Positions 1 through 64,000 of a stretch of 64,000 bases of DNA are shown here, piece by piece. Within the stretch, counting starts at the first letter, position 1. The number at the start of each line of letters is the position of its first letter. Source of the stretch: Rufibacter ruber (lineage in GTDB: Bacteria; Bacteroidota; Bacteroidia; Cytophagales; Hymenobacteraceae); contig NZ_LRMM01000008.1 of NCBI RefSeq assembly GCF_001647275.1, positions 1 to 64,000 on the forward strand, given 5' to 3'. The notes beneath the pieces are model-generated. The model did not search any database, was not told where the DNA came from, and saw only the letters and a list, made by a program, of their open reading frames with translations. The position numbers and the translations under genes were made by a program.

Positions 1-1
1 T

Positions 2-199
2 GCGGCGCAGGATGAAGTTTTTGCGGCTACCGTAGGCTCTGTCAGAAGGTCTACTGACGGGGGGGGTACCTGGCAGAGTGTGCTGGGGTATGAGGCCGGT
101 GTAAATGACTTCAACGCCAGCCCCTACTTTACAGATATTGCCATTGGGAATAGCGGCAACATGTACGCAGCTTTTTCAAGCAATACTCTACACTCATGA
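2..199 (+). CDS. C-terminal end of a BNR/Asp-box repeat protein (5' truncated by window)
   Basis: The frame starting at base 2 is open from the window edge to a TGA at 197-199, giving the last 65 residues of a protein whose start lies outside the window. It contains the motif STDGGGTW, which fits the Asp-box (BNR) consensus SxDxGxTW of beta-propeller proteins such as sialidases and Vps10-like propellers. The following part, ending NMYAAFSSNTLHS, looks like the start of another propeller blade. No T9SS sorting tail follows, although most secreted Bacteroidota propellers have one, so the gene may be truncated. The Asp-box codons include an 8-G run at 59-66, a likely slippage site. The frame on both sides agrees with the motif, so this copy reads correctly. 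The gene runs opposite to the PL8 lyase next to it. The enzyme class cannot be told from this fragment. Confidence 0.6.
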   Translation, partial: AAQDEVFAATVGSVRRSTDGGGTWQSVLGYEAGVNDFNASPYFTDIAIGNSGNMYAAFSSNTLHS

Positions 200-286
200 A
201 GTTATTTTTGCAGCTGGCTTTTAGGCCGGGGCATTCTTCCACCCAGATTTCCGCCCAGCGGAAGAAAACAGGCCCGTGCCCCACCG

Positions 287-2737
287 CTACTGCAACACAA
301 TCTTTGCTACTCTGCCTTCGCAGCTTACCACGTAAAGGCCCGGGGCCAGACCTGCGGTAGCTATTGACAGTTGATTCTCCTGATTGGGTTTCACCAACGT
401 TTCCTGCACTTTCAAACCCGCCAGAGAATAGATGCGCACCTTTTGCGGCTCTTTGCGGCCAGCTGCCTGCGCATTCTGAATGAGGAATTGGGCACCAGAG
501 ACCACCGGACTGGGATATACTAATAAAGCGGTTCCCTTCTCTGCCATTTCCTGAGCGCTGCTCAAAACGGTGGTATTTCTTAGGCCCACTAGCACGCTTT
601 GGCCCTGGAATTCTATGGCGCTGGGCATAGGCACCACCACCGTGCTAACCTGGGTAGACGGCTCTGCCGTGGTTTGCTCGCCGGCGTACAGGCCTTTCAC
701 TTTAACGGTGATGGAATTGACCGGACTGGTTTCGCAGAACGGGTTGGCCGCAGCCACATACAAGGAGTCATTGGTCCAGCGCAGCTGAATGACGGCAGGT
801 TGATCGGTTTCTAGAAAGCCCAGGTCGCCGGGTAGGTTCTGGCGGCCGGCGGTGAAGAAAACGGCCTGGGCCACTTTCAGGTTCTGGTCTACCACACACT
901 GCACCGAAGCTGTGTTAGACACCACCTCAAACGGCGTGCTGCTGATTTTCTGGGCTAATTGCTCTTTGGTGACATTGGGGTAAAGGGCATAGGCGTATTT
1001 TTCGGCCGCCGGAAAGTTCCCGTGGTTAAAGGCTATCCAGGCCAGTTGGGTGTTGCCCGAGGTCTGCACTTCAAAGTTCAGTTTCTGGTTGTTGATGAAC
1101 TGGTACCCAATGTTGTTGAGGTGCGCCCAGTTGGAGGTGACCGGTGCCAACGACTGCCCATTCGCCAGCATGGCTTCCTGGCCGTTGTTGTCTACATAAA
1201 AGTTATTGGTATACTTCACCTGGTTCACGGTGGTGGTGAATGGGACGGTTAGGCCAGACACGGCTTTGATGTCGGTGCCCAGGGCCACAATGTAGTCTGG
1301 GAAATAAAACCAGCTTTTGTTAGCACTTAGCCGTATCTCCCCTGATTTGTTCATGTTGTACATAAAACCGGCGGCACCGGTTCTGCCGTCAGACACGCCT
1401 CCCGCAAAGGGATTAAGGCTGTTCCCGCCCTTGCCAATGGGAACTGTGGGCAACGCCACGCTCATGGGTCGTTGGGGGGCGGTGACACCCGGCAGGCGGC
1501 GCCAGTTCATATCCTCATAGATGTCCTGAATTTCAGTACCGGTAATGTACACATAGTTGGGGCCAGAGCCGGTGTAGAAGTTATTGAGTCCTTCGCCGTT
1601 GGCGCTTTCATTGCCCACGGTGCGGGGAGAGGTCATGCGGGTAGTGGCGTAGTAATTGGTGCCTTTGTGCACCATGTAGTCATGGCGCCAGAACATTTTG
1701 TTGCCCTGCAGCACATTGAGCTGGTTGGCGTCTGCCGGGCGGGTCAACCAGGCGTATAGTTCCTGGAGCTTGGCTTTCTGGGGCGTATTCTCATTGATGA
1801 GGGCGGCCAGGCAGGCCACGGTTTTCTCGTAGCCATCGCCTAGAATACGGCGGCCCAATTGGTTGTAATCATACACGTTGCGGTAAATAAACCAGGCTAC
1901 CCCGTGCAGGAAAAGGTCTTCATAAATCTTAATTTTATCGTCCGGAACGGCAAGTGAGGTACCCGAGGTAATGCTCATGAAATAGCTGATACCGCCCAGA
2001 TATTCCTTGCCGTAGTTGCCCATGTACAGCTGCCGTCCGTTGCCGGTGTGCTGGTTAAAGGCAAAGTCGGGTTGAATGCCGTTGGTGCGGTCTTCCTTCT
2101 CAATTTTGATGAGGCTGTAGAACATTTCGGCTACCTCGGCCAGGGTTTTGGTGTCACCGTTGACAATGGCCGTTGCCATGATGTATTTGCAGACCTCGGT
2201 GGTATTGGCGGCGTCTGGCTCCTGCTTGTACTCTTCCAGTTTTTCTGGAGTCCACTCAAACATCAGGAAAGACACCAGGCTGTTGTACACGGCAGGCCGC
2301 TTTTCTTTCAGGTCTTTTGCCATGAGCACAAATGATTGAATGAGTGAATTGGGCCAGCCAATGCTGCGGTACCACCAGTTGGTGTCTGTGGGGTTGGTTG
2401 CGGTCCACCAGTTCCAGGCTTTGCAGTAAGCGTCCAGGTATTCGTCACTCTTGTAGCTTGGGCCTTGGGTGTGGTAGGCGCGGGCAATTACTACCATCTC
2501 AGTGAAGTGCGGCCGCGGCCCGCCCGTTTTGTCTGTAGGATACGCGGCGGGGTACACCACATTTTTGAAGGTTCCGTCTGCGTTCTGGTTACTTAGGTCA
2601 TAACCGGCAGGGCCGTTGTAAGTGTTGAACACCCGGGTGTACATGGTCTCTAACTCGGCGGCGGACTGGGCCTGTGCCGCAAGAGCTGCCAGGCTCAGAA
2701 ATACCAGCAGGAATGCCTTTTTGTAACGTTGAATCAT
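287..2737 (-). CDS. Polysaccharide lyase family 8 (chondroitin/hyaluronan lyase type) with T9SS tail
   Basis: 816 residues. A Sec signal peptide (about 1-24, ending AAQAQS) is followed by the alpha/alpha-toroid lyase domain and the beta-sandwich domains of PL8, the family of chondroitin AC, hyaluronate and xanthan lyases that cleave uronic-acid polymers by beta-elimination. The catalytic stretch is visible: NWWYRSIGWPNS near 119-131, then FAFNQH with His230, and GNYG with Tyr242, which by alignment should be the catalytic His and Tyr. Further on, RMTSPRTVGNESANGEG and DMNWRRLPG match conserved PL8 blocks. The last about 75 residues (YPSPVVSG... GLAPGLYVVS... KIVLQ) are a type A T9SS sorting domain, so the enzyme is exported to the surface or medium. 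It is the last gene of the minus-strand PUL, next to GH106 and sulfatases. The exact substrate (chondroitin, hyaluronan or another sulfated uronan) cannot be read from sequence. Confidence 0.9.
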   Translation of the reverse strand: MIQRYKKAFLLVFLSLAALAAQAQSAAELETMYTRVFNTYNGPAGYDLSNQNADGTFKNVVYPAAYPTDKTGGPRPHFTEMVVIARAYHTQGPSYKSDEYLDAYCKAWNWWTATNPTDTNWWYRSIGWPNSLIQSFVLMAKDLKEKRPAVYNSLVSFLMFEWTPEKLEEYKQEPDAANTTEVCKYIMATAIVNGDTKTLAEVAEMFYSLIKIEKEDRTNGIQPDFAFNQHTGNGRQLYMGNYGKEYLGGISYFMSITSGTSLAVPDDKIKIYEDLFLHGVAWFIYRNVYDYNQLGRRILGDGYEKTVACLAALINENTPQKAKLQELYAWLTRPADANQLNVLQGNKMFWRHDYMVHKGTNYYATTRMTSPRTVGNESANGEGLNNFYTGSGPNYVYITGTEIQDIYEDMNWRRLPGVTAPQRPMSVALPTVPIGKGGNSLNPFAGGVSDGRTGAAGFMYNMNKSGEIRLSANKSWFYFPDYIVALGTDIKAVSGLTVPFTTTVNQVKYTNNFYVDNNGQEAMLANGQSLAPVTSNWAHLNNIGYQFINNQKLNFEVQTSGNTQLAWIAFNHGNFPAAEKYAYALYPNVTKEQLAQKISSTPFEVVSNTASVQCVVDQNLKVAQAVFFTAGRQNLPGDLGFLETDQPAVIQLRWTNDSLYVAAANPFCETSPVNSITVKVKGLYAGEQTTAEPSTQVSTVVVPMPSAIEFQGQSVLVGLRNTTVLSSAQEMAEKGTALLVYPSPVVSGAQFLIQNAQAAGRKEPQKVRIYSLAGLKVQETLVKPNQENQLSIATAGLAPGLYVVSCEGRVAKIVLQ

Positions 2738-3192
2738 AGGTCAATAAGTTAAGTACTGATTTAGCAGATTGGCCCGGGCACGGTGTAACCCAGCAGGGAA
2801 CCGACTTCACCTGCCACTTGCTCCCCAGGGCCCTTTTTATTGGAGGCTTGAGAGAGAAAACCCACAACGCCCGGCGTATCCCTGAAACAGAAAGTAAAAG
2901 CTCCCAGGACTGTTCCTTCACTCCGGTTCCTTTACAAGATCACCCTTCGCTGGCCCGCGTGCAATGGGTTGAACCAGAATGAGACGTTTTGGCCCTATTT
3001 TGAGAAAAACAGGCCAGAAACAGGAAGGCGGTTTGGGCAGTAAAGAAAATCCCGCCCCGGAAACCAAGGCAGGATTTTAAAGTAATCTACACTCAAGTTT
3101 TATTCAGCCCGCAATCCTGGCCGCAGAACGGCCAGAGGCCAGCCTCAGCTTTTCAACTGCTACCAAACAGCCTGAAAGAGCAATGCCGGGCT
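2738..3192. other. Intergenic gap between PL8 and GH106 genes
   Basis: 455 bp without a credible gene. It holds one copy of the dispersed palindrome (2985-3023) and a small perfect inverted repeat at 3117-3135 (CTGGCCG, 5-nt loop, CGGCCAG) about 60 bp beyond the GH106 stop. The second repeat lacks a T tract, so it is not a clear intrinsic terminator. No TTTG/TAnnTTTG promoter pair was found for the PL8 gene. Confidence 0.5.
2985..3023. repeat. Dispersed palindrome, copy 1
   Basis: Intergenic member of the window-wide palindrome family, with arms cGTTTTGGCCcTaTTTT and AAAACAGGCCaGAAACaG around a short loop. It has several mismatches. It lies between the tandem PL8 and GH106 genes. Confidence 0.75.
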
Positions 3193-6100
3193 TTATACTT
3201 TATGCTGTACCGCAGACCGCAGCACCACCGGCCCAATCAGCCCTGCCTCCAGCAACGGCGAATCTTTCAGGAAATGCTTGAACGTACTGAAGGCAACCCG
3301 GCCACCGGCAGGCTTGGGCTTATCCTGCACATACCAGTCCGGGAGCTTTTGAATCACCCCGGTGCTGTTCTCCCCGCGGCCCTCATACTTATTCTCGGGG
3401 GGTAATTGCTCATCGCCAATCAACCGGTTAGGCCATTGGTTCGTCACTTGCACCTCCAGACTGTTCCGGCCTTTCTTTACGGCATTGGTTATCTCCACCA
3501 AAAAAGGCGGTTTCCAGAAAATACCCAGGTCTTTGCCGTTTACCTTGACTTCGGCAATCACTTCTACCCTGCCCAAATCCAGGAACAGACGCTTGCCGTT
3601 GTCTAAGGCATTGGCGGGCACCGTGAATTCCTTGGTGTAAGTAGCCGTGCCCGAGAAATATTTTACTCCGTCTTCCTGGTGTTTGTGCAAGGAAATCAAT
3701 TGGGGCAATACGGTTTTGGCCGGGGCGCCCAGATTGGGCGGAAAATTAACCGTCCATTCCCCTGAAAGTACAGTGGGGCGGTCAATGCCAGAAATCTTGG
3801 CTGTGAGCGCTTTGTCTTTATTGGTACGCAGAGTATAGTTCCCGTTTTCCCAGAACAGAAGACCCGGCTGGCCCGAGGCCAGCGAGACGCTGCCCGGTTG
3901 CTCGGGCCCTTTGTCGGGGATTTGGGCCAGCTGCTGGATTCGCTCGGCGGAGAGCGCTTCTTTGGTCACCTCCAGGCTGTTCAAATCGCCCTCGAACAGC
4001 CAGCCGCTGTAATCCTGCTTAAAATCGCCTACGCCGGGGTGCACTATCTTCCTGGATTTTTTCCCGGCGCTTATGAATTTACCGTTCACGTACACAGAAG
4101 GCACATTGTCTTTGTACACCAGCGCCACGTGGGTCCAACCAGAAAGCGACAGCGGCACGATGAGCGCCTTGCTCAACCCGCCTTTGGCCCGTTCAGAGAC
4201 AATGATGCCGTTGCGGGCCACCACCATCCCGCAGGCGGCATGGCCTTCGCCGTAGAGCACTTCGCCTTCCGGCGGATAAAACAGGTGGCTTGAAATCTGT
4301 TTCCCTTCAAAGCGGCCGTCCAGTTGGTCATCTACCTCGGGCTTCACCCAGGCGGTCAGCGTAAAGTTGGCGGTGACGTCTCTGTAGCGGCCAGGGGCAA
4401 TTCGCCTGAAATCTTGGGTAGACACCAACGCAGTTCCGTCTTTTTCAATGGATTTGATGCTGGTGGAGGCCACCGGTTCCCGGAACACAATGAAACAGGA
4501 GCCGCTGGGGTCAAGTTGCAGCGGAACCACCGTTCGGCCGTCTATCTGGTCAAAGACTTCTAGCTTGTTAATTTCACCGGTGGCGGCGTCCCAAAGCTCG
4601 GGCTGCTTGCCGGTCACCCTGAACGTGGCCGTGAGGTCTTCTTTTAACCGGCGCCTGCTGCCTATGAAATAGACCTCGCCGCCGGCAATGGTCCGATGGA
4701 TGAAATTCACCTCTGCGTCTCCGGATTTAGACGTAAACTCGAAGTCTGGTTTCAGGTTCAGTTGCGCCACCACCTGGTCTAACGGCTGGTAACGGAACAC
4801 CGTTCCCGCCCCTACCTTCCGCACCGCGGCCGGACTGTCTCCCCAAAGCTCACGCACTAATTGCTGGAGCGCGGCCTCATTCTTCTGGTGCCCTTGCAGG
4901 CCCGGGGTTCGCTCCGGCGGATTGCCCACCAGCACCATGCCTTGGTTGACCAGTTCACGCAGGGTTTGCAGCACCTCCAGAGACATGTCTTTCTTGGGGA
5001 TAAGCACCAGCATTTTGTAGGTGGGCCCGCCCGGCAGCGAGATGGCATTGTTTTGAATGCGAATTCTGGTCAGGACGTCTTTGTTGGCCCAGTTCCAGTC
5101 ATAGCCTTTGGGGGGTGCCGGGTTGGGCTCCACGGTGTGGGAAAGCTTGTCGCTGGGCACGGTCTCCCCGGCGTAGTACAAAATATCTGCGCAGAAAACG
5201 CCCTGCTGCAAGACGTTTTGGCAACGGTTGATATAGGTCAGCCAGCTTCTGCTCTGCTCAAACCAGGTGTTGGTGCGGTCATAATGAAACCCGAACTGCC
5301 CCATGGTCATGCCGGGCCGGGCGGTACTGTGCGGCTGGTGGGCGTACCGGTGGAAAATGTACCGGGTTACCCCGCTGGTGAACATAAAGTCGCCCTGGCT
5401 TTTCATGGTGTAGGGGTGCTCCATCCATTTAGAATGGCGGGGGTCACCGGTGAAGGCCTCGGCGCCCACAATCTGCCGGCCGTCTGTATATTTCCCGAAC
5501 ACATGCGCAATGGAAGACGCCAGCTTGTCTGTTGAGAAAAGCCGGGAGCCCCGGCCCCAGAATTCGCCCATAGTAATGTCAACTTTAGAGCCAACCTCCA
5601 TCTGGTCAAAGGGTGCCACCTCGCTGTAAGGTTCCACGTAGCTGGTCATGCCGTTCTGGCGGCAAAGCTCCGCGAAGCGGCCGTAATAGTTCTGGGCAAT
5701 GAGGTCGGCGTGGGTTCTCCGGAAATCCCATAGGAACCGCTCGGTGATGTCTAAATCCCCCACAATTCTGCCAGTCACCGCCGGGAGGTATTTCACGAAG
5801 TCATAGCCCCGGCGTTTCTCAAATTCGGCGGCCATGGCGGGCGTCCAGTTTTGCAGGCCCACCTCGTAGCTGTCAATGAGCAAGCCTACTTTGGTTTTGT
5901 TCGCCCATTGCCGCACTACCGGCATGAGTTTCTCTAACAGCTTGTTGAAATGGAAGTCCAGCGCCTGGCTGCGGTATTTATCTACTTCCAGCCCAATGCC
6001 GCTTTCTGGCGCGGCGCGGTTTTCCCGGTCTATAACGGTGTGGCCCAGGCGCAGCACCGTCCATTTGCCTTTGGGGGCTTTCCACTTCAGGGTACCGTCT

Positions 6101-6831
6101 TTGCCCAGTTGTTGTGAAATATTGAGCACCTTGGCCGGGTCAATGAAAGTACCGGGCGTCAACTTGGTGTCAGCGGAAACCGGACGGCCTTTGAGAAACG
6201 GATTTTGACCGGCTACTTTGAGCGGGAAATTCGCTTTCCTGAGCAAGCCATCAATGATATAGGGGTTGCCCTGTTCCTCCCCTTCCAGCGTGGGATACGC
6301 CAAGACGTACGTGTCTTTGTAAAAACCTCGCACGGTGGTAGGCTGGGGCAGTTTTACGATGATTTCGGTGCCGCCGGTGATGTAGGTGTTCTTCCAGACA
6401 ATCTGCTGCATGCCCAGCTCAGGGGTGACCCAAGGCCCGCCGCTGGACGACCAGCCCGGGCAGTTGTGCATGGAGAATTCCAGGTTTAACCGACCGGCCT
6501 CATTCATGGCGTGTTTGGTCAGCTCCACCCATTCAGGACTCAGATAATCTACCGGCCCTTTGGGAATGGCGTTGCCCACGTTGAAACATTGCACGCCACC
6601 CATGCCCACCCGCTGCATGGCCTCCAGGTCAAGGGTGATGCCTCTTTTGGTGATGTTGCCGTTCATCCAGAACCAGTAGTTCTGCGTTCTGGATACCGGG
6701 GGCGGGTTCTTAAAGCCCTGCTCCAGCGAACCCGCAAAACTTGGTCTGAACGCCTGCACCAACCCGCTGGGCGTGATGAGCGTCACCAGACTGGCGGCTG
6801 CCGTTCTTTTTAAAAACGTACGTCTTTTCAT
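3193..6831 (-). CDS. GH106-type alpha-L-rhamnosidase-like glycosidase with inserted LamG domain, Tat-exported
   Basis: 1212 residues. The N-terminus MKRRTFLKR followed by a hydrophobic stretch is a twin-arginine (Tat) signal. The catalytic region (about 45-790) has the family hallmarks YWFWMNGNITKRGITLDLEAM, GVQCFNVG and NCPGWSSSGGPWV, typical of GH106 enzymes, which remove terminal alpha-L-rhamnose. A concanavalin-like LamG domain (about 815-985, including FTLTAWVKP and GWTHVALVYKD) is inserted before the C-terminal galactose-binding jelly roll (about 1050-1200, with VKVNGKDLGIFWKPPFLVEIT). The insert makes the protein longer than the usual GH106 length and may add glycan binding. The gene lies between sulfatase and PL8 genes on the same strand, which suggests it trims a desulfated branched acidic polysaccharide. 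Rhamnose specificity is inferred from the family. Some divergent members may act on other sugars. Confidence 0.85.
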   Translation of the reverse strand: MKRRTFLKRTAAASLVTLITPSGLVQAFRPSFAGSLEQGFKNPPPVSRTQNYWFWMNGNITKRGITLDLEAMQRVGMGGVQCFNVGNAIPKGPVDYLSPEWVELTKHAMNEAGRLNLEFSMHNCPGWSSSGGPWVTPELGMQQIVWKNTYITGGTEIIVKLPQPTTVRGFYKDTYVLAYPTLEGEEQGNPYIIDGLLRKANFPLKVAGQNPFLKGRPVSADTKLTPGTFIDPAKVLNISQQLGKDGTLKWKAPKGKWTVLRLGHTVIDRENRAAPESGIGLEVDKYRSQALDFHFNKLLEKLMPVVRQWANKTKVGLLIDSYEVGLQNWTPAMAAEFEKRRGYDFVKYLPAVTGRIVGDLDITERFLWDFRRTHADLIAQNYYGRFAELCRQNGMTSYVEPYSEVAPFDQMEVGSKVDITMGEFWGRGSRLFSTDKLASSIAHVFGKYTDGRQIVGAEAFTGDPRHSKWMEHPYTMKSQGDFMFTSGVTRYIFHRYAHQPHSTARPGMTMGQFGFHYDRTNTWFEQSRSWLTYINRCQNVLQQGVFCADILYYAGETVPSDKLSHTVEPNPAPPKGYDWNWANKDVLTRIRIQNNAISLPGGPTYKMLVLIPKKDMSLEVLQTLRELVNQGMVLVGNPPERTPGLQGHQKNEAALQQLVRELWGDSPAAVRKVGAGTVFRYQPLDQVVAQLNLKPDFEFTSKSGDAEVNFIHRTIAGGEVYFIGSRRRLKEDLTATFRVTGKQPELWDAATGEINKLEVFDQIDGRTVVPLQLDPSGSCFIVFREPVASTSIKSIEKDGTALVSTQDFRRIAPGRYRDVTANFTLTAWVKPEVDDQLDGRFEGKQISSHLFYPPEGEVLYGEGHAACGMVVARNGIIVSERAKGGLSKALIVPLSLSGWTHVALVYKDNVPSVYVNGKFISAGKKSRKIVHPGVGDFKQDYSGWLFEGDLNSLEVTKEALSAERIQQLAQIPDKGPEQPGSVSLASGQPGLLFWENGNYTLRTNKDKALTAKISGIDRPTVLSGEWTVNFPPNLGAPAKTVLPQLISLHKHQEDGVKYFSGTATYTKEFTVPANALDNGKRLFLDLGRVEVIAEVKVNGKDLGIFWKPPFLVEITNAVKKGRNSLEVQVTNQWPNRLIGDEQLPPENKYEGRGENSTGVIQKLPDWYVQDKPKPAGGRVAFSTFKHFLKDSPLLEAGLIGPVVLRSAVQHKV

Positions 6832-6995
6832 ATAGAATTGAAAATAGCTTGAGAAGGTGCGCCTGGTTTAAAGGCACCTTCTTCCTTACATGTGACTCTA
6901 ACTTTCCAGGTAAAACCCTCTCTCTCTGAACCTGCAGTCTATGAATTCGCCAGACAAGAGGCCCAACCCAGGGGTTCTCCTCACGGAGGAAATTT

Positions 6996-7032
6996 GCGTT
7001 TTCGCTGTTTTGGCCAAAACAGGCCGAAAACG
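6996..7032. repeat. Dispersed palindrome, copy 2
   Basis: Arms GCGTTTTCG-CTGTTTT and AAAACAGGCCGAAAACG around the loop GGCC. One or two bases are missing from the left arm. It lies in the GH106/sulfatase gap together with copy 3. Confidence 0.8.
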
Positions 7033-7138
7033 GAAGCCGTGTTTCCCTCCCTTCTTTCGGCGTAGCCGCTACACTTTTTGGTTGGAGAAGGGATGCTCTC
7101 TGTTTACAGAAGAACCTTCCGGTTGGCGGTACTTCCGG

Positions 7139-7198
7139 CGCTGGCATTGCGTTTTGGGGCTGTTTTAGCCAAAACAGCCCCAAAACGCAATGCCAGCG
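7139..7198. repeat. Dispersed palindrome, copy 3 (perfect 28-bp arms)
   Basis: The longest perfect copy. The arms at 7139-7166 and 7171-7198 are exact reverse complements around the 4-nt loop AGCC. Outside the shared core, the outer 12 bp of each arm (CGCTGGCATTGC and its complement) is unique to this copy yet perfectly paired. Confidence 0.95.
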
Positions 7199-7289
7199 TC
7201 AGGGAAACGTCTGTGTGGCGTTCCCTCAGAAGCGGCATCGTTTTAAGTTTCCCTTTACCTCTGGGAAGACCTCGCTCCGGAGTAAAAAC

Positions 7290-9006
7290 CTATTTCTTAG
7301 CTACGTTGGGTTTGGGTAACACCTGATGGCTGGTGGCCCACTCCTGCCATTTGGCGGCCATACTCTTAACAATCTCTGGGTGTTTATCAGCCAGATCCAC
7401 GCGTTCGGTGCGGTCAGTTTTGAGGTTGTAGAGTTCCCAGGGCTTGTTGTTGAGAGTCACAATTTTCCAGTCGCCGTGGCGGGCGGCCCGGCGGCCGATG
7501 TGCTCAAAGAACAGGTACTCATGCCCTTGGCGCTGCTTGCCCTGGAAGATAGGCACCAGGCTTTTCCCGGCGGTAGGCGTAATAGCGTTGCCTTTGAACT
7601 GCTTGGGGTATTGCGCCCCGCCCAGTTCAATAAAGGTGGCCATGAAGTCAAACACGTGGCCTACTTGGTCGGTGACGCTGCCTTTCTTGGTTTTCAGTCC
7701 CTGCGGCCAATGCACAATCAACGGCGTGCAAAGCCCACCTTCATACGACTCGGTTTTCCAGAACCGGAACGGCGCGTTGGCCACGTTGCTCCACATTTTA
7801 TCATGCGAGGCGAAGGTGTTTTCTGGCCCGGGCAGCACTTCTTTTTTTACCGGGTAATGGATTTTCTCGCCCGCGCGGGTCTCACCGGGGCGGTCATAGC
7901 CGGGGCCGTAGTTCTGCGCGTTGTCTGAACTGGCGCCGTTGTCACTCAGGAAAAGCACCAGCGTGTTGTCCAGTTCACCGGTTTCTTTCAGGGCTTTCAG
8001 GAGGCGGCCAATGCCCTGGTCCATGCGGTCAATCATGGCCGCGCGCACGGCCATGGCTTCAATGTCATAGGCTTTGTCCGGGTTATCGGCCCAGCTTACC
8101 TCTGGCGCGAACCGTTCTGACAAGATGTTTTTGTCCTTGGGGAACAGGTTCCATTTCAGCATTTTGCGGTACCGCTCATTGCGTACTGAGTCCCAGCCGG
8201 CCTGGTAGATTTTGCGGTATTTGGCAATGTCTTCGGGCAGGGCGTGCAGCGGCCAATGCGGCGCGGTATGGGCCACGTACAGGAAAAACGGCTGCTCTTT
8301 CTTGTGGAACTGGCGTACGTAGGCGGCGGCGCTGTCATTGATGGCGTCTGTGTAGTAAAAGCCTTTGGGCACAAACGGCACCGGCTGGTCTCCGTTCACC
8401 AGCCCGAAGGGGTCAAAGAAGTTCACCACGCCCCAAATGTTGCCGTAGTATTTGTCAAACCCGCGCGCGGTGGGGTTACTGGTTCAGCGGCGAAAACTCT
8501 GGATATTTCACCTGGTTGGCCTGCCACCGCAAATGCTCCTCTACCGGCGTTTTCTCAACGGTATTTGACACGTGCCACTTGCCCACCATGCCCGTCTGGT
8601 AGCCTACGGTTTTCAGGACTTCGGCGATGGTGACGGTATTCTCGGTGAGGTAACCGCGGTAGCCGGGCAGTTTCTGGTCGGTGGTCATGTTGCCTATGCC
8701 CGCCTGGTGGTTGTACAAGCCGGTGAGCAGCGCCGCCCGCGTGGGGCAACAGCGCGAGGCATTGTAAAACTGATTGAACCGCAGGCCATTGGTAGCCAGT
8801 TGGTCCAGGTGGGGAGTCTGGATTTCGCCGCCGTAGCTGCCAATGTCTGAAAAGCCAAGGTCATCTGCTAAAATCAAGACAATGTTGGGGCGTTTCTCGG
8901 GGGCTTTTTTCTTTTGGGCGAATCCTGGCTGGGCCAGCCCCAGCAACGCTAGCCCCACCAGGGCTATTTTAGATTTGGGGAGAAGGGTTGTAAACGGTTT
9001 TTTCAT
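7290..9006 (-). pseudogene. S1 family sulfatase, split by a single-base frameshift
   Basis: Two frames make one arylsulfatase. The N-terminal part (9006 down to the TAA at 8476-8478, 176 residues) has a signal peptide ending GFAQ, the metal-binding ADD at 48-49 and the formylglycine motif CCPTR with the modified Cys at 86. The C-terminal part runs to 7290. Reading ...FSPLNQ, then a one-base shift, then PTARGFDKYYGNIWG restores the family sequence. One extra base in the stretch TAACCCC near 8475-8479 explains the break, since NQYPTARGFDK would be expected. Such enzymes hydrolyse sulfate esters after conversion of the Cys to formylglycine by a maturase, which is not in this window. The gene lies in tandem with another sulfatase and GH106. 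Whether the shift is a real mutation or a sequence error is open. Confidence 0.85.
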
Positions 9007-9030
9007 GTTGTACTTAAAGGGTAAAGTTTC

Positions 9031-9068
9031 CGTTTTGGGGCTGTTTTAGCCAAAACAGCCCCAAAACG
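9031..9068. repeat. Dispersed palindrome, copy 4
   Basis: Perfect arms CGTTTTGGGGCTGTTTT and AAAACAGCCCCAAAACG around the loop AGCC, only 24 bp upstream of a sulfatase start and 42 bp from the next sulfatase's stop. It shares its core and loop with copy 3. Confidence 0.93.
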
Positions 9069-9110
9069 CGTCTATTTAAAATGGCACATCGGCCAGCGGC
9101 CGAAAGGGGC

Positions 9111-10612
9111 TTACTGTTTCTTTTTCTTGCCTTTGCCGCCTTTCTTGTTGGCAGAACCGTGGGTTTCAGCGGCTTCGCCGTCTTCAGCGTGTTTGGGTTG
9201 GCGGGTAAGGGCCTGCATCTCAGTGGCCACGCCTTGGTCGCCTTGCTGTTTCATGAAGGCTACCAGTTGGTTTCTGAGGTCTTGCTGCACGTTTTTGAGC
9301 GCTGGCTGACCCGCCAGATTGATAAGTTGGTAAGGGTCTTTCTGCACGTCATACAATTCTTCCGCCGGGCGGGAAACAAACTTCTGGGCACGCTGCGCAT
9401 CTTGCGCGTTCCCGGTCTGGGACCAGGATTCAATCAGTTTGCCTTTGGTGGCCAGGTTCTGGAATTTGGCCTGGTGGTTCAGGTTCTGCACGTACAGATA
9501 CTTGCCAGACCGCACCGACCGGATGGGGTAGGAATCACTGCCCTGAATAATGCCGCGGGTGGTATGCACGCCGTACACAACGTCACGGTGCTTCTCTGTT
9601 TTCCCCAACAGAACTTGCTTGAAGCTGGTGCCGTCAAACCCGGTCTGGCCGGCGGCGTCTTTGTTACCCGTGTTGATTTTAGTTGGGTCGCCCCCGGCGA
9701 TGTCCACCAAAGTAGGCACCACGTCTGCGTACTGCATCATGGCGTTGCTGCGCGAATTAGGTTTCACCTGGCCGGGCCACCGCACAATAAATGCTGCCTT
9801 GAGGCCGCTGTCATAGGTGGTCCATTTGGCAAACGGAAACCCCGAGCCGTGCTCACTGGCAAACATGACCACCGTGTTTTCTTTGAGGCCGGCTTTGTCA
9901 ATGATGTTCAGGCACACGCCCACCAGACTGTCCAGGTACGTGATTTCAGCGAAATATTTTGAGAGTTGGGCGCGGGTTTCTTTGGTATCTACCAGGTCTG
10001 CAGGCACCTTGATTTGGGCAGGCGGATAGGCGGCGGCGTTGCCCCGGTTCAAAGGCGCGTGCGGCTGGTTGCTGGCCACCACCAGGAAGAACGGTTTGGT
10101 TTTCTGGCTGGCCACGTAATCATCAGCTTTGCTTAGGTCAATGTCCTGGCCGGTGCCATCGTCATGGTCGCGGCGCCCAAATAGGTCCAGGGAAACGAAG
10201 ATTCAGGATTGTAATGCTTCTTGCCCAGGAAACCGGTGGCGTAGCCCAACGCCTGCAAATGATGCGCTACGCTTTTAGTGCCCGGGTACACCTGGCTGTG
10301 ATTGGGGAACGCGCCGTTGCGCACCGGAAACAAACCGGTGTACAGTTGCTGCCGGGCGGGCGCGCACATGGCCGTGGCAGTGTACATGTTGTCCAAGCAC
10401 AGGCCTTCCTTGGCTAAGCGGGCCAGGTTGGGGGTTTTCACCTGGGTATTCCCGTAGGGCTCAATGTCCCGGAAGGTGAGGTCATCTGCTAAAATGAGTA
10501 AGATGTTGGGTTGCTTCTTGTCAGATTTGGCCGGGGTTTGCGCACATGCGGCAAACGCCAGCCCCAGAAAGCTGACCAGTAAAAAGCCGTGTTTGAAAAA
10601 GTTTGCGTTCAT
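9111..10612 (-). pseudogene. S1 family sulfatase, split by a single-base deletion
   Basis: The N-terminal frame (10612 to a stop at 10133, 159 residues) has a probable lipoprotein signal (FAACAQ, Cys at 23), ADD at 43-44 and the formylglycine motif CAPAR with Cys83. It continues in another frame to 9111. Joining ...FPWTYLG with RDHDDGTGQDIDLSKADDYVASQ gives the normal sulfatase sequence, so one base is missing near 10169-10178, in the G/C-rich run of codons after TYLG. The C-terminal part carries ASNQPHAPLNRG and FASEHGSGFPFAKWTTYDSG, typical of the iduronate-2-sulfatase/heparan sulfatase-like S1 branch. The C-terminus is lysine-rich. The predicted site is periplasmic or lipid-anchored. This is the second of three tandem sulfatases and the second with a one-base break. 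Confidence 0.85.
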
Positions 10613-10735
10613 GTTGGTACGTGGGTGAAAGTGGGTGCGGCCAGCCGATGGGTCTTCTCCGGAGATTAGGTTTTAGACCCGCAACGGCAGCAGTAGTTTA
10701 ATGACTGCCCCTTCGTTTCCATTTATTATATTTTT

Positions 10736-10772
10736 GCGTTCGCCTGTTTTGGCCAAAACAGGCCGAAAACGC
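10736..10772. repeat. Dispersed palindrome, copy 5
   Basis: Arms GCGTT-CGCCTGTTTT and AAAACAGGCCGAAAACGC around the loop GGCC. It lies upstream of a sulfatase start. Confidence 0.85.
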
Positions 10773-10996
10773 AGATTGCTTATAAATCTCTGGCCAGCCG
10801 ATGAAGAAGCCGTGGTGTTCCTTTCCGGCCACGCCTTGCTCACTTCTTCTTCATGCCTGCGCTCTTCATGGCTTTTTCTGAAGTTACTCTCTATTAACTC
10901 CTCTTAGCTTTTTCTTTGCTCTTCCAGATTTACCAATCTTCGCTCTCTTTGCTCTTCCGGATTGCACCAAACTTGTTATGCTCTTCCGGATTTACC

Positions 10997-11136
10997 AATC
11001 CCGAACAGCCGTCAAATCCCGAACAGCCGTCAGCCGTCAACAGTCAGCAGTAGGTTAGAAATCCCTAACAGCGGTGAACAAGCAGAGCAGCAGACGTTAC
11101 CAATCAGGCACAGCAGACTTGGCAATCCCAAACAGC
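10997..11136. repeat. Short direct repeats AATCCCnAACAGC (four copies)
   Basis: Four copies of the 13-mer begin at 10997, 11015, 11060 and 11124. The variable base is G, G, T and A. The first two are only 18 bp apart and share flanking AGCCGTC. Spacing is irregular, so this is not a CRISPR or a clean tandem repeat. Function unknown. Confidence 0.6.
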
Positions 11137-11220
11137 GGGCCCGAACACCGGAAACGAAGCAGAAACAGGAACCTGATACCTGAGCACAAGACTCGTACAA
11201 TTTCCATCATTACTCTCATT

Positions 11221-11258
11221 CCCTTTCGCCTGTTTTAGCCAAAACAGGCCGGAAACGG
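11221..11258. repeat. Dispersed palindrome, copy 6
   Basis: Arms CCCTTTCGCCTGTTTT and AAAACAGGCCGGAAACGG around the loop AGCC. It ends two bases before the stop codon of the sulfatase at 11260. Confidence 0.85.
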
Positions 11259-11259
11259 C

Positions 11260-12891
11260 TTACTCTTTATAAGGGTCAACCTGGTTTCCTTTGGGCAGCA
11301 CATGGTGCGAATTGGCCCACGCATACCATTGGTCGTTCAGTTTCTTCACAAGGTCTGGGTGCTGGGGGGCCAGGTTGTGGCGCTCGGTACGGTCTTTGGC
11401 CAGGTCATAGAGTTCCCACGTCTGGTCTTTCAGTTTTTTTACGGCTTTCCAGTTGCCCCAGCGTATGGCGCAGTTGTCCTGGTGTTCCCAGTACATGAAT
11501 TCATGCTTTTTCTTTTCAGGCGCGCCTTTGAACGCAGCGGCCAAACTAATGCCCTCTGCAGGAATGATTTTCTGCCCGTTGTGGAACGTGCTGGGGTATT
11601 TAGTCTGCGCCAGTTCTACCAGCGTGGGCATGATGTCCTGGATGTGGTAGGGCGTGTGGTTCCATTTGCCGGCCTGGGTTTTGATGCCCTTGGGCCAGTG
11701 CGCGATAAACGGCGTAGCGATGCCGCCTTCATAGGTTTCCACCTTAAACCGTTTGAAAGGCGTGTTGCTGGCGTTGGCCCAGCCTTGCCCGTATGAGACC
11801 GCCCAGAACTTGAGCGGGTCGTTTACTTCGGCCTGCGGTTTGCCGCCCAATTCTTTGTAGGGTTCGGCGCAGGCGCCGTTGTCACTCAGGAACAGGATGA
11901 GCGTGTTGTCCAGCTTGTCGGTTTCTTCGAGGTAGTTCACCAGTTTGCCGATGTTCTGGTCCATGTTAGACATCTGCCCCGCGTAGACAGCCATTCTGAA
12001 ATCAACGTCCTCCTTTTCTTTCTGGGTCAGCTCTTCCCAGGGGCGCATCTCGCGCTGGGCCATGCCCCAGTCGGGTTTAATGAAGCCCAGTTCCAGCTGC
12101 TTTTTGAGGCGCTCTTGCCGCACTACGTCCCAGCCTTTCAGGTACTTACCCACAAACGGCTCATAGTCTTCTTTCTTTGCCTGCAGCGGCCAGTGCGGCG
12201 CGGTGTGGGCCACGTACAGGAAGAACGGCTTGTTGTCTTTCTGTTGTTTCAGGAAGTTGATGGCGTTGTCTGTGAACGCGTCTGTGTCATAAAAATCTGG
12301 GGCGAAGTCATATTGGGTGGGCCCGTCATTCAGGGTCACGCCGCGCGGCGGAAAGGGTTGCAAGTGGCTGGCCCCACCCGATAAAATACCGTAGAACTGC
12401 TCAAACCCTCGGCCCACAGGCCATTTTTCCTTGCCATGCATGCCCACGTGCCATTTGCCCACCATGTAGGTGTGGTAGCCGGCGGCCTTCAGGACTTCGG
12501 CCAGCGTGACGCTGTTGCGGTTGAGATAACCCCGGTAGCCGTGCACGCCCCAGTCGTTCACTTTCGGTTTTTCAGGGTCTTCGGCCATGTGGCCGATGCC
12601 CGCCTGGTGCGGCGCCACCCCGGTGAGCAGCGCCGCCCGTGACGGACAGCAGCGGCCCACGTTGTAAAACTGCGAGAACCGTAGCCCTTTCTGCGCCAAT
12701 TGATCAAGGTTGGGCGTGGGAATTTCGCCGCCGTAACTGCCAATATCTGAGAAGCCCATGTCATCTGCCATGATAAGCACAATGTTGGGCCGTTCCTGGG
12801 CATGGCTTCCCTTAGGAAAAACCAGTAGACAAGCCACTAACCAGAGAAAAAGCGGAAAACGGGGCGAGGGAAACCGAGCAGAAAACACCAT
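11260..12891 (-). CDS. S1 family sulfatase, intact
   Basis: 543 residues from the ATG at 12891. A longer frame reaches 13014 but would translate through palindrome copy 7 and would bury the signal peptide, so the downstream start was chosen. The signal peptide ends GSHAQ. It is followed by PNIVLIMADDMGFSDIGSYGG (metal-binding Asp at 43-44) and the formylglycine motif CCPSR with Cys81. HWPLQ, LFLSDNGAC and WKAVKK are further S1 sulfatase landmarks. It closely resembles the frameshifted sulfatase at 7290-9006, so the two may be paralogues acting on different sulfate positions of one glycan. It is the only one of the three sulfatases here with an unbroken frame. A formylglycine-generating or anaerobic maturase must be encoded elsewhere. 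Confidence 0.92.
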   Translation of the reverse strand: MVFSARFPSPRFPLFLWLVACLLVFPKGSHAQERPNIVLIMADDMGFSDIGSYGGEIPTPNLDQLAQKGLRFSQFYNVGRCCPSRAALLTGVAPHQAGIGHMAEDPEKPKVNDWGVHGYRGYLNRNSVTLAEVLKAAGYHTYMVGKWHVGMHGKEKWPVGRGFEQFYGILSGGASHLQPFPPRGVTLNDGPTQYDFAPDFYDTDAFTDNAINFLKQQKDNKPFFLYVAHTAPHWPLQAKKEDYEPFVGKYLKGWDVVRQERLKKQLELGFIKPDWGMAQREMRPWEELTQKEKEDVDFRMAVYAGQMSNMDQNIGKLVNYLEETDKLDNTLILFLSDNGACAEPYKELGGKPQAEVNDPLKFWAVSYGQGWANASNTPFKRFKVETYEGGIATPFIAHWPKGIKTQAGKWNHTPYHIQDIMPTLVELAQTKYPSTFHNGQKIIPAEGISLAAAFKGAPEKKKHEFMYWEHQDNCAIRWGNWKAVKKLKDQTWELYDLAKDRTERHNLAPQHPDLVKKLNDQWYAWANSHHVLPKGNQVDPYKE

Positions 12892-12925
12892 ATGCGTACT
12901 TGGTTCAGTGAGGGAGAATAACTTT

Positions 12926-12965
12926 GCGTTTTTGGGCTGTTTTCCAGAAAACAGCCCGAAAACAG
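12926..12965. repeat. Dispersed palindrome, copy 7
   Basis: Arms GCGTTTTTGGGCTGTTTT and AAAACAGCCCGAAAACag around the loop CCAG, lying between the sulfatase start (12891) and the PorP/SprF stop (13045). Confidence 0.87.
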
Positions 12966-13044
12966 GGGTAAAAAACCGGCCCCACCCAAAGAAATAGATG
13001 AGGCCGGCACACACACTACAAACAATCTACACTACTCTCTTTGC

Positions 13045-14031
13045 CTACCAAATGGAGAGGGCTTTGCCTGCGCCGGTCAGTACCGGAGCCAGGTTGTAAG
13101 ACACTACAATTTCATTGGCGGTATTGAACACGGTTTCGGCTTTGCCGGTGGCCTCTTCCCGCAGGTAGCCAATGTTGAGCTGACCAAACCGTATGCCCCC
13201 GCTGAACGTGTAAGCCAGGTCTTGGCGGTAACCGGCGCCCAACCAGAAGAAATTGTTGTACACGCCCTTGAGTTGGGCTTCATACAGGCCTTCTTCATTG
13301 GCGTCATACCGGTACATACCGTTCAGCACCGCTCCCAATTGGTCTGTGAAGCTGTGCCGCACCCCAAACTGGGCCACGTGCTGCATAGGGAATCTGTCTT
13401 TCAGGAAATCATTGTCTGAGAAAGAGCCCGTCACCAGGTCTTGCACCGCGTATCCCACGTAGTAATTTGCAGCGGTGAGGGCCACCCCAAGGTTGACACC
13501 GTAGCGGTGAATGCGCTCATTCCCATAGAGGAATTTGTCAAAACTGGCATCGCCTTGATCATTCAGGATTACCCCCTCGCTGGCCATTCTGGAGTTGCCG
13601 TAGGAAAAGCCAATTCCCCCCTGGAGGTTAACATTTTGAGAAATTCTGATTCCGGAGGTATAGTTTAAGGTAAACTGATTTTCCCTGAGCGGCCCGAACC
13701 TGTCATGGAGCACTGAAACTCCAAACCCATGCTGTACCCCGGTGGCTTCTGCCGGTGCAGCGGCGTCTTCCGGTTCGCTGGAAGAAAGCAGCGTGTGGTT
13801 TCTGATATCTGCCATGTTCACCTCACCAGAAATAAAAAAGGTGCGCGGGGCATTGTCAAAACCGTTCCAGCGGTCACGGTAAAAAGATTTGATTATTGAG
13901 CCTTGCTGTCCTGTGAGCGCGGGATTGTATGTCTGGGAAAAATGGGAGAAGTTGCCAATGAATTTTCTGCTCTGGGCTTGTACGGTTAAACCAGTGACGG
14001 CCAAGCCTATTATGATAAGGAACTTTTTCAT
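13045..14031 (-). CDS. PorP/SprF family type IX secretion-associated outer-membrane protein
   Basis: 328 residues with a signal peptide (MKKFLIIIGLAVTGLTVQAQ). The body has the PorP/SprF pattern: FSHFSQTYNPALTG near the start, then alternating beta strands of an outer-membrane barrel (GFGVSVLHDRFGP, GIGFSYGN, YYVGYAVQDL, GIRFGQLNIGYL). SprF-like proteins work with T9SS and are usually encoded directly after a large surface protein that they help deliver or anchor. That arrangement is seen here: the gene begins 4 bp after the stop of the CHU_C-tailed protein at 14036-16759, so the two are almost certainly co-transcribed. It lies inside the PUL between SusD and the sulfatases. Confidence 0.9.
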   Translation of the reverse strand: MKKFLIIIGLAVTGLTVQAQSRKFIGNFSHFSQTYNPALTGQQGSIIKSFYRDRWNGFDNAPRTFFISGEVNMADIRNHTLLSSSEPEDAAAPAEATGVQHGFGVSVLHDRFGPLRENQFTLNYTSGIRISQNVNLQGGIGFSYGNSRMASEGVILNDQGDASFDKFLYGNERIHRYGVNLGVALTAANYYVGYAVQDLVTGSFSDNDFLKDRFPMQHVAQFGVRHSFTDQLGAVLNGMYRYDANEEGLYEAQLKGVYNNFFWLGAGYRQDLAYTFSGGIRFGQLNIGYLREEATGKAETVFNTANEIVVSYNLAPVLTGAGKALSIW

Positions 14032-14035
14032 GTTA

Positions 14036-16759
14036 CTAATCTTTGATGACGGTTACCACTCCCTTTTTAACTGAACTGATACTTGCTACTCTAATGACAT
14101 AGAAATACGGACCTGCTATCACCTTGCCATTCAGGTTTCTGCCGTCCCACCCTTTAGCAGGATCAGTAGTATGGAACAAGCGCACCCCTTCCCGGTCAAA
14201 AACCTCTACTACCACCTCTTTGTAATAGCTTAGATCTGGTATGATCCAGGTGTCATTCTTCCCGTCACCATTAGGAGTGAAAAGGTTTGCCACGCTAAAA
14301 TCAGCGCTAACGATTACTTCAACCGAGGAGAAAAGATTACTTGTGTTGGTTCCACCATAATTAGGGGTGACGGTACCTTTGAGTGTGTATTTACCTGAAT
14401 GGTAGCCATTATAGGTGCCTACTGCCCAGGTAACAGGGGTCATCTCTACCTCGCCGGTAGAATATTCAACTTCAACCTGGGCAGGCAGAGGTAAAATAGT
14501 GAAGATTGTTCGTACAGGAACACTGATTGGGCTTACATTGGCCACAGCTTTCACATTGGGTATTACCTTTGTTACCGTTGCTGTTACGTTGGCGCCTTTG
14601 TTCCCTGCCAAGTCTGTCTGTGAGAAGGTAACGGTCAGTATGCCATCTTTTAGTCCCTTCAAATCAATGCCAGTAATATCAAACTGAGAAGTTGCGGCAG
14701 TTCCACTTCCTTTTACTTCTGTACCGCCGCCAGAACTGGTTATGGCATAGTTATACGTAGCGCCATGCTCAGCACCTGTCACCCGCAAAGTGGCAGATAA
14801 AGAAGTTATGCCATCAATCCTAGAACCCATGAATGCCACAGCATACCCTCCCGGGCTAACTATATCATAGATTTTAGAAAGTACAGTTGAGCCTGTATTC
14901 GCATTATTTGCCAGGTCTTGAGCGACATTAGCGGCCACAGAGACTTTTATCTCCCCTGCAGCTATGGGTGTTACCAAAATACTGTATACTTTATCACTCA
15001 CTTTTGTAAACGCTGAAGCCGTTGCATTGGTCAGGGTAATATCAGACTGCTCAAAAGCGGTGACAGGTTCATTAAAGGTAAACGTAACAGTAAAGGGGCC
15101 TTTTACATATTCGTTTCCCGGGGAAGTCAAAGCTACCGTTGGTGCTATATTATCAAATAAGATTTTAAAAGTATCTGACGCATTATTGCCATTGTTTGTA
15201 AGAGGATTCTGGGCAGCATCTGCCGGAATGCCCACCGTTACTTCGGCATTGTTTTGGGGTGTGATAAGTACAGTGTACGTGGTACCGTTAACTACCGTAA
15301 AATTTGACGCTACACCATTGGTAATCACCAAATCTGTTTGTGCAAAACCAGCTACCTCTTCACTAAAAGTAAAGGTCAAGGTAAATGGGGCATTGGTACT
15401 AATGGTGGCTGACGAAGTAATAGCTACAGTTGGCCCGGCTTTGATGGTAATTAGCAATGCACTGCTCAGCGGGCCTTCATTCCCGGCTAAGTCAATGACC
15501 TTGGCCTTTATTTCATAGGTTCCATTTGCCAGTTCTACTGAAGACTTTATCACCCACTCCCCGTTTGCGTTAGCCGTTCCAGAGCCTATTTCAACTGTAC
15601 CTGCATACACTTTCACCGTTGAACCTGCCTCTGCAGTACCTGCAAATGTTGGCTTGATAAAATTTGTTTCATTGTCTGTGTCACTGGGGCCGCTGTCATC
15701 AGAGGCTAAAAGATCTGGTATTGAAGGAACCGCTGGCGCCGTCACATCAAAGATGATATCATCTTTGATCTCCTGTACAGATTCCACTCCGTTGGCATCC
15801 TTTAATTTCATGAACACTGTTTTAGTGCCTTCGCCCGCAGGTATACTCCATAGTTTAGATGTGCCCATGGGTTCATAGTCACTCCAGGTATTACCATCAT
15901 TTGAAAACTTCATCTGGGCAGCATTCTTAGATGTGATGGCCAAGGTGACTGCCGTGTTGTTAGTGGCTACTGCCCCACTGTTAATACTTACTGAACCTGT
16001 AGGCACTGCCAGCGGCATTTTGGTCAACAGAAAGTTGTCAAAGTCTAACGTGGCAGCCCCAGCGGTAATTGTAAATTTTAAGGAGGTGATATCCTGGGAA
16101 GGCACCCTGGCCGGAAGCCCTGTTAAATCAGCAATTCTGGTAGTTCCTACCCAAGTGTCGCTGGCATCATTTGCTAACGTATATACTTTATGGTCAGGCC
16201 CAATGTAGCTAACTTCGGCACCACTCCTATTGTCAAGCCATGTGATGCGTTGGGTACCGTGGAATAATTTATCTGGGGTTTGAATGGTGGTGATTCCTAC
16301 TGGCACTAGGGTGAAATATCCATCTGTAGCAGACAGATACAACATTATTTTAGAATGCACCGCAGAATTTCCTGGGCTTCCGAGGCCAGTTGCCAAGTTG
16401 GTGGCAAAATTGAAAGAGGCCGCGTTTGCTTCATCAGCAGTATTATTTGATACCGTTAGGTCTACCTCAAATTTCACAAACTTGGGGGCTTCAGAGATAT
16501 TGGTCCTAGTAAAGGCCATGTTACCAGCAATTGATTTGGCAAAACGGAGTTTGCCGTCTGTGACACTGATCACATTGGTGGTATTTGCACTTATAAGACC
16601 TGAAAACTGGGCTGCGTTAGGATTGTTCGGGTCAGCTGCCAAATAGTCTGCCGGTGATGTTTTTGAAGGGTCATTAAAGTCCTGTGAAAACAGAACTTGC
16701 GCAGTAGCGCCGTATGCACTCAGGAGCATAAGGCTACAGAGCAGTAAAAGTCTTTTCAT
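14036..16759 (-). CDS. Large surface protein with Ig-like repeats and type B T9SS (CHU_C/gliding) C-terminus
   Basis: 907 residues. The signal peptide ends YGATAQV. The first about 240 residues form a concanavalin-like beta-sandwich. A region with TNFIKPTFAGTAEAGSTVKVYAG and SSVELANGTYEIKAKVIDLAGNEGPLSS is a bacterial Ig-like (BIG/Bap) domain. Two related repeats follow (TLTFTFSEEVAGFAQTDLVIT and TVTFTFNEPVTAFEQSDITLT), each ending in VTVGIPADAAQNPLTN- or VSVAANVAQDLANN-like sequence. The last about 85 residues (NLFTPNGDGKNDTWIIPDL, then EVFDREGVRLF, then GPYFYVIRV) are the gliding-motility-associated CHU_C domain, a type B T9SS signal. It is thus secreted and cell-surface attached. The downstream PorP/SprF gene is its probable partner. 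Its role in the PUL may be adhesion to the polysaccharide. No catalytic motif was seen. Confidence 0.88.
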   Translation of the reverse strand: MKRLLLLCSLMLLSAYGATAQVLFSQDFNDPSKTSPADYLAADPNNPNAAQFSGLISANTTNVISVTDGKLRFAKSIAGNMAFTRTNISEAPKFVKFEVDLTVSNNTADEANAASFNFATNLATGLGSPGNSAVHSKIMLYLSATDGYFTLVPVGITTIQTPDKLFHGTQRITWLDNRSGAEVSYIGPDHKVYTLANDASDTWVGTTRIADLTGLPARVPSQDITSLKFTITAGAATLDFDNFLLTKMPLAVPTGSVSINSGAVATNNTAVTLAITSKNAAQMKFSNDGNTWSDYEPMGTSKLWSIPAGEGTKTVFMKLKDANGVESVQEIKDDIIFDVTAPAVPSIPDLLASDDSGPSDTDNETNFIKPTFAGTAEAGSTVKVYAGTVEIGSGTANANGEWVIKSSVELANGTYEIKAKVIDLAGNEGPLSSALLITIKAGPTVAITSSATISTNAPFTLTFTFSEEVAGFAQTDLVITNGVASNFTVVNGTTYTVLITPQNNAEVTVGIPADAAQNPLTNNGNNASDTFKILFDNIAPTVALTSPGNEYVKGPFTVTFTFNEPVTAFEQSDITLTNATASAFTKVSDKVYSILVTPIAAGEIKVSVAANVAQDLANNANTGSTVLSKIYDIVSPGGYAVAFMGSRIDGITSLSATLRVTGAEHGATYNYAITSSGGGTEVKGSGTAATSQFDITGIDLKGLKDGILTVTFSQTDLAGNKGANVTATVTKVIPNVKAVANVSPISVPVRTIFTILPLPAQVEVEYSTGEVEMTPVTWAVGTYNGYHSGKYTLKGTVTPNYGGTNTSNLFSSVEVIVSADFSVANLFTPNGDGKNDTWIIPDLSYYKEVVVEVFDREGVRLFHTTDPAKGWDGRNLNGKVIAGPYFYVIRVASISSVKKGVVTVIKD

Positions 16760-16865
16760 AATAACATGTTTTGTATTTTATAAAGCAGGCAACGTTTAGA
16801 TGCATTGACAGATACTTCTGTTGCACCTCTATGCGTCTCAAGTGTTTTAGAGCCACAGGCTGTAC

Positions 16866-16905
16866 CTGTTTCTGGCCTGTTTTTCAGAAAGCAGGTCAGA
16901 AACAG
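16866..16905. repeat. Dispersed palindrome, copy 8
   Basis: Arms CTGTTTCTGGCCTGTTTT and AAAgCAGGtCAGAAACAG around TCAG, with two mismatches. It lies between the SusD stop (16928) and the CHU_C protein start (16759). Confidence 0.82.
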
Positions 16906-16927
16906 AAAATACAGTTAGTTGTGCAGC

Positions 16928-18649
16928 TTACCAGCCAATATTCTGGTTCCTCAACCCAATGCTAGGGTTCTGCAGCAACTCGCTGGTAGGCACCGGGAAC
17001 AATAAGAATTTAGGCACGCTCACATTCAATGCCGGGGCATACACGGCGTTTGAGTTACTCCATCTGGGCGGAGCAACATTGGGTCTCCAGACAGGCAATG
17101 TTTTGGGATATTTTGTCTGAGGCAGTTCCTCTTTGAACTGGTACTCATACATTGTCTTACTTGGGTCAGTTGGATGCTGCATGCGTACCAGGTCAAACCA
17201 ACGTTGCCCCTCCCCTACTAACTCCAACCCTCTCTCATGAAAGATCTTCAACCTAAACTGTGCCTTGGTTAGATTCCCAGAATTATTATCTGGCAGCAAC
17301 ACCGGAACAGCCCTAGGGGTCCCATTTGCCCTTTGCGCTCTTTTTCTTACCTCATTAAAGGCCGTAATTGCTACTGGTGTAGGTCCTCTTAGCTCATTTT
17401 CCGCTTCAGCTTTAATAAGGTACATCTCCGCAAAGCGGATAATGAAGAGGTCATTCCCATGGTTTCGCTCATCTTTTCCGCCGGGGTCTTTGTATTTCCC
17501 AACCAATGGGAATGCTACTCTGGCAGTATTGGACCTAAGCGTAGTATCTGGGTACATGACTACTGTATTGCCAGCGGCATTCTTACCTCTGAGGTAAAAC
17601 GACACCTCATTCCTAAAATCTAAAATAGCTGTGTTTCCCGTGCCCAAAGCATAATCCCCGGTACGGTAGAAATCAGCAAACCAATGCATAGGTTTAATAT
17701 TAGCAGCGCCACTGGTGTTTGGCCTTCCGGTCACGCCAACGGTAGCGGGGGCCATAAACCGTAAGGCAAACTCAGAGCCTGCTGCTGGTTGCGCTCTATT
17801 TTGGTTATCAGTTTGGAAACGCACGCCGAAGATTACCTCGTTATAAGCATTTGTCTCTTTTGTGATATCAAACAGGTCTGCAAAATTCAGCAATTCATAC
17901 TGCCCACTTGTGATTACTGAATCAGCATACGTAATAGCATTGCTGTAGTGCAAAGTAGGGTCTTGTCCTTTCAAAGACAATTGATTGCCGTAGGTTAGAG
18001 ATGCCTGTGCCATAAATGCTTGGGCAGCTCCTTTAGAGGCACGGCCTAACTCAGCAGCAGCAATACTTTTAGCCAGGGGTAACCGGATAGACGCCTTAGT
18101 TAGGTCTTCAAAGATTTGAGTATACACTTGGTCTACAGAGCTTCTTGGCAAATAGAAATTACTGTTAATGTCTACTGCCTCTAACCGCAGAGGCACCCCA
18201 CCATACATTCTTACCAGGTAGTAGTAGCAAAATGCCCTGATGAAATATGCCTCGCCGTATATCCTTTTCTCAAATTCTGCACTAAACTGCCTGTCATCCA
18301 TGAGCTTGATCACGTCATTTGCATGACCAATGGTCAAGTATAGCTGGTTCCAGAAAGAAGCGGTATTCACCCCACTCAATGTGCGTTGCCCCCAAGGCCC
18401 ATACTCTGAACCTGAATCTGAATACAAATCATCTGCCATGAGCATGAGCATGAGCATACCTTGAAACTTAAAGGCTGCCGCATCATTGAAGCGGGCATAC
18501 ATACCGTTCACCACCGCCGTAGCATCAGTTTCAGTCCTGATGGCTTCAGGAGTGGGAGTAGAATAAAGCTCTTCCTCCAGGCTGCAAGACGGTGCCCCCC
18601 ACAAGAGAGGAACCATAAGCATGAGTATAAAATATCTATAAATTCTCAT
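16928..18649 (-). CDS. SusD/RagB family glycan-binding outer-membrane lipoprotein
   Basis: 573 residues. The N-terminus is a lipoprotein signal with the cysteine at about 22 (GAPSCS). The sequence shows the SusD pattern: NGMYARF after the anchor, ADDLYSDSGSEYGPW, TIGHANDVIKLMDD, EAYFIRAFCYYYLVRMYGGVPL (the TPR-rich helix block), RFAEMYLIKAEAENE, AFNEVRKRAQR and FHERGLELVGEGQRWFDLVR near the C-terminus. SusD proteins sit on the SusC barrel as a hinged lid and bind the oligosaccharide. This gene follows the SusC gene by 20 bp on the same strand, so the two form a transporter pair. The substrate cannot be told from SusD sequence. Confidence 0.95.
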   Translation of the reverse strand: MRIYRYFILMLMVPLLWGAPSCSLEEELYSTPTPEAIRTETDATAVVNGMYARFNDAAAFKFQGMLMLMLMADDLYSDSGSEYGPWGQRTLSGVNTASFWNQLYLTIGHANDVIKLMDDRQFSAEFEKRIYGEAYFIRAFCYYYLVRMYGGVPLRLEAVDINSNFYLPRSSVDQVYTQIFEDLTKASIRLPLAKSIAAAELGRASKGAAQAFMAQASLTYGNQLSLKGQDPTLHYSNAITYADSVITSGQYELLNFADLFDITKETNAYNEVIFGVRFQTDNQNRAQPAAGSEFALRFMAPATVGVTGRPNTSGAANIKPMHWFADFYRTGDYALGTGNTAILDFRNEVSFYLRGKNAAGNTVVMYPDTTLRSNTARVAFPLVGKYKDPGGKDERNHGNDLFIIRFAEMYLIKAEAENELRGPTPVAITAFNEVRKRAQRANGTPRAVPVLLPDNNSGNLTKAQFRLKIFHERGLELVGEGQRWFDLVRMQHPTDPSKTMYEYQFKEELPQTKYPKTLPVWRPNVAPPRWSNSNAVYAPALNVSVPKFLLFPVPTSELLQNPSIGLRNQNIGW

Positions 18650-18669
18650 TTGTGTAAATATTAAAGACT

Positions 18670-21600
18670 TTAGAAGTTTACTTCAAAACCGGTAGAGAAT
18701 GTGCGAGGCTGCCCCATGGTTCCTAAATCTACCCCTCTGTTCAGAGCCAAATGCCCAAAAGCATTGATGTTAGGGTCATAGCCTGAGTATTTGGTCCAGG
18801 TGTATAAATTTGTACCGGAAATAAACGCCCTCACTGACCGCATCACAAGACCTTTAGGCAGGTTAAATGTATACCCAAGGTTAATGCTCTGCAACCTTAC
18901 AAAGGAGGCATCTTCTACTAACCAATCAGGCATGCGTTGATAAAGCCTCACCCCGTTGGTGGTGACTCTGGGCAACAGGTTACTAGTACCTTCCCCTCTC
19001 CATCTTCCATCATAGGCAGACTGCAACAAATTGTAGTTCCCGGTAGTGTTATTGATGCCTACCACCCAGCGGGTAAGGTTAATCAGCTCATTGCCTTGGC
19101 TGCCAAACACATTCACACTCAGGCTGAAGCGTTTATAAGTGAAACTGGCATTAATACCGTAGGTGAAATCTGGACTAGGATTTCCAATGATGGTTTTGTC
19201 AGCGTCATTGATCTGCCCATCTCCGTTTGTATCCACCCATTTTACATCACCAGGTTTGTAGTTGGAGCGGGTATTGTCATTAGCTAAAGCCGGATCACTT
19301 TCTATTTCGCCCTGGTTTTGGTAAATTCCATTGGTCTTGTAACCCCAAAAAGAAGAGATAGGATCTCCTGGGCGGGCAATGTGTACTGGTTGACTTAACA
19401 GTACAGCCCCTCCCGCAAAGTAACCACGGCCATATAAGATATCAGTAGAGCCTAAACTAAGCACTTTATTCTCAAATACTGAGATATTTCCCCCTAAGTC
19501 TAAACGCATTCCGCCAGATTGGAATACTTTGAAATTGCCTTCCACGTCAATTCCTTGATTTAGTACCTCCCCAAGATTCGTAAAATAGTTACTGAAGGTA
19601 GCAGACCCGGGCAATTCAAGGTTAATTAACAGGTCTTTGGTATTTTTCCGGTAAACGTCAATGTCTAAAGTTAAGCGGTCATTAAAGACACCTACCTCTG
19701 CCCCCACATTAAATTGGGTAGTGGTTTCCCACTTCAAGTAAGGGTTTTCAAAATCTTCCACCACATATGCCGGTAGAATGTTGCCACCAATCACAACGTA
19801 ATTAACCACATATTTCTTTCTGGTTGCGCCTATGGCTATGTTTTCATTACCAGCTACCCCATAACTAGCCTTAAGTTTAAGGAAGTTGACAACTTTGTTT
19901 TTGAAGAAATCTTCATTAGACACATTCCAACCTAACCCAACTGAAGGGAAGAATGCCCATTTGTTGGCGCCAGACAATCTGGTAGCCCCATCATACCGGC
20001 CAGTAAAGGTTACCAGATATCTTCTGTCAAAAGAATAATTAACCCTTCCCAAGACTGATTGGAGTGCCCGCATACCAGTTGAAGTGATCATGCGACCTGG
20101 ATTGGCAGCACTCTGCATATTGTAATAGATAAGAGCATTAGACGGGAAGGTCATACTGGTATTGCTGGAACTTCTGTTTGTCCAATACTGATAAGAGTAC
20201 CCTCCTACAGCACTCACTCTGTGTAAGCGGCTAAAGGTTTTATTGTAGGAAAGTAAATTCTCAATCAAATAATTAGAGTTAGCATTATCAGCTCTGGTGG
20301 CAGAACCGCCTGGTGCCGTGTCCCCAATAAAAGTTCCGGTTGGGTTGTAGACCTGCCGCAGAGAGTACAGGTCATTCACCCCCCCTTTCAAAGTGTACTT
20401 AAGATTATTATTGAACTTATAGCTAAAGTCAAGATTAGAGATGAGCGTTCTAATCTGAGTCCTATCTTTCACTATTGTAGTAACCAGAGTGGGGTTGTTG
20501 GTGAAGTTCTCATCAAACTCTTCATCCCCTTCGTCATTGATGACATAGGCGCCCCGTAATGGGTTAAAAGCCAGCGCCCCCAAGACTGCCGAGGAACCTA
20601 AGATTCCTGTCCAGTTTGACTCTTGTCCATAATTTCTGTCTGCATACGAGAAGTAGGTTCTAATCCCTACTGATATTTTTTTAGTAATGTTCCTAGAATA
20701 ATTCAACCGGAGGCCGTACCGCGTAAAGTCAGCATTTTTCAGAATACTGTTCTGATTAGTATAGTTGGCAGTGATCAGGTAGGTGCTTTTTTCATCTTTC
20801 CCTGAAAAGCTGAGCTGGTGTGTTTGACTGATGGGCGAAGTGTACACCTGATCCTGCCAGTTTATATTGGGGCTGTTCCTAATGATAGAATCCATGGCCA
20901 TGTGCTTGTACAGAGAATCATTCCCGTCATTGATGGCCGCCTCATTCCGGTAGTTCAGATAGTCACGGGTATTGAGCACTTTCAGCTTTTTAGGAACCAT
21001 ATTGAGGTCAAACCGGCTTGAATAGCTTATTTTATCTCTCCCTTCTTTGCCTGTTTTGGTCGTGATTAACACCACCCCATTCGCACCTCTGGAACCATAA
21101 ATGGCAACAGAGGAAGCGTCTTTCAGAATTTCAATAGACTCTATGTCATCTGGGTTTATTGCCGCCAGCGGGTCTGCCGGAGGAATATCATTCCCGCCGT
21201 CCATCCCTGAACCGGCCATGGTAGATCCCTGGTCAGAATCAATGGGTTGTCCGTCTATCACAATCAAAGGCTGGCTACTGCCGGTGATAGAGGTCATACC
21301 TCTAATATTGAAGGTCATGCCAGAACCGGGTTGACCGGTATTGTTCATAATCTGCACTCCTGCCACTCTCCCCTGTATAGCCTCTGGCATGGACAGGTAA
21401 CGGTTGTCATTGGCGTTTTCCAGTTTTACCGTACTGCTTGAACCGGTAAAGTCACTTTTTGCCACAGTCCCATAGCCTACTACCACTACCTCATCTACTG
21501 CAACCGCCTCATCCTGCAGCTTTACTTCTAGCTGGGTACGTCCATTTACAGGAACATCCTGTTTCACAAAACCCACATAAGAGATTTCTAAAACCGCATT

Positions 21601-21930
21601 GTCTGGAACCACCATAGTAAAGCGGCCCTCAATGTCAGTCACTACGGCCCTGGTAGATCCTTTTAAGAGTACGGTTACCCCAACCAGTGGCTCACCTGCG
21701 GCAGAAGTCACCCGCCCTCTAACGGTGATGTCTGCTATGGCCCTCAGGGATTTGGGTTGTTTGAAAGACTTGTCTTCCTTAAAATTTTCGGTTCCAGGGA
21801 AAGTACCCGCCCAAACAAATGACGGAACAGTTAGAAATGGCACCAACAGCACAAGCAAGAGTCTATTAAAAGCCTTGTCCGGTATTTTAACAATGTTTTT
21901 ACTTATGAATATATCATTAAGCTTTTTCAT
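18670..21930 (-). CDS. SusC/RagA family TonB-dependent outer-membrane transporter
   Basis: About 1086 residues from the ATG at 21930. A frame 19 codons longer exists, but MKKLNDIFISKN is the better start and precedes the signal sequence LLLVLLVPFLTVPSFVWAG. Then come a carboxypeptidase-regulatory-like domain (ITVRGRVTSAAGEPLVGVTV to VSYVGF-type strands), a TonB-box-like VDEVVVVGYGT, the plug domain (MPEAIQGRVAGVQIMNNTGQPG, IRGMTSITGSSQPLIVIDG, IEILKDASSVAIYGSRGANGV) and a 22-strand barrel ending TFSTGFEVNF. Length and order are standard for SusC. It imports oligosaccharides with the SusD next to it and defines the 0.3-22 kb block as a PUL. The gene and its SusD look more A/T-rich than the enzyme genes downstream, so the locus may be a mosaic. 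Confidence 0.95.
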   Translation of the reverse strand: MKKLNDIFISKNIVKIPDKAFNRLLLVLLVPFLTVPSFVWAGTFPGTENFKEDKSFKQPKSLRAIADITVRGRVTSAAGEPLVGVTVLLKGSTRAVVTDIEGRFTMVVPDNAVLEISYVGFVKQDVPVNGRTQLEVKLQDEAVAVDEVVVVGYGTVAKSDFTGSSSTVKLENANDNRYLSMPEAIQGRVAGVQIMNNTGQPGSGMTFNIRGMTSITGSSQPLIVIDGQPIDSDQGSTMAGSGMDGGNDIPPADPLAAINPDDIESIEILKDASSVAIYGSRGANGVVLITTKTGKEGRDKISYSSRFDLNMVPKKLKVLNTRDYLNYRNEAAINDGNDSLYKHMAMDSIIRNSPNINWQDQVYTSPISQTHQLSFSGKDEKSTYLITANYTNQNSILKNADFTRYGLRLNYSRNITKKISVGIRTYFSYADRNYGQESNWTGILGSSAVLGALAFNPLRGAYVINDEGDEEFDENFTNNPTLVTTIVKDRTQIRTLISNLDFSYKFNNNLKYTLKGGVNDLYSLRQVYNPTGTFIGDTAPGGSATRADNANSNYLIENLLSYNKTFSRLHRVSAVGGYSYQYWTNRSSSNTSMTFPSNALIYYNMQSAANPGRMITSTGMRALQSVLGRVNYSFDRRYLVTFTGRYDGATRLSGANKWAFFPSVGLGWNVSNEDFFKNKVVNFLKLKASYGVAGNENIAIGATRKKYVVNYVVIGGNILPAYVVEDFENPYLKWETTTQFNVGAEVGVFNDRLTLDIDVYRKNTKDLLINLELPGSATFSNYFTNLGEVLNQGIDVEGNFKVFQSGGMRLDLGGNISVFENKVLSLGSTDILYGRGYFAGGAVLLSQPVHIARPGDPISSFWGYKTNGIYQNQGEIESDPALANDNTRSNYKPGDVKWVDTNGDGQINDADKTIIGNPSPDFTYGINASFTYKRFSLSVNVFGSQGNELINLTRWVVGINNTTGNYNLLQSAYDGRWRGEGTSNLLPRVTTNGVRLYQRMPDWLVEDASFVRLQSINLGYTFNLPKGLVMRSVRAFISGTNLYTWTKYSGYDPNINAFGHLALNRGVDLGTMGQPRTFSTGFEVNF

Positions 21931-22727
21931 GCTTTTGTCTTTTATGATTGGTTTAGTCAGTTTAGGAGAGAATTGCCATGATGACATATCTTCATGGCAA
22001 ATGAGAAGTGGGTGTGGGCAAGAGCTGGAAACAGGTAGTAGAAATCTGCACTATAAGAACCTCCTTTCTAAAAAACACAGTTAGTTTGTTTTAGTGAAAC
22101 TGACACAGCATCACATCTCCTTGCCAATAGCTTTACAGCTAAAAAGGAGCTTTGAATAATTGATCAGGACTTCCCCATCACTTGTCTATATAACTTTAAA
22201 TAATCTTTTTATTTGAGGACGAAGCTGAATAGAGTCTTCAATTAAAGCTTCTCCTGCCCCAGGGGTGTGCTTTTCTTTTAGGGCTACTTTCGACCTAAAA
22301 CAGAATTATTATTCCCCCTAAACCACAGCCCGAGATGCAAAAGGGAACCTCAAAAATGTGACATGAGACAGATAGTAACCTCAACCAGGTTCCACATTTT
22401 CAGGTACAGGTTTAAACCATTGGTTAATCATGGTGTCAAAGCTAGTTTTATCTAAAAGTCAGCAATATCACGTTTGTCTCTTTTCCTGTAAATATTGTAG
22501 AAGAAATTGCAAAATTGACAATACAAGCTCCTGAGTGGCTTTTTCAGCAATACTTAATAACATAAAGACTATAATTCATTTACAATTTGCTAATACCGGC
22601 TTCTTGTAAGTCAGCGGCAGAACAGCAGGCAATTACCAGAAAACCGAGGCTTTCCTGCCAGGCTCCTGTTATTTTCCTTTAATTGTTTCGCCTTGAGGAA
22701 AAAGGGAATTGGTGGGTTTACTGAGTT
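21931..22727. other. Leader/intergenic region upstream of SusC
   Basis: About 800 bp, A/T-rich, with no credible gene. A 9-bp perfect inverted repeat lies close to the SusC start and is listed separately. No TTTG-N19-21-TAnnTTTG promoter could be found for SusC. No sigma/anti-sigma, hybrid two-component or SARP-type PUL regulator is encoded here or elsewhere in the window. Confidence 0.4.
21973..22000 (-). promoter_or_regulatory. Inverted repeat in SusC 5' leader
   Basis: TTGCCATGA (21973-21981) and TCATGGCAA (21992-22000) are perfect reverse complements around a 10-nt loop, about 43 bp upstream of the chosen SusC start. It could be a leader hairpin or a regulator-binding palindrome. There is no direct evidence for either. 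Confidence 0.35.
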
Positions 22728-22913
22728 TTAAACTGTTCTTAGGTTTCTTACCTTCTTGACTTGAAAGAGGGTAAGGAGAGCTTCTACAGAAGCTGCCGTG
22801 TCTGGCTCTATGGTCACGGTTAAGGGCTGATCGTCTCCATGAATCAGGCGCAGCTTTGTTTGCTGGGTCTGTCTTCTGTGCTCCTCATTTTGCTCTGTCT
22901 TTTCCAATTTCAT
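22728..22913 (-). CDS. Small hypothetical protein (61 residues)
   Basis: An open frame of 61 codons from the ATG at 22913, beginning MKLEKTEQNEEHRRQTQQ and ending VKKVRNLRTV. A longer frame to 22982 would start in less credible sequence. The product is charged, without a signal peptide or membrane segment. The middle part (LRLIHGDDQPLTVTIEPDTAASVEALLTLF) could fold as a small beta-alpha unit. No family is recognised and there is no operon partner, so it may be spurious. Confidence 0.3.
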   Translation of the reverse strand: MKLEKTEQNEEHRRQTQQTKLRLIHGDDQPLTVTIEPDTAASVEALLTLFQVKKVRNLRTV

Positions 22914-23683
22914 TGAGCCTGTTCCTGTTGTTCCTGTATATGTGTTTCGGCACCTTGCCTTTGCAACGCCAAGATATAACAAGTTTCATATATTCTGAAT
23001 CTCTATAGAAATAATAGACTTTAATTCTTAGCGTCACTACATTGTAGATAACCAGCCAGGTATTCTCCAGCCCCACCTTGCCTCCAAGTATCTAGCCCCG
23101 GTAAAACCCCGGAGTCAACAGCCAGCGTATTCAGTGCAAAAGAAGCTGGTTGCACTTACCCTAACTTGTAGTGACCCTTTAGAGTGCCCTTTCCACACTT
23201 GTTGTACCTGTTCTGCTAACCTGAGTGAGGTATTAGAAATAGTAAAATGGTTCATTCTAGCCTTTCCCTACTTCTCCTGGTTAAAAAGCAGAGGCTATCT
23301 TCTGATGGGTTGGGGTAGGTTTACATCTCACTTTCGGGACCCAAAAAGGTATTAATAGAACCTGTGGTTGCCGGTTTCTCTCCCTGTAGCGGTGGTTAGC
23401 CTCTTACTAAATGGCGTTGCCCGCACCTCATGCTCCAATTTTTTCACGTCCAAACCCAATTTCAAACCAGCTCAGAGAGGCAACAGGGAGGTAGTGTGCC
23501 AGCTGTTTTAAGCCTGTTTTTCCAAAAACAAGCCGAAAACAGCAACTCAACTGGCCCTGGTAAACCACGTATATAGCTGAACAAGTGATTTTAGGCCAAT
23601 CTGGCAGATAGAGAAATAAAGCTTTGGACCACCTGCTGTCGCTAAAATACCTGGTTAAACATAATGTTTCCCTGGCAAGCCCC
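22914..23683. other. Gene-poor gap
   Basis: About 770 bp. It holds palindrome copy 9 at 23502-23543 close to the next gene. Short open frames here (for example plus strand 23134-23355) have no recognisable composition or neighbours and are not called. Nothing else was recognised. Confidence 0.4.
23502..23543. repeat. Dispersed palindrome, copy 9
   Basis: Arms GCTGTTTTaaGCCTGTTTTT and AAAAACAaGCCGAAAACAGC around CC, with a few mismatches. The outer GCT/AGC pairs differ from other copies but match each other. Confidence 0.82.
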
Positions 23684-24532
23684 ATGACATCAGTAAAACG
23701 CAGGTTCAAATTCTTAATGCTGGCAACCTTATTCCTGACGTTCCTCTTTTCACTAACCGTGGTAGGTATGTGGTTCTTTTCCTTCCCTAATCCCGCCTTA
23801 GACAAGGCGTATGCGGCTATTGACAAGGGGGCCACCTCAGAAAACTTCCGGCTCCAAAAGGTGAAGGTACCGGGCACCACTTTCCACCACCCGTCCTCCG
23901 TTCAACGGCCGGCCCCTGAGGCCGGTGTACGGTACGGCCAGCCCAGAGATGCAAGCGGCCACCTCTACTATGACACCCTCCGGCACAATGTTGTGCTACA
24001 TACTGAAGAGTATGCCCGTGACACCATCACCGGTAAACTCACCCTAGATGTGATGACCCATTACGTGCGAATTGGCAACAACGGTCAAGTGGTGGAAGCT
24101 GTCAAGGGCATGGACTTACGCGGGAAGGACTTTCTGCAGAACTGCATTGTGCTCCAGAATGAGCTCTTGCCTTACCAGAAATGGACTGACCCTACCCAGA
24201 AGATTTACCTGAGACATTTCGCAAAGGAAAAATTTAACGGCGGGTGCCTGAATCCCTTCAAGATTGGCCCCTTCAATGGCGGCACCCCCTGCCCCACCTG
24301 GGAAGGCACCGGGTATTATGACATCACCTTTCAGCAGGAGCAACTAAAAGTAAAGATTCCCTGCACCAGATCTTCTATGTTCTATGGCTCAGACAGCGAG
24401 TACTACACGGGGCTGTATTATTACACATTGCCCCCTTCGCCCACATCGGCGCAGCCGGTGGCATTTTTAGTCTACTCCAAAACCCACGAGCAACCCTCTA
24501 TTTACATCATTACGTCCAAGCAACCACTCTAA
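23684..24532 (+). CDS. Membrane-anchored hypothetical protein
   Basis: 282 residues from the ATG at 23684. A 20-codon longer frame starts at 23624, but the basic MTSVKRRFKF followed by an uncleaved hydrophobic segment LMLATLFLTFLFSLTVVGMWFF fits a start here. After the single membrane helix comes a mainly beta extracytoplasmic domain with conserved-looking LYYDTLRHNVVLHTEEYARDTITGKLTLDVMTHYV and four or five cysteines in the C-terminal half. No family is recognised. It is followed after 9 bp by another secreted hypothetical gene, so the two probably form a small operon for cell-envelope proteins. Confidence 0.7.
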   Translation: MTSVKRRFKFLMLATLFLTFLFSLTVVGMWFFSFPNPALDKAYAAIDKGATSENFRLQKVKVPGTTFHHPSSVQRPAPEAGVRYGQPRDASGHLYYDTLRHNVVLHTEEYARDTITGKLTLDVMTHYVRIGNNGQVVEAVKGMDLRGKDFLQNCIVLQNELLPYQKWTDPTQKIYLRHFAKEKFNGGCLNPFKIGPFNGGTPCPTWEGTGYYDITFQQEQLKVKIPCTRSSMFYGSDSEYYTGLYYYTLPPSPTSAQPVAFLVYSKTHEQPSIYIITSKQPL

Positions 24533-24541
24533 TTCCTTCCT

Positions 24542-25003
24542 ATGTCTGAAAACCTACCTCTGCTCCAAAAGATGAAAATCTGGTTCCTGTTCTTCATCCT
24601 GTCACTGGCCTCTGCTCACCGGGCCAACGCCCAGGAGGCTCAGGTCTGGCTGTACAAAGGGAAACTTGACGCGAAAGAGATTACACTCTACCTCAAAACG
24701 CAGGTCAACGAATGCGGCGGAAAAGACTTCTACACAGCCATGTACCGCTACAGCGCCAACCCCAAGTGGATTGAGCTAACCACTACCACAGACTACCAGA
24801 ATAACTTTGGGTTTATGGAGGCGGGGTTTACCGGGGTGCTTTTGCTGAAAAAGAGCGCCAAAGGCTTGGCAGGCACCTGGCTTAGCCCAGATGGGAAGCG
24901 ACAGCTGCCGGTCAGCCTGGTCTTGCAGCCCTTGAAGGCCACTGAGAAGGAGAAACTGGAAAAAGCCCTGGAAGAAACCATCTACCAGAATGATGACTGC
25001 TGA
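24542..25003 (+). CDS. Small secreted hypothetical protein
   Basis: 153 residues if started at the ATG at 24542, or 143 from an internal ATG at 24572, which would give the cleaner signal peptide MKIWFLFFILSLASAHRANAQ. The mature part (QVWLYKGKLDAKEITLYLKTQ, then GFTGVLLLKKSAKGLAGTWLSPDGKRQLPVSLV) looks like a small beta-barrel fold. The C-terminus is a charged helix. Two cysteines, one in the ECGGKD motif and one at the last residue, may pair. No family was recognised. It lies 9 bp after the preceding gene and is probably co-transcribed with it. Confidence 0.7.
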   Translation: MSENLPLLQKMKIWFLFFILSLASAHRANAQEAQVWLYKGKLDAKEITLYLKTQVNECGGKDFYTAMYRYSANPKWIELTTTTDYQNNFGFMEAGFTGVLLLKKSAKGLAGTWLSPDGKRQLPVSLVLQPLKATEKEKLEKALEETIYQNDDC

Positions 25004-25065
25004 AAGGCTTCACAATAGTTGATTATCACCTTCCCGCCACTGCGCAAACACCTCACACTCAATAG

Positions 25066-25113
25066 CTTTCTGTTTTGGGCCTGTTTTGGCGAAAACAGCC
25101 CCAAAACAGAAAG
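25066..25113. repeat. Dispersed palindrome, copy 10
   Basis: Arms CTTTCTGTTTTGGGcCTGTTTT and AAAACAGCCCCAAAACAGAAAG around GGCG, nearly perfect over about 22 bp. The outer CTTTCT/AGAAAG pairs are shared only in part with other copies. Confidence 0.9.
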
Positions 25114-25195
25114 CCCTCGCTCCAGCCCTGTTTCATGAAAGGCCTCCTGGCCACCCCCCTCTGAACAACAGCTCTCACCTCTGCCGGAAAGGCAA

Positions 25196-25228
25196 TAAAA
25201 AAGCCCTTAGATAAAAATCTAAGGGCTT
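25196..25228 (-). terminator. Intrinsic terminator of tRNA-Lys
   Basis: On the minus strand AGCCCTTAGA, a short loop and TCTAAGGGCT form a perfect 10-bp stem, followed by a run of seven T residues. It lies about 15 bp after the tRNA 3' end. Confidence 0.9.
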
Positions 25229-25241
25229 CAACTAAAACCAG

Positions 25242-25314
25242 TGATCCCGCTGGGATTCGAACCCAGGACCCATACATTAAAAGTGTATTGCTCTACCAGC
25301 TGAGCTACAGAATC
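25242..25314 (-). tRNA. tRNA-Lys (anticodon TTT)
   Basis: A 73-nt cloverleaf on the minus strand, beginning GATTCTGTAGCTCAGC. The acceptor stem GATTCTG pairs with CGGGATC (three G-T pairs), followed by discriminator A. The D-loop has the usual AGCTCAGCTGGTAGAGC core. The anticodon loop is CTTTTAA, giving anticodon TTT (lysine). The T-arm is CTGGG-TTCGAAT-CCCAG. CCA is not encoded. It has its own consensus promoter upstream and a strong terminator downstream, so it is a single-gene transcription unit. Confidence 0.96.
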
Positions 25315-25359
25315 TTTTTACTACCTTTGCTTAGAAGGGCGTAACCCTCATTTGCGATG

Positions 25360-25391
25360 CAAAAGTATAATCCCTTTCTGTAAATGCCAAA
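25360..25391 (-). promoter_or_regulatory. Consensus Bacteroidota promoter for tRNA-Lys
   Basis: On the minus strand TTTG (25391-25388), a 20-bp spacer and TACTTTTG (25367-25360) match the Bacteroidota primary-sigma consensus TTTG-N19-21-TAnnTTTG exactly. The expected start site is near 25353, giving an about 39-nt leader before the tRNA. The -33 element overlaps the first codons of the divergent gene at 25384. Confidence 0.85.
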
Positions 25392-26139
25392 CATTTCCCA
25401 TAAATTCTGTTGGCTTTTTTGCGTTCTGTGGCTGAGTTTTTCTCAACTTTCTATGGCTCAATTGCCTAGCCCACGCATAGCCCAGGCAGATTCTTTGTAT
25501 ACCCGCCACCAGTACACCCAGGCACTGGACCTTTATACCCGCCTCCTGCAGCAAGACCAGGTGTACACACCGCAAATGCTCCTGAAAATGGCGTTCATTC
25601 ATGAGGGGCTTCAACAGTACACCCAGTCTATGTATTACCTGCAGCTGTACTACAGCAAGTACCCCAGCCGCTCTGTCCTGCAGAAGATGGAACAGGTAGG
25701 CATGGAGCAGCGGCTGAAAGGGTACCAGTATACAGACTGGGACTTCTTTAAAACCCAGTTTTACAAATACTACCCCCAGATACTGGAGGTGCTGCTTCTG
25801 TTGGCGGCGGCGGCCACCACCTTTGCCTTAATCAGGTGGCGCAAGAAGCGCCCCATTAGCAAGCAATTCAAGCTGGGGTTCCTCCTCTTCCTGCTGTTTC
25901 TCTTCTACTTCGGGAATTTCCTGACGCTGGGGCAGCAGGGAATTATCCAGCAAGCCAATGTGCCTATCATGACCGCCCCTTCGGCGGGGGCCGGACTGAT
26001 TGCCTCTGTGGGAACCGGCCACAAAGTAGACGTGCTGGGGGAGCAGGACATCTGGTACCGCATTGAGTGGGAAGACCAGGTAGCCTACATCAGAAAGAAC
26101 AACCTCCTGCTGCTCCCCCACCCCCTGAAAACCAATTAA
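25384..26139 (+). CDS. TPR and SH3b-domain membrane protein (BatE-like)
   Basis: 251 residues. A signal sequence (to about 25, SQLSMAQ) is followed by TPR-like repeats (IAQADSLYTRHQYTQALDLYTRLL, then MLLKMAFIHEGLQQYTQSMYYLQLYYSKYP). Two membrane helices follow (ILEVLLLLAAAATTFALI and LGFLLFLLFLFYFGNFLTL). The C-terminal SH3b domain (VPIMTAPSAGAGLIASVGTGHKVDVLGEQDIWYRIEW) has the characteristic GxxVxVL...WYRIxW pattern. This order resembles BatE proteins of Bacteroidota aerotolerance operons, but no bat genes are next to it, so the specific role is unproven. It is convergent with the SDR gene. Confidence 0.75.
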   Translation: MPNISHKFCWLFCVLWLSFSQLSMAQLPSPRIAQADSLYTRHQYTQALDLYTRLLQQDQVYTPQMLLKMAFIHEGLQQYTQSMYYLQLYYSKYPSRSVLQKMEQVGMEQRLKGYQYTDWDFFKTQFYKYYPQILEVLLLLAAAATTFALIRWRKKRPISKQFKLGFLLFLLFLFYFGNFLTLGQQGIIQQANVPIMTAPSAGAGLIASVGTGHKVDVLGEQDIWYRIEWEDQVAYIRKNNLLLLPHPLKTN

Positions 26140-26171
26140 CATTCTTTCCTGCAGCGCACGCGCACGGGTTG

Positions 26172-26219
26172 ATTTCTGTTTTGGGGCTGTTTTTACAAAA
26201 ACAGCCCCAAAACAGAAAT
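26172..26219. repeat. Dispersed palindrome, copy 11 (perfect)
   Basis: Perfect arms ATTTCTGTTTTGGGGCTG-TTTTT and complement around AC, about 23 bp each. It fills the gap between two convergent genes and ends directly at the SDR stop codon (26220). Confidence 0.94.
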
Positions 26220-27026
26220 TTAGTTGAAGGGCGAATTGGGCTCTTTTTTCATCTGGTTGTAGACCAGTTTGTCAGTAAGGCCGGGCAGGAATTTCCCCAG
26301 CAGCACCGCCAGCTTGCCCTGGGTGGTCAACACAAGGTCGCGTTTGCGCTGGCGGGTGGCTTTCAGAATATGATCAGCCACTTCCTCAGCGGTCATCATC
26401 TTGGCCTCATCGCGCGGCGACTCGCCCTGTTGGCTGCCGTCGGCGGCCAGGGCGGTGTTCCTGATGTTGGAGGCCGTGAAGCCCGGGCAGGCCACCATCA
26501 CGTGCAGGCCCTGGTGCAGGGTCTCGGTGCGGAGCGCCCCCAGAAACCCCTGCATGGCAAACTTGGAGGCCGAGTAGCCCGTACGGCCGGGCAAACCCTG
26601 GTAGCCCGCAATGGAAGACACGCCAATCACAGAGCCTTTGCTCTGCAGCAGGTACGGCAGCGCGAATTTGGTGCAATACACCGTGCCCCAGAAGTTGATG
26701 TCCATGAGCTGCCGGATCACGTCCAGGTCCACGTCCTGAAACAACGCCCGCATACTGATGCCCGCGTTGTTGAGCATCACGTCAATTCGGCCATATTTGG
26801 TTATGGTCTGTTCAATGAGCTGGCGGCAATCCTGTTCCTGGCTTACATCGCCGGGCACGGCCAGATACTCTATGCCTGCGGCCGAAAGCTCCTGCCCCAC
26901 CTCGTTCAGTTTCTGGGCGTTTCTGCCGTTGATGACAATTTTTCCGCCGGCCCGCCCGAAGGCCAGCGCGCAGGCCCGCCCAATGCCCGACGACCCGCCC
27001 GTGATAATGATGACTTTATCTTTCAT
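26220..27026 (-). CDS. Short-chain dehydrogenase/reductase (SDR family oxidoreductase)
   Basis: 268 residues from the ATG at 27026 (MKDKVIIITGGSSGIGRA). A much longer frame runs to 27566 but lacks SDR homology upstream and crosses palindrome copies 12 and 13, so it is rejected. It has a classical Rossmann fold with the NAD(P)-binding TGGSSGIG at 9-16, NNAG near 87 and the catalytic Ser138, Tyr151 and Lys155 in SSIAGYQGLPGRTGYSASK. The C-terminus is long and basic and may touch the membrane. The family includes many reductases of lipids and sugars, and the substrate cannot be predicted. A TAGCTTTG (-7-like) element lies at 27072-27065 on the minus strand without a clear -33. Confidence 0.9.
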   Translation of the reverse strand: MKDKVIIITGGSSGIGRACALAFGRAGGKIVINGRNAQKLNEVGQELSAAGIEYLAVPGDVSQEQDCRQLIEQTITKYGRIDVMLNNAGISMRALFQDVDLDVIRQLMDINFWGTVYCTKFALPYLLQSKGSVIGVSSIAGYQGLPGRTGYSASKFAMQGFLGALRTETLHQGLHVMVACPGFTASNIRNTALAADGSQQGESPRDEAKMMTAEEVADHILKATRQRKRDLVLTTQGKLAVLLGKFLPGLTDKLVYNQMKKEPNSPFN

Positions 27027-27100
27027 ATGGTTCTTTTCCAGGTTCACGTGCCATAGCACCTCCACAAAGCTACGCTTTTGGTTTCTTAAGAGGAAGATTT

Positions 27101-27136
27101 CCTTTTTCGGGCTGTTTTGGCCAACAGCGAAAAACA
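27101..27136. repeat. Dispersed palindrome, copy 12 (degenerate)
   Basis: Arms TTTTTCGGGCTGTT and AACAGC--GAAAAA around TTGGCC. Two bases are missing from the right arm. It lies in the divergent SDR/rlmD gap with copy 13. Confidence 0.6.
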
Positions 27137-27373
27137 CATCAGCGCCATCTTTCCCCGTGGGAGAGGCTAGGGTAAGGGCAACGGTAACAACTGGCCAAGA
27201 CGTACTTGTTGAATAAGCAAAAGCACTAGTGAGAAACGTGCGTCTTGCAACCAGCAGAAAGGGGCGCCAACCCCCTACAGAAGCCACAGGAACCATTTTT
27301 GCGGCTTTGCTTTCCCTACTGCTCCCGCTGCAGCACCGCTTGCCCTGTATTTCCCTCCTGAGGGAGAAGGCAC

Positions 27374-27421
27374 ATTTCCGTTTTCGGGCTGATTTCTGGA
27401 AAACAGGCCGAAAACGCAAAT
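27374..27421. repeat. Dispersed palindrome, copy 13
   Basis: Arms ATTTcCGTTTTCGGGCTG-aTTT and AAAACAGgCCGAAAACG-CAAAT around CTGG, imperfect in the centre. It lies upstream of rlmD. Confidence 0.8.
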
Positions 27422-27455
27422 CTGCGCCCGGCTCCCGGTTCCCGGGATTTCTTTG

Positions 27456-27463
27456 TATTTTTG
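27456..27463 (+). promoter_or_regulatory. -7 promoter element of rlmD, implying a leaderless start
   Basis: TATTTTTG matches the TAnnTTTG -7 consensus. A transcript starting the usual 6-8 bp downstream would begin at or within a base or two of the GTG start codon at 27471. No convincing -33 TTTG is present. Confidence 0.5.
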
Positions 27464-27470
27464 CGGCATC

Positions 27471-28885
27471 GTGAGAAAATTCAAGAAGAAAAAACATAAG
27501 TTCGAGAACATTGCGCAGCTGCGCGTGGAAGAGATGGCCGCCGAGGGCAAGTGCCTGGCGCGCCATGAGAACCTGGTGGTGTTCATCTCAGACGTGGCCC
27601 CCGGTGATGTGGTGGACGTGCGCGTGACCAAGAAACGCAAGAATTACCTGGAGGCCGTGCCCGTGCATTTCCATGAGCGGTCTGACCTGCGCGTGGAACC
27701 GTTCTGTGAGCATTTCAACGTGTGCGGCGGCTGCAAATGGCAACACATCAGCTATGACACGCAGCTGTTTTTCAAGCAGAAGCAGGTGAATGACAACGTG
27801 GAGCGCATTGGCAAGATCTCTGGGCATGAGCTGTTGCCCATTCTGCCCTCTGACCGCGTGAGCTACTACCGCAACAAGCTGGAGTTCACCTTCTCAGACC
27901 ACGCCTGGCTCACCAAAGAGCAGATTGACAGCGGCCTGGACCTAGAGCGCCGCGCCCTGGGCTTTCACGTGCCGTTGCGGTTTGACAAGATCGTGGACAT
28001 TCAGCACTGCTACCTGCAACCGGCCCCGTCTAATGAAATCCGCCTGGCGGTGAGAAACTATGCGCTGGCGCAGAACCTGCCGTTCTTTGACCTGGTAAAA
28101 CAGGAAGGCTTTCTGCGGAATTTGATTATCCGGACGGCCAACACCGGTGACCTGATGGTGATTGTGCAGGTCTTCCAGGACAGAATGGACTGGCTGCAGC
28201 CGCTGCTGGACCACCTGCTGCAGGAGTTCCCGCAGATTACCTCGCTGCACTACGTGGTGAACAGCAAGGGCAACGAGACCTTCCATGACCTGGACGTGGT
28301 GTGCTACCACGGCGAACCGTTCATTCATGAACAGATGGAGGGCCTGCGCTTCAGGGTCGGCCCGAAGTCGTTTTACCAGACCAACTCTGAGCAGGCGTAC
28401 AACCTTTATAAGCTGACCCGGGACTTCGCCCTGCTTAACGGCACCGAGAACGTGTATGATCTGTACACCGGCGCGGGCACCATTGCCAATTTTGTGGCGC
28501 GGCAGAGTGCGCAGGTGGTGGGTGTGGAATACGTGGCCAGCGCCATTGAAGACGCCAAAATCAATTCGCAGATCAATGACATCACCAATACGCACTTCTA
28601 CGCGGGTGACATGAAAGATGTATTGAATGACGAGTTATTTGCCCGCCATGGGAGACCAGACGTGATTATCACTGATCCTCCGCGGGCGGGCATGCACCCA
28701 GACGTGGTGCCAAGCTGCTGGAGGTGAAAGCCAACCGCATTGTCTATGTGAGCTGTAACCCCGCCACCCAAGCCCGGGATTTAGAAATGCTGGCAGAACT
28801 ATATGACGTGGTGAAGATCCAGCCCGTGGACATGTTCCCGCAGACCTACCACGTGGAGAGCGTGGCGTTGCTCACGTTGCGGTAA
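27471..28885 (+). pseudogene. rlmD: 23S rRNA (uracil-C5)-methyltransferase RlmD-like, single-base frameshift near the 3' end
   Basis: It starts at GTG 27471 (VRKFKKKKHKF), the first codon that keeps the basic N-terminus and fits the upstream -7 element. An N-terminal TRAM domain (about 8-65) is followed by the iron-sulfur cysteine cluster CEHFNVCGGCKW and a later QHCYL, then the SAM-binding DLYTGAGTIANFVA and [12 protein letters not shown]. In the deposited frame the protein ends soon after, at 28727. The next frame continues [24 protein letters not shown] to a TAA at 28883-28885, restoring the full length. One base is missing near 28706-28712 (GTGGTGCC instead of GTGGTGGCC). The shifted part carries the catalytic cysteine (SCNP), so the truncated product would be inactive. 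The role of the family is to methylate U1939 or a similar uracil of 23S rRNA. Sequence error is a serious alternative. Confidence 0.85.
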
Positions 28886-28886
28886 G

Positions 28887-28935
28887 AATGACTGTTTTCG
28901 CCTGTTTTCTGGAAATCAGGCCGAAAACAGTCATT
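28887..28935. repeat. Dispersed palindrome, copy 14
   Basis: Arms AATGACTGTTTTCGcCTGtTTT and complement around CTGG, almost perfect. It begins two bases after the stop codon of rlmD. The outer AATGACT/AGTCATT pairs are unique to this copy. Confidence 0.9.
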
Positions 28936-29201
28936 TGCAGTTTGGGAGTTCTACTTCCGAACTCATCTAGGGGGGAGTTCTATTCCCCGCGGGACTACGG
29001 GCAAATGATGGGGAGTGGAACTGCCCGGCCGGGTGCTTTCGGAGTAGAACTCCGTAAGAGCGACGAGAATTCAGAAATAGGAACGAGCGGCTAGCACCCT
29101 AATGGAGCGATTAGGAGCAGTTAGCTGCTTTGCCGTGCGGCAGAAAAAACTGCTGCTTATTTTTACTTAGTAAGCTTAGCGCGATAGGCGGAAGGAGTGC
29201 T

Positions 29202-29243
29202 TCTGTTTTTAGCCTGTTTTCAGAAAAACAGCCCCAAAACGCA
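29202..29243. repeat. Dispersed palindrome, copy 15
   Basis: Arms CTGTTTTTaGCCTGTTTT and AAAAACAGCCCCAAAACGC around CAG, imperfect at the outer end. Confidence 0.8.
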
Positions 29244-29294
29244 TCTGATTTTAAATTTGTACGTGCTACTTGATACGCAATACGTGATACTACC

Positions 29295-29663
29295 ATGCAG
29301 AACGACCCAGAACTGAACGGAAAATACCTAGGCACCATCACCAAAGACTTCGTGCAGGTGTCTGACACCCTGAAAGAGGCTTCTTACCAGATCAGACGCC
29401 GCGAAATCTCCAAGTATCCCATTTTCGTGTTCTCCCGCGATATCACCAGGATTGGCGGGCTTTTGATTGGGGCGCAGGAGCGGGACCTGGAGTGGAACAT
29501 CAACGCCTCGTACCTGGAAGACTTTCTGAACCGCCAGCTGGTGGGCGAAGACAAAGTGGAGGAGTTCCAACAAGCCTACCGTGACGCTGATGAGTATTGC
29601 TGCCTCTTTGTGATTGACCGTGACTTCATGAACTTCGTGTTTGTGCCGTACCCAGAGGATTAA
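29295..29663 (+). CDS. Conserved-looking hypothetical cytoplasmic protein
   Basis: 122 residues, no signal peptide or membrane helix. The start MQNDPELNGKYLG lies about 30 bp after a TAAATTTG promoter element. The body is a compact alpha/beta domain: VSDTLKEASYQIRRREISKYPIFVFSRD, IGGLLIGAQERDLEWNINASYLEDFLNRQL and YCCLFVIDRDFMNFVFVPYPED. It resembles small uncharacterised proteins commonly annotated in Bacteroidota, but no named domain was recognised. It is followed by an intrinsic terminator, so it is probably a single-gene unit. Confidence 0.7.
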   Translation: MQNDPELNGKYLGTITKDFVQVSDTLKEASYQIRRREISKYPIFVFSRDITRIGGLLIGAQERDLEWNINASYLEDFLNRQLVGEDKVEEFQQAYRDADEYCCLFVIDRDFMNFVFVPYPED

Positions 29664-29684
29664 GCGTATTGTTTCTTAGAGCAG

Positions 29685-29721
29685 GAAGCCCTCACCGGTT
29701 TTGAAAACCGCTGAGGGCTTT
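29685..29721 (+). terminator. Intrinsic terminator after the 29295-29663 gene
   Basis: AAGCCCTCA pairs with TGAGGGCTT. A second small stem (CGGTTTT/AAAACCG) lies inside the loop, and the T run CTTTT follows. It stands 22 bp after the stop codon. Confidence 0.8.
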
Positions 29722-29722
29722 T

Positions 29723-29761
29723 GCGTTTCCGGCTTATTTTCTGGATTTTAGACCGAAAACG
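29723..29761. repeat. Dispersed palindrome, copy 16
   Basis: Arms GCGTTTcCGGcttaTTTT and atTTTAGaCCGAAAAC-G around CTGG, clearly degenerate. It follows directly after an intrinsic terminator. Confidence 0.65.
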
Positions 29762-29834
29762 AAGAATAATCTTGAATTCCCTGCCGCCTCCTCCCCTCAC
29801 GGGTCACTTTCTCTTGCGTCTCATCAAAAAGTTA

Positions 29835-30884
29835 ATGCCGGTGGTAGTGTGCCTAGTGGTAACTACTACGTTTGCGCAAGTGAACAATGATAATATTGAG
29901 GGCAGACTTCGGCTACTGTTAGAGAAGCCCGTTGCCTCCTCAACTGAAAATTGCACGGTGCAATGGGCTTGCGTGAATGAGAAGCTGACGGGCAAGTGCA
30001 TTGACTACCACAATGACCAGTGGTTTGAGTTTACCCCTCCCCGCCCAGGCCGTTTCTATATCAATATTGGTCAACAGATATGTAGAGATACGCGGGGCGT
30101 TCAGCTGGTGGTGCTAAGCGGAAAACCCTGTGAACCTAGTACCTATCGCGTGCTTTCCTGCACTTCACTGGGCAACCAAGATGATGTGTTTGTGGCCGTT
30201 GATCTGGAAGCGGGCAAGCCGTACCTCCTGAACCTGGATGGGTACCTGCATGACTTCTGCCGTTTCTCTCTGGAGGTAAGCCAGGAAGCCAAAGGTATTC
30301 CGGCAGGAAACACCTCTGCCATCACCGCCGCGCCCACGGTCACGGCCGCTTCGCCGCTATTGAAGTGGGTACTGCCAGATTCGCTTTCAGCGGCACAGCA
30401 ATTCAAAGTTCAGCGGTGGGAAACTTCCCAACCGAAGAGCCTCACCGTTGCCACCTTGCCTGTTAAACGGAACAGCTTTGGCGACTTTGTGAGGGCGTAC
30501 CAGTATCAGGATTCCCTTTCAGCGGCTGGCGTTTACCAGTACCAGGTGCTAGCCGTGTTGCCAGATGCCGCTCCCGCAGTCGTCTTGCAGCAATGGTATC
30601 AGCTGAAACCGCCAATAAAACGCCCCGCTGCCCTGGCGCTTCCGTTAGACCGTTACCCCACAGGCGCCCAACTCACCGTCATGATCTTTGACGCCGCTTC
30701 TAACCGCCTGTTGTGGAGCAGGCAACTAGTCAAAAACCAACTGACGGAAAATGCTATCCCCGCCGCAAAATTCCAGCAGTTGGGGGTGCAGCGGGTGAGA
30801 ATCAAGATCCAGCACCACAAAGGGAAAGGGAAAACAGAAACCGCTGAAATCACCGCTATTGTCCCTCCCGGAAATGCTGACTGA
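29835..30884 (+). CDS. Secreted beta-sandwich protein, hypothetical
   Basis: 349 residues from the ATG at 29835 (MPVVVCLVVTTTFAQ, a signal peptide). The longer frame to 29721 begins inside palindrome copy 16 and is rejected, although a TTG at 29813 would also give a signal peptide. The first domain (about 20-155, with ENCTVQWACVNEKLTGKCIDYHNDQWFEFTPPRPGRFYINIG and RFSLEVS) resembles the N-terminal beta-sandwich found in some T9SS surface proteins and has about nine cysteines. The second domain (about 180-340) looks Fn3-like (RNSFGDFVRAYQYQDSLSAAGVYQYQVLAVLPDAAP). No sorting tail is present, so the protein may stay in the periplasm. Function unknown. Confidence 0.7.
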   Translation: MPVVVCLVVTTTFAQVNNDNIEGRLRLLLEKPVASSTENCTVQWACVNEKLTGKCIDYHNDQWFEFTPPRPGRFYINIGQQICRDTRGVQLVVLSGKPCEPSTYRVLSCTSLGNQDDVFVAVDLEAGKPYLLNLDGYLHDFCRFSLEVSQEAKGIPAGNTSAITAAPTVTAASPLLKWVLPDSLSAAQQFKVQRWETSQPKSLTVATLPVKRNSFGDFVRAYQYQDSLSAAGVYQYQVLAVLPDAAPAVVLQQWYQLKPPIKRPAALALPLDRYPTGAQLTVMIFDAASNRLLWSRQLVKNQLTENAIPAAKFQQLGVQRVRIKIQHHKGKGKTETAEITAIVPPGNAD

Positions 30885-31070
30885 GAGATAATAAGTATCA
30901 GAACAAAAATACCGGTGCCTCATACTCTCTGTCATTCTGGAAGAATCCTGGTGGCGAACGGCAGTAGCCGATGGGAAATGTTTTTCTAGTTGCCCCCCAA
31001 GATCCTTTCAAAATGACAAAATTTATAGCTGATTTTGTTACTGCACTTAGCTTAGGCATTAGAGCCTATT

Positions 31071-31237
31071 TAAGAGCGTGTTTAAATTTGTCTTTTGCGC
31101 TACAAAATGGATCAAAAGAACCTGACTTTGCCATTTTCTCGCACCGTAGCGCTGCTACGCTGTTCAGCAATCGCTTCGCCAGAACCTTTCGCTCCCCATT
31201 TTTCGCTTGCAAAACCAAAATATAACCATGCTCTAAG
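31071..31237. mobile_element. MITE-like non-autonomous element, copy A
   Basis: About 167 bp starting TTAAGAGCGTGTTTAAA. It shares with copy B (35715-35881) an ordered series of identical blocks: AAGAGCGTGTTTAAA, CCATTTTCT, GCACCGTAGC, CAATCGCTTCG, CAGAA, CTTTCG, AAAACCAAA and a final TAAG. The ends are imperfect terminal inverted repeats (TTAAGAGCGTGTTTA against TTAGAGCATGGTTA on the other strand). There is no coding capacity and no transposase in the window. The class of transposase that moved it is unknown. Confidence 0.75.
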
Positions 31238-31338
31238 ACAAAGGATAGCACACAGGACAAGCTGATAAATGCAGGAGAAAGGAGTTAAGACTTTTATAGC
31301 CTGCTTACTCTATGCGTTTGCCTCCAATAAGGCATCTT

Positions 31339-31376
31339 CTGTTTTGGGCCTGTTTTTCAGAAAACAGCTCAAAACC
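31339..31376. repeat. Dispersed palindrome, copy 17
   Basis: Arms CTGTTTTGGGCCTGTTTT and AAAACAGctCaAAAC-cG around TCAG, with a few mismatches. It lies in the gap between convergent genes. Confidence 0.83.
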
Positions 31377-31459
31377 GTGGCCACAAGCGAACGCTTGCGC
31401 CAGAAGTTTAACAGGTGAGAAAGACGTTACTTAAAAATTTGCCCTCAAAACCCAAATCC

Positions 31460-31520
31460 AGTTTCAATTAAAAGCAGAAAGGCAGGATTCTCTCCTGCCT
31501 TTCTGCTTTTAATTGAAACT
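31460..31520 (-). terminator. Very long perfect hairpin, terminator of the thiL unit
   Basis: The arms at 31460-31487 and 31493-31520 are exact reverse complements (28 bp) around the loop TTCTC. The core is AAAGGCAGGA/TCCTGCCTTT, flanked by an A/T-rich extension to AGTTTCAATT/AATTGAAACT. It lies 6 bp after the stop codon at 31526 on the minus strand. Stem plus a T-rich arm suggest intrinsic termination, and the symmetry would let it act in both directions. Confidence 0.8.
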
Positions 31521-31525
31521 GTCCC

Positions 31526-31795
31526 TTACCAAAAGAAAGCGAGCCACACCATAAAACTCACCCACAGCCCCAACGCAGCTACCCCGGCCCAACGCACGCC
31601 CCAGCCCATGGCTTTCCCCATCGGCGCAGCCGAATATTTCTGCAGGAGCTTTCCGGCTACATAGGTACCCACTGTCATCAGGAACAAGCCCCACGGGTGC
31701 GCGCCCAGTAGCAAGGCCTCCAGTGCCAGAAACTGCAGGCCCAGCACCACGGCAAAGACCAGCAACCGCACCAGCAGCAGAGAACGCTTACCCAA
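31526..31795 (-). CDS. Small integral membrane protein, hypothetical
   Basis: 89 residues with three predicted membrane segments (LLLVRLLVFAVVLGLQFLAL, LLLGAHPWGLFLMTVGTYVAG and GVRWAGVAALGLWVSFMVWLAFFW), separated by the basic loop KLLQKYSAAPMGKAMG. Its start overlaps the 3' end of thiL by 8 bp, so it is translationally coupled to that gene. No family is recognised. Its link to thiamine metabolism rests only on position. Confidence 0.65.
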   Translation of the reverse strand: MGKRSLLLVRLLVFAVVLGLQFLALEALLLGAHPWGLFLMTVGTYVAGKLLQKYSAAPMGKAMGWGVRWAGVAALGLWVSFMVWLAFFW

Positions 31796-32816
31796 AGTGG
31801 TTCCAGCCTTGCGCTTTGATAGGGAACGCGTTACCGCTAGGGGTTACCAGTTTCACGCCTTCACCGGCGTCTGTGATGTTGCCAATGATGGTGATGTCTG
31901 GGTGGTTCCTGATTTTCTCATAGTCGGCCATTTTCACGGTGAAGAGCAGTTCATAGTCTTCGCCGCCGTTCAAGATGCAGGTGACCGGGTCCAGCTTGAA
32001 TTCCTCGGCGGTTTCCAGCGTCTGCTGGTCGGCGGGCAGTTTGTCCTGGTAGATGTTGGCGCCTACCCGGCTCTGCGAACAGATGTGCAGCAGTTCAGAG
32101 CCCAGTCCGTCAGAAATGTCAATCATGGCGGTGGGGTGTACGCCCAGTTCGCGCAGCTCGTGAATCACGTCCATGCGCGCCTCCGGCCGTAGCTGGCGGC
32201 CTACCACATAATCTTTTCCTTCCAGTTCAGGTTGGGTTTCCGGGTCAGCCAGATACGCCTGTTTCTCGCGCTCCAGCAGTTGCAGGCCCAAATAAGCGCC
32301 GCCTAGGTCACCCGTTACACAGATCAAATCATTGACCTGGGCGGTGCTGCGCAAAACCGCTTTGCCTTTCTCTACTTCGCCCAGGGCGGTGATACTAATC
32401 ACCAGACCGCCGCGCGAAGCCGTGGTGTCACCGCCCACCAGATCTACCTTATAGTTCTCACACGCCAGGCGCATACCGGCGTAGAGCTCCTCCATGGCCT
32501 CAACGGTATAGCGCGCGCCAATGGCCAGGCTCACCACAATCTGCGTGGGTATGGCGTTCATGGCCGCAATGTCAGACACATTCACGGCCACCGCTTTGTA
32601 ACCTAAATGTTTTAGCGGACAGAAGGTTAAGTCGAAATGCACATTCTCCACCAGCATGTCTGTAGAAACCACAATCTGTTTCTGGCCCGGCTCCAGCACG
32701 GCGGCGTCATCGCCAATACCCACCACGGTAGACGGCTGGGTATATTCCAGGTTTTCCTGCAGCCGGCGAATCAACCCAAACTCGCCTAAGCTTTCTAAAG
32801 GAGTATATTCAGACAT
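31788..32816 (-). CDS. thiL: Thiamine-monophosphate kinase
   Basis: 342 residues, ThiL of the PurM/AIR-synthase fold. It phosphorylates thiamine monophosphate with ATP to thiamine diphosphate, the active cofactor, in the cytoplasm. Landmarks are GEFGLIRRL at 11-19, VVGIGDDAAVLEPG (metal-binding GIGDDAA), VVSTDMLVENVHFDL, KALAVNVSDIAAMNA-type sequence (here YKAVAVNVSDIAAMNA), VGGDTTAS, DLGGAYLG, IDISDGLGSELLHI and GGEDYELLFT. All belong to the conserved nucleotide- and Mg-binding sites, and length is normal. No TPP riboswitch or other thiamine genes are next to it. It probably forms a two-gene unit with the small membrane protein downstream. Confidence 0.95.
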   Translation of the reverse strand: MSEYTPLESLGEFGLIRRLQENLEYTQPSTVVGIGDDAAVLEPGQKQIVVSTDMLVENVHFDLTFCPLKHLGYKAVAVNVSDIAAMNAIPTQIVVSLAIGARYTVEAMEELYAGMRLACENYKVDLVGGDTTASRGGLVISITALGEVEKGKAVLRSTAQVNDLICVTGDLGGAYLGLQLLEREKQAYLADPETQPELEGKDYVVGRQLRPEARMDVIHELRELGVHPTAMIDISDGLGSELLHICSQSRVGANIYQDKLPADQQTLETAEEFKLDPVTCILNGGEDYELLFTVKMADYEKIRNHPDITIIGNITDAGEGVKLVTPSGNAFPIKAQGWNHFG

Positions 32817-32864
32817 ACTATTTCTACTTTACAATATATTTTTGCCCTGAAATGCACGAGCTAT

Positions 32865-32901
32865 GCGTTTTCGGCTTATTTTTAGAAAAACATCTTTAAA
32901 C
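32865..32901. repeat. Dispersed palindrome, copy 18 (strongly degenerate)
   Basis: GCGTTTTCGGCttaTTTTT followed by AGAAAAAca and TTTAAAC. The left arm fits the family, while the right arm is largely eroded. It lies in the thiL/TetR divergent gap. Confidence 0.4.
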
Positions 32902-32969
32902 TGCAAAGATAGCGTTTTCTCCGGCGCTCTCTATGGCAGGTGTAAAGTAGCTTCAAGAATAAACTTTTA

Positions 32970-33001
32970 TTTGCTAACGGGCGTTAGCTTTAGTAGATTT
33001 G
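32970..33001 (+). promoter_or_regulatory. Promoter of the TetR-type gene with a palindromic operator between its boxes
   Basis: TTTG (32970-32973), a 20-bp spacer and TAGATTTG (32994-33001) match the Bacteroidota consensus exactly. The spacer contains the perfect palindrome GCTAACG-GG-CGTTAGC (32973-32988), a typical placement for an operator bound by a TetR repressor that shuts off its own promoter. The start codon of the regulator is 20 bp downstream. Confidence 0.75.
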
Positions 33002-33020
33002 GATACCAATCAGTACCACT

Positions 33021-33251
33021 ATGTCGCGTAAAGAACAAATTGACCAAGTCGCCACCTCATTGTTCAAATCCAGAGGGTTTGCCGCCACCACCATGCGGGA
33101 CCTTGCCCAGGAATTAGGCATTGAGGCCGGGAGCCTTTATTCTCACATCAAATCAAAGGAAGATATTCTGCAGCGCGTCTGCTTCAGAATGGCAGATGAG
33201 TCCGCGCCAGCCAATACCCCATTCCCAAACCCGCCAGCATGGCTAGACTGA
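33021..33251 (+). pseudogene. TetR-family repressor remnant (DNA-binding domain only)
   Basis: 76 codons. The first about 60 residues are a complete TetR N-terminal helix-turn-helix: MSRKEQIDQVATSLFKSRGFAATTMRDLAQELGIEAGSLYSHIKSKEDILQRVCFRMADE. A normal TetR protein is about 190-200 residues and has a ligand-binding and dimerisation domain after this point. Here the sequence runs straight into the antisense of the neighbouring gene's 3' end (SAPANTPFPNPPAWLD), overlapping it by 68 bp. The junction at about 33184-33195 therefore looks like a deletion that removed the regulatory domain. The promoter and palindromic operator upstream are intact. A dimerisation-deficient short protein might still be made. 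Confidence 0.75.
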
Positions 33252-33612
33252 AAGGCCCTTCGTTCAACCTGAGCTTTCCCACGGAGGGGATTTTCTCCGG
33301 AAACTCTGCGTCTAACCCCTTTGCGCCGGGAAACGCGAACGCGCCCGCCTGGGCGGCGTAGAAAAACGCAGGCAGCAGGGCGCCGGTCCGGAGGTTTTGC
33401 GCGGCCTCCCCTTTTTTGCGTTGCAGAAAATACAGGCCGCCGCTGCCCAGCAAGGTGCCCAGAAGAATGGTCATGCCGTCATGGAATTTGGCGTGGGGCG
33501 TCCAGGCGGGGTTGAAGAGGTGCGTTTTGTTCCAGTCCATGAGAAAGCCTCCCACGGTGGTGAAGGCGGCAATGGTTTGGAGAAGCGTACGTCCGGTTTG
33601 GTCCTTGTTCAT
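33184..33612 (-). CDS. Hypothetical membrane protein (about four helices)
   Basis: 142 residues with hydrophobic stretches LLQTIAAFTTVGGFLMDW, MTILLGTLLGSGGLYFLQ, ALLPAFFYAAQAGAFAF and SLAMLAGLGMGYWLA. The N-terminal half has NPAWTPHAKFHDG, a motif typical of small uncharacterised membrane proteins of this shape. I think they fall in a DUF6640-like family, but this is from memory and not certain. The 3' end overlaps the truncated TetR gene by 68 bp in a convergent arrangement. The complete C-terminus (GYWLARTHLPF) suggests this gene is intact and the TetR gene is the damaged one. Confidence 0.65.
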   Translation of the reverse strand: MNKDQTGRTLLQTIAAFTTVGGFLMDWNKTHLFNPAWTPHAKFHDGMTILLGTLLGSGGLYFLQRKKGEAAQNLRTGALLPAFFYAAQAGAFAFPGAKGLDAEFPEKIPSVGKLRLNEGPFSLAMLAGLGMGYWLARTHLPF

Positions 33613-33701
33613 AGGCGGCGAATAAAATCTGCTCTGGAAAGGTACGCTTCTTTTGCGCCATAGTTGAACAATCTTCCGGTTAAGGGCTTAGGTTGAGGGA
33701 T

Positions 33702-33741
33702 TCTGTTTTTGAGCTGTTTTTCAGAAAAGAGGCCAAAAACG
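33702..33741. repeat. Dispersed palindrome, copy 19
   Basis: Arms CTGTTTTTGaGCTGTTTT and AAAAgAGGCCAAAAACG around TCAG, imperfect. It lies upstream of rarA. Confidence 0.78.
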
Positions 33742-33814
33742 AAAAGGAAAGGAAGTATCTTAGCCTTTGGTTTCGCGGCCCCGCCGAAGACGTTGTACTT
33801 ATTGACTTTCGCCC

Positions 33815-35092
33815 ATGTTCCAGACCACCAAAGCCCCCTTGCCCGAGCGCATGCGCCCCTCCAACTTAGACCAATATGCGGGTCAGCAGCATCTGGTGGG
33901 CCCCAAGGGCGTGCTTCGCCGCTACATTGAGGCGGGCATGGTGCCGTCCATGATTTTCTGGGGGCCGCCGGGCGTGGGCAAAACCACGTTGGCCAACATC
34001 ATTGCGGGGCACCTCAAAGTGCCGTTTGTAGCCATGAGCGCCATTAACGCGGGCGTGAAAGACGTGCGCGAGGTCATTGAGCAGGCCCGCAAGCGGCAGG
34101 GTACGGTGCTGTTTATAGATGAGATCCATCGGTTTAACAAATCGCAGCAAGATGCGTTGTTGGGCGCCGTGGAGAAAGGCGTGGTCACGTTGATTGGCGC
34201 CACCACTGAGAACCCGTCGTTTGAGGTGATTCCGGCGTTGCTGTCCCGGTGCCAGGTGTACGTTTTGAAATCACTGGAGAAACAGGAGCTCATTGACCTT
34301 ATCCAGAAAGCCCTGAAGGAAGACGAAATCCTGAAAAACCGTGCCATTGAGGTGCAGGAGTACGAGGCGCTGCTCACCATCTCGGGCGGCGATGCCCGCA
34401 AACTGCTCAACCTCCTGGAGATTGTCATTGACGGCAGCGGCAAAGCCGAAGAGAAAGTTGTCATCACCAATGACTTGGTGAAGCAGATTGCCCAGCAGAA
34501 CCTGGCCCTGTATGACAAAGGCGGCGAGGCACACTATGACATCATTTCGGCGTTCATCAAATCCATGCGCGGGTCAGACCCCAACGCCACGGTCTATTGG
34601 CTGGCGCGCATGATTGAAGGCGGCGAAGACCCCAAGTTCATCGCCCGCCGCATGTTGATTATGGCCAGTGAAGACATCGGCAACGCCAACCCCACGGCCA
34701 TGATCATGGCCAGCGAGTGTTTCCAGGCGGTCACGGTGATTGGCTACCCTGAGTGTGACATCATCCTGTCGCAGACGGCTATTTATCTGGCTACCTCGCC
34801 TAAGAGCAACGCGGCGTACAAGGCTATACGGGCGGCGCGGGCCTACGTGCGCGAACAGGGCAGTCCGCCGGTGCCGCTGCACCTGCGCAATGCGCCCACC
34901 AAACTCATGAAAGAGATTGGCTACGGCCAGGAATACAAATACGCGCATGACTACGAGGGCAGCTTCGTGGCCCAGAATTTCCTGCCAGATGAACTCAAAG
35001 GCACCGTCTTCTTCAACCCCGGCAACAACGCGCGTGAAAACGAGATGCGCAAAAACCTGAAAAACCAGTGGGACGGCTGGTACCGGTATTAA
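33815..35092 (+). CDS. rarA: Replication-associated recombination AAA+ ATPase RarA (MgsA)
   Basis: 425 residues. RarA/MgsA is a tetrameric clamp-loader-like ATPase that acts at stalled replication forks. The sequence starts MFQTTKAPLPERMRPSNLDQYAGQQHLVG. Walker A GPPGVGKT lies at about 50-57, Walker B VLFIDEIHR near 106, then sensor 1 LIGATTENPSFEV and the arginine finger ALLSRC. The C-terminal RarA region is complete (DPNATVYWLARMIEGGEDPKFIARRMLIMASEDIGNANP to LPDELKGTVFFNPGNNARENEMRKNLKN). It is a single gene flanked by palindrome copies on both sides. Frame and length are normal. Confidence 0.95.
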   Translation: MFQTTKAPLPERMRPSNLDQYAGQQHLVGPKGVLRRYIEAGMVPSMIFWGPPGVGKTTLANIIAGHLKVPFVAMSAINAGVKDVREVIEQARKRQGTVLFIDEIHRFNKSQQDALLGAVEKGVVTLIGATTENPSFEVIPALLSRCQVYVLKSLEKQELIDLIQKALKEDEILKNRAIEVQEYEALLTISGGDARKLLNLLEIVIDGSGKAEEKVVITNDLVKQIAQQNLALYDKGGEAHYDIISAFIKSMRGSDPNATVYWLARMIEGGEDPKFIARRMLIMASEDIGNANPTAMIMASECFQAVTVIGYPECDIILSQTAIYLATSPKSNAAYKAIRAARAYVREQGSPPVPLHLRNAPTKLMKEIGYGQEYKYAHDYEGSFVAQNFLPDELKGTVFFNPGNNARENEMRKNLKNQWDGWYRY

Positions 35093-35127
35093 TGCGTGAA
35101 GGAGTGAGTTTTATTTGGAGAGAGAAA

Positions 35128-35167
35128 CGCGTTTTGGGCCTGTTTTTCTGAAAACAGGCTCAAAACA
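35128..35167. repeat. Dispersed palindrome, copy 20
   Basis: Arms CGCGTTTTGGGCCTGTTTT and AAAACAGGcTCAAAACag around TCTG, lying 36 bp after the rarA stop. Confidence 0.87.
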
Positions 35168-35309
35168 GGAAACCGGCGGCACTGAGCACATCTTGGGCTT
35201 CGCCCGAAGGGATATTCTGAAAAGTCTTTTGGCCAGCGCGCAACGGGGTCTATCCTTACTGAAACAGCTGGGGTATTTAAAAAATGAAGCGTCTCCTAAT
35301 GAATTGCCA

Positions 35310-35717
35310 ATGAAAAAGTCCCTGCTGTCTCTGGCTCTGATTTTGCTGCTCTTTTCTTGTCAAAGGGCTGAACAGCAGTTGGTACTGACGCAGACGGTGC
35401 GGGAACAGTTGCTGGAGTTTAAGGAGAAAGAGAAATTCGCTCCCGCTGAATGGGAGAAGCGGGGCGCAGTGCCACCCAGGAAGGAGGTGAGGCAGAAGCT
35501 GGAAGCCGTGGTGAATCAATCTATTGAAAGAATTCTACAGGCAGAGCAACCGCTGCGGCAAAGCCAGATCAATACCATAGTGAGTGCAGAACTGAACCAG
35601 ATTGGGCTGTTTGAGTTGGCGCCAGAAGAGAAGAAGTTTTTGGCAGATACCTTTCATGCGTTATCTGGCCTGCTGCAAATGAAGGTTGACGCGGTGGTGC
35701 TAGATGAGCTGTATTAA
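35310..35717 (+). CDS. Small lipoprotein, hypothetical
   Basis: 135 residues from the ATG at 35310. A longer frame from 35115 passes through palindrome copy 20 and is rejected. MKKSLLSLALILLLFSCQ is a clear lipoprotein signal with the lipidated Cys at 17. The mature part is alpha-helical and charged (QTVREQLLEFKEKEKFAPAEWEKRG, then VVNQSIERILQAEQPLRQSQINTIVSAELNQIGLF). No family is recognised. Its stop codon coincides with the first bases of MITE-like element B, so the element may have inserted at, or shaped, the C-terminus. Confidence 0.7.
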   Translation: MKKSLLSLALILLLFSCQRAEQQLVLTQTVREQLLEFKEKEKFAPAEWEKRGAVPPRKEVRQKLEAVVNQSIERILQAEQPLRQSQINTIVSAELNQIGLFELAPEEKKFLADTFHALSGLLQMKVDAVVLDELY

Positions 35718-35881
35718 GAGCGTGTTTAAAATTTGGCTTTCATGCTGCAAAAGGCCACAGCATGAACCGGCCAGCTCCATTTTCTAGCACCGTAGCTCTG
35801 CTTAGACCCTCATCAATCGCTTCGTCAGAATCTTTCGTTCCCACTTTTAGCGGCTAAAACCAAAGATAAACAAGCTGTAAG
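35715..35881. mobile_element. MITE-like non-autonomous element, copy B
   Basis: About 167 bp starting TTAAGAGCGTGTTTAAAA, aligned with copy A (31071-31237) in the same order and at nearly the same spacing. The far end TAAACAAGCTGTAAGG is an imperfect inverted version of the start. Its first bases form the TAA stop of the lipoprotein gene, and its last base touches palindrome copy 21. Confidence 0.75.
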
Positions 35882-35922
35882 GTGTTTCCGGGCTGTTTTC
35901 AGAAAAACAGCCCGGAAACGCA
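35882..35922. repeat. Dispersed palindrome, copy 21
   Basis: Arms GTGTTTCCGGGCTGTTTT and AAAACAGCCCGGAAACGC around CAGA, nearly perfect. It abuts MITE-like element B. Confidence 0.9.
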
Positions 35923-35939
35923 ATTTGGGTCAGCGAGGC

Positions 35940-36251
35940 TTACTCTGCCGCCTCTTCGCCTTTCTCGCCCAGCTCTACAATGTCACCGTCTTTGAACAGA
36001 ATTTCTTTGACCGTGGCACGCCAGGTAGGCATTTTGCGCAGCAGAAATTCAAGGTTCATCCCGAAGTGCTTGAATTCCTACTGCTGTGCGTTCTGCAGAA
36101 TGGCCTTCGCCTCTGAGTCTTTCTCAATAGAAATGCGCTGCTCGTACCAGTTAATGGCCTCCACCTCCTCAATCAGGGACGTGAGCATGCGCACCAGGGT
36201 GCGGGTAGAGTCAGAGAGTTCGTGGGCGGGTTCGTGGTATTGGTCTGCCAT
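35940..36251 (-). pseudogene. Encapsulated-ferritin-like protein gene with an internal TAG stop
   Basis: 104 codons on the minus strand, from ATG 36251 to TAA 35940-35942, with one in-frame TAG at codon 58 (36078-36080). The two parts read MADQYHEPAHELSDSTRTLV...IEEVEAINWYEQR...AKAILQNAQQ, stop, EFKHFGMNLEFLLRKMPTW. This is the two-helix encapsulated ferritin (EncFtn) pattern. By alignment with the characterised family, the ferroxidase residues are Glu29, Tyr36, Glu59 and His62, all preserved, and the stop replaces the Glu just before Glu59. A single G-to-T change (GAG to TAG) would explain it. Proteins of this family assemble as rings and oxidise Fe(II), usually inside an encapsulin shell. 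No shell gene and no cargo-loading peptide is visible here. The frame after the stop is fully conserved, so the mutation must be recent or an error. Confidence 0.7.
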
Positions 36252-36335
36252 GGTTTAATTAAGTGAAGGGGTGAATGAGTGATTATCTCTTGGGACTATA
36301 ACAAAACTCCTTTACGCAAAACGCCTCTACGGTGT

Positions 36336-36375
36336 CTGTTTTTGGCCTCTTTTTCTGAAAACAGCCTGAAAACAG
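36336..36375. repeat. Dispersed palindrome, copy 22
   Basis: Arms CTGTTTTTGGCCTcTTTT and AAAACAGcCTGAAAACAG around TCTG, imperfect. It lies between two minus-strand genes. Confidence 0.8.
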
Positions 36376-36409
36376 CATGTTCCATTTCCTGATTTAAGCA
36401 TTGCTTTCT

Positions 36410-36997
36410 TCACTCCTTGTCCTTCAGCCAGTAGCGTACGCCAAAAGAGAGGCTCATAATATTGGGGTAGCCCGGCACAAACGAAACCGAGAAATCTGTG
36501 CGTTCTTTGAACCGGTAGTTGTACTCAAACTCGCCGGCGTACCAGATCATGCGGTATTGCCATTTGTCTTCGGGGTTCCCCCCGAAGAAGGAGGTGGAGA
36601 GGTTGTAGCCGTCCAGCTCAGACCAGTTGCGGCGGTACACCAGGGTGGGGCCCAACCCGCCGTTCAGGGAGTGTCTCCCCAGCTGGAAAACCACCGCCCG
36701 TACCCCCAGGTGCGTGAACCCGGCAAAACGAAGGGCACAGTCTGCGTACAGCGCCTGAATGGCTTTCACAGAGAATTTGTCAGAGGCAAAGAAGTGCTCA
36801 TAGCTCACGCTGCCGCCCACGTTCAAGACCAGATAGCCTTTGCCGTCGGGGTTCAGGGGCATGAGCTCGGCGTTGTCGTCGCCCTTGGGGTGCAGGCTCA
36901 GCCCAAAATATTTCAAGCTCACATTGCGGGTGTACTGGGCGTGACAGAAGAGCGACAGAAGAAAAAGTGGAAGAAAAAGAAAGTATCTTTTACCCAT
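36410..36997 (-). CDS. Outer-membrane beta-barrel-like hypothetical protein
   Basis: 195 residues. The signal peptide MGKRYFLFLPLFLLSLFCHAQ is followed by alternating amphipathic strands ending in an aromatic-rich motif (YLVLNVGGSVSYEHFF, VRAVVFQLGRHSLNGGLGPTLVYRRN, YAGEFEYNYRF, DFSVSFVPGYPNIMSLSFGVRYWLKDKE). This pattern fits a small outer-membrane barrel of about 8 strands. No named family is recognised. The gene lies upstream of the ferritin-like gene on the same strand with a palindrome between them, so joint transcription is possible but not evident. Confidence 0.7.
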   Translation of the reverse strand: MGKRYFLFLPLFLLSLFCHAQYTRNVSLKYFGLSLHPKGDDNAELMPLNPDGKGYLVLNVGGSVSYEHFFASDKFSVKAIQALYADCALRFAGFTHLGVRAVVFQLGRHSLNGGLGPTLVYRRNWSELDGYNLSTSFFGGNPEDKWQYRMIWYAGEFEYNYRFKERTDFSVSFVPGYPNIMSLSFGVRYWLKDKE

Positions 36998-37214
36998 TAG
37001 TATTCTACCTATTCAGTTGTAAGGCTATTACTGCCTATCTGCCAGATTGGTTATATTTGACCGGTCTGGGCGCTCCTGCGGGAGACAAAGTAAAAGTAAA
37101 CAGTGCTGTAATATTTTACCTTTTCACCGACTAATGAGCCAGAAGGGATCTGGGGAAAGAAATTTCGTTTTGTTTCTCTGACTCTGTTCAAATTTTGCAT
37201 TTCAATATTCCTGT

Positions 37215-38984
37215 ATGAAGCAGTTTTTTAAGTTTGTTTTTGCTACCGTGGTAGGGCTCTTCGTTTTTATGGGCGTGGGGCTCATGTTCCTGCTGCTGCT
37301 GGTGGCGGCGGCGTCTTCCGGTGATGAAGTCACCATTGAGGAAGGCTCAGTGCTGGAGATCAAGCTCAGCCAGCCGGTGGTGGAGCGCACCCCCCGCAGC
37401 CCCTTTGCCGACCTGGGGTTGGGAGACGTGCTGGGGGAGACGGGTATTGGGCTGGATGAAATCAAGGCCTCTATCAAAAAAGCCAAGCATGATGACAACA
37501 TCAAAGGGATTTTCCTGAACCTGGACCTGCTCCAGGCCGGGATGGCCAGCATAGAGGAGATCAGGAACTCCCTGCTGGACTTCAAAAAGTCTAAAAAGTT
37601 TGTGGTGGCCTACAGCGAGTTCTCCACAGAGAAAGCCTATTACCTGGCCTCAGTGGCAGACCGCTTTTACCTGAACCCATCAGGCACGCTAGAGTTTAAC
37701 GGCCTCAGCTCTGAGGTGATGTTCTTTAAAGGCACCCTTGATAAACTGGACCTGCACCCCTATATTTTTAAGGTGGGTGAGTACAAAAGCGCCGTGGAGC
37801 CATTTATCAGGGAAGACATGAGCGAGCCCAGCAAAGAGCAGACCCGTTCTTTCCTGAACTCCCTGAACAATTTCATGCTCCAGAACCTGGCCAAGACGCT
37901 GAAGAAGGACCTGGGCCAGCTCAGAAATATATCAGACTCCATGCTGGTGCACAACGCTGATGACGCCCGCCGTCTGGGGCTGGTGACCCACCTGGGGTAC
38001 TTTGATGAAGCCACTGACTTTATGAAGGGCAAGACCGGTGTCAAAAAAGACAAGGAACTGAAAATGGTCAACCTGGGCACCTACAAGAAAGCCGCAGACC
38101 CTACCAAGTCAAAAGGGTCCTCCAGCAACAAGATTGCCATCATCTATGCCTCCGGCGAAATCACCACCGGCAAAGGCGGCGAGGGCACCATTGGCAGCGA
38201 AAGCCTTTCTGAAACCCTCAGAAAAGCCCGTCTGGACAAAAATGTAAAAGCGGTGGTGCTGCGCATTAATTCGCCGGGCGGAAGCTCCCTGGCCTCAGAC
38301 GTGATCTGGCGCGAGGTGATGCTTACCAAAAAAGTAAAGCCTGTCATTGCCTCCATGTCTGATGTGGCCGCCTCTGGCGGATATTACATTGCCATGGCCT
38401 GTGACACCATTGTGGCGCACCCCAATACCATTACCGGCAGCATTGGCGTGTTTGGGATGATGGTCAACGCCCAGGATTTCCTGAAGAACAAGTTGGGGAT
38501 CACTACAGACCGGGTGAACACCGGCAAGTTTTCTGATGTGCCCTCTGTTACCCGCCCCATGACTGAGTATGAGAAACTGCACATTCAAAAAGAGGTGGAG
38601 CGTATCTACCAGGATTTCACCACCAAAGCCGCCCAATCCCGCAACATGCCCGTGGCTGACCTGAAAGCAATCGCTTCTGGACGCGTCTGGTCAGGGGTTG
38701 AAGCCAAAGAGCGGGGTCTGGTTGACGTGCTGGGCGGTATGGAAGACGCCATTGCCCTGGCCGCCAAGAGAGCCAAACTGAAGGAAGGGGAGTACCGCCT
38801 GCGGGCGTTGCCGGCCCAGAAATCATTCCTGGAAAACCTCATGTCAGACTCTGAGGCCCAGATCAGAGCCTATTCCCTGCAGAAGGAGTTTGGGAGCTTA
38901 CTGCCGTACTACCAGCAGTATAACCGCGTTATAAACATGCAGGGAGTACAGGCCCGTATGGCCTTTGACCTGGAGATACAGTAA
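37215..38984 (+). CDS. sppA: Signal peptide peptidase SppA, 67K type
   Basis: 589 residues, the long double-domain form. An N-terminal membrane anchor (FVFATVVGLFVFMGVGLMFLLLLVAAA) is followed by two ClpP-like domains. The catalytic dyad is visible: Lys191 in FKVGEYKSAVEPF and Ser387 in DVAASGGYYIAM, as in the family where the lysine lies in the first domain and the serine in the second. The conserved VVLRINSPGGS and TITGSIGVFG segments are present. SppA degrades leftover signal peptides in the cytoplasmic membrane. A strong terminator follows at 39008-39036. TATATTTG at 37052-37059 resembles a -7 box but has no partner at -33, so the promoter is uncertain. Confidence 0.95.
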   Translation: MKQFFKFVFATVVGLFVFMGVGLMFLLLLVAAASSGDEVTIEEGSVLEIKLSQPVVERTPRSPFADLGLGDVLGETGIGLDEIKASIKKAKHDDNIKGIFLNLDLLQAGMASIEEIRNSLLDFKKSKKFVVAYSEFSTEKAYYLASVADRFYLNPSGTLEFNGLSSEVMFFKGTLDKLDLHPYIFKVGEYKSAVEPFIREDMSEPSKEQTRSFLNSLNNFMLQNLAKTLKKDLGQLRNISDSMLVHNADDARRLGLVTHLGYFDEATDFMKGKTGVKKDKELKMVNLGTYKKAADPTKSKGSSSNKIAIIYASGEITTGKGGEGTIGSESLSETLRKARLDKNVKAVVLRINSPGGSSLASDVIWREVMLTKKVKPVIASMSDVAASGGYYIAMACDTIVAHPNTITGSIGVFGMMVNAQDFLKNKLGITTDRVNTGKFSDVPSVTRPMTEYEKLHIQKEVERIYQDFTTKAAQSRNMPVADLKAIASGRVWSGVEAKERGLVDVLGGMEDAIALAAKRAKLKEGEYRLRALPAQKSFLENLMSDSEAQIRAYSLQKEFGSLLPYYQQYNRVINMQGVQARMAFDLEIQ

Positions 38985-39007
38985 TCCATTAGAGCTTTCC
39001 CACCTGC

Positions 39008-39036
39008 AAAAAAGACTGCTGCTGGCAGTCTTTTTT
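39008..39036 (+). terminator. Intrinsic terminator of sppA
   Basis: AAAAAAGACTGC and GCAGTCTTTTTT form a 12-bp perfect stem around the loop TGCTG, ending in the T run. It stands 24 bp after the sppA stop. Confidence 0.9.
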
Positions 39037-39105
39037 GTTTTACAGGCACCCAGCCCCCCATGCCAGCTTGCAAATTTTTTACGACCTTGCAGGCCACAAC
39101 CAAAT

Positions 39106-39146
39106 CTGTTTTGGAGCTGTTTTAGAAAAAGTAGCCCATAAACAGA
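39106..39146. repeat. Dispersed palindrome, copy 23
   Basis: Arms TCTGTTTTGGaGCTGTTTT and AAAgtAGCCCAtAAACAGA around AGA. The right arm has two substitutions. It lies between sppA and the phosphorylase. Confidence 0.75.
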
Positions 39147-39165
39147 AACACAGCACGTAAACCAC

Positions 39166-39984
39166 ATGATACAGCAACTGCAGGAAGCCACCGACTTCAT
39201 CAGATCCAAAACAAACCAGTACCAGCCAGACTTTGGGGTAGTGCTGGGCACCGGCCTGGGCGCCCTGGTGCAGGACATCTCCATTCAGCATAGCCTGGAC
39301 TATGCAGACATACCGCATTTCCCGGTGTCTACCGTTGAAAGCCACTCCGGGAAACTCATCTTTGGTGAACTGGGCGGAAGAAACGTGGTGGTCATGCAGG
39401 GGCGGTTCCATTACTATGAAGGCTATAGCATGGACCAGGTGGTATTCCCCATCAGGGTGATGAAGCTGCTGGGCGTGAAGAAGCTGTTTGTGAGCAACGC
39501 GGCCGGGGGGTTAGACCCTGAGTACAACACCTCTGACCTGATGGTGATCACAGACCACATCAACCTGCAGCCCGCCAACCCCCTCATTGGGAAGAACATA
39601 GACGAGCTGGGGCCGCGCTTCCCAGACATGAGCGAGCCGTACAGCCAGCACCTGGTGCAGCAGGCGCTGGACATTGCCAACCAGCACAACCTGAACGTGC
39701 GCACCGGTGTGTACGTGAGCGTGCCCGGGCCCATGCTGGAAACCATTGCCGAATACAAATACCTGCGTACCATTGGCGCTGATGCCGTGGGCATGAGTAC
39801 CGTGCCGGAGGTCATTGCCGCCGTGCACATGAACCTGCCCGTCTTTGCCGTCTCTGTGATCACTGATCTGTGCGTGCCCGGCAAAATCAAGAAAGTGGTG
39901 CTGCTGGATATCTTAGACGCCGCCGCCAAAGCAGAGCCCAATATGACACTGCTTATTAAAGAGCTGATCAAGCGGCAGGGGTAG
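39166..39984 (+). CDS. punA: Purine-nucleoside phosphorylase, trimeric class
   Basis: 272 residues. The enzyme splits purine nucleosides with phosphate into base and ribose-1-phosphate in the cytoplasm (purine salvage). Motifs are GVVLGTGLG (phosphate-binding), ESHSGKLIFG, QGRFHYYEGY, FVSNAAGGLD (phosphate/ribose), DHINLQ, VSVPGPMLETIAEYKYLRTIGADAVGMSTVPEVIAAVH (the substrate-binding GMST loop) and VSVITDLCVP. This is the standard set and length for the low-molecular-mass homotrimeric class. It is a single gene with a terminator downstream and a palindrome upstream. The symbol could also be given as pnp or deoD by other annotators. Confidence 0.94.
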   Translation: MIQQLQEATDFIRSKTNQYQPDFGVVLGTGLGALVQDISIQHSLDYADIPHFPVSTVESHSGKLIFGELGGRNVVVMQGRFHYYEGYSMDQVVFPIRVMKLLGVKKLFVSNAAGGLDPEYNTSDLMVITDHINLQPANPLIGKNIDELGPRFPDMSEPYSQHLVQQALDIANQHNLNVRTGVYVSVPGPMLETIAEYKYLRTIGADAVGMSTVPEVIAAVHMNLPVFAVSVITDLCVPGKIKKVVLLDILDAAAKAEPNMTLLIKELIKRQG

Positions 39985-40012
39985 TTTTCTGCCTCGCTAC
40001 CTGATCATGTGT

Positions 40013-40060
40013 CAAAAGTAAAGGCCGAAGGAATGTGAATTTCTTCGGCCTTTACTTTTG
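40013..40060 (+). terminator. Intrinsic terminator of the phosphorylase gene
   Basis: CAAAAGTAAAGGCCGAAG and CTTCGGCCTTTACTTTTG are perfect 18-bp complements around a 12-nt loop, 28 bp after the stop codon. It serves the plus-strand gene, and by symmetry possibly the convergent DUF4249 gene as well. Confidence 0.85.
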
Positions 40061-40090
40061 GGTTGTTTTAAGAAAAACAGCCAATAAACG
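40053..40090. repeat. Dispersed palindrome, copy 24 (degenerate)
   Basis: Arms TaCTTTTGGGtTGTTTT and AAAACAGCCaAtAAACG around AAGA. The left arm is shared with the end of the neighbouring terminator. Confidence 0.55.
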
Positions 40091-40100
40091 CACAGATGTG

Positions 40101-40937
40101 TTATTTGATGATCAGTTGTTTGGCAGAGTAGTTCAGGTGGGTGAACACGCCAAAACCACCGGCCACCGTAGACTTGATGGATACCGGCTGCGCAAAAGGG
40201 TTCCCATTCGCCCGGCGGGCATCTTCTATACTGCTGATGAAATTATAGTATGCCTCGTCAATATGGAAGAGCTTAATGTTAAGGGTGTCATCATGCTTAA
40301 AACGGTAGGTGGTGGTATAGGTGATCTTTTTGCCATCCCGCAGCCGGTCATTTAATTCTGCATCCATTTTGCTGTCTACCACCCCGGCACTGTCCTGGTG
40401 GGCCAGCAGGCGGTAAAAGTTTTTGACAGAGGGCTGGTCCTGCCAGCGTACCAGAAGGTATGCTTCCTGGCTTTCTACCGGCTTGTCATTGAATTTATAG
40501 CCTACGCTGTCAAACGGCACCGGCGCCAGTACGGTGGTGGTGCCGGTAAGGCGTCTGCCTCTGGGGTCAGTGATCAGGAGGGTAAACACATCGCCGGGCT
40601 TCCCGTCAACCACCCTGGTGTTCTGGTGGGTGTACACCTTCTCGTTTTTCTCATCTGCCACTAATTTAAAGGTGAGGGAAACAGGGGGCTCGTTGTTTTT
40701 AGTGATAGTGACTTTGGCGTCATCTACGGGGCTGGGTTGGTTGCCGGCAAAATAGCTCTGAGACTCAGACAAAGCTAAACGGTAAGGCTGACCGTTTTCC
40801 AGATAACACTCTACCACCAGCTGTGACGGCAGGGTAGGCAGTTTTACTTCAATTTCCTGTTCCATGTCACAGGCGCTGAAAGAAACCAGGGCCAGCAGGC
40901 CCCAAAGGAAAAGTGGTAGGCGAGCGAAGGAAATCAT
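40101..40937 (-). CDS. DUF4249 family outer-membrane lipoprotein
   Basis: 278 residues with the lipoprotein signal MISFARLPLFLWGLLALVSFSAC (Cys at 23). The sequence follows the DUF4249 pattern: LPSQLVVECYLENGQPYRLALSESQSYF, VDDAKVTITKN, DVFTLLITDPRGRRLTGTTTVLAPVPFDSVGYKFND and FYRLLAHQDS. These beta-rich lipoproteins of Bacteroidota are nearly always encoded after a TonB-dependent receptor and are thought to be its surface partner. Here the start codon overlaps the stop codon of the preceding receptor-containing gene (TGATG). That gene has lost its plug domain, so this lipoprotein may now lack a working partner. Confidence 0.88.
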   Translation of the reverse strand: MISFARLPLFLWGLLALVSFSACDMEQEIEVKLPTLPSQLVVECYLENGQPYRLALSESQSYFAGNQPSPVDDAKVTITKNNEPPVSLTFKLVADEKNEKVYTHQNTRVVDGKPGDVFTLLITDPRGRRLTGTTTVLAPVPFDSVGYKFNDKPVESQEAYLLVRWQDQPSVKNFYRLLAHQDSAGVVDSKMDAELNDRLRDGKKITYTTTYRFKHDDTLNIKLFHIDEAYYNFISSIEDARRANGNPFAQPVSIKSTVAGGFGVFTHLNYSAKQLIIK

Positions 40938-43900
40938 CAGAATTTAAAGTTATAGGTCACAGACGGAATCACAGGGAACAGTGATACTTGTTTGGCTACA
41001 AAGCCGGTGATTTGTTCTGTCTCTTCGTCTTTAAGGGTTTCAAAGTAAACGAAGTACGGGTTGCGGCGGTTGTAGGCGTTGTACACACTGAACGTTAGGT
41101 CAGAGGCCCCGCGTTTAGGCCGCAGTTTGTACACCAGCCCCAGGTCAAGGCGGTGGTAAGCGGCCAGCCTGAACGAGTTGCGTTCTGTGTACACGGGTAT
41201 AACGGTGTAGTCTTCGCCGGGAACGTCCTGAAAAATAAACCGCTGCACCGGCAGGGAATATGCGTTCCCGGTGCCGTACACAAAGGTAGCCGTAGTGCTC
41301 AGGCGCTTGCTCAGTTCATGGATCACCACCACAGAGAGGTCATGCCGGCGGTCAAAGCGGGTGGGGAAGGTTTTGCCGTTGTTGATGTCTGGGAAGGTGC
41401 GGTTGGTCCAGGAGAGGGTGTAGCCAATCCAGCCGGTAGTCTTGCCGTCTTTCTTCTCCACGTAGAATTCCTGGCCGTAGCTTTCGCCTTTGCCGAACAC
41501 AAACTCCTCCTCCAGCACCGGATTGCCAAAGATCTGCGCCCCGTCCCGCAGGTCCAGCTGGCGTTTCATGGTTTTGTAGTAGGCCTCAGTGCTGAACAGG
41601 TATTTGTCTTTGTACAGTTTGGTAAGGCCAATGGCCACCTGGTCAGAAACCTGCGGTTTTACACCCGGGCTGGAGGGGTACCAGATGTCAGTAGGCAGTG
41701 ATGCCCCGGAGTTAGACACCAGGTGCACGTACTGGAACATGCGGGTATAGCTGGCTTTGAGGGAAAGGGTCTCATTGAACCGGTAATTGGCAGAAACGCG
41801 CGGCTCCAGCCCCATAAACGTTTTCTCGTTCCTGAACCCGGAAAGACGCAGCCCGTAGCTCAAGGTAAACGTGGGGGTGAAGCTCCAGTCATGCGAGGCG
41901 TACAGCCCAAACTCCTGGCCAGAATACGAGTTGCCCGCCTGCACATCAACAGAGCCATCTTCACTGCCCGCCTCTAACCGGCCTACTACAAAGCTGTGGT
42001 CAGTGCCAGAGGCGCCAAACCGCAGGTGATGGGTTTCATTAGGCACGTATTCAAAATCTGTCTGCAGCGTGAGGTCAGTGATGTTTGACGTAAGGCTGAA
42101 ACTGAAGATATCTAACTTGTTGGCAATCTCATACTCATAGTTGGAGGCCGAAAAAGTGGTATTGACAAAGAACTTAGGGTTGAACTGGTGCGCCCACCGG
42201 GCACTGGCTACTCTGTTCCCCCAGAAGAAATTGAAGTTGAAGTTCTCGTCTGCAAAGTTGAAGAAGTCACGTCCGTAGTAACCGCTAAAGAAGAGGCGGT
42301 CATCTGGCCCCAGCTCAAACGTGGCCTTGGCGTTGAAGTCATAAAAATAGTAGTCAGGGATAGGGCTCCAGTCTGGGTCGTCTTCTTGGGCTTTGTTGAT
42401 CATGCGGGTGAAAACATCTACGTAGGTGCGGCGGCCAGACACTATAAAAGAGGATTTGTCTTTCTGGATGGGGCCCTCTACGGTGAGGCGGGAGATATAA
42501 ACCCCAGCAGGCACAGCTGAAAGGTCTAATCTGACTGAATTACTTGCCAAGGTCCTGGTTTGCAGTACAACCTTACCTACCATACTGATCACCCGCAAAG
42601 TAGATTTCTTCGCAATCACATCAGGATAACTTAAATACAGCACCCCATCTGTTGGCACCGGGTAGGCCTGCACAGTTCTTTCTATCTCTGCCAGTGCTTT
42701 TTTAGAACCAGTGACCCCGCCCACTTTCTGAAGCTTGATAGCATCAATGGTCACATAAGTGGTAGCAGTACCTGCAGTTGCCAGATTAGTTACCACCAAT
42801 GAATCATTCGGCTTCAGATCATACGTCCCTACCAGGTTAAACGCTGAACCATTAATGGTCTGATCTACTTTGACCACTGGCTGGGCCACCCCTTCCCGGT
42901 AAATGGTATAGGGAGTATCTTTCGCCCTGTTGGTTGAAGCCACCCACCACGCATAGACCTCATACCGCCCTGGTTCCAGATCTTTGAAAGTATAACTGGC
43001 AATTCTATTCCCAATACCGGTGGGCACAATCTTGGCTTTAGAGGGCCCATAATACCCAGCGTTCCCGGTCTCAGTCCAACCGTTTCTTGCCTGGAAAACG
43101 CTGGTCATCTCTGTGTCATAAATAATGGGCTCCGGTGCCCGCTGCTTTAAGATAAGGGACGTTGGCATTGCCCGTTCTGTCCCGTCAGATGGCTGTATGG
43201 TAAGCTGCCCTTTCACCACCATGGTAGAAGAGCCGCCACCGTCAAGGTTAAGCGCCTCTACCGCCCCAAGGCTTACCATGATATCTGCCAGCTCACTTAA
43301 GGTCACCCCTGCACTTACCTCAGGGTTGCCTCCTTCTACCACCAACATAATCATCTTTTTGGTAGCGGTGTACCCAATAGCTGTCCGGGCCCTGCGGGAG
43401 GTGTTATCCACTACAATCATCTCAGCTGCATCTGTAATATTTTTCACCCCGTTCTGCACCAGTACAGGTGCCCCGCCTATGGCTATTTTAGGGTTCCACA
43501 CCTGCCCTCCCGCCGGAAAATCAGCAGTTGGCTGAGGTTGGGGAGCAGAACCCAGGGCATTGGGACTAGGAGCCGGATAGCTATACGTAGTATTAGCAGA
43601 ACCTACATTATAGACCCAGGTGACATCCAGGTCATTATTTGGGAACACCCCAAAAGCACCTCTGGTTGTAAAATAAGGGGTAGAAGCCCCGTTATAGTCC
43701 CTGTTGAACGATTTTACATTTGGTGCAAGCACAGATCCTTCCTGTACAACAAGGCTCAAAGAGGTGTTCCCGGCAAAAAAGCCGCCGTTAATCCCCACAT
43801 ACGCTGGTTCACGTTGGGCCGCCATAAAATCTGAGGTGGTTTTTGAGGCAGTACCGCCGCCATACTCCGTTTTCAACTCAAGTTTAGGATCTGAAAGATC

Positions 43901-44104
43901 AGCCACCGTATAGTAGGCCTTCATGGGAACCCCCGCCGCAATGGGTGAGGCAGTAGTAAAAACCTCTACAGAAGAGGGCAAACCAGCATTTAGAGCGGCA
44001 GGTTTAGACCATGTCAGTTGTTGAGCCTCTGCCAGCTGTGGTAGCACCACAAGCGCAGGAAGCACCATCAAAAGAATTTTAAAAGCTTGTAATTGTTTTG
44101 TCAT
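40937..44104 (-). CDS. In-frame chimera: NAGPA-type phosphodiester glycosidase and T9SS tail fused to a TonB-dependent receptor barrel
   Basis: About 1055 residues from the ATG at 44104 (MTKQLQAFKILLMV). A frame 39 codons longer lacks a signal peptide at its start and is rejected. The first about 330 residues are a phosphodiester glycosidase (DUF2233/NAGPA) domain: VGINGGFFAG, RARTAIGYT and the hallmark LNLDGGGSSTMVV. A golvesin-like binding domain follows (NGWTETGNAGYYGPSKAK...TPYTIYRE). Next comes a T9SS type A tail (AYPVPTDGVLYLSY...LSAVPAGVYISRLTVEG) that stops short of its usual end. At about 42470-42485 it runs straight into PIQKDKSSFIVSGRRTYVD, which is the point where TonB receptor barrels begin after the plug. 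The rest is a receptor barrel ending PSVTYNFKF. Signal plus plug of the receptor are missing. A deletion or an assembly join can explain this. The product is probably not a working receptor. Confidence 0.85.
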   Translation of the reverse strand: MTKQLQAFKILLMVLPALVVLPQLAEAQQLTWSKPAALNAGLPSSVEVFTTASPIAAGVPMKAYYTVADLSDPKLELKTEYGGGTASKTTSDFMAAQREPAYVGINGGFFAGNTSLSLVVQEGSVLAPNVKSFNRDYNGASTPYFTTRGAFGVFPNNDLDVTWVYNVGSANTTYSYPAPSPNALGSAPQPQPTADFPAGGQVWNPKIAIGGAPVLVQNGVKNITDAAEMIVVDNTSRRARTAIGYTATKKMIMLVVEGGNPEVSAGVTLSELADIMVSLGAVEALNLDGGGSSTMVVKGQLTIQPSDGTERAMPTSLILKQRAPEPIIYDTEMTSVFQARNGWTETGNAGYYGPSKAKIVPTGIGNRIASYTFKDLEPGRYEVYAWWVASTNRAKDTPYTIYREGVAQPVVKVDQTINGSAFNLVGTYDLKPNDSLVVTNLATAGTATTYVTIDAIKLQKVGGVTGSKKALAEIERTVQAYPVPTDGVLYLSYPDVIAKKSTLRVISMVGKVVLQTRTLASNSVRLDLSAVPAGVYISRLTVEGPIQKDKSSFIVSGRRTYVDVFTRMINKAQEDDPDWSPIPDYYFYDFNAKATFELGPDDRLFFSGYYGRDFFNFADENFNFNFFWGNRVASARWAHQFNPKFFVNTTFSASNYEYEIANKLDIFSFSLTSNITDLTLQTDFEYVPNETHHLRFGASGTDHSFVVGRLEAGSEDGSVDVQAGNSYSGQEFGLYASHDWSFTPTFTLSYGLRLSGFRNEKTFMGLEPRVSANYRFNETLSLKASYTRMFQYVHLVSNSGASLPTDIWYPSSPGVKPQVSDQVAIGLTKLYKDKYLFSTEAYYKTMKRQLDLRDGAQIFGNPVLEEEFVFGKGESYGQEFYVEKKDGKTTGWIGYTLSWTNRTFPDINNGKTFPTRFDRRHDLSVVVIHELSKRLSTTATFVYGTGNAYSLPVQRFIFQDVPGEDYTVIPVYTERNSFRLAAYHRLDLGLVYKLRPKRGASDLTFSVYNAYNRRNPYFVYFETLKDEETEQITGFVAKQVSLFPVIPSVTYNFKF

Positions 44105-44295
44105 AGCAGGCAGTAACTTATTAACAATAATTTTATTTAAAACTAACTTTATTAAATTAATTTCAAAACAATTGGTAATAAATAATTTATTTAAGCTTCT
44201 GCTGTTTGACTGGCTGAACAAACAAAGATTTGCGGGTAGGGCCTGTTTACAGGTTGAAAAACATGCTTAAACAGGTTACACTCACTCAGACCGAC

Positions 44296-44339
44296 TTCTG
44301 TTTTTGGTCTGTTTTCTGAAAAACAGGCCGAAAACAGAA
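44296..44339. repeat. Dispersed palindrome, copy 25
   Basis: Arms TTCTGTTTTTGGtCTGTTTT and AAAACAGGCCGAAAACAGAA around CTGA, nearly perfect. It lies between the chimera start and the GHL10 stop. Confidence 0.9.
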
Positions 44340-44387
44340 TCTAAAAGGGGATAGTATGAAGAGTAGAAGGTAGGTTGGGGAGGGTTG

Positions 44388-46259
44388 CTAGTGAACCACA
44401 ACCTTTACTTTTTTGTATCCTGCCTCTGTCTCTACCAGCATCAGGTAAACCCCAGCTGCGGCTTTCAAATCTGAAATAGCAATACTATTTGCCGCCGCCC
44501 CTTCTGAGAAATATTTTTTATACACTGCTTTGCCAGTGGTGTTTACAAGAGTAAGTGACAGAAGCTTGTGGGGAGAACGGTTTGGCAACCGGACTGTGAA
44601 AGAACCAGTGATAGGATGGGGCATAACCAGCACCTCTCTTTCAACAATACCTCCTTCCTTTACTCCTAGCGGAGGGGCAGTCTCATGGTCCAGTTTCCGG
44701 TTCCTGACAATCATGACGGCATCTGCACTCAGGTACTGGTCTGCGGCAAGATTAGTATTTGTGAGTTTTACTACTCTCTTTCTGCCTGCGGTCAGATAAA
44801 AGTCACCAAGTTTAACCCAACCAGCCATGAGGGCATTGGTTTGGTTCACAGTCTTGACCGTTACCGTGCCCTTTGAATCAAACACCTGAAACTCTGCACT
44901 CGCAGTTCTGTTATTGGCCGGAGTATTGAAAACATACACTTCATAAAATGCCTCTGCAGGAACGTTTAGAAAATACTCTATAGATAAGTTCCCAGATGCC
45001 CCTCCGTAGACACTCCTGCCATTGTACCCTTCTATTGAACTGGGCGCCCATGCCCCGGTTTTAATGACATTATCTGTATCTGTATGAAGGGCAACAGCTT
45101 TATGGGCCCGCCAGTCTGCAGAAGCATACGGAGGATGGCTAGGGGCAGCGTACCTGGTCTGCTTCAGATACTTAAACGTGCCCACCAGATCATCATAGAA
45201 CCAGATGGCTGCTCCTTTAAAACCTAACTCATTGGTGCTGTTGATGTAGTCTACCAATTGAGCACCTGTCAATTTGGTACTCCCCGGGCTGGCAGCAAAA
45301 GACGGATAAATCTGCTCATAATTGGCCACCGAGCGCTTGGTATAGGTATTCCAGCTCTGAAAAGCCGTAAGGCTGGACGTATAGCTTTGCATTTGCAGAT
45401 TATCTACTTTGCGGTTAGAGATCCACCACTTCCAGTCTTGCAACAAATTCTCATACGCCGTATAGGTAGACGCCCCCATTTGGCTGGGAGCACTGGAGAC
45501 ATTCACCTGGGGGTTTGCAGCCTTTAGCGCATCATAGAGGGTGGCCACAAATACGTTCAGCTTTTGGGCTCGCCACTGCATCCAGGCGGGTTCTGCCACG
45601 TCAGACGGAGGCGCTGCCCCGTTGTGCTCACGTTTGTACAGATCTACGGTGAAGGGGTCATACCCATACTCCTTGCTTGAGTACCTGATCCGGTCCATCT
45701 CAACACCATCAACATCGTAGTTGTTTACTACTTCTGTCGCCAGGTCAATCAGGAACTTCTGCACTTCGGGGTGGCTGTGTACCATCCAGTAAAAATTACT
45801 TCCGTCTTTTTCAACCCCACTTTGCGTTTGGGCCACCCAGGCGGGGTGGGCATCAAAAACAGGGCCCTTAGATCCTGCCCCTGCGGGATTATATCCACCT
45901 ACAAACCCATATTCAAACCATGCCTCCACGTGCAGCCCTACCCTATGCCCCTCGGCAATGGCTTCTGCCAGAATATCCCTATTGGCGTAAGCAGGATCAA
46001 TAGAAACACCTGTATGCTGCTTAAAGACCTCACTCTGCCAAAGCGGGTACCCCCTGCTCCAGACGTTTACATACACCACATTGAAATTTGCCGCCGCCAG
46101 GCTGTCCATCTGGCTGGCTAGCTTCGCCTTGCTGGTAAAAGAGGTCCTGGCGAGCCACGTACCGCGCAATTCCTGCGCCTGCACTACGTGCTGTGAGACC
46201 AGAACCAACAGAACGGCTATACAGGCTCTCGTCTTATTCAATAGTGTAGCTCTTTGCAT
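44388..46259 (-). CDS. GHL10-type (DUF187) glycoside hydrolase-like protein with golvesin-like domain and T9SS tail
   Basis: 623 residues. The signal peptide ends HVVQAQ. The TIM-barrel region (about 30-370) carries ELRGTWLARTSF, ANFNVVYVNVWSRGYPLWQSEVF, GLHVEAWFEYGF, VDGVEMDRIRYSS and KGAAIWFYDDLVG, the pattern of the GHL10 family, which is related to the deacetylated poly-GlcNAc hydrolase domain of PgaB. A golvesin-like domain follows (APSSIEGYNGRSVYGGASGNLS...YLSADAVMIVRNR), of the same type as in the chimera next to it. The last about 75 residues are a T9SS type A tail ending VYLMLVETEAGYKKVKVVVH. It begins directly after the stop codon of the upstream GH20 gene on the minus strand, so the two are an operon. 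A shared target with GH20 is likely, probably a GlcNAc polymer. Confidence 0.85.
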   Translation of the reverse strand: MQRATLLNKTRACIAVLLVLVSQHVVQAQELRGTWLARTSFTSKAKLASQMDSLAAANFNVVYVNVWSRGYPLWQSEVFKQHTGVSIDPAYANRDILAEAIAEGHRVGLHVEAWFEYGFVGGYNPAGAGSKGPVFDAHPAWVAQTQSGVEKDGSNFYWMVHSHPEVQKFLIDLATEVVNNYDVDGVEMDRIRYSSKEYGYDPFTVDLYKREHNGAAPPSDVAEPAWMQWRAQKLNVFVATLYDALKAANPQVNVSSAPSQMGASTYTAYENLLQDWKWWISNRKVDNLQMQSYTSSLTAFQSWNTYTKRSVANYEQIYPSFAASPGSTKLTGAQLVDYINSTNELGFKGAAIWFYDDLVGTFKYLKQTRYAAPSHPPYASADWRAHKAVALHTDTDNVIKTGAWAPSSIEGYNGRSVYGGASGNLSIEYFLNVPAEAFYEVYVFNTPANNRTASAEFQVFDSKGTVTVKTVNQTNALMAGWVKLGDFYLTAGRKRVVKLTNTNLAADQYLSADAVMIVRNRKLDHETAPPLGVKEGGIVEREVLVMPHPITGSFTVRLPNRSPHKLLSLTLVNTTGKAVYKKYFSEGAAANSIAISDLKAAAGVYLMLVETEAGYKKVKVVVH

Positions 46260-48560
46260 TTATTTTACAATCAGTTCATCTGCCATAATATAAGCGGCGC
46301 CCCCTGCACCAGGGTGGCCGGGTGGGCAGACACGCCTATTCACTGCTACTACTTTTACATACCGCACCGGTTTCCCCTTTCCTTGGGCTGAGAAGACAAG
46401 GCGGTACGGCTTTTCTGTTTTTCCTGACTGACCGGCAGTAGCTACAGGCACTTCTTTAAAAACCTGATCAGACCCCGCCACATAGAAGGCAACCTTGGTG
46501 GGCAAGAAGATCCAGGAGTTGACATCCTGCAGAAAGGCAATAGAGATTTCCTGTAATGGAATCTCTTTCTCAAGATCTAGAGTAGCTTCTAAATTTTCCT
46601 TTTCCACCCCCTGCCAAAAGCCTTTCCTGTAGTCTTCGCCCCCCAATATTCCATCTGTGAGGGCCATTTCCCCTCCTGCCGCATACACAGGATGGTAGCC
46701 GTATTTCAAGCCTGCTCTCTTATAAAGGGCCAGATGTTTTTCAAAAGAAGCCTTGGCGGTTTCCCCCAGTTTCTTCCCATTTTTATAAGGAGCAACTTTC
46801 ACGGTAGTAGAGGTAGAGAACAGAATGGGGCTCCCCTCATATTTTTGGGAGCTCAGGGTTGGCTCTGAACCATTAAGCGAATAATACAGGCTTACCTTCT
46901 GCAGACCTGGCTGCAGTGAAAGGGCAAAAGTCTGGGAAGCTGGGGTATAGGTGGGAACAAACTGGACCGGCCAGGTCTCAAAACCATAGTCTACTCCAAC
47001 CTTATCAAGGTACGGGTAGTGCTGTTGCAGCCTGCGGTGAAAATCAGCAAAGAGATCTGGCTGGGCAGTTTTCCCGTGCCACACGTTTTCAGAAAACGCC
47101 AGCAGCCTGGGGAATACCATTTCATCTACCCGCTCTTGTGGCACATCTTCCGTCCAGAGCGCGGCTTCTGCCCCTAGCAGCAGCCGCTGCTCTTCCTTAG
47201 ACAAGGTTGAAGGGGAAACAGGAGCCTGGTACACTTTCTCCAGGTTGGTGATCCCACTGTTTAAATCGAAATAAAAAAAACTCCGGAAAGAGGTGATGGC
47301 AGGCAAGCCTAACTGCAAAGCTTCTTTCAGTTGCTTTTGCCCATGCCACACCTGTACACGCGTGCCTGACGGGGCACCACCTTTCAACACCTCGTCCCAG
47401 GCAACGGGCACTTTGTGCAGGTTGGTTAGAATTTGGGAAATCCGATTGGTAAAATACCCTTGCAGAGCTTCTTCATCAGGCAAGTTCTCAGCCCTTATCC
47501 GCCCCTGGCATTTAGCACAAACCCGCCAGCGTTCTTTGGGTGCCTCATCTCCCCCTATGTGCAGATATTGCCCCGGAAACAAAGCTGCTACCTCTGTCAG
47601 CACATCTTTCAGGAACGCATACGTTTTCTCATTCCCGGCACACAAGATGTCTGGATGCACGCCGGCGGCAGTGGCTACTTCAAAAGGACCACCGGTACAG
47701 GATAATTCAGGGTAAGCGGCCAACGCCGCCTGCACATGGCCAGGGGCATCTATTTCAGGAACAACCGTGATGTATCTGGCCCTGGCATACGCTACAATTT
47801 CCCTGATATCTGCCTGCGTATAGAAGCCGCCATGCTGCGTGCCGTTGGGCTCAGTACGCCAGGCACCCTTTTGGGTCAAGGCTGGGTATTTTTTAATTTC
47901 AATCCGCCAGCCCTGGTCATCTGTGAGGTGCAAGTGCAGCTGGTTGAGTTTGTATAAAGCAAGCAGGTCAATGTACCGCTTGATAAACTCTTTAGACATA
48001 AAGCGCCGGCTTACATCCAGCAGCAGCCCCCTCCACTTATAGGCAGGTTCATCTTGTATTTCTCCCCCCGGCAGCCATATTTGGTTTGCCGGTGCATGTA
48101 GGTAAGTGAGTTGCCGAAGGGTCTGCGCCGCCCAAAACAAACCTGCAGGGGTTTTCGCCACACATTCTACCTTTCCCCTGGTAATTTGGATCTTGTAGGC
48201 TTCAGGGCCTACCTCCAGGTCCGGGTTCAGGCGGAGCGCTATGTAATTGCCCCTGCCCCTTTGCCCCTGCCGTTTTAGTGGCAATTCCTTTCCCAGCTGT
48301 TGCCCCAAAACACTGGTCAGATAGTCTGCTATCTGGTTCACCTCTGGCAAAGTGGTCTCTACCACTACAGCGGTTTTACCATTGACCAAGAAAGCCTCGT
48401 TCCTTTTGACAACCTTGGCGGGAAGCGGGATCAGCGCCAGACTTTGTGCAGCCCCTGCGGGCACAGATGAAGTCTGGGGGGCACAACCGCTAAAAAACAG
48501 CAACAGGCATGCCGCCAACCAATAAGGACTGCGCACCCACTTCCTCCTGATTACCTGCAT
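46260..48560 (-). CDS. GH20 beta-N-acetylhexosaminidase, lipoprotein
   Basis: 766 residues from the ATG at 48560 (MQVIRRKWVRSPYW), just 7 bp beyond the upstream stop. A longer frame to 48593 would overlap that gene. A lipoprotein signal with LFFSGCAPQ is followed by the GH20b N-terminal domain and the TIM barrel (KWRGLLLDVSRRFMS, LHLHLTDDQGWRIEIKKYP, VVPEIDAPGHVQAALAAYPEL). The catalytic pair is Asp338-Glu339 in YLHIGGDEAPK (substrate-assisted mechanism). A C-terminal chitobiase-like beta domain and a discoidin-like region with RLVFSAQGKGKPVRYVKVVAV follow. The enzyme removes terminal beta-GlcNAc or GalNAc, probably in the periplasm or at the outer-membrane surface. It stands between a GHL10 gene (0 bp gap) and an SGNH hydrolase gene (7 bp) in one operon. 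Confidence 0.95.
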   Translation of the reverse strand: MQVIRRKWVRSPYWLAACLLLFFSGCAPQTSSVPAGAAQSLALIPLPAKVVKRNEAFLVNGKTAVVVETTLPEVNQIADYLTSVLGQQLGKELPLKRQGQRGRGNYIALRLNPDLEVGPEAYKIQITRGKVECVAKTPAGLFWAAQTLRQLTYLHAPANQIWLPGGEIQDEPAYKWRGLLLDVSRRFMSKEFIKRYIDLLALYKLNQLHLHLTDDQGWRIEIKKYPALTQKGAWRTEPNGTQHGGFYTQADIREIVAYARARYITVVPEIDAPGHVQAALAAYPELSCTGGPFEVATAAGVHPDILCAGNEKTYAFLKDVLTEVAALFPGQYLHIGGDEAPKERWRVCAKCQGRIRAENLPDEEALQGYFTNRISQILTNLHKVPVAWDEVLKGGAPSGTRVQVWHGQKQLKEALQLGLPAITSFRSFFYFDLNSGITNLEKVYQAPVSPSTLSKEEQRLLLGAEAALWTEDVPQERVDEMVFPRLLAFSENVWHGKTAQPDLFADFHRRLQQHYPYLDKVGVDYGFETWPVQFVPTYTPASQTFALSLQPGLQKVSLYYSLNGSEPTLSSQKYEGSPILFSTSTTVKVAPYKNGKKLGETAKASFEKHLALYKRAGLKYGYHPVYAAGGEMALTDGILGGEDYRKGFWQGVEKENLEATLDLEKEIPLQEISIAFLQDVNSWIFLPTKVAFYVAGSDQVFKEVPVATAGQSGKTEKPYRLVFSAQGKGKPVRYVKVVAVNRRVCPPGHPGAGGAAYIMADELIVK

Positions 48561-48567
48561 ACGTTCC

Positions 48568-49266
48568 TTACTTTGCCAAATACGGTTTAACAATCTCTAC
48601 CCAAAGCTTATAGCCAGCCGGCGTCATATGAATGCCATCTCCAATGTAGAGCTCTGGCCTGGGCTTGCCGTCAGGACCCAGCATAGGCGTGGAGACATCT
48701 ACAAACTTGACCTTTCTGTGCCACCAGGCATACCGTTTTATCTTCTTGTTGGCTTTTTCTGATTCAGGGTACATGCTCCAGCGGGCTGGGCTGGGTTTGA
48801 TAGACAAATACACCAGTTCTGTCTTTGGCAGCTCGTCCCTCACTTTTTTGGCGAAGGCCTTGAACTTCTCAAACGTCATGTCTGCATTCTTCCCGCTGGC
48901 AATGTCATTGTCACCTGCGTAAAAGAAAATTTGCCTGGGCTGGTACTTTTTAATGATCCGGTCAAAATAATAAACAGCATCCCCTATTCTGGAGCCTCCA
49001 AACCCTCTGTTGAGCACAGGTTTATCAGGGAAGTCCTGCCCCACGCTGCGCCAGCCTCTCACAGAAGAGCTTCCAACAAACAGGATTCCTCCGGGGGCCG
49101 GCATCTTCAGGCTGTCGCTCTTCTCAAACGCCATGATCTCTTTTTCCCAAATGGTGGGGTTGTCTGGTTTCTGCGCCAGAACAGGAGAAACAGAGCCACA
49201 GAAAAAAGTGATCAGTATTCCCCATAAAAGGCCGGGGAAGCGATGGCTTATTGGCTTCAAATTCAT
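48568..49266 (-). CDS. Secreted SGNH/GDSL family hydrolase (probable sugar acetylesterase)
   Basis: 232 residues with a signal peptide ending SPVLAQ. The four SGNH blocks are visible: block I GGILFVGSSSVRGW (catalytic Ser at about 66), block II Gly in NRGFGGSRIGD, block III Asn in YAGDNDIASG, and block V DGIHMTPAGY (Asp and His near 210-213). Members of this branch, next to glycosidases, usually remove acetyl groups from sugars. It opens the GH20-GHL10 operon, which fits O-acetyl removal from a hexosamine polymer, but the substrate is inferred from neighbours only. Palindrome copy 26 lies upstream, between it and the next SGNH gene. Confidence 0.85.
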   Translation of the reverse strand: MNLKPISHRFPGLLWGILITFFCGSVSPVLAQKPDNPTIWEKEIMAFEKSDSLKMPAPGGILFVGSSSVRGWRSVGQDFPDKPVLNRGFGGSRIGDAVYYFDRIIKKYQPRQIFFYAGDNDIASGKNADMTFEKFKAFAKKVRDELPKTELVYLSIKPSPARWSMYPESEKANKKIKRYAWWHRKVKFVDVSTPMLGPDGKPRPELYIGDGIHMTPAGYKLWVEIVKPYLAK

Positions 49267-49296
49267 AATTGGTTTTGATTAGGATAAAGGGAAGGC

Positions 49297-49333
49297 TGTT
49301 TCTGGCCTGTTTTCTAAAAAACAGGCCAGAAAC
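49297..49333. repeat. Dispersed palindrome, copy 26
   Basis: Arms CTGTTTCTGGCCTGTTTT and AAAACAGGCCAGAAACA around CTAA, nearly perfect. It interrupts the otherwise tight minus-strand gene cluster. Confidence 0.9.
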
Positions 49334-49368
49334 AACTTTCCCATGATGGTGCTACCTGAGGACAGAGC

Positions 49369-50528
49369 TTACCGCTTGGTTTTCTTCTCTACCTTCTTAA
49401 TCTCTTTGGTAAGCTCACAGGCTATTTGCACAAAGCCCAGATCTGTAAGATGGATTCCGTCAACGGTGCCTTCCCCTGATGCCAAAGCCAGGTTCTGGTT
49501 AGAAACATAGTGCAGATTCTTGATGCCTGAGGCGGTTAAGGTTTTATAGGCATTCTTCAGATGCTGGTTTTTAGACTTCACCAACCCGGCTACGCGGGTA
49601 TCTATCCAGCTATGGGCATAGTTGATGTTCTCTACCACCACAATGGGCACTCCTGGTTTTTTCTCCCGCAGCACCTTCACAAATTCAACCACCTTGGGTT
49701 CTACCTCCTCTGGCGTCATATTGGGCATACAGTCCAGTACATACATGTTGGCATCTATCTCGGCTAAAAGATGGGCTAACTCCACATCCATCTTTCCGTT
49801 CCCGGAGAAGCCCAGGTTGACAACCTCCTGGTGCAGCGTGCGGCCAATAATAGCCGGATACGCCATGCCCGCCCGCGAGGCACAGGCGCCCTGCACTATA
49901 GAAGTACCGTAAAACACCAGAGGTTTTTCTTTCTCTGGCTTCACGTCTTGCATAGTGGCGCCCGCCTCTACCCCAATAGAAACCGTATCAACCCCGTCAT
50001 ATAAAGGCAAATACAGCATAAACTCCCGGTCTGCGGCAGGCATGCTGCTCGCAATCACCTCCTCGTTGGATTTACCAGAAGGTTTTCCAACCCCTACCCA
50101 TTTCCACTCCTGGCCGTTTTTGGCGTAGAGATCCACCCCTTTCACCGCGGTGGGGGCCATGTGGTTAAAGCTGTTATTGGCCCGCACGTTCCAGCGCACC
50201 TTGATACTCTTAGAATTCGTTTTAAACTGCACGTAAACCCCGGCAGAATGCTTAGAAAGCTTCCAGACGGTGCCGTGACCATGGTTTCGGCTTTAGCAGG
50301 AAGCCGGGTGTAGGACTGGTGCAGTTCTTCCCACCCCAGCCCCTTCAAAGAAAACTTCTGCACATCATGCCAGTCTGTCTTCTCTGCGGCAGGCAGGGCG
50401 GCGGGAGCAGAACCCTTGGCCCCACGTTTCAGCGGCCCTCCCTCAGTCATAGAAAAGGCAAGCAGAAAGACCAGTAAGAAGGCCATCAGCTTTCCAGAAG
50501 CGGTAGTGTTTATATTAAAAACGTGCAT
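49369..50528 (-). pseudogene. SGNH/GDSL hydrolase with N-terminal beta domain, single-base frameshift
   Basis: The first part (50528 inward) carries MHVFNINTTASGKLMAFLLVFLLAFSMTEGG and WHDVQKFSLKGLGWEELHQSYTRLPAKAETMV, then leaves frame near 50269-50276. Reading on one base later gives TVWKLSKHSAGVYVQFKTNSKSIKVRW, so the N-terminal SGNH_hydro_N-type domain is continuous once a single missing base is restored. The C-terminal part (to 49369) is a full SGNH domain: FYGTSIVQGACASRAGMAYPAIIGRTL (catalytic Ser), NLGFSGNGKMD, DCMPNM and GTVDGIHLTDLGF (Asp/His). It is the second esterase-type gene of the hexosamine cluster. Deletion of one base in real DNA or an error in the sequence would both fit. 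Confidence 0.8.
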
Positions 50529-50537
50529 AGTTCAGGG

Positions 50538-51719
50538 CTACTTCATGTCTACTGGTACAAAAATCAAAGGAGTAGGCAGGCAAGACGCCCCGGGCGGAGA
50601 ATACGTAAACCTGATGGTTTGCTCCTCGCCATTTGCCGCAGGCGGAAACACCTGAATCAAAATTGCCTCTGGGGCTCGCTTGGTGGTTAAGCGGTCGCTG
50701 GGCAACTGCACAATACCGCCCTCAAACTTTCCTTTATCCATCACCATGGTGGCAGCCATACCACCGCACCATTTGTTGTCATCTGCCCGGGAGTTCCAGG
50801 TCACCAGGGCCAGGCCCTTCCCGTCAGAGCTTTTCCACTTGAGCTCTACCTCATACATGACCCCGTAGTTACCGGCCAGCCTGGCAATGTGCCCGGTGGT
50901 GCTCTCATGCCCGGTAACCCATGGGTCTTTAACGCCATCTGCCACAATCAACTCGGCCGGTCCATTCTTTGTGTCTATGACGTTACTGGCAATCACCTGA
51001 TAATTGCTCACCCCAAATACCCCGCGGCCCGCACCGCTTTGTGATTTAGGAGGCAGGACATTCGTTATTCTTTTGAGTGCTTGCGGGCCAGAGGTTTTCA
51101 AGTCTGTCTGCAGCACGCTCACCTCACCGGGTTGGTCTATTACAAACTCATAGAAGCCGTGCACCAACTCATCATACTTCACCACATTCTTCTCCAGTTT
51201 CTCATCAATGGTGATGGCTTCGCCGGGCTTAATGGTTCTGATTTTGCTGTCGCCTTTAGAGGCGAAATAATCTGCCAGGCCTTCTTTCCCTATTTTAAAA
51301 TAGTTAGTACTGGGCGGCTGGGAGGAGTACTTCAGCATGCGGAGGTGCATCACGCTGGTACCAGTATTCTTAATGACAGCGGTGATTTTACGGTCAATTT
51401 TCTGCGGCTCCTTTACCCCGTTCACGTTATACACATACAGCCTGACAGATCCCGGCTGCACTGCCTCTCTGAACGCCACGGCCTCTGGCACCCTGATGTA
51501 CTCAGGGTCATCAGAGATCAGGTACTGAGGACCGGGCAGCACTATTTTCTGATACTCAATGGGCGCATACTGCTTACCTAGAAAGCCTGGCAGCTCAACC
51601 ACAGCACCTTGCTTGCTTTTCAACAGCACTTGGTTCAGTTCAGGGGAAAGTGTTTGTGCCTTCGCCAGCAGGGAGGCACACCCAAAGAAGGCCAGAATCA
51701 GGAGGGAGCGTTTTTTCAT
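50538..51719 (-). CDS. Secreted protein of unknown function, first gene of the hexosamine cluster
   Basis: 393 residues from the ATG at 51719 (MKKRSLLILAFFGCASLLAKAQ, signal peptide). A frame 16 codons longer is unlikely. The mature protein is beta-rich in two halves: an about 200-residue region with VRLYVYNVNGVKEPQKIDRKITAVIKNTGTSVMHLRMLKY and a second with VMYEVELKWKSSDGKGLALVTWNSRADDNKWCGGMAATMVMDKGKF and FVPVDMK. It has no catalytic motif I know and no T9SS tail. It starts the minus-strand run of genes with GH20, GHL10 and SGNH enzymes, only 9 bp from the frameshifted SGNH gene, so it probably works on the same polymer, for instance as a binding or processing protein. Confidence 0.7.
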   Translation of the reverse strand: MKKRSLLILAFFGCASLLAKAQTLSPELNQVLLKSKQGAVVELPGFLGKQYAPIEYQKIVLPGPQYLISDDPEYIRVPEAVAFREAVQPGSVRLYVYNVNGVKEPQKIDRKITAVIKNTGTSVMHLRMLKYSSQPPSTNYFKIGKEGLADYFASKGDSKIRTIKPGEAITIDEKLEKNVVKYDELVHGFYEFVIDQPGEVSVLQTDLKTSGPQALKRITNVLPPKSQSGAGRGVFGVSNYQVIASNVIDTKNGPAELIVADGVKDPWVTGHESTTGHIARLAGNYGVMYEVELKWKSSDGKGLALVTWNSRADDNKWCGGMAATMVMDKGKFEGGIVQLPSDRLTTKRAPEAILIQVFPPAANGEEQTIRFTYSPPGASCLPTPLIFVPVDMK

Positions 51720-52278
51720 GTTGAAAGTTTTAAAGAGCAGAGACAGCAAGACACATTGAATGCCCAAGCACCAGAGCCTTACCTCTTGTAATTGAGAAAT
51801 CAGCTCTAGCTTCTATCTTGCCTGCACGTGTTTGTTTGGTTAAATATAGAGAATACTTTTTATTATTAAAAAATATTAAAATGTATTTTCTCTTTTTAAT
51901 TTATTTAACTCACTCAATTATAACCCGTCTTGCTGCCTGACTTCCTGACCAAGCCTGCTAAGGCTGAACAACCCTCTCCAGATTCCGCTTAAAAATCCAG
52001 CTTCTTTAATAGGCTGGAGGCCAGAAGAACGCATTGACGTTAGATACCCTACAAGAGGAGGCTCTCAGGCACCGGCACCGTTTTCTTACTACAGAAGCAG
52101 GTTGTCTGTGTGATGGACCCCAGCCGCCATCTTCTCCCTTCCATAATCCATCCTTTTAAAGGGCTGCACCCAGTTTATATTTATTTTTCTGAAGGCCTAT
52201 GGGTCAAATCAAAAAAACTGTAATTTACTCACTCTTAATCCATTTAATTCAAATAGTTATCCTTTCACACCCCCTTGT
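51720..52278. other. A/T-rich divergent promoter region
   Basis: About 560 bp between two divergent transcription units, with long A/T stretches at 51840-51920 and 52160-52260. No gene, palindrome copy or clear TTTG/TAnnTTTG promoter was found. It probably holds the promoters of the minus-strand hexosamine cluster and the plus-strand amidase. Confidence 0.4.
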
Positions 52279-53523
52279 ATGATAAAACTCTACCGTTCCA
52301 CTTTCTTCTGGCTTCTCCTGCTCTGCCTCACCCGCACGGGGTTGGCTCAGGAAAACGATGTGCAAGACACCCTGGTTTCTGTGTTTGCCGGGCAGCAGTA
52401 CCAGTTTCCCTTGAAAAACGCTACCGCCATTGGTATAAAATGCGAAGACTGCTCCCTGCAAGGCGCCTATTTTCTACAGGGCGCAGACACCTTGTGGGTG
52501 AAGACAGACCCGCACGCAGATCAATCTGCATTGGTTTCAATTGAGAAAGAAACAGAAAACATTGCCTTCTTTAGCAGCACCGGTGGCTCTATGCAGTTCT
52601 TCTTTATCAAAGCCGGCACCGTGAAGGCTGCCAACAGAAAGAAGACAGCCCTGCGCGAGGGCTCGGGAGATTGTGCCTTTGAGGTAGTGCCCACTTCTGT
52701 TTGGCGGTTGGGCCTTGCCGCCCCTACCTATACCCGCTCCTTCACCCAAACAAAGCACGTGGCCGTTCACCATGCCGCCGGCTCAAACACCGCCACAGAT
52801 TACTTTCGGGAAGTCCGGAACATTTACCTCTACCACAGAAATACCAACGGCTGGAGCGACATTGGCTACAACTACCTCATTGCCCCAGACGGCACCATCT
52901 TTCAGGGCCGTGACAACCCCACAGGGTCTTTTGATAATGATTATGTCTTTGGCGCCCATCTTTGCTCAAACAACTCTAACGCCATGGGAATTTGCCTTCT
53001 AGGGGATTACACCAGCATTCTACCCACCCAGAAGGCCATGGAGTCACTCTACAAGATCATTAAATGGAAAACCCAGAAAGACAACATAGATATCTTTGGC
53101 ACCACAGAGCACCTCATTGGCCCTTCTGATTACGGCGTAAAACAACAGATGCCCAATGTGCTGGGCCACCGTGATGGCTGCCGCCCCGGGTACACCTCTT
53201 GCCCCGGCAACATGCTGTACACTAAAATGGCCGAAATCAGAAGCCAGGCAAGCTCCATCTGCCCCTTAACCACCGGGGTGGCAGAGCTAGGGCTGGACAG
53301 CCAGGCCGCCCTTTACCCTAACCCGGCAGCGGGCACTGTCATTAAAGCCCAGTTTGCCTGGTCAACCCTTGCCATTTATACCCTTGGCGGAAAACTGGTG
53401 CGCACTACATCCTCTAAAATCAGCCAGGACATCTCCACCCAGGATTTAACAGTAGGCGTGTACGTCTTCCAATTCCAGACCCCTGACTTTGGGAAAGTAG
53501 TGCGGCGGGTAGTAATTAACTAA
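52279..53523 (+). CDS. Secreted N-acetylmuramoyl-L-alanine amidase (PGRP type) with T9SS tail
   Basis: 414 residues. The signal peptide ends LTRTGLAQ. After an about 115-residue N-terminal beta domain, the amidase_2/PGRP domain (about 155-330) shows the zinc ligands His164 (VAVHHAAG), His297 and Cys308 (GHRDGCRPGYTSCPG), plus SDIGYNYLIAPDGTIFQGR. The fold cleaves the lactyl-amide bond between muramic acid and L-alanine in peptidoglycan. The last about 75 residues (YPNPAAGTVIKAQF, LGGKLVRTT, LTVGVYVFQF...KVVRRVVIN) are a type A T9SS tail, so it is secreted and is likely to act on foreign peptidoglycan instead of the cell's own. It lies next to the hexosamine cluster but on the opposite strand. 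The stop is followed by the sequence AAGAGCCTGTC, faintly like the MITE ends. Confidence 0.92.
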   Translation: MIKLYRSTFFWLLLLCLTRTGLAQENDVQDTLVSVFAGQQYQFPLKNATAIGIKCEDCSLQGAYFLQGADTLWVKTDPHADQSALVSIEKETENIAFFSSTGGSMQFFFIKAGTVKAANRKKTALREGSGDCAFEVVPTSVWRLGLAAPTYTRSFTQTKHVAVHHAAGSNTATDYFREVRNIYLYHRNTNGWSDIGYNYLIAPDGTIFQGRDNPTGSFDNDYVFGAHLCSNNSNAMGICLLGDYTSILPTQKAMESLYKIIKWKTQKDNIDIFGTTEHLIGPSDYGVKQQMPNVLGHRDGCRPGYTSCPGNMLYTKMAEIRSQASSICPLTTGVAELGLDSQAALYPNPAAGTVIKAQFAWSTLAIYTLGGKLVRTTSSKISQDISTQDLTVGVYVFQFQTPDFGKVVRRVVIN

Positions 53524-53700
53524 GAGCCTGTCTTCATTTTGATTCTGCAGGTGAATACCATGAGCGTGAGGCCTACTATACCTTTTTAGAATAGGGTAAG
53601 AGCAACGCCGCGATGACCATAAAAACTGAGGCAGTTGTCGGCTTTGGGACCGTTCTGGCAGCACCCAAAAGAAAAGCCTGAACTTGTCCTGAAATTCCCA

Positions 53701-53800
53701 CCTGTTTCTGACCTGTTTTCCTGAAAACAGCCCCAAAACAAAACAGCCCTAAAACGGTCTCTCGTTTTAGGGCTGTTTTCTGAAAAGTAAGCCAGAAATA
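53701..53800. repeat. Dispersed palindrome, copy 27 (compound, overlapping copies)
   Basis: One copy (CTGTTTCTGacCTGTTTT with AAAACAGcCCcAAAAC) abuts a second truncated copy (CGTTTTAGGGCTGTTTT followed by a degraded arm). The right arm of the first and the left arm of the second pair with each other to make the terminator hairpin listed at 53740-53779. Confidence 0.8.
53740..53779. terminator. Bidirectional terminator-like hairpin between convergent genes
   Basis: AAAACAGCCCTAAAACG and CGTTTTAGGGCTGTTTT form a 17-bp perfect stem around GTCTCT, followed by TTTTGTTTT on the minus strand. It lies between the amidase stop and the P5C dehydrogenase stop and is built from two joined palindrome arms. 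Confidence 0.8.
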
Positions 53801-53802
53801 GG

Positions 53803-55434
53803 TTAGTCCTGCTGCAGGAACGGGTAGCGGTAGTCAACCGGGGGCACAAACGTCTCCTTGATGGTACGGGCGGTGGTCCAGCGCAACAGGTTCAGCATAG
53901 AACCGGCTTTGTCGTTGGTCCCGGAGGCGCGGCTTCCGCCGAAAGGCTGCTGCCCAACCACGGCACCCGTGGGCTTGTCATTGATGTAGAAGTTCCCCGC
54001 CGAGTGACTCAGCCTCTTGGTAGCCAACTCAATAGCGTAACGGTCATTGGCGAAGATAGCCCCCGTTAAACCGTACGGCGACGTCTCATCTACAATTTTC
54101 AGCGTCTCCTCAAACTGGTCTGCCTCATAGACGTGCAGCGTGAGCACCGGCCCGAACAGCTCGTCGCACATGGTCACGTAGTTAGGATCCTGCGCCACAA
54201 TAATGGTAGGCTCAATGAAATAGCCTTTGCTCTTGTCATATCCGCCGCCGGCAATGATCTCTACCGTGTCATCTTTCTTGGCGGCGTCAATGTAGCGGGC
54301 CAGCTTGTCAAAGCTCTTCTCGTCAATCACGGCGTTAATGAAGTTGCTGAAGTCTTCGGGGTCACCCATCTTGAAGGATTTCAGGTCTTCCACCACGTAG
54401 CGTTTCACGTCTTCCCAGAGGTTGCTGGGGATGTACGCACGCGAGGCCGCCGAGCATTTCTGCCCCTGAAACTCAAACGCGCCCCGGCTAATGGCCACGG
54501 CCACTTCTTTGGCGTTGGCAGATTTATGCGCTACAATAAAGTCTTTCCCGCCGGTTTCGCCCACAATGCGCGGGTAGTTGCGGTAGGTGTTGATGTGCTC
54601 GCCAATGGTTTTCCAGATCTGGTTGAAAACGCCCGTGCTGCCCGTGAAATGGATTCCCGCAAAATGGCGGTTCTTGAAGATCACGTCTCCGGCCACCGGA
54701 CCGTCTACGTACACCAGGTTGATCACACCGTCTGGCAAGCCCGCGGCTTTGAACAGATCCATGATCACCTTAGCGCTGTAAATCTGGGTGTTAGCGGGCT
54801 TCCAAACCACCACGTTGCCCATCATGGCCGGTGCGGCAGGCAGGTTGGCGGCAATAGAGGTAAAGTTGAACGGCGTGAGGGCGAAGATGAAGCCTTCCAG
54901 CCCGCGGTGCTCCAGGCGGTTCCACATGCCGGGCAGAGACTCAGGCTGCAGCTTGTAGATCTCAGTCATGTACTTCACGTTGAACCTAAAGAAGTCAATC
55001 AGCTCACAGGCGGCGTCAATCTCGGCCTGAAACGCGTTTTTTGACTGACCCAGCATGGTAGCGGCGTTCATCCTGGCCCTGAACGGACCGGCCAACAGGT
55101 CAGCGGCTTTCAGGAAGATGGCGGCGCGGCTTTCCCACGGCATGTTCGCCCACTGCTCACGCGCGGCCAACGCGGCATCAATGGCCTGCTGCACGTGGCT
55201 GGCATCACCGTAATGGTAATGGGCTATCACGCGCTGGTGGTCATGCGGGGGGGTGAAGGGCTGCTTGTTCTCAGTGCGAACCTCCTGGCCGCCAATGTAC
55301 ATGGGAATATCCAGCTGCTGCTCCCGCAGCTCATTATATGCTTGCTGCAGTTCTGCTCTTTCTTTGCTGCCCGGGGCATAGCCCTTCACCGGCTCGTTCA
55401 CCGGAATAGGAACATTAAAAAATGCGTTGGCCAT
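53803..55434 (-). CDS. pruA: 1-pyrroline-5-carboxylate (L-glutamate gamma-semialdehyde) dehydrogenase
   Basis: 543 residues. It oxidises L-glutamate gamma-semialdehyde (from proline) to glutamate with NAD in the cytoplasm. The sequence has the aldehyde dehydrogenase fold with the pyrroline-carboxylate signature: the N-terminus MANAFFNVPIPVNEPVKGYAPGS is typical of the standalone PruA enzyme of Bacteroidota, then FALTPFNFTSIAANLPAAPAMMGN, HFTGSTGVF, VGETGGKDF (general-base Glu) and GAFEFQGQKCSAASRAY (catalytic Cys). Length is normal. No proline dehydrogenase gene is in the window. A CAAAGGTA on the plus strand at 55472-55479 is a -7-like element for this gene, without a clear -33. Confidence 0.95.
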   Translation of the reverse strand: MANAFFNVPIPVNEPVKGYAPGSKERAELQQAYNELREQQLDIPMYIGGQEVRTENKQPFTPPHDHQRVIAHYHYGDASHVQQAIDAALAAREQWANMPWESRAAIFLKAADLLAGPFRARMNAATMLGQSKNAFQAEIDAACELIDFFRFNVKYMTEIYKLQPESLPGMWNRLEHRGLEGFIFALTPFNFTSIAANLPAAPAMMGNVVVWKPANTQIYSAKVIMDLFKAAGLPDGVINLVYVDGPVAGDVIFKNRHFAGIHFTGSTGVFNQIWKTIGEHINTYRNYPRIVGETGGKDFIVAHKSANAKEVAVAISRGAFEFQGQKCSAASRAYIPSNLWEDVKRYVVEDLKSFKMGDPEDFSNFINAVIDEKSFDKLARYIDAAKKDDTVEIIAGGGYDKSKGYFIEPTIIVAQDPNYVTMCDELFGPVLTLHVYEADQFEETLKIVDETSPYGLTGAIFANDRYAIELATKRLSHSAGNFYINDKPTGAVVGQQPFGGSRASGTNDKAGSMLNLLRWTTARTIKETFVPPVDYRYPFLQQD

Positions 55435-55532
55435 ATGAATGTAGGTTAGATGTCAAAATAAATCAGGTGAGCAAAGGTAAGGCTTTCATGGGGAAAAGGC
55501 TAACAGGCGCTAGGCTCCGTTTCTATAACGCC

Positions 55533-55579
55533 GACGTGCGTTTTTGGCCTGTTTTCCGGAAAACAGCAAAACGCACGTC
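55533..55579. repeat. Dispersed palindrome, copy 28
   Basis: Arms GACGTGCGTTTTTGGCCTGTTTT and AAAACAGc--AAAACGCACGTC around CCGG. The inner right arm lost about three bases, yet the outer 8 bp (GACGTGCG/CGCACGTC) is perfect and unique to this copy. Confidence 0.88.
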
Positions 55580-55597
55580 AAGATTCTTATGCAAAAG

Positions 55598-56455
55598 CTA
55601 CACTTCGAACAAAAAGAAAGGCAAGGCCAACCCCGCCTTCTGCAGAATGGGTTTGGCCACATTGAAAACTTTAACGCCCTTTGAGGTCTGGCCCTCTAAC
55701 GTGCCCACGTGGGCATGGCCATGAAAGCAGGCCACCACATTCTGCCGGTTCAAAGGCTCTGCCAGGCGGGAGCAGCCCAGAAACGGGTGAATGGCATCAG
55801 GCTCGCCTACCACGGTGGCTTTGATGGGCGCGTAATGCATGATCGCTATTTTTTTCACATCTGGGTGCTCAGAGTCCAGGCGCGAAAGGGCGCTTTCCAG
55901 TTTCAGGGCTTCGTCTACGGCGGTCTGCACAAAGGCTTTGTTTTCGGCCTCGCCGAACATGGAGAGCATGTACTGGTCAAACCCGCCGCCGTAGCCTTTC
56001 ACCCCGGCAAACCCCACGTTGCCAATCACAATAGAATCTCCGTCTAAGAAATGCACGGTATCTTTCACCAGGGCTTTCCTGATGGCCTGGTGCTCATTCT
56101 TGTCATGGTCATGGTTGCCCAGCACGCAGATCACCGGAATGGTGCAGGCCTTCATCTCCTCGCAGAGCACCTCTGCCTCTACCGCATAGCCATGGTCCGT
56201 GAGGTCGCCGCACAGCAGCAGCACGTCTGCCTGCTGCGAAGCTGACCTGAAGAAGTCCACCCACTTGCCCTTGTCGGTTTCGCGCACGTGAATATCGCCC
56301 ACGGCGGCAATCCTGAACGGCCTTGCCGGCTCTTGCGGCACGCCGGGCTGCTCAGAAACCATTTGCTGCGGATGCTGCTGCGGCTGCGCCGATGCTGGGG
56401 GGACCGGCTGCAGGGTGTTCACGGGTTGCGGGTTGGTGAGGGGCTGTTGTTCCAT
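55598..56455 (-). CDS. Metallophosphoesterase
   Basis: 285 residues with a low-complexity, proline/glutamine-rich N-terminus (about 1-45, QPVNTLQPVPPASAQPQQHPQQ) and no signal peptide, so it is cytoplasmic. The calcineurin-like phosphoesterase motifs follow: DIHVRE (the D-x-H), LLCGDLTDHG, VLGNHDHDKNE, IAIMHYAPIK and FHGHAHVG, together giving the metal-binding His/Asp set. Such enzymes cleave phosphoesters ranging from nucleotides to proteins, and the substrate is unknown. The next gene upstream on the same strand is a nucleotidyltransferase, separated by a terminator-like hairpin, so the two may be related in function but are not a simple operon. Confidence 0.88.
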   Translation of the reverse strand: MEQQPLTNPQPVNTLQPVPPASAQPQQHPQQMVSEQPGVPQEPARPFRIAAVGDIHVRETDKGKWVDFFRSASQQADVLLLCGDLTDHGYAVEAEVLCEEMKACTIPVICVLGNHDHDKNEHQAIRKALVKDTVHFLDGDSIVIGNVGFAGVKGYGGGFDQYMLSMFGEAENKAFVQTAVDEALKLESALSRLDSEHPDVKKIAIMHYAPIKATVVGEPDAIHPFLGCSRLAEPLNRQNVVACFHGHAHVGTLEGQTSKGVKVFNVAKPILQKAGLALPFFLFEV

Positions 56456-56577
56456 TCTAGTTTAGATTTTAGACGCTAGACTGCAGATGTTACACATCTT
56501 TGACAGACATAGAATACGTTCTATGGATAGGTGTTGGTTTAAAAAAGTCTTTCCTCCCTTTCTGGGAGGCGTATTGA

Positions 56578-56620
56578 AAAAATCCCCCTTGCCCGCAAAA
56601 GGCGAGCGAGGGGGATTTTT
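56578..56620 (-). terminator. Intrinsic terminator downstream of the nucleotidyltransferase gene
   Basis: AAAAATCCCCCT pairs with AGGGGGATTTTT (12 bp) and ends in T runs on the minus strand. It lies about 90 bp after the stop of the gene at 56709. Confidence 0.88.
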
Positions 56621-56708
56621 CATATAGCATCACTCAAAGCAAAGCACCAGTTATTTCCTTACAGCATAACCAACCTCTACAACCTGGCTTCTACCTTCTT
56701 GCGTCTCT

Positions 56709-57449
56709 TTAAATAGTTACACTGGTGATGGCTTTGAAGCCCCACTCAGTCACCGCCGGCGCGTACTGGGTCTGGTCAAAGAGCAGGCCACGGCACACTT
56801 TCTCCGTAGGGGGGGGCATGTCAAACTGTTCTTTGGCACGCAGCAGCAACTCGTCAAAAATGTCTCTGGGAATAATGTCGCGCTCAGACGGGTACACAAA
56901 CTGAAACGACATGAACTGGGCCAGCAGCAGGTGCCAGTGGTGCTCCAGGGTTTCAAAAATACGGCGCCAGTTCATCTTGTCACCGTAGCGCAGAATGAGG
57001 TGGTTCAGGTCTGAGCCGTCATAGCGTTCCCGGTTCTGCACGTAGATTTTGCACTTGAACAGGTCCTCGGCCGAAATATATTTCACGGGTACCCCGAACT
57101 CTGTGCCCTCTGTTGTGTGACGGTACCAGTTGTCATTCACGGGGGTAAAGCTGCCAGGGTTGTTGAAGATAAAGTCAACGTATTTGCCGTCTTTGAACGC
57201 CTTGGCCAGCCAGCGGGCATCTACCAGCTCGGTCTCAAAGCCTTCATCTGCAAACAGCTTGAGCAGGCGCGGGCAGTCGCCGGCGGTGCAGAACACATCC
57301 ATGTCTTTCATGGCCCGCTGCATGCCGGTGTATTGGCGCAACGCGAAGCCGCCGCCCATCATAAACGGCAAACCGCTCTCGTGCAGCATTTTCAATGCCT
57401 GCGGATAAAACTCCAAGGCCACCTCTGGGGCCATATCATCCAGTTCCAT
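56709..57449 (-). CDS. Nucleotidyltransferase-fold protein
   Basis: 246 residues from the ATG at 57449 (MELDDMAPEVALEFYPQALKMLHESGLPF). A longer frame to 57524 starts in low-quality sequence. The N-terminal region has the pol-beta-type nucleotidyltransferase fold: MGGGFALRQYTGMQRAMKDMDVFC (the GG and D-x-D metal site), followed by KYVDFIFNN with a third carboxylate and VPVKYISAEDLFKCKIYVQNRERYDGSDLNHLI, and a helical C-terminus with LEHHWHLLLAQFMSFQFVYPSERD. It resembles the unclassified NTase proteins of the MNT/AbiEii type. Activity and partner are unknown. The metallophosphoesterase gene follows on the same strand. Confidence 0.8.
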   Translation of the reverse strand: MELDDMAPEVALEFYPQALKMLHESGLPFMMGGGFALRQYTGMQRAMKDMDVFCTAGDCPRLLKLFADEGFETELVDARWLAKAFKDGKYVDFIFNNPGSFTPVNDNWYRHTTEGTEFGVPVKYISAEDLFKCKIYVQNRERYDGSDLNHLILRYGDKMNWRRIFETLEHHWHLLLAQFMSFQFVYPSERDIIPRDIFDELLLRAKEQFDMPPPTEKVCRGLLFDQTQYAPAVTEWGFKAITSVTI

Positions 57450-58325
57450 ATGTATATCTTGTTTTGAAAAGTAGAAGAAAACGCCGCCGTTCTGGCCGCG
57501 CCGCCACCCGCTTTTCTTTGGCATACGCCGCAGGGCCGCAGCCGGTTAGAGCAAGTGGTATAGCATTTACTGAATCCTTGGAAAAATGTTATCCCAGAAA
57601 GGCGCGGCAGCGGCAGAAAACTGTGAGATTCCTGTTTTCGGGCTGTTTTTCTGAAAAAAGGTCAAAAACAGGAATCTGGCTTACAGACTCTAGTTGCGCT
57701 GGGATCTATGTGTTTAAAACGAACTTATTTTCTGACAATTGTTTTTCTCAATTGCAATTTCTGTGTGTTTGTCAGGGGCAAGCGTGCTCTGGCACAACTT
57801 TCTTTTTTCCTGCATCTGCCTAATCTTCTGTTCACCAGTTGGCAAACAGACTTACTATACAGCTAAGAAATATCCTTTTCTATATAATTCTCAATTAGTT
57901 GGGCAGTAAATTTTATTTATAGAAACATGTCAAAAACTCCCTTAATCGCTTTCAGCGGAAGGATATTTTCTTTTTATTTGCTGTAATTATACGTATAAAT
58001 ACGGTTTAACTTACTGCACTACCACTATCATAAGTTATTGATTATAAAATTATTAAGCCTTCTCTTATTCAGAAATAAGCAACTTTAACTTTCTTTCGCC
58101 GTCACTCCCCCACCTCGGCAGATTACCCTTGGCGCACAGAACTGTGTACTGTCTGCGCGCCCTAAAACTTTACCATCTGGACCGGTAACTCCGCGAGGAA
58201 CTACCTTTTCAGTTTTCTAATATACATCTATTACCGTTGGCCCAACCTCGTGGTTTTGACTTTCGAGTGTTGGCCGGCATTGCATGACCACCCTTATTCT
58301 TCAACACCACCAACCCCTACCCTTT
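57450..58325. other. Long leader region of the giant protein
   Basis: About 875 bp with no gene of its own. It contains palindrome copy 29 (57626-57677) and an A/T-rich stretch at 57830-58070, where a promoter is likely. The last 235 bp are richer in G/C with short inverted matches (for example GGCGC-ACAGA near TCTG-CGCGCC), but I recognise no riboswitch or known RNA. Confidence 0.4.
57626..57677. repeat. Dispersed palindrome, copy 29
   Basis: Arms AGATTCCTGTTTT-CGGGCTG and their complement around TTTCTG. The inner right arm has changes, but the outer AGATTCCTG/CAGGAATCT is perfect and unique to this copy. Confidence 0.88.
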
Positions 58326-61300
58326 ATGAAACAGCTCTACCCCCGTTTCCTTTGCTTATTTCTGTTCGCTTTCCTGTTGTTAGGTAGCGTGCCAGCGCTT
58401 GCGTACAATTGGTTTTATGAGATCTATCACAATAAAGCCGAGGGCAGAATTTACCTAAAAGTGGCAGTACAAGAATATGATTGTCTGGTCTGTGATGACA
58501 ACTGGTTAAGTGACCTGGATATTGATTACAGCCTGGATGGAGGCGCCACCTATTCCAACATTTTACGCGATGCCCAAAAAGATAATCGGCGGATGGGCGC
58601 CTCTAATAATGGCTGGATTGTCAACAATGGCACTAGCGGAAATGATGATTATTCTTTTCAACATTATTACATCAACGTGCCAGATTCATGGTTAGGTAAA
58701 ACAGTAAAAATAAGATCCCATTATTACTGGGGTGATAAAGATGATGTATCTGGCGACAAATATAATGACTTTACCATTGATGGCCTGGCCACGCCCACCA
58801 TTGCCGCCTCTAGCTCCAACGGTGAACAAACCACTTTAAGCCTCAACTGGAACAATATTTCAGACAACGGGTACGGTTCTGGGCAGATTAAATATGAGAT
58901 CATTCGTAACGGAGCATACCTGGCAACTGTGAACCATGGCACCACCAGCTATGTAGACAATACTGCCGCTGATAGAACCAAATACAACTACAAGATACGG
59001 GTTAGGGTACACTATACGGTAGGCTCTAGATCAAATACTATAGACGGTCCGGAAAAGCAAGTCTGGAAAAACCCCAGAATGGTGTTGAACAGAACCCAAA
59101 ACCCCTGTGAGGCTGGGGTTACCTTAACCTGGACCAAGCCCAACTTAGACGCCACCTATAGTTACATTATTAAACGTAGTAGTAGTGCCAACTTCTTAGA
59201 TGATGCCACCGAATTCTCAGTGCGGGACATCAACCAGGAAACCTACAAAGACAACACAGACCTTGAGCATAACAAGAGTTACTATTATAAGATATTAGTT
59301 ATACGCTCAGACAGAACGGAAATCACCGCTTTAACTTCTGCGGCCATAAACCTTACCACAGTGCTTACCCCCGCCGCACCAGTGCTTGCTACGCCGGTAA
59401 AGGTGAGTGCAGACAAGTACACCGTTTCCTGGCCAAACTACAACTGCTCTAATGTTTCTGGTTTTGAATTGGTATATACTACCTTTCAAGGCAATCTGGA
59501 AGGGGTAGAGAAACGGGTTACTTTGGCCGCTAACATTAGCAGCTACACGCTAGAGGGACTTCGTTCTTGCCATACGTACAAAGTGAAGGTATATGCGCTT
59601 AACAGGTACCAGCAAAAGACCGTCAGCAACCTGGTTTCTATCACCATTTCAGAAACCATAGAAAATGCCTTCGCCCTGAGCACGACAGACAGGCAAGACC
59701 AGAGCCACGCCTTCTACAACCATGATTACAAGTTCAAAGCCTCTAAGGGTTTTTACACCAATTACATTCAGTTGCAGTGGGACGCTCTCTACAAAAGTAC
59801 GATCCAGAGCTATGACATTTACCGCCGCATTGCTGACAACGGCACCGCCTTTGAGTTGGTAAAAGTAATTGAAGGAGGCAGCGCCACTATCTGGACCGAT
59901 GAGTTCACTGAATCAAACACTATTTATGAATATAAAATAGTGGGCAACGCGCCCTGTGACGGGCAAATCATCAATACGGCACCGGCGTATGCCTTAGGGT
60001 TTAGAGCACCATTTGGCACCATCAACGGTAAGGTTTCCTTTGAAGGGGGCCAAGGCGTAGAAAACGTGCAGGTAAGGGTGCGGAGCAGTGATGGCCAATC
60101 AGGCAAGTCCATCCGGTTTACAAACACTACCTCCAGTATTGACATTGCGGCCTCGGCTGTTTTTGTCCCCAGCCAGAAAGGCTGGAGTTTTGAGGCTTGG
60201 CTGCGCCCAGATGACGCCAATGCGAATTTTGTGCTTTGGGACCATCTGGCAGACGGGAAAGGCATTAAACTGGCGTATGTCAACAGGGAGTTTGTGTTAA
60301 CCTCTGGCACCGAGGAACGGAAGATCACGCCGGGCACCCTGTTCAAATCAAATGAGTTCAGCCATGTGTCAGTGAGTATTGACGCCACCACCCTAGATGT
60401 GGTATGGGCTATCAATGACTCTGTATTTGCTGAACAGAAATTAGTGAATGGGCTTATACGGCACTCCAATAACAACCTTCCGCTTTTTGTGGGGAACAGC
60501 CGCACCAAAGACCAAGGGTTTAAAGGCGTGATAGATGAGATCAGGCTTTGGTCTATCCCGCATACCGGAGCCCAGTTCAAGCGCAACCACAACAGATTCC
60601 TGGTAGGCAACGAGACGGGCTTGATGGCTTACTGGAAAGCCGATGAAGGATTTGGGAACTATGCTTTTGACGGTTCAAGGGTAGACAAAAAATACAATGA
60701 AAACCACGCCCAAATAAAGGGCAGTTACGAGTGGTCTACCATTATCCCTTCTGAGAACCAACTGGCCAACGTAGCCTACACAGATGCCAAAGGTGATTAC
60801 AAAATGACCGGGATCCAGTTCAGGGGTTCAGGCGAAGCCTTTGAGATTACCCCAATGCTGGGCGTGCATAAGTTTGACCCAACCTCCATGCAAATCTTTA
60901 TTGGAGAGGGTTCCCTGAGCCACAATGGCAAAGACTTTAAAGATGTGTCTTCCTTCATCGCCAAAGGCACCGTTTACTATAAAGACAATTCTTTCCCGGT
61001 ACAGGGTGTGCAGGTTCTGGTAGACGGCAAAGCCATTATCAGTTCTGAGAATACCCCGGTCATGACCAATGCCTTGGGAGAATTTGAAGCCCAGGTACCT
61101 ATTGGCAAGCACACGCTCTCTTTCGTTAAAAACGGCCACATTTTTGAGAACGGGTACTGGCCCGCTAAAAATGTAACCCATGATTTCCAGGAACACCTGA
61201 GAGGCCAATTAGAAATCATAGATACCACCAAAGTCTTGCTGAAAGGCAGAGTGGCCGGCGGACAGGTAGAAGAAGCCAAACCGTTGGGCATGGGTTTATC

Positions 61301-64000
61301 GGTTAACAACATAGGGCAAGCTTTGATCACGCTTGAGCCAGAGAAAGGCGGCTATTATGACTCAACAAAAACCGCTAATCACAGGGTGTTAGAATTCACC
61401 ACCAATCTGGCTACCGGCGAATTTGAAGGCTGGGTGATTCCAGAACGTTTTATCATTAAGAAAGTAGAAACTGTTAAAGCCAAAACTGACGGTTCCAGAT
61501 ACACGTTCCCAGAACAGGCCGTCCTGGATTTAAGCTTACCGGTACAGAGTTTCACCTGGGATTACCGCCTCAATGACAAAGGGGTAAAAGTAGACTCTGC
61601 CAAGTACCATTTCGCCAAAAAAATCACGCTGCATACGCCTGCCCAATGGGCTATCAACAATGGGGATTTAATTGGAGAGACGTCTATGAAACTGAGTGAG
61701 ACTGGCCCTGAGATTGACCTTTCTTCCAAGCCTTTTGGCGCGCCTATCCTCAGAATGAACACGCAGTACGCTTTCCCGCTCAGTTTCTTTGAAGAGTATG
61801 AAAACGCCGATGACAAAAGCATTTCTAAAGTAGCCATTACCAATGCTACCATCAGCTTGAATAATAACTGGAAGGCCGGGCCAGCCCGGGAAGACCTGGT
61901 TTTGAACAACCAACAAGGCATTCTAAATTATACCTTCAGGGCGGGTGCCCCTAACTTAACGGGTTCATTCACTCATAATTTATCTGCCACCATTAAGATT
62001 AGTGACCAAGCCCCTATCACCTTCCCTGCAGTATCTGCCTATATTTTAGGTGAAATTACCTCTGGTGCCGGTTTCCTAACCAAAGGCCCAGATGTAGTAG
62101 AGTTTGTATTGCGTGACCCACCTGGAACCGGCAGTTACGCCTTCTTAAGCAAAGGCTCTTCTACCACTAAGAAAATGTCTGTTAGCAGAACAAATGGCAG
62201 TACTCAGGAAATAAACCCTACCCTCCATTTAGGAACGAAAGCAACTTTAGGCACAGGTTTGGGAGTATTTTTGGTTACAGAGAGTGAAGCCAAAGCCCAG
62301 GTATCTAATGAGGAAATCATAAGTGAATCCCATAACAAGGAAGGGGAGTTCGTTGAAACCATTGAGATAGGCGAAGGCTGGGAAACCAGTTCCAGCCCAG
62401 ACATGGTGGGCAGCATGGCAGACTTGTTTGTGGGCAAGGCCATGAACTTCATTATAGGCAAGACAGAGAACCTGGAACTTTTACCGTTAGAGGGTGCTTT
62501 TGCCCAACTGCCTCGTTCCCAAAACACCTTTACCTATCAAGGCAAAGAATACGCCTTGGTGAGAAGACAAGGAATTGCCGCCGCCCAGGACAATTTCAGT
62601 ACGCGGTTCATGTACACGCAGCACCACATAGAGAACACGCTTATCCCAGAATTGAAGAAATTCAGGAACAACCTGTTCACCCGTGGCGATGGGGTATATG
62701 TCTCTAAACAACCCAAGGAATCAGAGAACTACGGTGCTGATAATTACGATGAACAAGCATTCCCTTCTTCCTTTCTTGCAAAATCATCTGAGGGTGTAGC
62801 TTCCCGGGGCCAATATACAGGCCCAAGCTACACCTTTAACCCCAAAAAAAGCACCGACCCGGACTCTGTCTATTTAATTAATCAGCAGATCAAGCTTTGG
62901 GAGAAAACCTTGCGGGACAATGAGAAAAACAAGCTTGATGCCAAGACCATTGGTTCAAAGGCAGATAACGTCTCTTATGACGGAGGTACCAATTACACAT
63001 GGGAAAAAAGCCTGAGTTCAGAATGGGGAATTGCTAATACGTTTGAAGTAACCGCTGATGCCTCTTTAGAACTGGTAACTGGGTACCAGTTCAACAAATT
63101 TGGGATAGAGATGCGGGTAAAGGCAGAATATAACCATTCATCCACAAGTACTACCGGAGATTTTGAGGGCAGGAACCTGAAGTTTGGGTATGTCTTGTCT
63201 GACGGCGACAAAGGCGATTACTACAGTGTAGATGTCATAGATCCTTCCAAAATAACCTTTACTACGAATACGGAAGGCCAAGTAAACTGGGAAGATTATT
63301 ATGACCTGGAAAAAGGACAGAAAGACCATAAAAATGGCTTCTACTCCCCCATGTTCTATACCCGCGGTGGTGTTACTTCTTGCCCTTATGAAGGAGAAGA
63401 AGTGACTAAGTATTACCAGCCAGGCAAAACCTTAAACGCCGCTACCATGCAGCGCGAGAAACCGCAGCTCTTGGTAGAGAATGCCAGCGTATCTGGCGTA
63501 CCGGAAACCAACGCGGCTGTTTTCCGCCTGAAATTGCAGAACAACAGCGAGTCTGAAGAAGACATGTGGTATGGCATTCAGCTAGATGAAGCCTCCAATA
63601 AAGATGGGGCTATCTTACAAATTGATGGTTCGTCCCCTAACAGAGCATTCAATGTGCCTTACGGTAAAACTGTTGAGAAAATACTCACCGTGAGAAAAGG
63701 GCCTGGCGCCGTGTATGAATACAAAGACCTGGGTATTATCCTGGCCTCTTTGTGTCAGCCAGAGGAAATCGCGGACACCGTCAGGGTTTCGGCTTATTTT
63801 GAGCCCGCCTGTACACCGGTAACCATGCTATCTCCTTTAAACAATTGGTTGGCAAATGTAGACTCTAAGGGGGTGGTGCCTATTCAGGTAAGCGGGTATG
63901 ACATTAACATGGGTACGTTTGTAAGCGTAGAGTTACAATACAAATCTTCCGCCTCTAACACGTGGGCCACTATACAGTCTTATTACAACCACATAGATGA
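58326..64000 (+). CDS. Giant secreted LamG/Fn3-type protein, 3' end beyond the window
   Basis: The frame from ATG 58326 is open to the window edge, at least 1891 codons, so the C-terminus is unseen. The signal peptide MKQLYPRFLCLFLFAFLLLGSVPALA is followed by an about 140-residue beta domain (YNWFYEIYHNKAEGRIYLKVAV). Several Fn3-like repeats follow (about 155-540, each with TTLSLNWNNIS-, VTLTWTKPN- or YTVSWPNYN-type strands). A LamG domain lies at about 585-755 (GWSFEAWLRPDDANANFVLWDH, then FKGVIDEIRLWSIPHTG, then LMAYWKADEGFGN). Regulatory-like beta domains come after it (VQGVQVLVDGKAI...NALGEFEAQVPIGKHTLSFVKNGH). Later parts (DFEGRNLKFGYVLSDGDKGDYYSVDVIDP) resemble large surface proteins of T9SS bacteria, in which a sorting tail would be expected past the window. 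Adhesion or structural surface function is the best guess. Confidence 0.9.
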   Translation, partial: MKQLYPRFLCLFLFAFLLLGSVPALAYNWFYEIYHNKAEGRIYLKVAVQEYDCLVCDDNWLSDLDIDYSLDGGATYSNILRDAQKDNRRMGASNNGWIVNNGTSGNDDYSFQHYYINVPDSWLGKTVKIRSHYYWGDKDDVSGDKYNDFTIDGLATPTIAASSSNGEQTTLSLNWNNISDNGYGSGQIKYEIIRNGAYLATVNHGTTSYVDNTAADRTKYNYKIRVRVHYTVGSRSNTIDGPEKQVWKNPRMVLNRTQNPCEAGVTLTWTKPNLDATYSYIIKRSSSANFLDDATEFSVRDINQETYKDNTDLEHNKSYYYKILVIRSDRTEITALTSAAINLTTVLTPAAPVLATPVKVSADKYTVSWPNYNCSNVSGFELVYTTFQGNLEGVEKRVTLAANISSYTLEGLRSCHTYKVKVYALNRYQQKTVSNLVSITISETIENAFALSTTDRQDQSHAFYNHDYKFKASKGFYTNYIQLQWDALYKSTIQSYDIYRRIADNGTAFELVKVIEGGSATIWTDEFTESNTIYEYKIVGNAPCDGQIINTAPAYALGFRAPFGTINGKVSFEGGQGVENVQVRVRSSDGQSGKSIRFTNTTSSIDIAASAVFVPSQKGWSFEAWLRPDDANANFVLWDHLADGKGIKLAYVNREFVLTSGTEERKITPGTLFKSNEFSHVSVSIDATTLDVVWAINDSVFAEQKLVNGLIRHSNNNLPLFVGNSRTKDQGFKGVIDEIRLWSIPHTGAQFKRNHNRFLVGNETGLMAYWKADEGFGNYAFDGSRVDKKYNENHAQIKGSYEWSTIIPSENQLANVAYTDAKGDYKMTGIQFRGSGEAFEITPMLGVHKFDPTSMQIFIGEGSLSHNGKDFKDVSSFIAKGTVYYKDNSFPVQGVQVLVDGKAIISSENTPVMTNALGEFEAQVPIGKHTLSFVKNGHIFENGYWPAKNVTHDFQEHLRGQLEIIDTTKVLLKGRVAGGQVEEAKPLGMGLSVNNIGQALITLEPEKGGYYDSTKTANHRVLEFTTNLATGEFEGWVIPERFIIKKVETVKAKTDGSRYTFPEQAVLDLSLPVQSFTWDYRLNDKGVKVDSAKYHFAKKITLHTPAQWAINNGDLIGETSMKLSETGPEIDLSSKPFGAPILRMNTQYAFPLSFFEEYENADDKSISKVAITNATISLNNNWKAGPAREDLVLNNQQGILNYTFRAGAPNLTGSFTHNLSATIKISDQAPITFPAVSAYILGEITSGAGFLTKGPDVVEFVLRDPPGTGSYAFLSKGSSTTKKMSVSRTNGSTQEINPTLHLGTKATLGTGLGVFLVTESEAKAQVSNEEIISESHNKEGEFVETIEIGEGWETSSSPDMVGSMADLFVGKAMNFIIGKTENLELLPLEGAFAQLPRSQNTFTYQGKEYALVRRQGIAAAQDNFSTRFMYTQHHIENTLIPELKKFRNNLFTRGDGVYVSKQPKESENYGADNYDEQAFPSSFLAKSSEGVASRGQYTGPSYTFNPKKSTDPDSVYLINQQIKLWEKTLRDNEKNKLDAKTIGSKADNVSYDGGTNYTWEKSLSSEWGIANTFEVTADASLELVTGYQFNKFGIEMRVKAEYNHSSTSTTGDFEGRNLKFGYVLSDGDKGDYYSVDVIDPSKITFTTNTEGQVNWEDYYDLEKGQKDHKNGFYSPMFYTRGGVTSCPYEGEEVTKYYQPGKTLNAATMQREKPQLLVENASVSGVPETNAAVFRLKLQNNSESEEDMWYGIQLDEASNKDGAILQIDGSSPNRAFNVPYGKTVEKILTVRKGPGAVYEYKDLGIILASLCQPEEIADTVRVSAYFEPACTPVTMLSPLNNWLANVDSKGVVPIQVSGYDINMGTFVSVELQYKSSASNTWATIQSYYNHID

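Follow-up and report, generated by a model that had tools for sequence, protein, structure and literature searches.

A hyper-abundant intergenic palindrome of Rufibacter, held gap by gap across the genus and possibly read by a DNA-binding protein at transcription-unit borders

What is a palindrome that recurs in most of the longer gaps between the genes of a bacterium, and what keeps it there? The question is raised by a 64-kb stretch of Rufibacter ruber DNA (assembly GCF_001647275.1, contig NZ_LRMM01000008.1, positions 1-64,000; hereafter the window), in which a sequence-only reading had noticed about 29 copies of such a repeat and had expected thousands in a 5-Mb genome if that density held. 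It had likened them to REP/BIME-type elements moved by RAYT transposases, and had named a structured RNA, a nucleoid-binding DNA site and a transcription-boundary element as other options. No paper describing the palindrome was found in the open-access literature that we searched.

The copies were modelled with a 44-column weight matrix (PWM) trained on 153 of them, and every match of at least 12 bits was taken as an element. A scan of 807,763 bases from this genome gave 395 elements, and 403 with a re-trained matrix, whereas the same DNA reversed gave 0 in both scans, which speaks against a chance origin. The exact core, CTGTTTTNNNNAAAACAG, occurred at 1063 sites in the whole genome, and the reversed pattern at 0. 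Scaling gives about 2,500-2,750 elements per genome (2535-2745 in 5.50 Mb), in line with the thousands that had been expected. The hyper-abundant intergenic family is confirmed as real.

In the window the matrix finds 29 copies, the same number as before, of which 19 lie in tandem, 6 in convergent and 4 in divergent gaps and 0 were assigned to a called gene. They are given here without strand, with PWM scores. The tandem copies begin with 2982..3025 (45.8 bits), 6992..7035 (36.5 bits) and 7147..7190 (52.6 bits), the arms of the last continuing for 8 perfect pairs beyond the unit. Alignment with G005 showed a counterpart in the same gap for 9028..9071 (51.4 bits), and counterparts also for 11217..11260, which adjoins a stop codon (24.0 bits), 12924..12967 (59.7 bits) and 16864..16907 (53.4 bits), but no clear counterpart for 10731..10774 (28.5 bits). 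The copy at 25068..25111 (60.9 bits) shares its gap with a tRNA at 25242-25314. Further tandem copies are 28889..28932 (38.1 bits), 29201..29244 (58.6 bits), the weak 29721..29764 (26.0 bits), 32863..32906 (31.6 bits), 35127..35170 (55.2 bits), 36334..36377 (55.1 bits), 39104..39147 (45.5 bits), 44296..44339 (62.0 bits), 49294..49337 (51.1 bits) and 55536..55579 (24.3 bits). Convergent gaps hold 26174..26217 (63.7 bits), 31337..31380 (51.1 bits), 35880..35923 (53.7 bits) and 40050..40093 (29.7 bits), which overlaps another inverted repeat at 40013-40060; a single convergent gap contains both 53700..53743 (55.0 bits) and 53760..53803 (39.7 bits). The divergent copies are 23501..23544 (52.3 bits), 27376..27419 (58.3 bits), 33701..33744 (56.6 bits) and 57630..57673 (56.1 bits).

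Placement was examined over the whole sample. With genes called by our own simple gene finder (78% of bases coding, with start-codon uncertainty in the counts), the element midpoint was intergenic in 382 of 395 copies and inside a called gene in 13; the copies are intergenic as claimed, and the statement that coding regions hold none is nearly true. Tight tandem gaps were nearly free of the element, as had been noticed in the window (1 of 97 gaps below 30 bp and 4 of 51 between 30 and 80 bp). Most gaps of at least 80 bp carried one, also as described (283 of 415, namely 183 of 272 tandem, 62 of 68 convergent and 38 of 75 divergent), and the larger occupied regions usually held one or two. The element started 0-40 nt past the stop codon in 83 of 247 tandem copies, and in convergent gaps its median distance to the nearest gene end was 29 nt. 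Since 38 of the 75 divergent gaps are occupied, the element is not tied to gene ends alone.

The element is a 44-base palindrome of two inverted half-sites, GTTTTnGGsCTGTTTT, with about 4 bp between them, and each half-site consists of two TGTTTT-like blocks spaced by about one helical turn (11 bp). The loop is 4 nt long in 377 of 389 copies of at least 16 bits (other lengths were scored with a 3-bit penalty), and the 4-6 nt given before was therefore slightly wide. The dyad arrangement of the half-sites is nearly obligatory: only 17 orphan half-sites of at least 17 bits were found in 808 kb, against 403 complete elements, and among these 17, three were cut by a contig start and several came from shortened palindromes. 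The two ends of the element are nearly symmetric in the oriented profile, and loops of the CAG and CTG type were about equally frequent (52 and 46, p 0.61 in the strand-symmetry test).

We then asked how the two arms are related. Counts of up to 18 of 20 paired positions roughly match the expectation for independent arms, and for about 90% of copies the pairing between arms is what independent draws from the consensus would give. Copies with 19-20 of 20 pairs numbered 47, against 7.1 expected; about 10% of copies are thus near-perfectly symmetrised, some of them past the edges of the unit. Arm covariation was seen at element positions 10, 13 and 21 (z 4.2, 8.1 and 5.5), and the covariation score of a sample made up largely of strong copies exceeded all 500 shuffles. 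Selection for a cruciform or hairpin in general receives no support from the bulk of copies, whose arms are independent.

These data bear on one alternative, an RNA hairpin transcribed at gene ends, where it would stop transcription or protect the 3' ends of mRNAs. REP hairpins can do either, and the placement of the Rufibacter element downstream of stop codons, together with its presence in 62 of 68 convergent gaps of at least 80 bp, would suit such a role, as would the covariation score of the mostly strong copies and the compensatory changes seen between orthologous sites in, for example, gaps 2, 11 and 22. The wobble test was mixed. In tandem gaps G-U mispairs did not exceed A-C mispairs, either in the genome itself (293 vs 319) or in 15 other species (366 vs 371), whereas among the well-paired tandem-gap copies of those species G-U was above A-C (54 vs 30). 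At the S position of the sense strand C-C exceeded G-G (54 vs 26), and because of these two excesses the strand symmetry is imperfect. On balance the wobble and arm-independence tests disfavour the structured RNA of the sequence-only reading, and the occupied divergent gaps also count against a hairpin at gene ends.

Terminators were considered separately. Like intrinsic terminators, the elements are inverted repeats at gene ends and symmetric in convergent gaps. A crude finder recognised intrinsic terminators in few of the tandem gaps with an element (25 of 183), and the element itself could therefore be the terminator there. Unlike terminators, it gives no overall sign of selection for RNA pairing and has no U-tract: the oriented flank profile of tandem gaps contained no T-run past the element, the top downstream T share being 0.37. 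It also adjoins an ordinary terminator-like hairpin at several loci; of the 62 convergent gaps with an element, 34 also contain such a hairpin, and element and terminator do not overlap in 24 of 37 pairs from tandem gaps. With no U-tract and independent arms, intrinsic terminator was rejected as the general identity, although the copies in single gaps may still be terminators. In an Rfam search of the window only the tRNA at 25242-25314 reached its gathering score; Rfam matches of low E-value were mostly to models of microRNAs, which fit perfect hairpins and stayed under their gathering scores, and a known RNA family was rejected. Overall, we consider it unlikely that the element acts as an RNA hairpin.

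The sequence-only reading had proposed a profile scan of related genomes. When this was carried out, the element was present in all 16 Rufibacter genomes examined, at 0.39-0.72 copies per kb with species-trained matrices, and is thus not confined to the window. Outside Rufibacter only stray copies were found, and perfect inverted repeats in other genera were mostly terminator-like hairpins, with no rival family seen. Exact-core counts differ widely (1063 here and 3-316 in congeners), but the species-trained matrices gave similar densities in the 16 species; the differences in count are largely dialect and degeneracy and are therefore no evidence of a lineage-specific expansion, which we rejected.

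Presence was then compared gap by gap. Among 22 orthologous gaps, each seen in at least 5 of the 16 species, 10 carried an element in 87-100% of species, 10 carried it in none (three of these with a median length of at most 22 bp), and 2 were mixed. The position inside the gap often, but not always, agreed between species (exceptions are, for example, gaps 11, 17 and 18). For nine species pairs, the mean of the best matrix scores in the orthologous gap of the second species lay at 24.6-52.7 bits; a neutral simulation of substitutions only, with divergences set by hand, gave 10.6 to -22.9. Within the same species pair, orthologous copies were more alike than non-orthologous ones over the 44 positions (identity 0.631 vs 0.544) and over the variable positions only (0.462 vs 0.329; 511 orthologous and 5384 other comparisons, both orientations counted). 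Raw nucleotide conservation is weak proof of constraint in the closest pair, G003-G014 (element 0.755, rest of the same gap 0.742); in G006-G013 the difference was clearer (0.703 and 0.576). Three rows with G000, computed with element coordinates from a different contig, were left out of this comparison.

The consensus itself differs between species. Examples of such dialects are CTCATTTCyrGAAATGAG in G012, CGTTTAGGGG in G004 and CGTTTTTGGCC in G006 and G013, and species that lie further apart in protein distance tend to lie further apart in dialect as well (rs 0.67, 120 non-independent pairs).

Could the copies instead be mobile in origin, REP- or REPIN-like palindromes that a RAYT or some other single-strand transposase dispersed before they were domesticated? 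REP elements are frequent at gene 3' ends, and REP/BIME repeats can be bound by gyrase, IHF or polymerase I. The Rufibacter element resembles REP, BIME and REPIN repeats in being short, palindromic, extragenic and present in thousands of copies. The genome contains nine RAYT matches, three of them above the NCBIfam cut-off, and two of these three genes are flanked on either side by an element no more than 165 nt away, as many genes here are. Near-identical copies (at most 3 differences) are also in excess within the genome, with 103 pairs against 0-2 in a column-shuffle null, which could reflect recent copying or the heterogeneity of strong and weak copies. PMC8266576 describes REP elements as short extragenic palindromes, present in hundreds to thousands per genome, with a conserved tetranucleotide tag, mostly GTAG, that sets strand polarity. 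Neither GTAG nor any other one-sided strand-specific tag was present in the oriented element profile, and neither a GTAG/CGTC tag nor polarity was found.

The linked-RAYT check proposed earlier also gave no association. Elements lay on both sides within 200 bp at 5 of 30 RAYT loci of the genus, compared with 40 of 172 non-RAYT genes of comparable size, and RAYT as the direct mover was rejected. At one RAYT gene the flanking palindrome is a different one, 26 nt long and with 4-5 copies in 808 kb. Of 59 genomes from across the order, 50 have RAYT matches, yet the element is restricted to a single genus; in G006, 47 elements were counted in 120 kb and the RAYT matches are just two weak ones. No parent transposon with element arms as its ends was recognised among the 17 orphan half-sites in 808 kb. 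Positional variation of the mobile kind was not seen either, 20 of 22 orthologous gaps carrying the element in all or nearly all species or in none; conservation gap by gap in 16 species, the dialects and the mostly independent arms all differ from REP, BIME and REPIN repeats. According to PMC3733652, there are REP families that have no transposase of their own, and RAYT genes can be flanked by repeats unrelated to them, so the missing cognate RAYT is not decisive. With no RAYT association, no tag and the gap-by-gap pattern against it, we regard the mobile origin, which the sequence-only reading had named first, as very unlikely.

Another explanation is molecular drive, in which biased recombination or uptake, and not a function at each locus, would maintain the motif, as with the DUS of Neisseria, which serve transformation through a receptor such as ComP. 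According to PMC3630211, DUS occur in thousands of copies with dialects that follow phylogeny, and their inverted pairs are linked to terminators. The Rufibacter element is alike in its thousands of sites and in species dialects whose distance follows phylogeny. It is unlike DUS in being a nearly obligatory 44-bp dyad and not a 10-12-mer, and in being almost absent from coding DNA; an oriented single unit that also occurs in genes, as in DUS, was not what we found. Copies nearly all intergenic and rare single half-sites (17 vs 403 dyads) argue against drive, and the all-or-none pattern from gap to gap fits locus-specific selection better. Molecular drive therefore seems quite improbable to us.

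The pattern looks more like a site read by a putative DNA-binding protein than like a jumping repeat, and the DNA-site and transcription-boundary options named at the outset survive, as putative but favoured ones. The reading that we prefer, and to which we give close to an even chance, is a vertically inherited double-stranded DNA dyad that would be bound by a putative co-evolving protein and would mark transcription-unit borders. An ancestral, genus-specific dyad would have been inherited in place, preferably between convergent genes and in the DNA directly downstream of stop codons. A putative sequence-specific protein, probably a dimer or tetramer, would bind it and might mark the ends or borders of transcription units as a roadblock, insulator or supercoil barrier. 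The dialects may have arisen as protein and sites drifted together, and the near-perfect palindromy of about one copy in ten may be a side effect of template switching between the arms during replication.

Carried to the whole genus, this would amount to a chromosome punctuation of about 2,500 conserved dyads at transcription-unit borders, drifting in dialect with the putative co-evolving protein and re-symmetrised by template switching, a picture that we put forward only tentatively. Palindromes of such abundance in bacteria are mostly regarded as mobile or decaying repeats. In Rufibacter, thousands of copies seem to keep their gaps genus-wide while the flanking DNA diverges and the consensus is rewritten in each species. 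If this is true, Rufibacter would offer a natural system for one protein co-evolving with thousands of sites, a model for the marking of gene borders in Bacteroidota, and a natural case in which palindromes are repaired by template switching.

The palindrome repeat is genuine, and its abundance lies far beyond chance. Using a weight matrix trained on 153 copies, 807,763 bases of the Rufibacter ruber genome (5.50 Mb in 166 contigs) were scanned region by region; 395 elements were called, whereas the reversed sequence gave 0. The window contains 29 of these, which matches the approximate count of the sequence-only reading, and the whole genome is estimated to carry 2,535–2,745. The unit is about 44 bp long (TTCyGTTTTnGGsCTGTTTT-nnnn-AAAACAGsCCnAAAACrGAA), and each arm, as read from the sequence, repeats TGTTTT-like blocks at 11 bp. 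CAG or CTG was present inside the 4-nt centre in 41% of the copies, compared with 13% in column shuffles. Contigs C112, C35 and C100 start within an element, which suggests that some of the palindromes interrupt the assembly.

Placement was determined using gene coordinates from our own gene finder. The element had been described as intergenic, and this was borne out by the midpoints of 382 of the 395 copies. Convergent gaps of at least 80 bp carried an element in 62 of 68 cases; the figure for tandem gaps of that size was 183 of 272, and for divergent gaps 38 of 75. Elements in tandem gaps were displaced toward the stop codon (median distance, 60 nt); 83 of 247 started 0–40 nt past it, and in 12 further copies the element start preceded its end.

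The exact core was found at 3 to 1063 sites across Rufibacter genomes. This spread is largely dialect, because species-retrained matrices gave densities of 0.39–0.72 per kb for every one of the 16 genomes (40–808 kb each), and the controls yielded 0 to 3 matches per genome. No elements were found by matrix scan in six genomes of five other genera (40 kb each). The covariance-model scan of relatives that had been proposed was performed with 57 of 79 reference elements, thinned by hand. All 16 Rufibacter genomes were rich in matches (48–52 of 52 scored candidates per genome), and the element is thus not confined to the window. Outside the genus, 10 of 104 other family members were matched, 1–6 times each; in an order-wide set of 194 genomes, the best 32 candidates of each gave matches in three, R. 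ruber included. Nine loci with stray copies in other genera were checked. Four of them, in genomes of genus g3 (L275, L276, L277 and L282), sit 40–50 nt past TTGTTRGG/TTGTTGKG motifs, which we take to be integron attC-like; they may be cassettes acquired from elsewhere, in which the element is carried but not amplified. The L275 copy also adjoins a transposase-like gene. For L274, the strongest of the strays, neither such a motif nor such a gene was seen nearby.

We also compared the element gap by gap between species. Between R. ruber and the comparison genome G005 it was common to four aligned gaps (window copies at 9028, 11217, 12924 and 16864), a fifth was empty in both, and the copy at 10731 had no clear counterpart in the aligned G005 sequence. 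In a collinear block of about 45 kb shared by contig C112 and G012, whose core is spelled CTCATTTC, ten gaps contained the element in both species and two only in R. ruber. A 40-kb region around a gene that we read as lon-like was surveyed in 16 species. Of 22 gaps seen in at least five species, 10 had the element in 87–100% of species, 10 had it in none (three of these being too short), and two were mixed (3 of 8 and 6 of 15 species). The offset inside orthologous gaps frequently agreed between species, with exceptions, and orthologous copies were more similar than non-orthologous ones.

Some single gaps of this kind had features of their own. In gap 13, after the lon-like gene, an ATG lies within the right arm in 16 of 16 species, and in 13 of these the next gene was called as starting at that ATG. 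The gap 7 copy lies 13–14 nt upstream of the next gene, and most species, regardless of dialect, retain a centre like CCTAATTTYG, resembling the Bacteroidota -7 promoter motif. In Hymenobacter and Pontibacter, unrelated palindromes were seen by eye in the gap after the lon-like gene (L194, L195, L197, L203, L205, L206), as though the family in general permitted or favoured a palindrome at this place.

In a substitution-only neutral simulation the motif was expected to be lost. In the real genomes, by contrast, with the comparison restricted to gaps of limited length that scored at least 25 bits in the first species, at least 20 bits were kept in the orthologous gap in 35 of 36 cases across four sister pairs; the corresponding values were 5/8 for R. 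ruber–G005, 6/7 for R. ruber–G012, 5/7 for G012–G005, 6/8 for R. ruber–G009 and 5/5 for G004–G006. In a separate count over the four sister pairs, both species had the element in 43 gaps and a single species had it in 3. Raw identity is a weaker signal of conservation than motif presence: in the closest pair (G003–G014) element identity was not clearly above that of the remainder of the same gap, and the most conserved gaps were element-free (0.92 vs 0.74; 6 and 12 gaps). Therefore, the motif is retained while its letters shift, within fast-evolving intergenic DNA.

The sequence-only reading had likened the repeat to REP/BIME elements moved by RAYT transposases and suggested looking for a linked RAYT gene. 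Nine RAYT matches were indeed found in the R. ruber genome, three above the NCBIfam cut-off, and two of these three have an element on each side within 165 nt. However, elements on both sides within 200 bp were not enriched at RAYT loci of the genus (5 of 30, vs 40 of 172 other genes), nor was an element on at least one side commoner (15 of 30 vs 119 of 172). Across the order-wide set, 50 of 59 genomes had RAYT matches. L004, one of the three genes above the cut-off, has on both sides a palindrome of another kind, 26 nt long and with 4–5 copies in 808 kb; the RAYT genes L104 (C112), L101 (G015, contig C10) and L112 (G026, contig C7) are bracketed by or lie near short palindromes of their own, and the RAYT-adjoining types GAGACTnnAGTCTC, CTTCCGGA or GAGTCTCCAGACTC are distinct from the abundant element. 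REPs, as PMC8266576 describes them, are read strand-specifically, mostly via a GTAG tag, whereas the Rufibacter element lacks GTAG. Persistence or a missing RAYT alone would be compatible with kinship, because REPIN populations are described as lasting for millions of years while transposing slowly (PMC8049555), and REP families are described that have no transposase dedicated to them (PMC3733652). The conserved gaps and the missing tag argue against REP membership, and RAYT-driven mobility is disfavoured.

A structured RNA, another option raised earlier, would require the element to act as a hairpin. Arm covariation at three positions, compensatory changes at some orthologous sites, a strand asymmetry of C-C over G-G (54 vs 26) and, in well-paired copies of other species, an excess of G-U over A-C (54 vs 30) point that way. 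Read along the sense strand in tandem gaps, however, G-U mispairs did not exceed A-C (252 vs 280; second count, 293 vs 319 in R. ruber and 366 vs 371 in the 15 other species), pairing up to 18 of 20 positions was roughly as expected for independent arms, and loop orientation showed no strand bias. These wobble, arm-independence and strand tests speak for a duplex, and the hairpin is disfavoured. Arms pairing at 19–20 of 20 positions were in excess (47 copies vs 7.1 expected). Furthermore, in 18 of 403 copies the contiguous pairing ran on past the unit by at least four positions (expected, 1.6), and in two copies by 12. Of these 18, 11 belonged to the 47 near-perfect copies, and the 110 copies that paired at fewer than 13 positions contributed none. 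The extra arm sequences differ from copy to copy and were therefore not brought by a common mobile unit. Template switching between quasi-palindrome arms, described for E. coli and yeast (PMC8604942), would explain the extended and near-perfect copies and the covariation.

A search of one open-access library found no account of the Rufibacter palindrome. The reading we favour, at slightly under even confidence, is a duplex DNA site bound by a protein; the binding protein, its co-evolution with the sites and a border function are inferred. By description the element is a repetitive extragenic palindrome, but its behaviour is that of a conserved regulatory site that comes in dialects.
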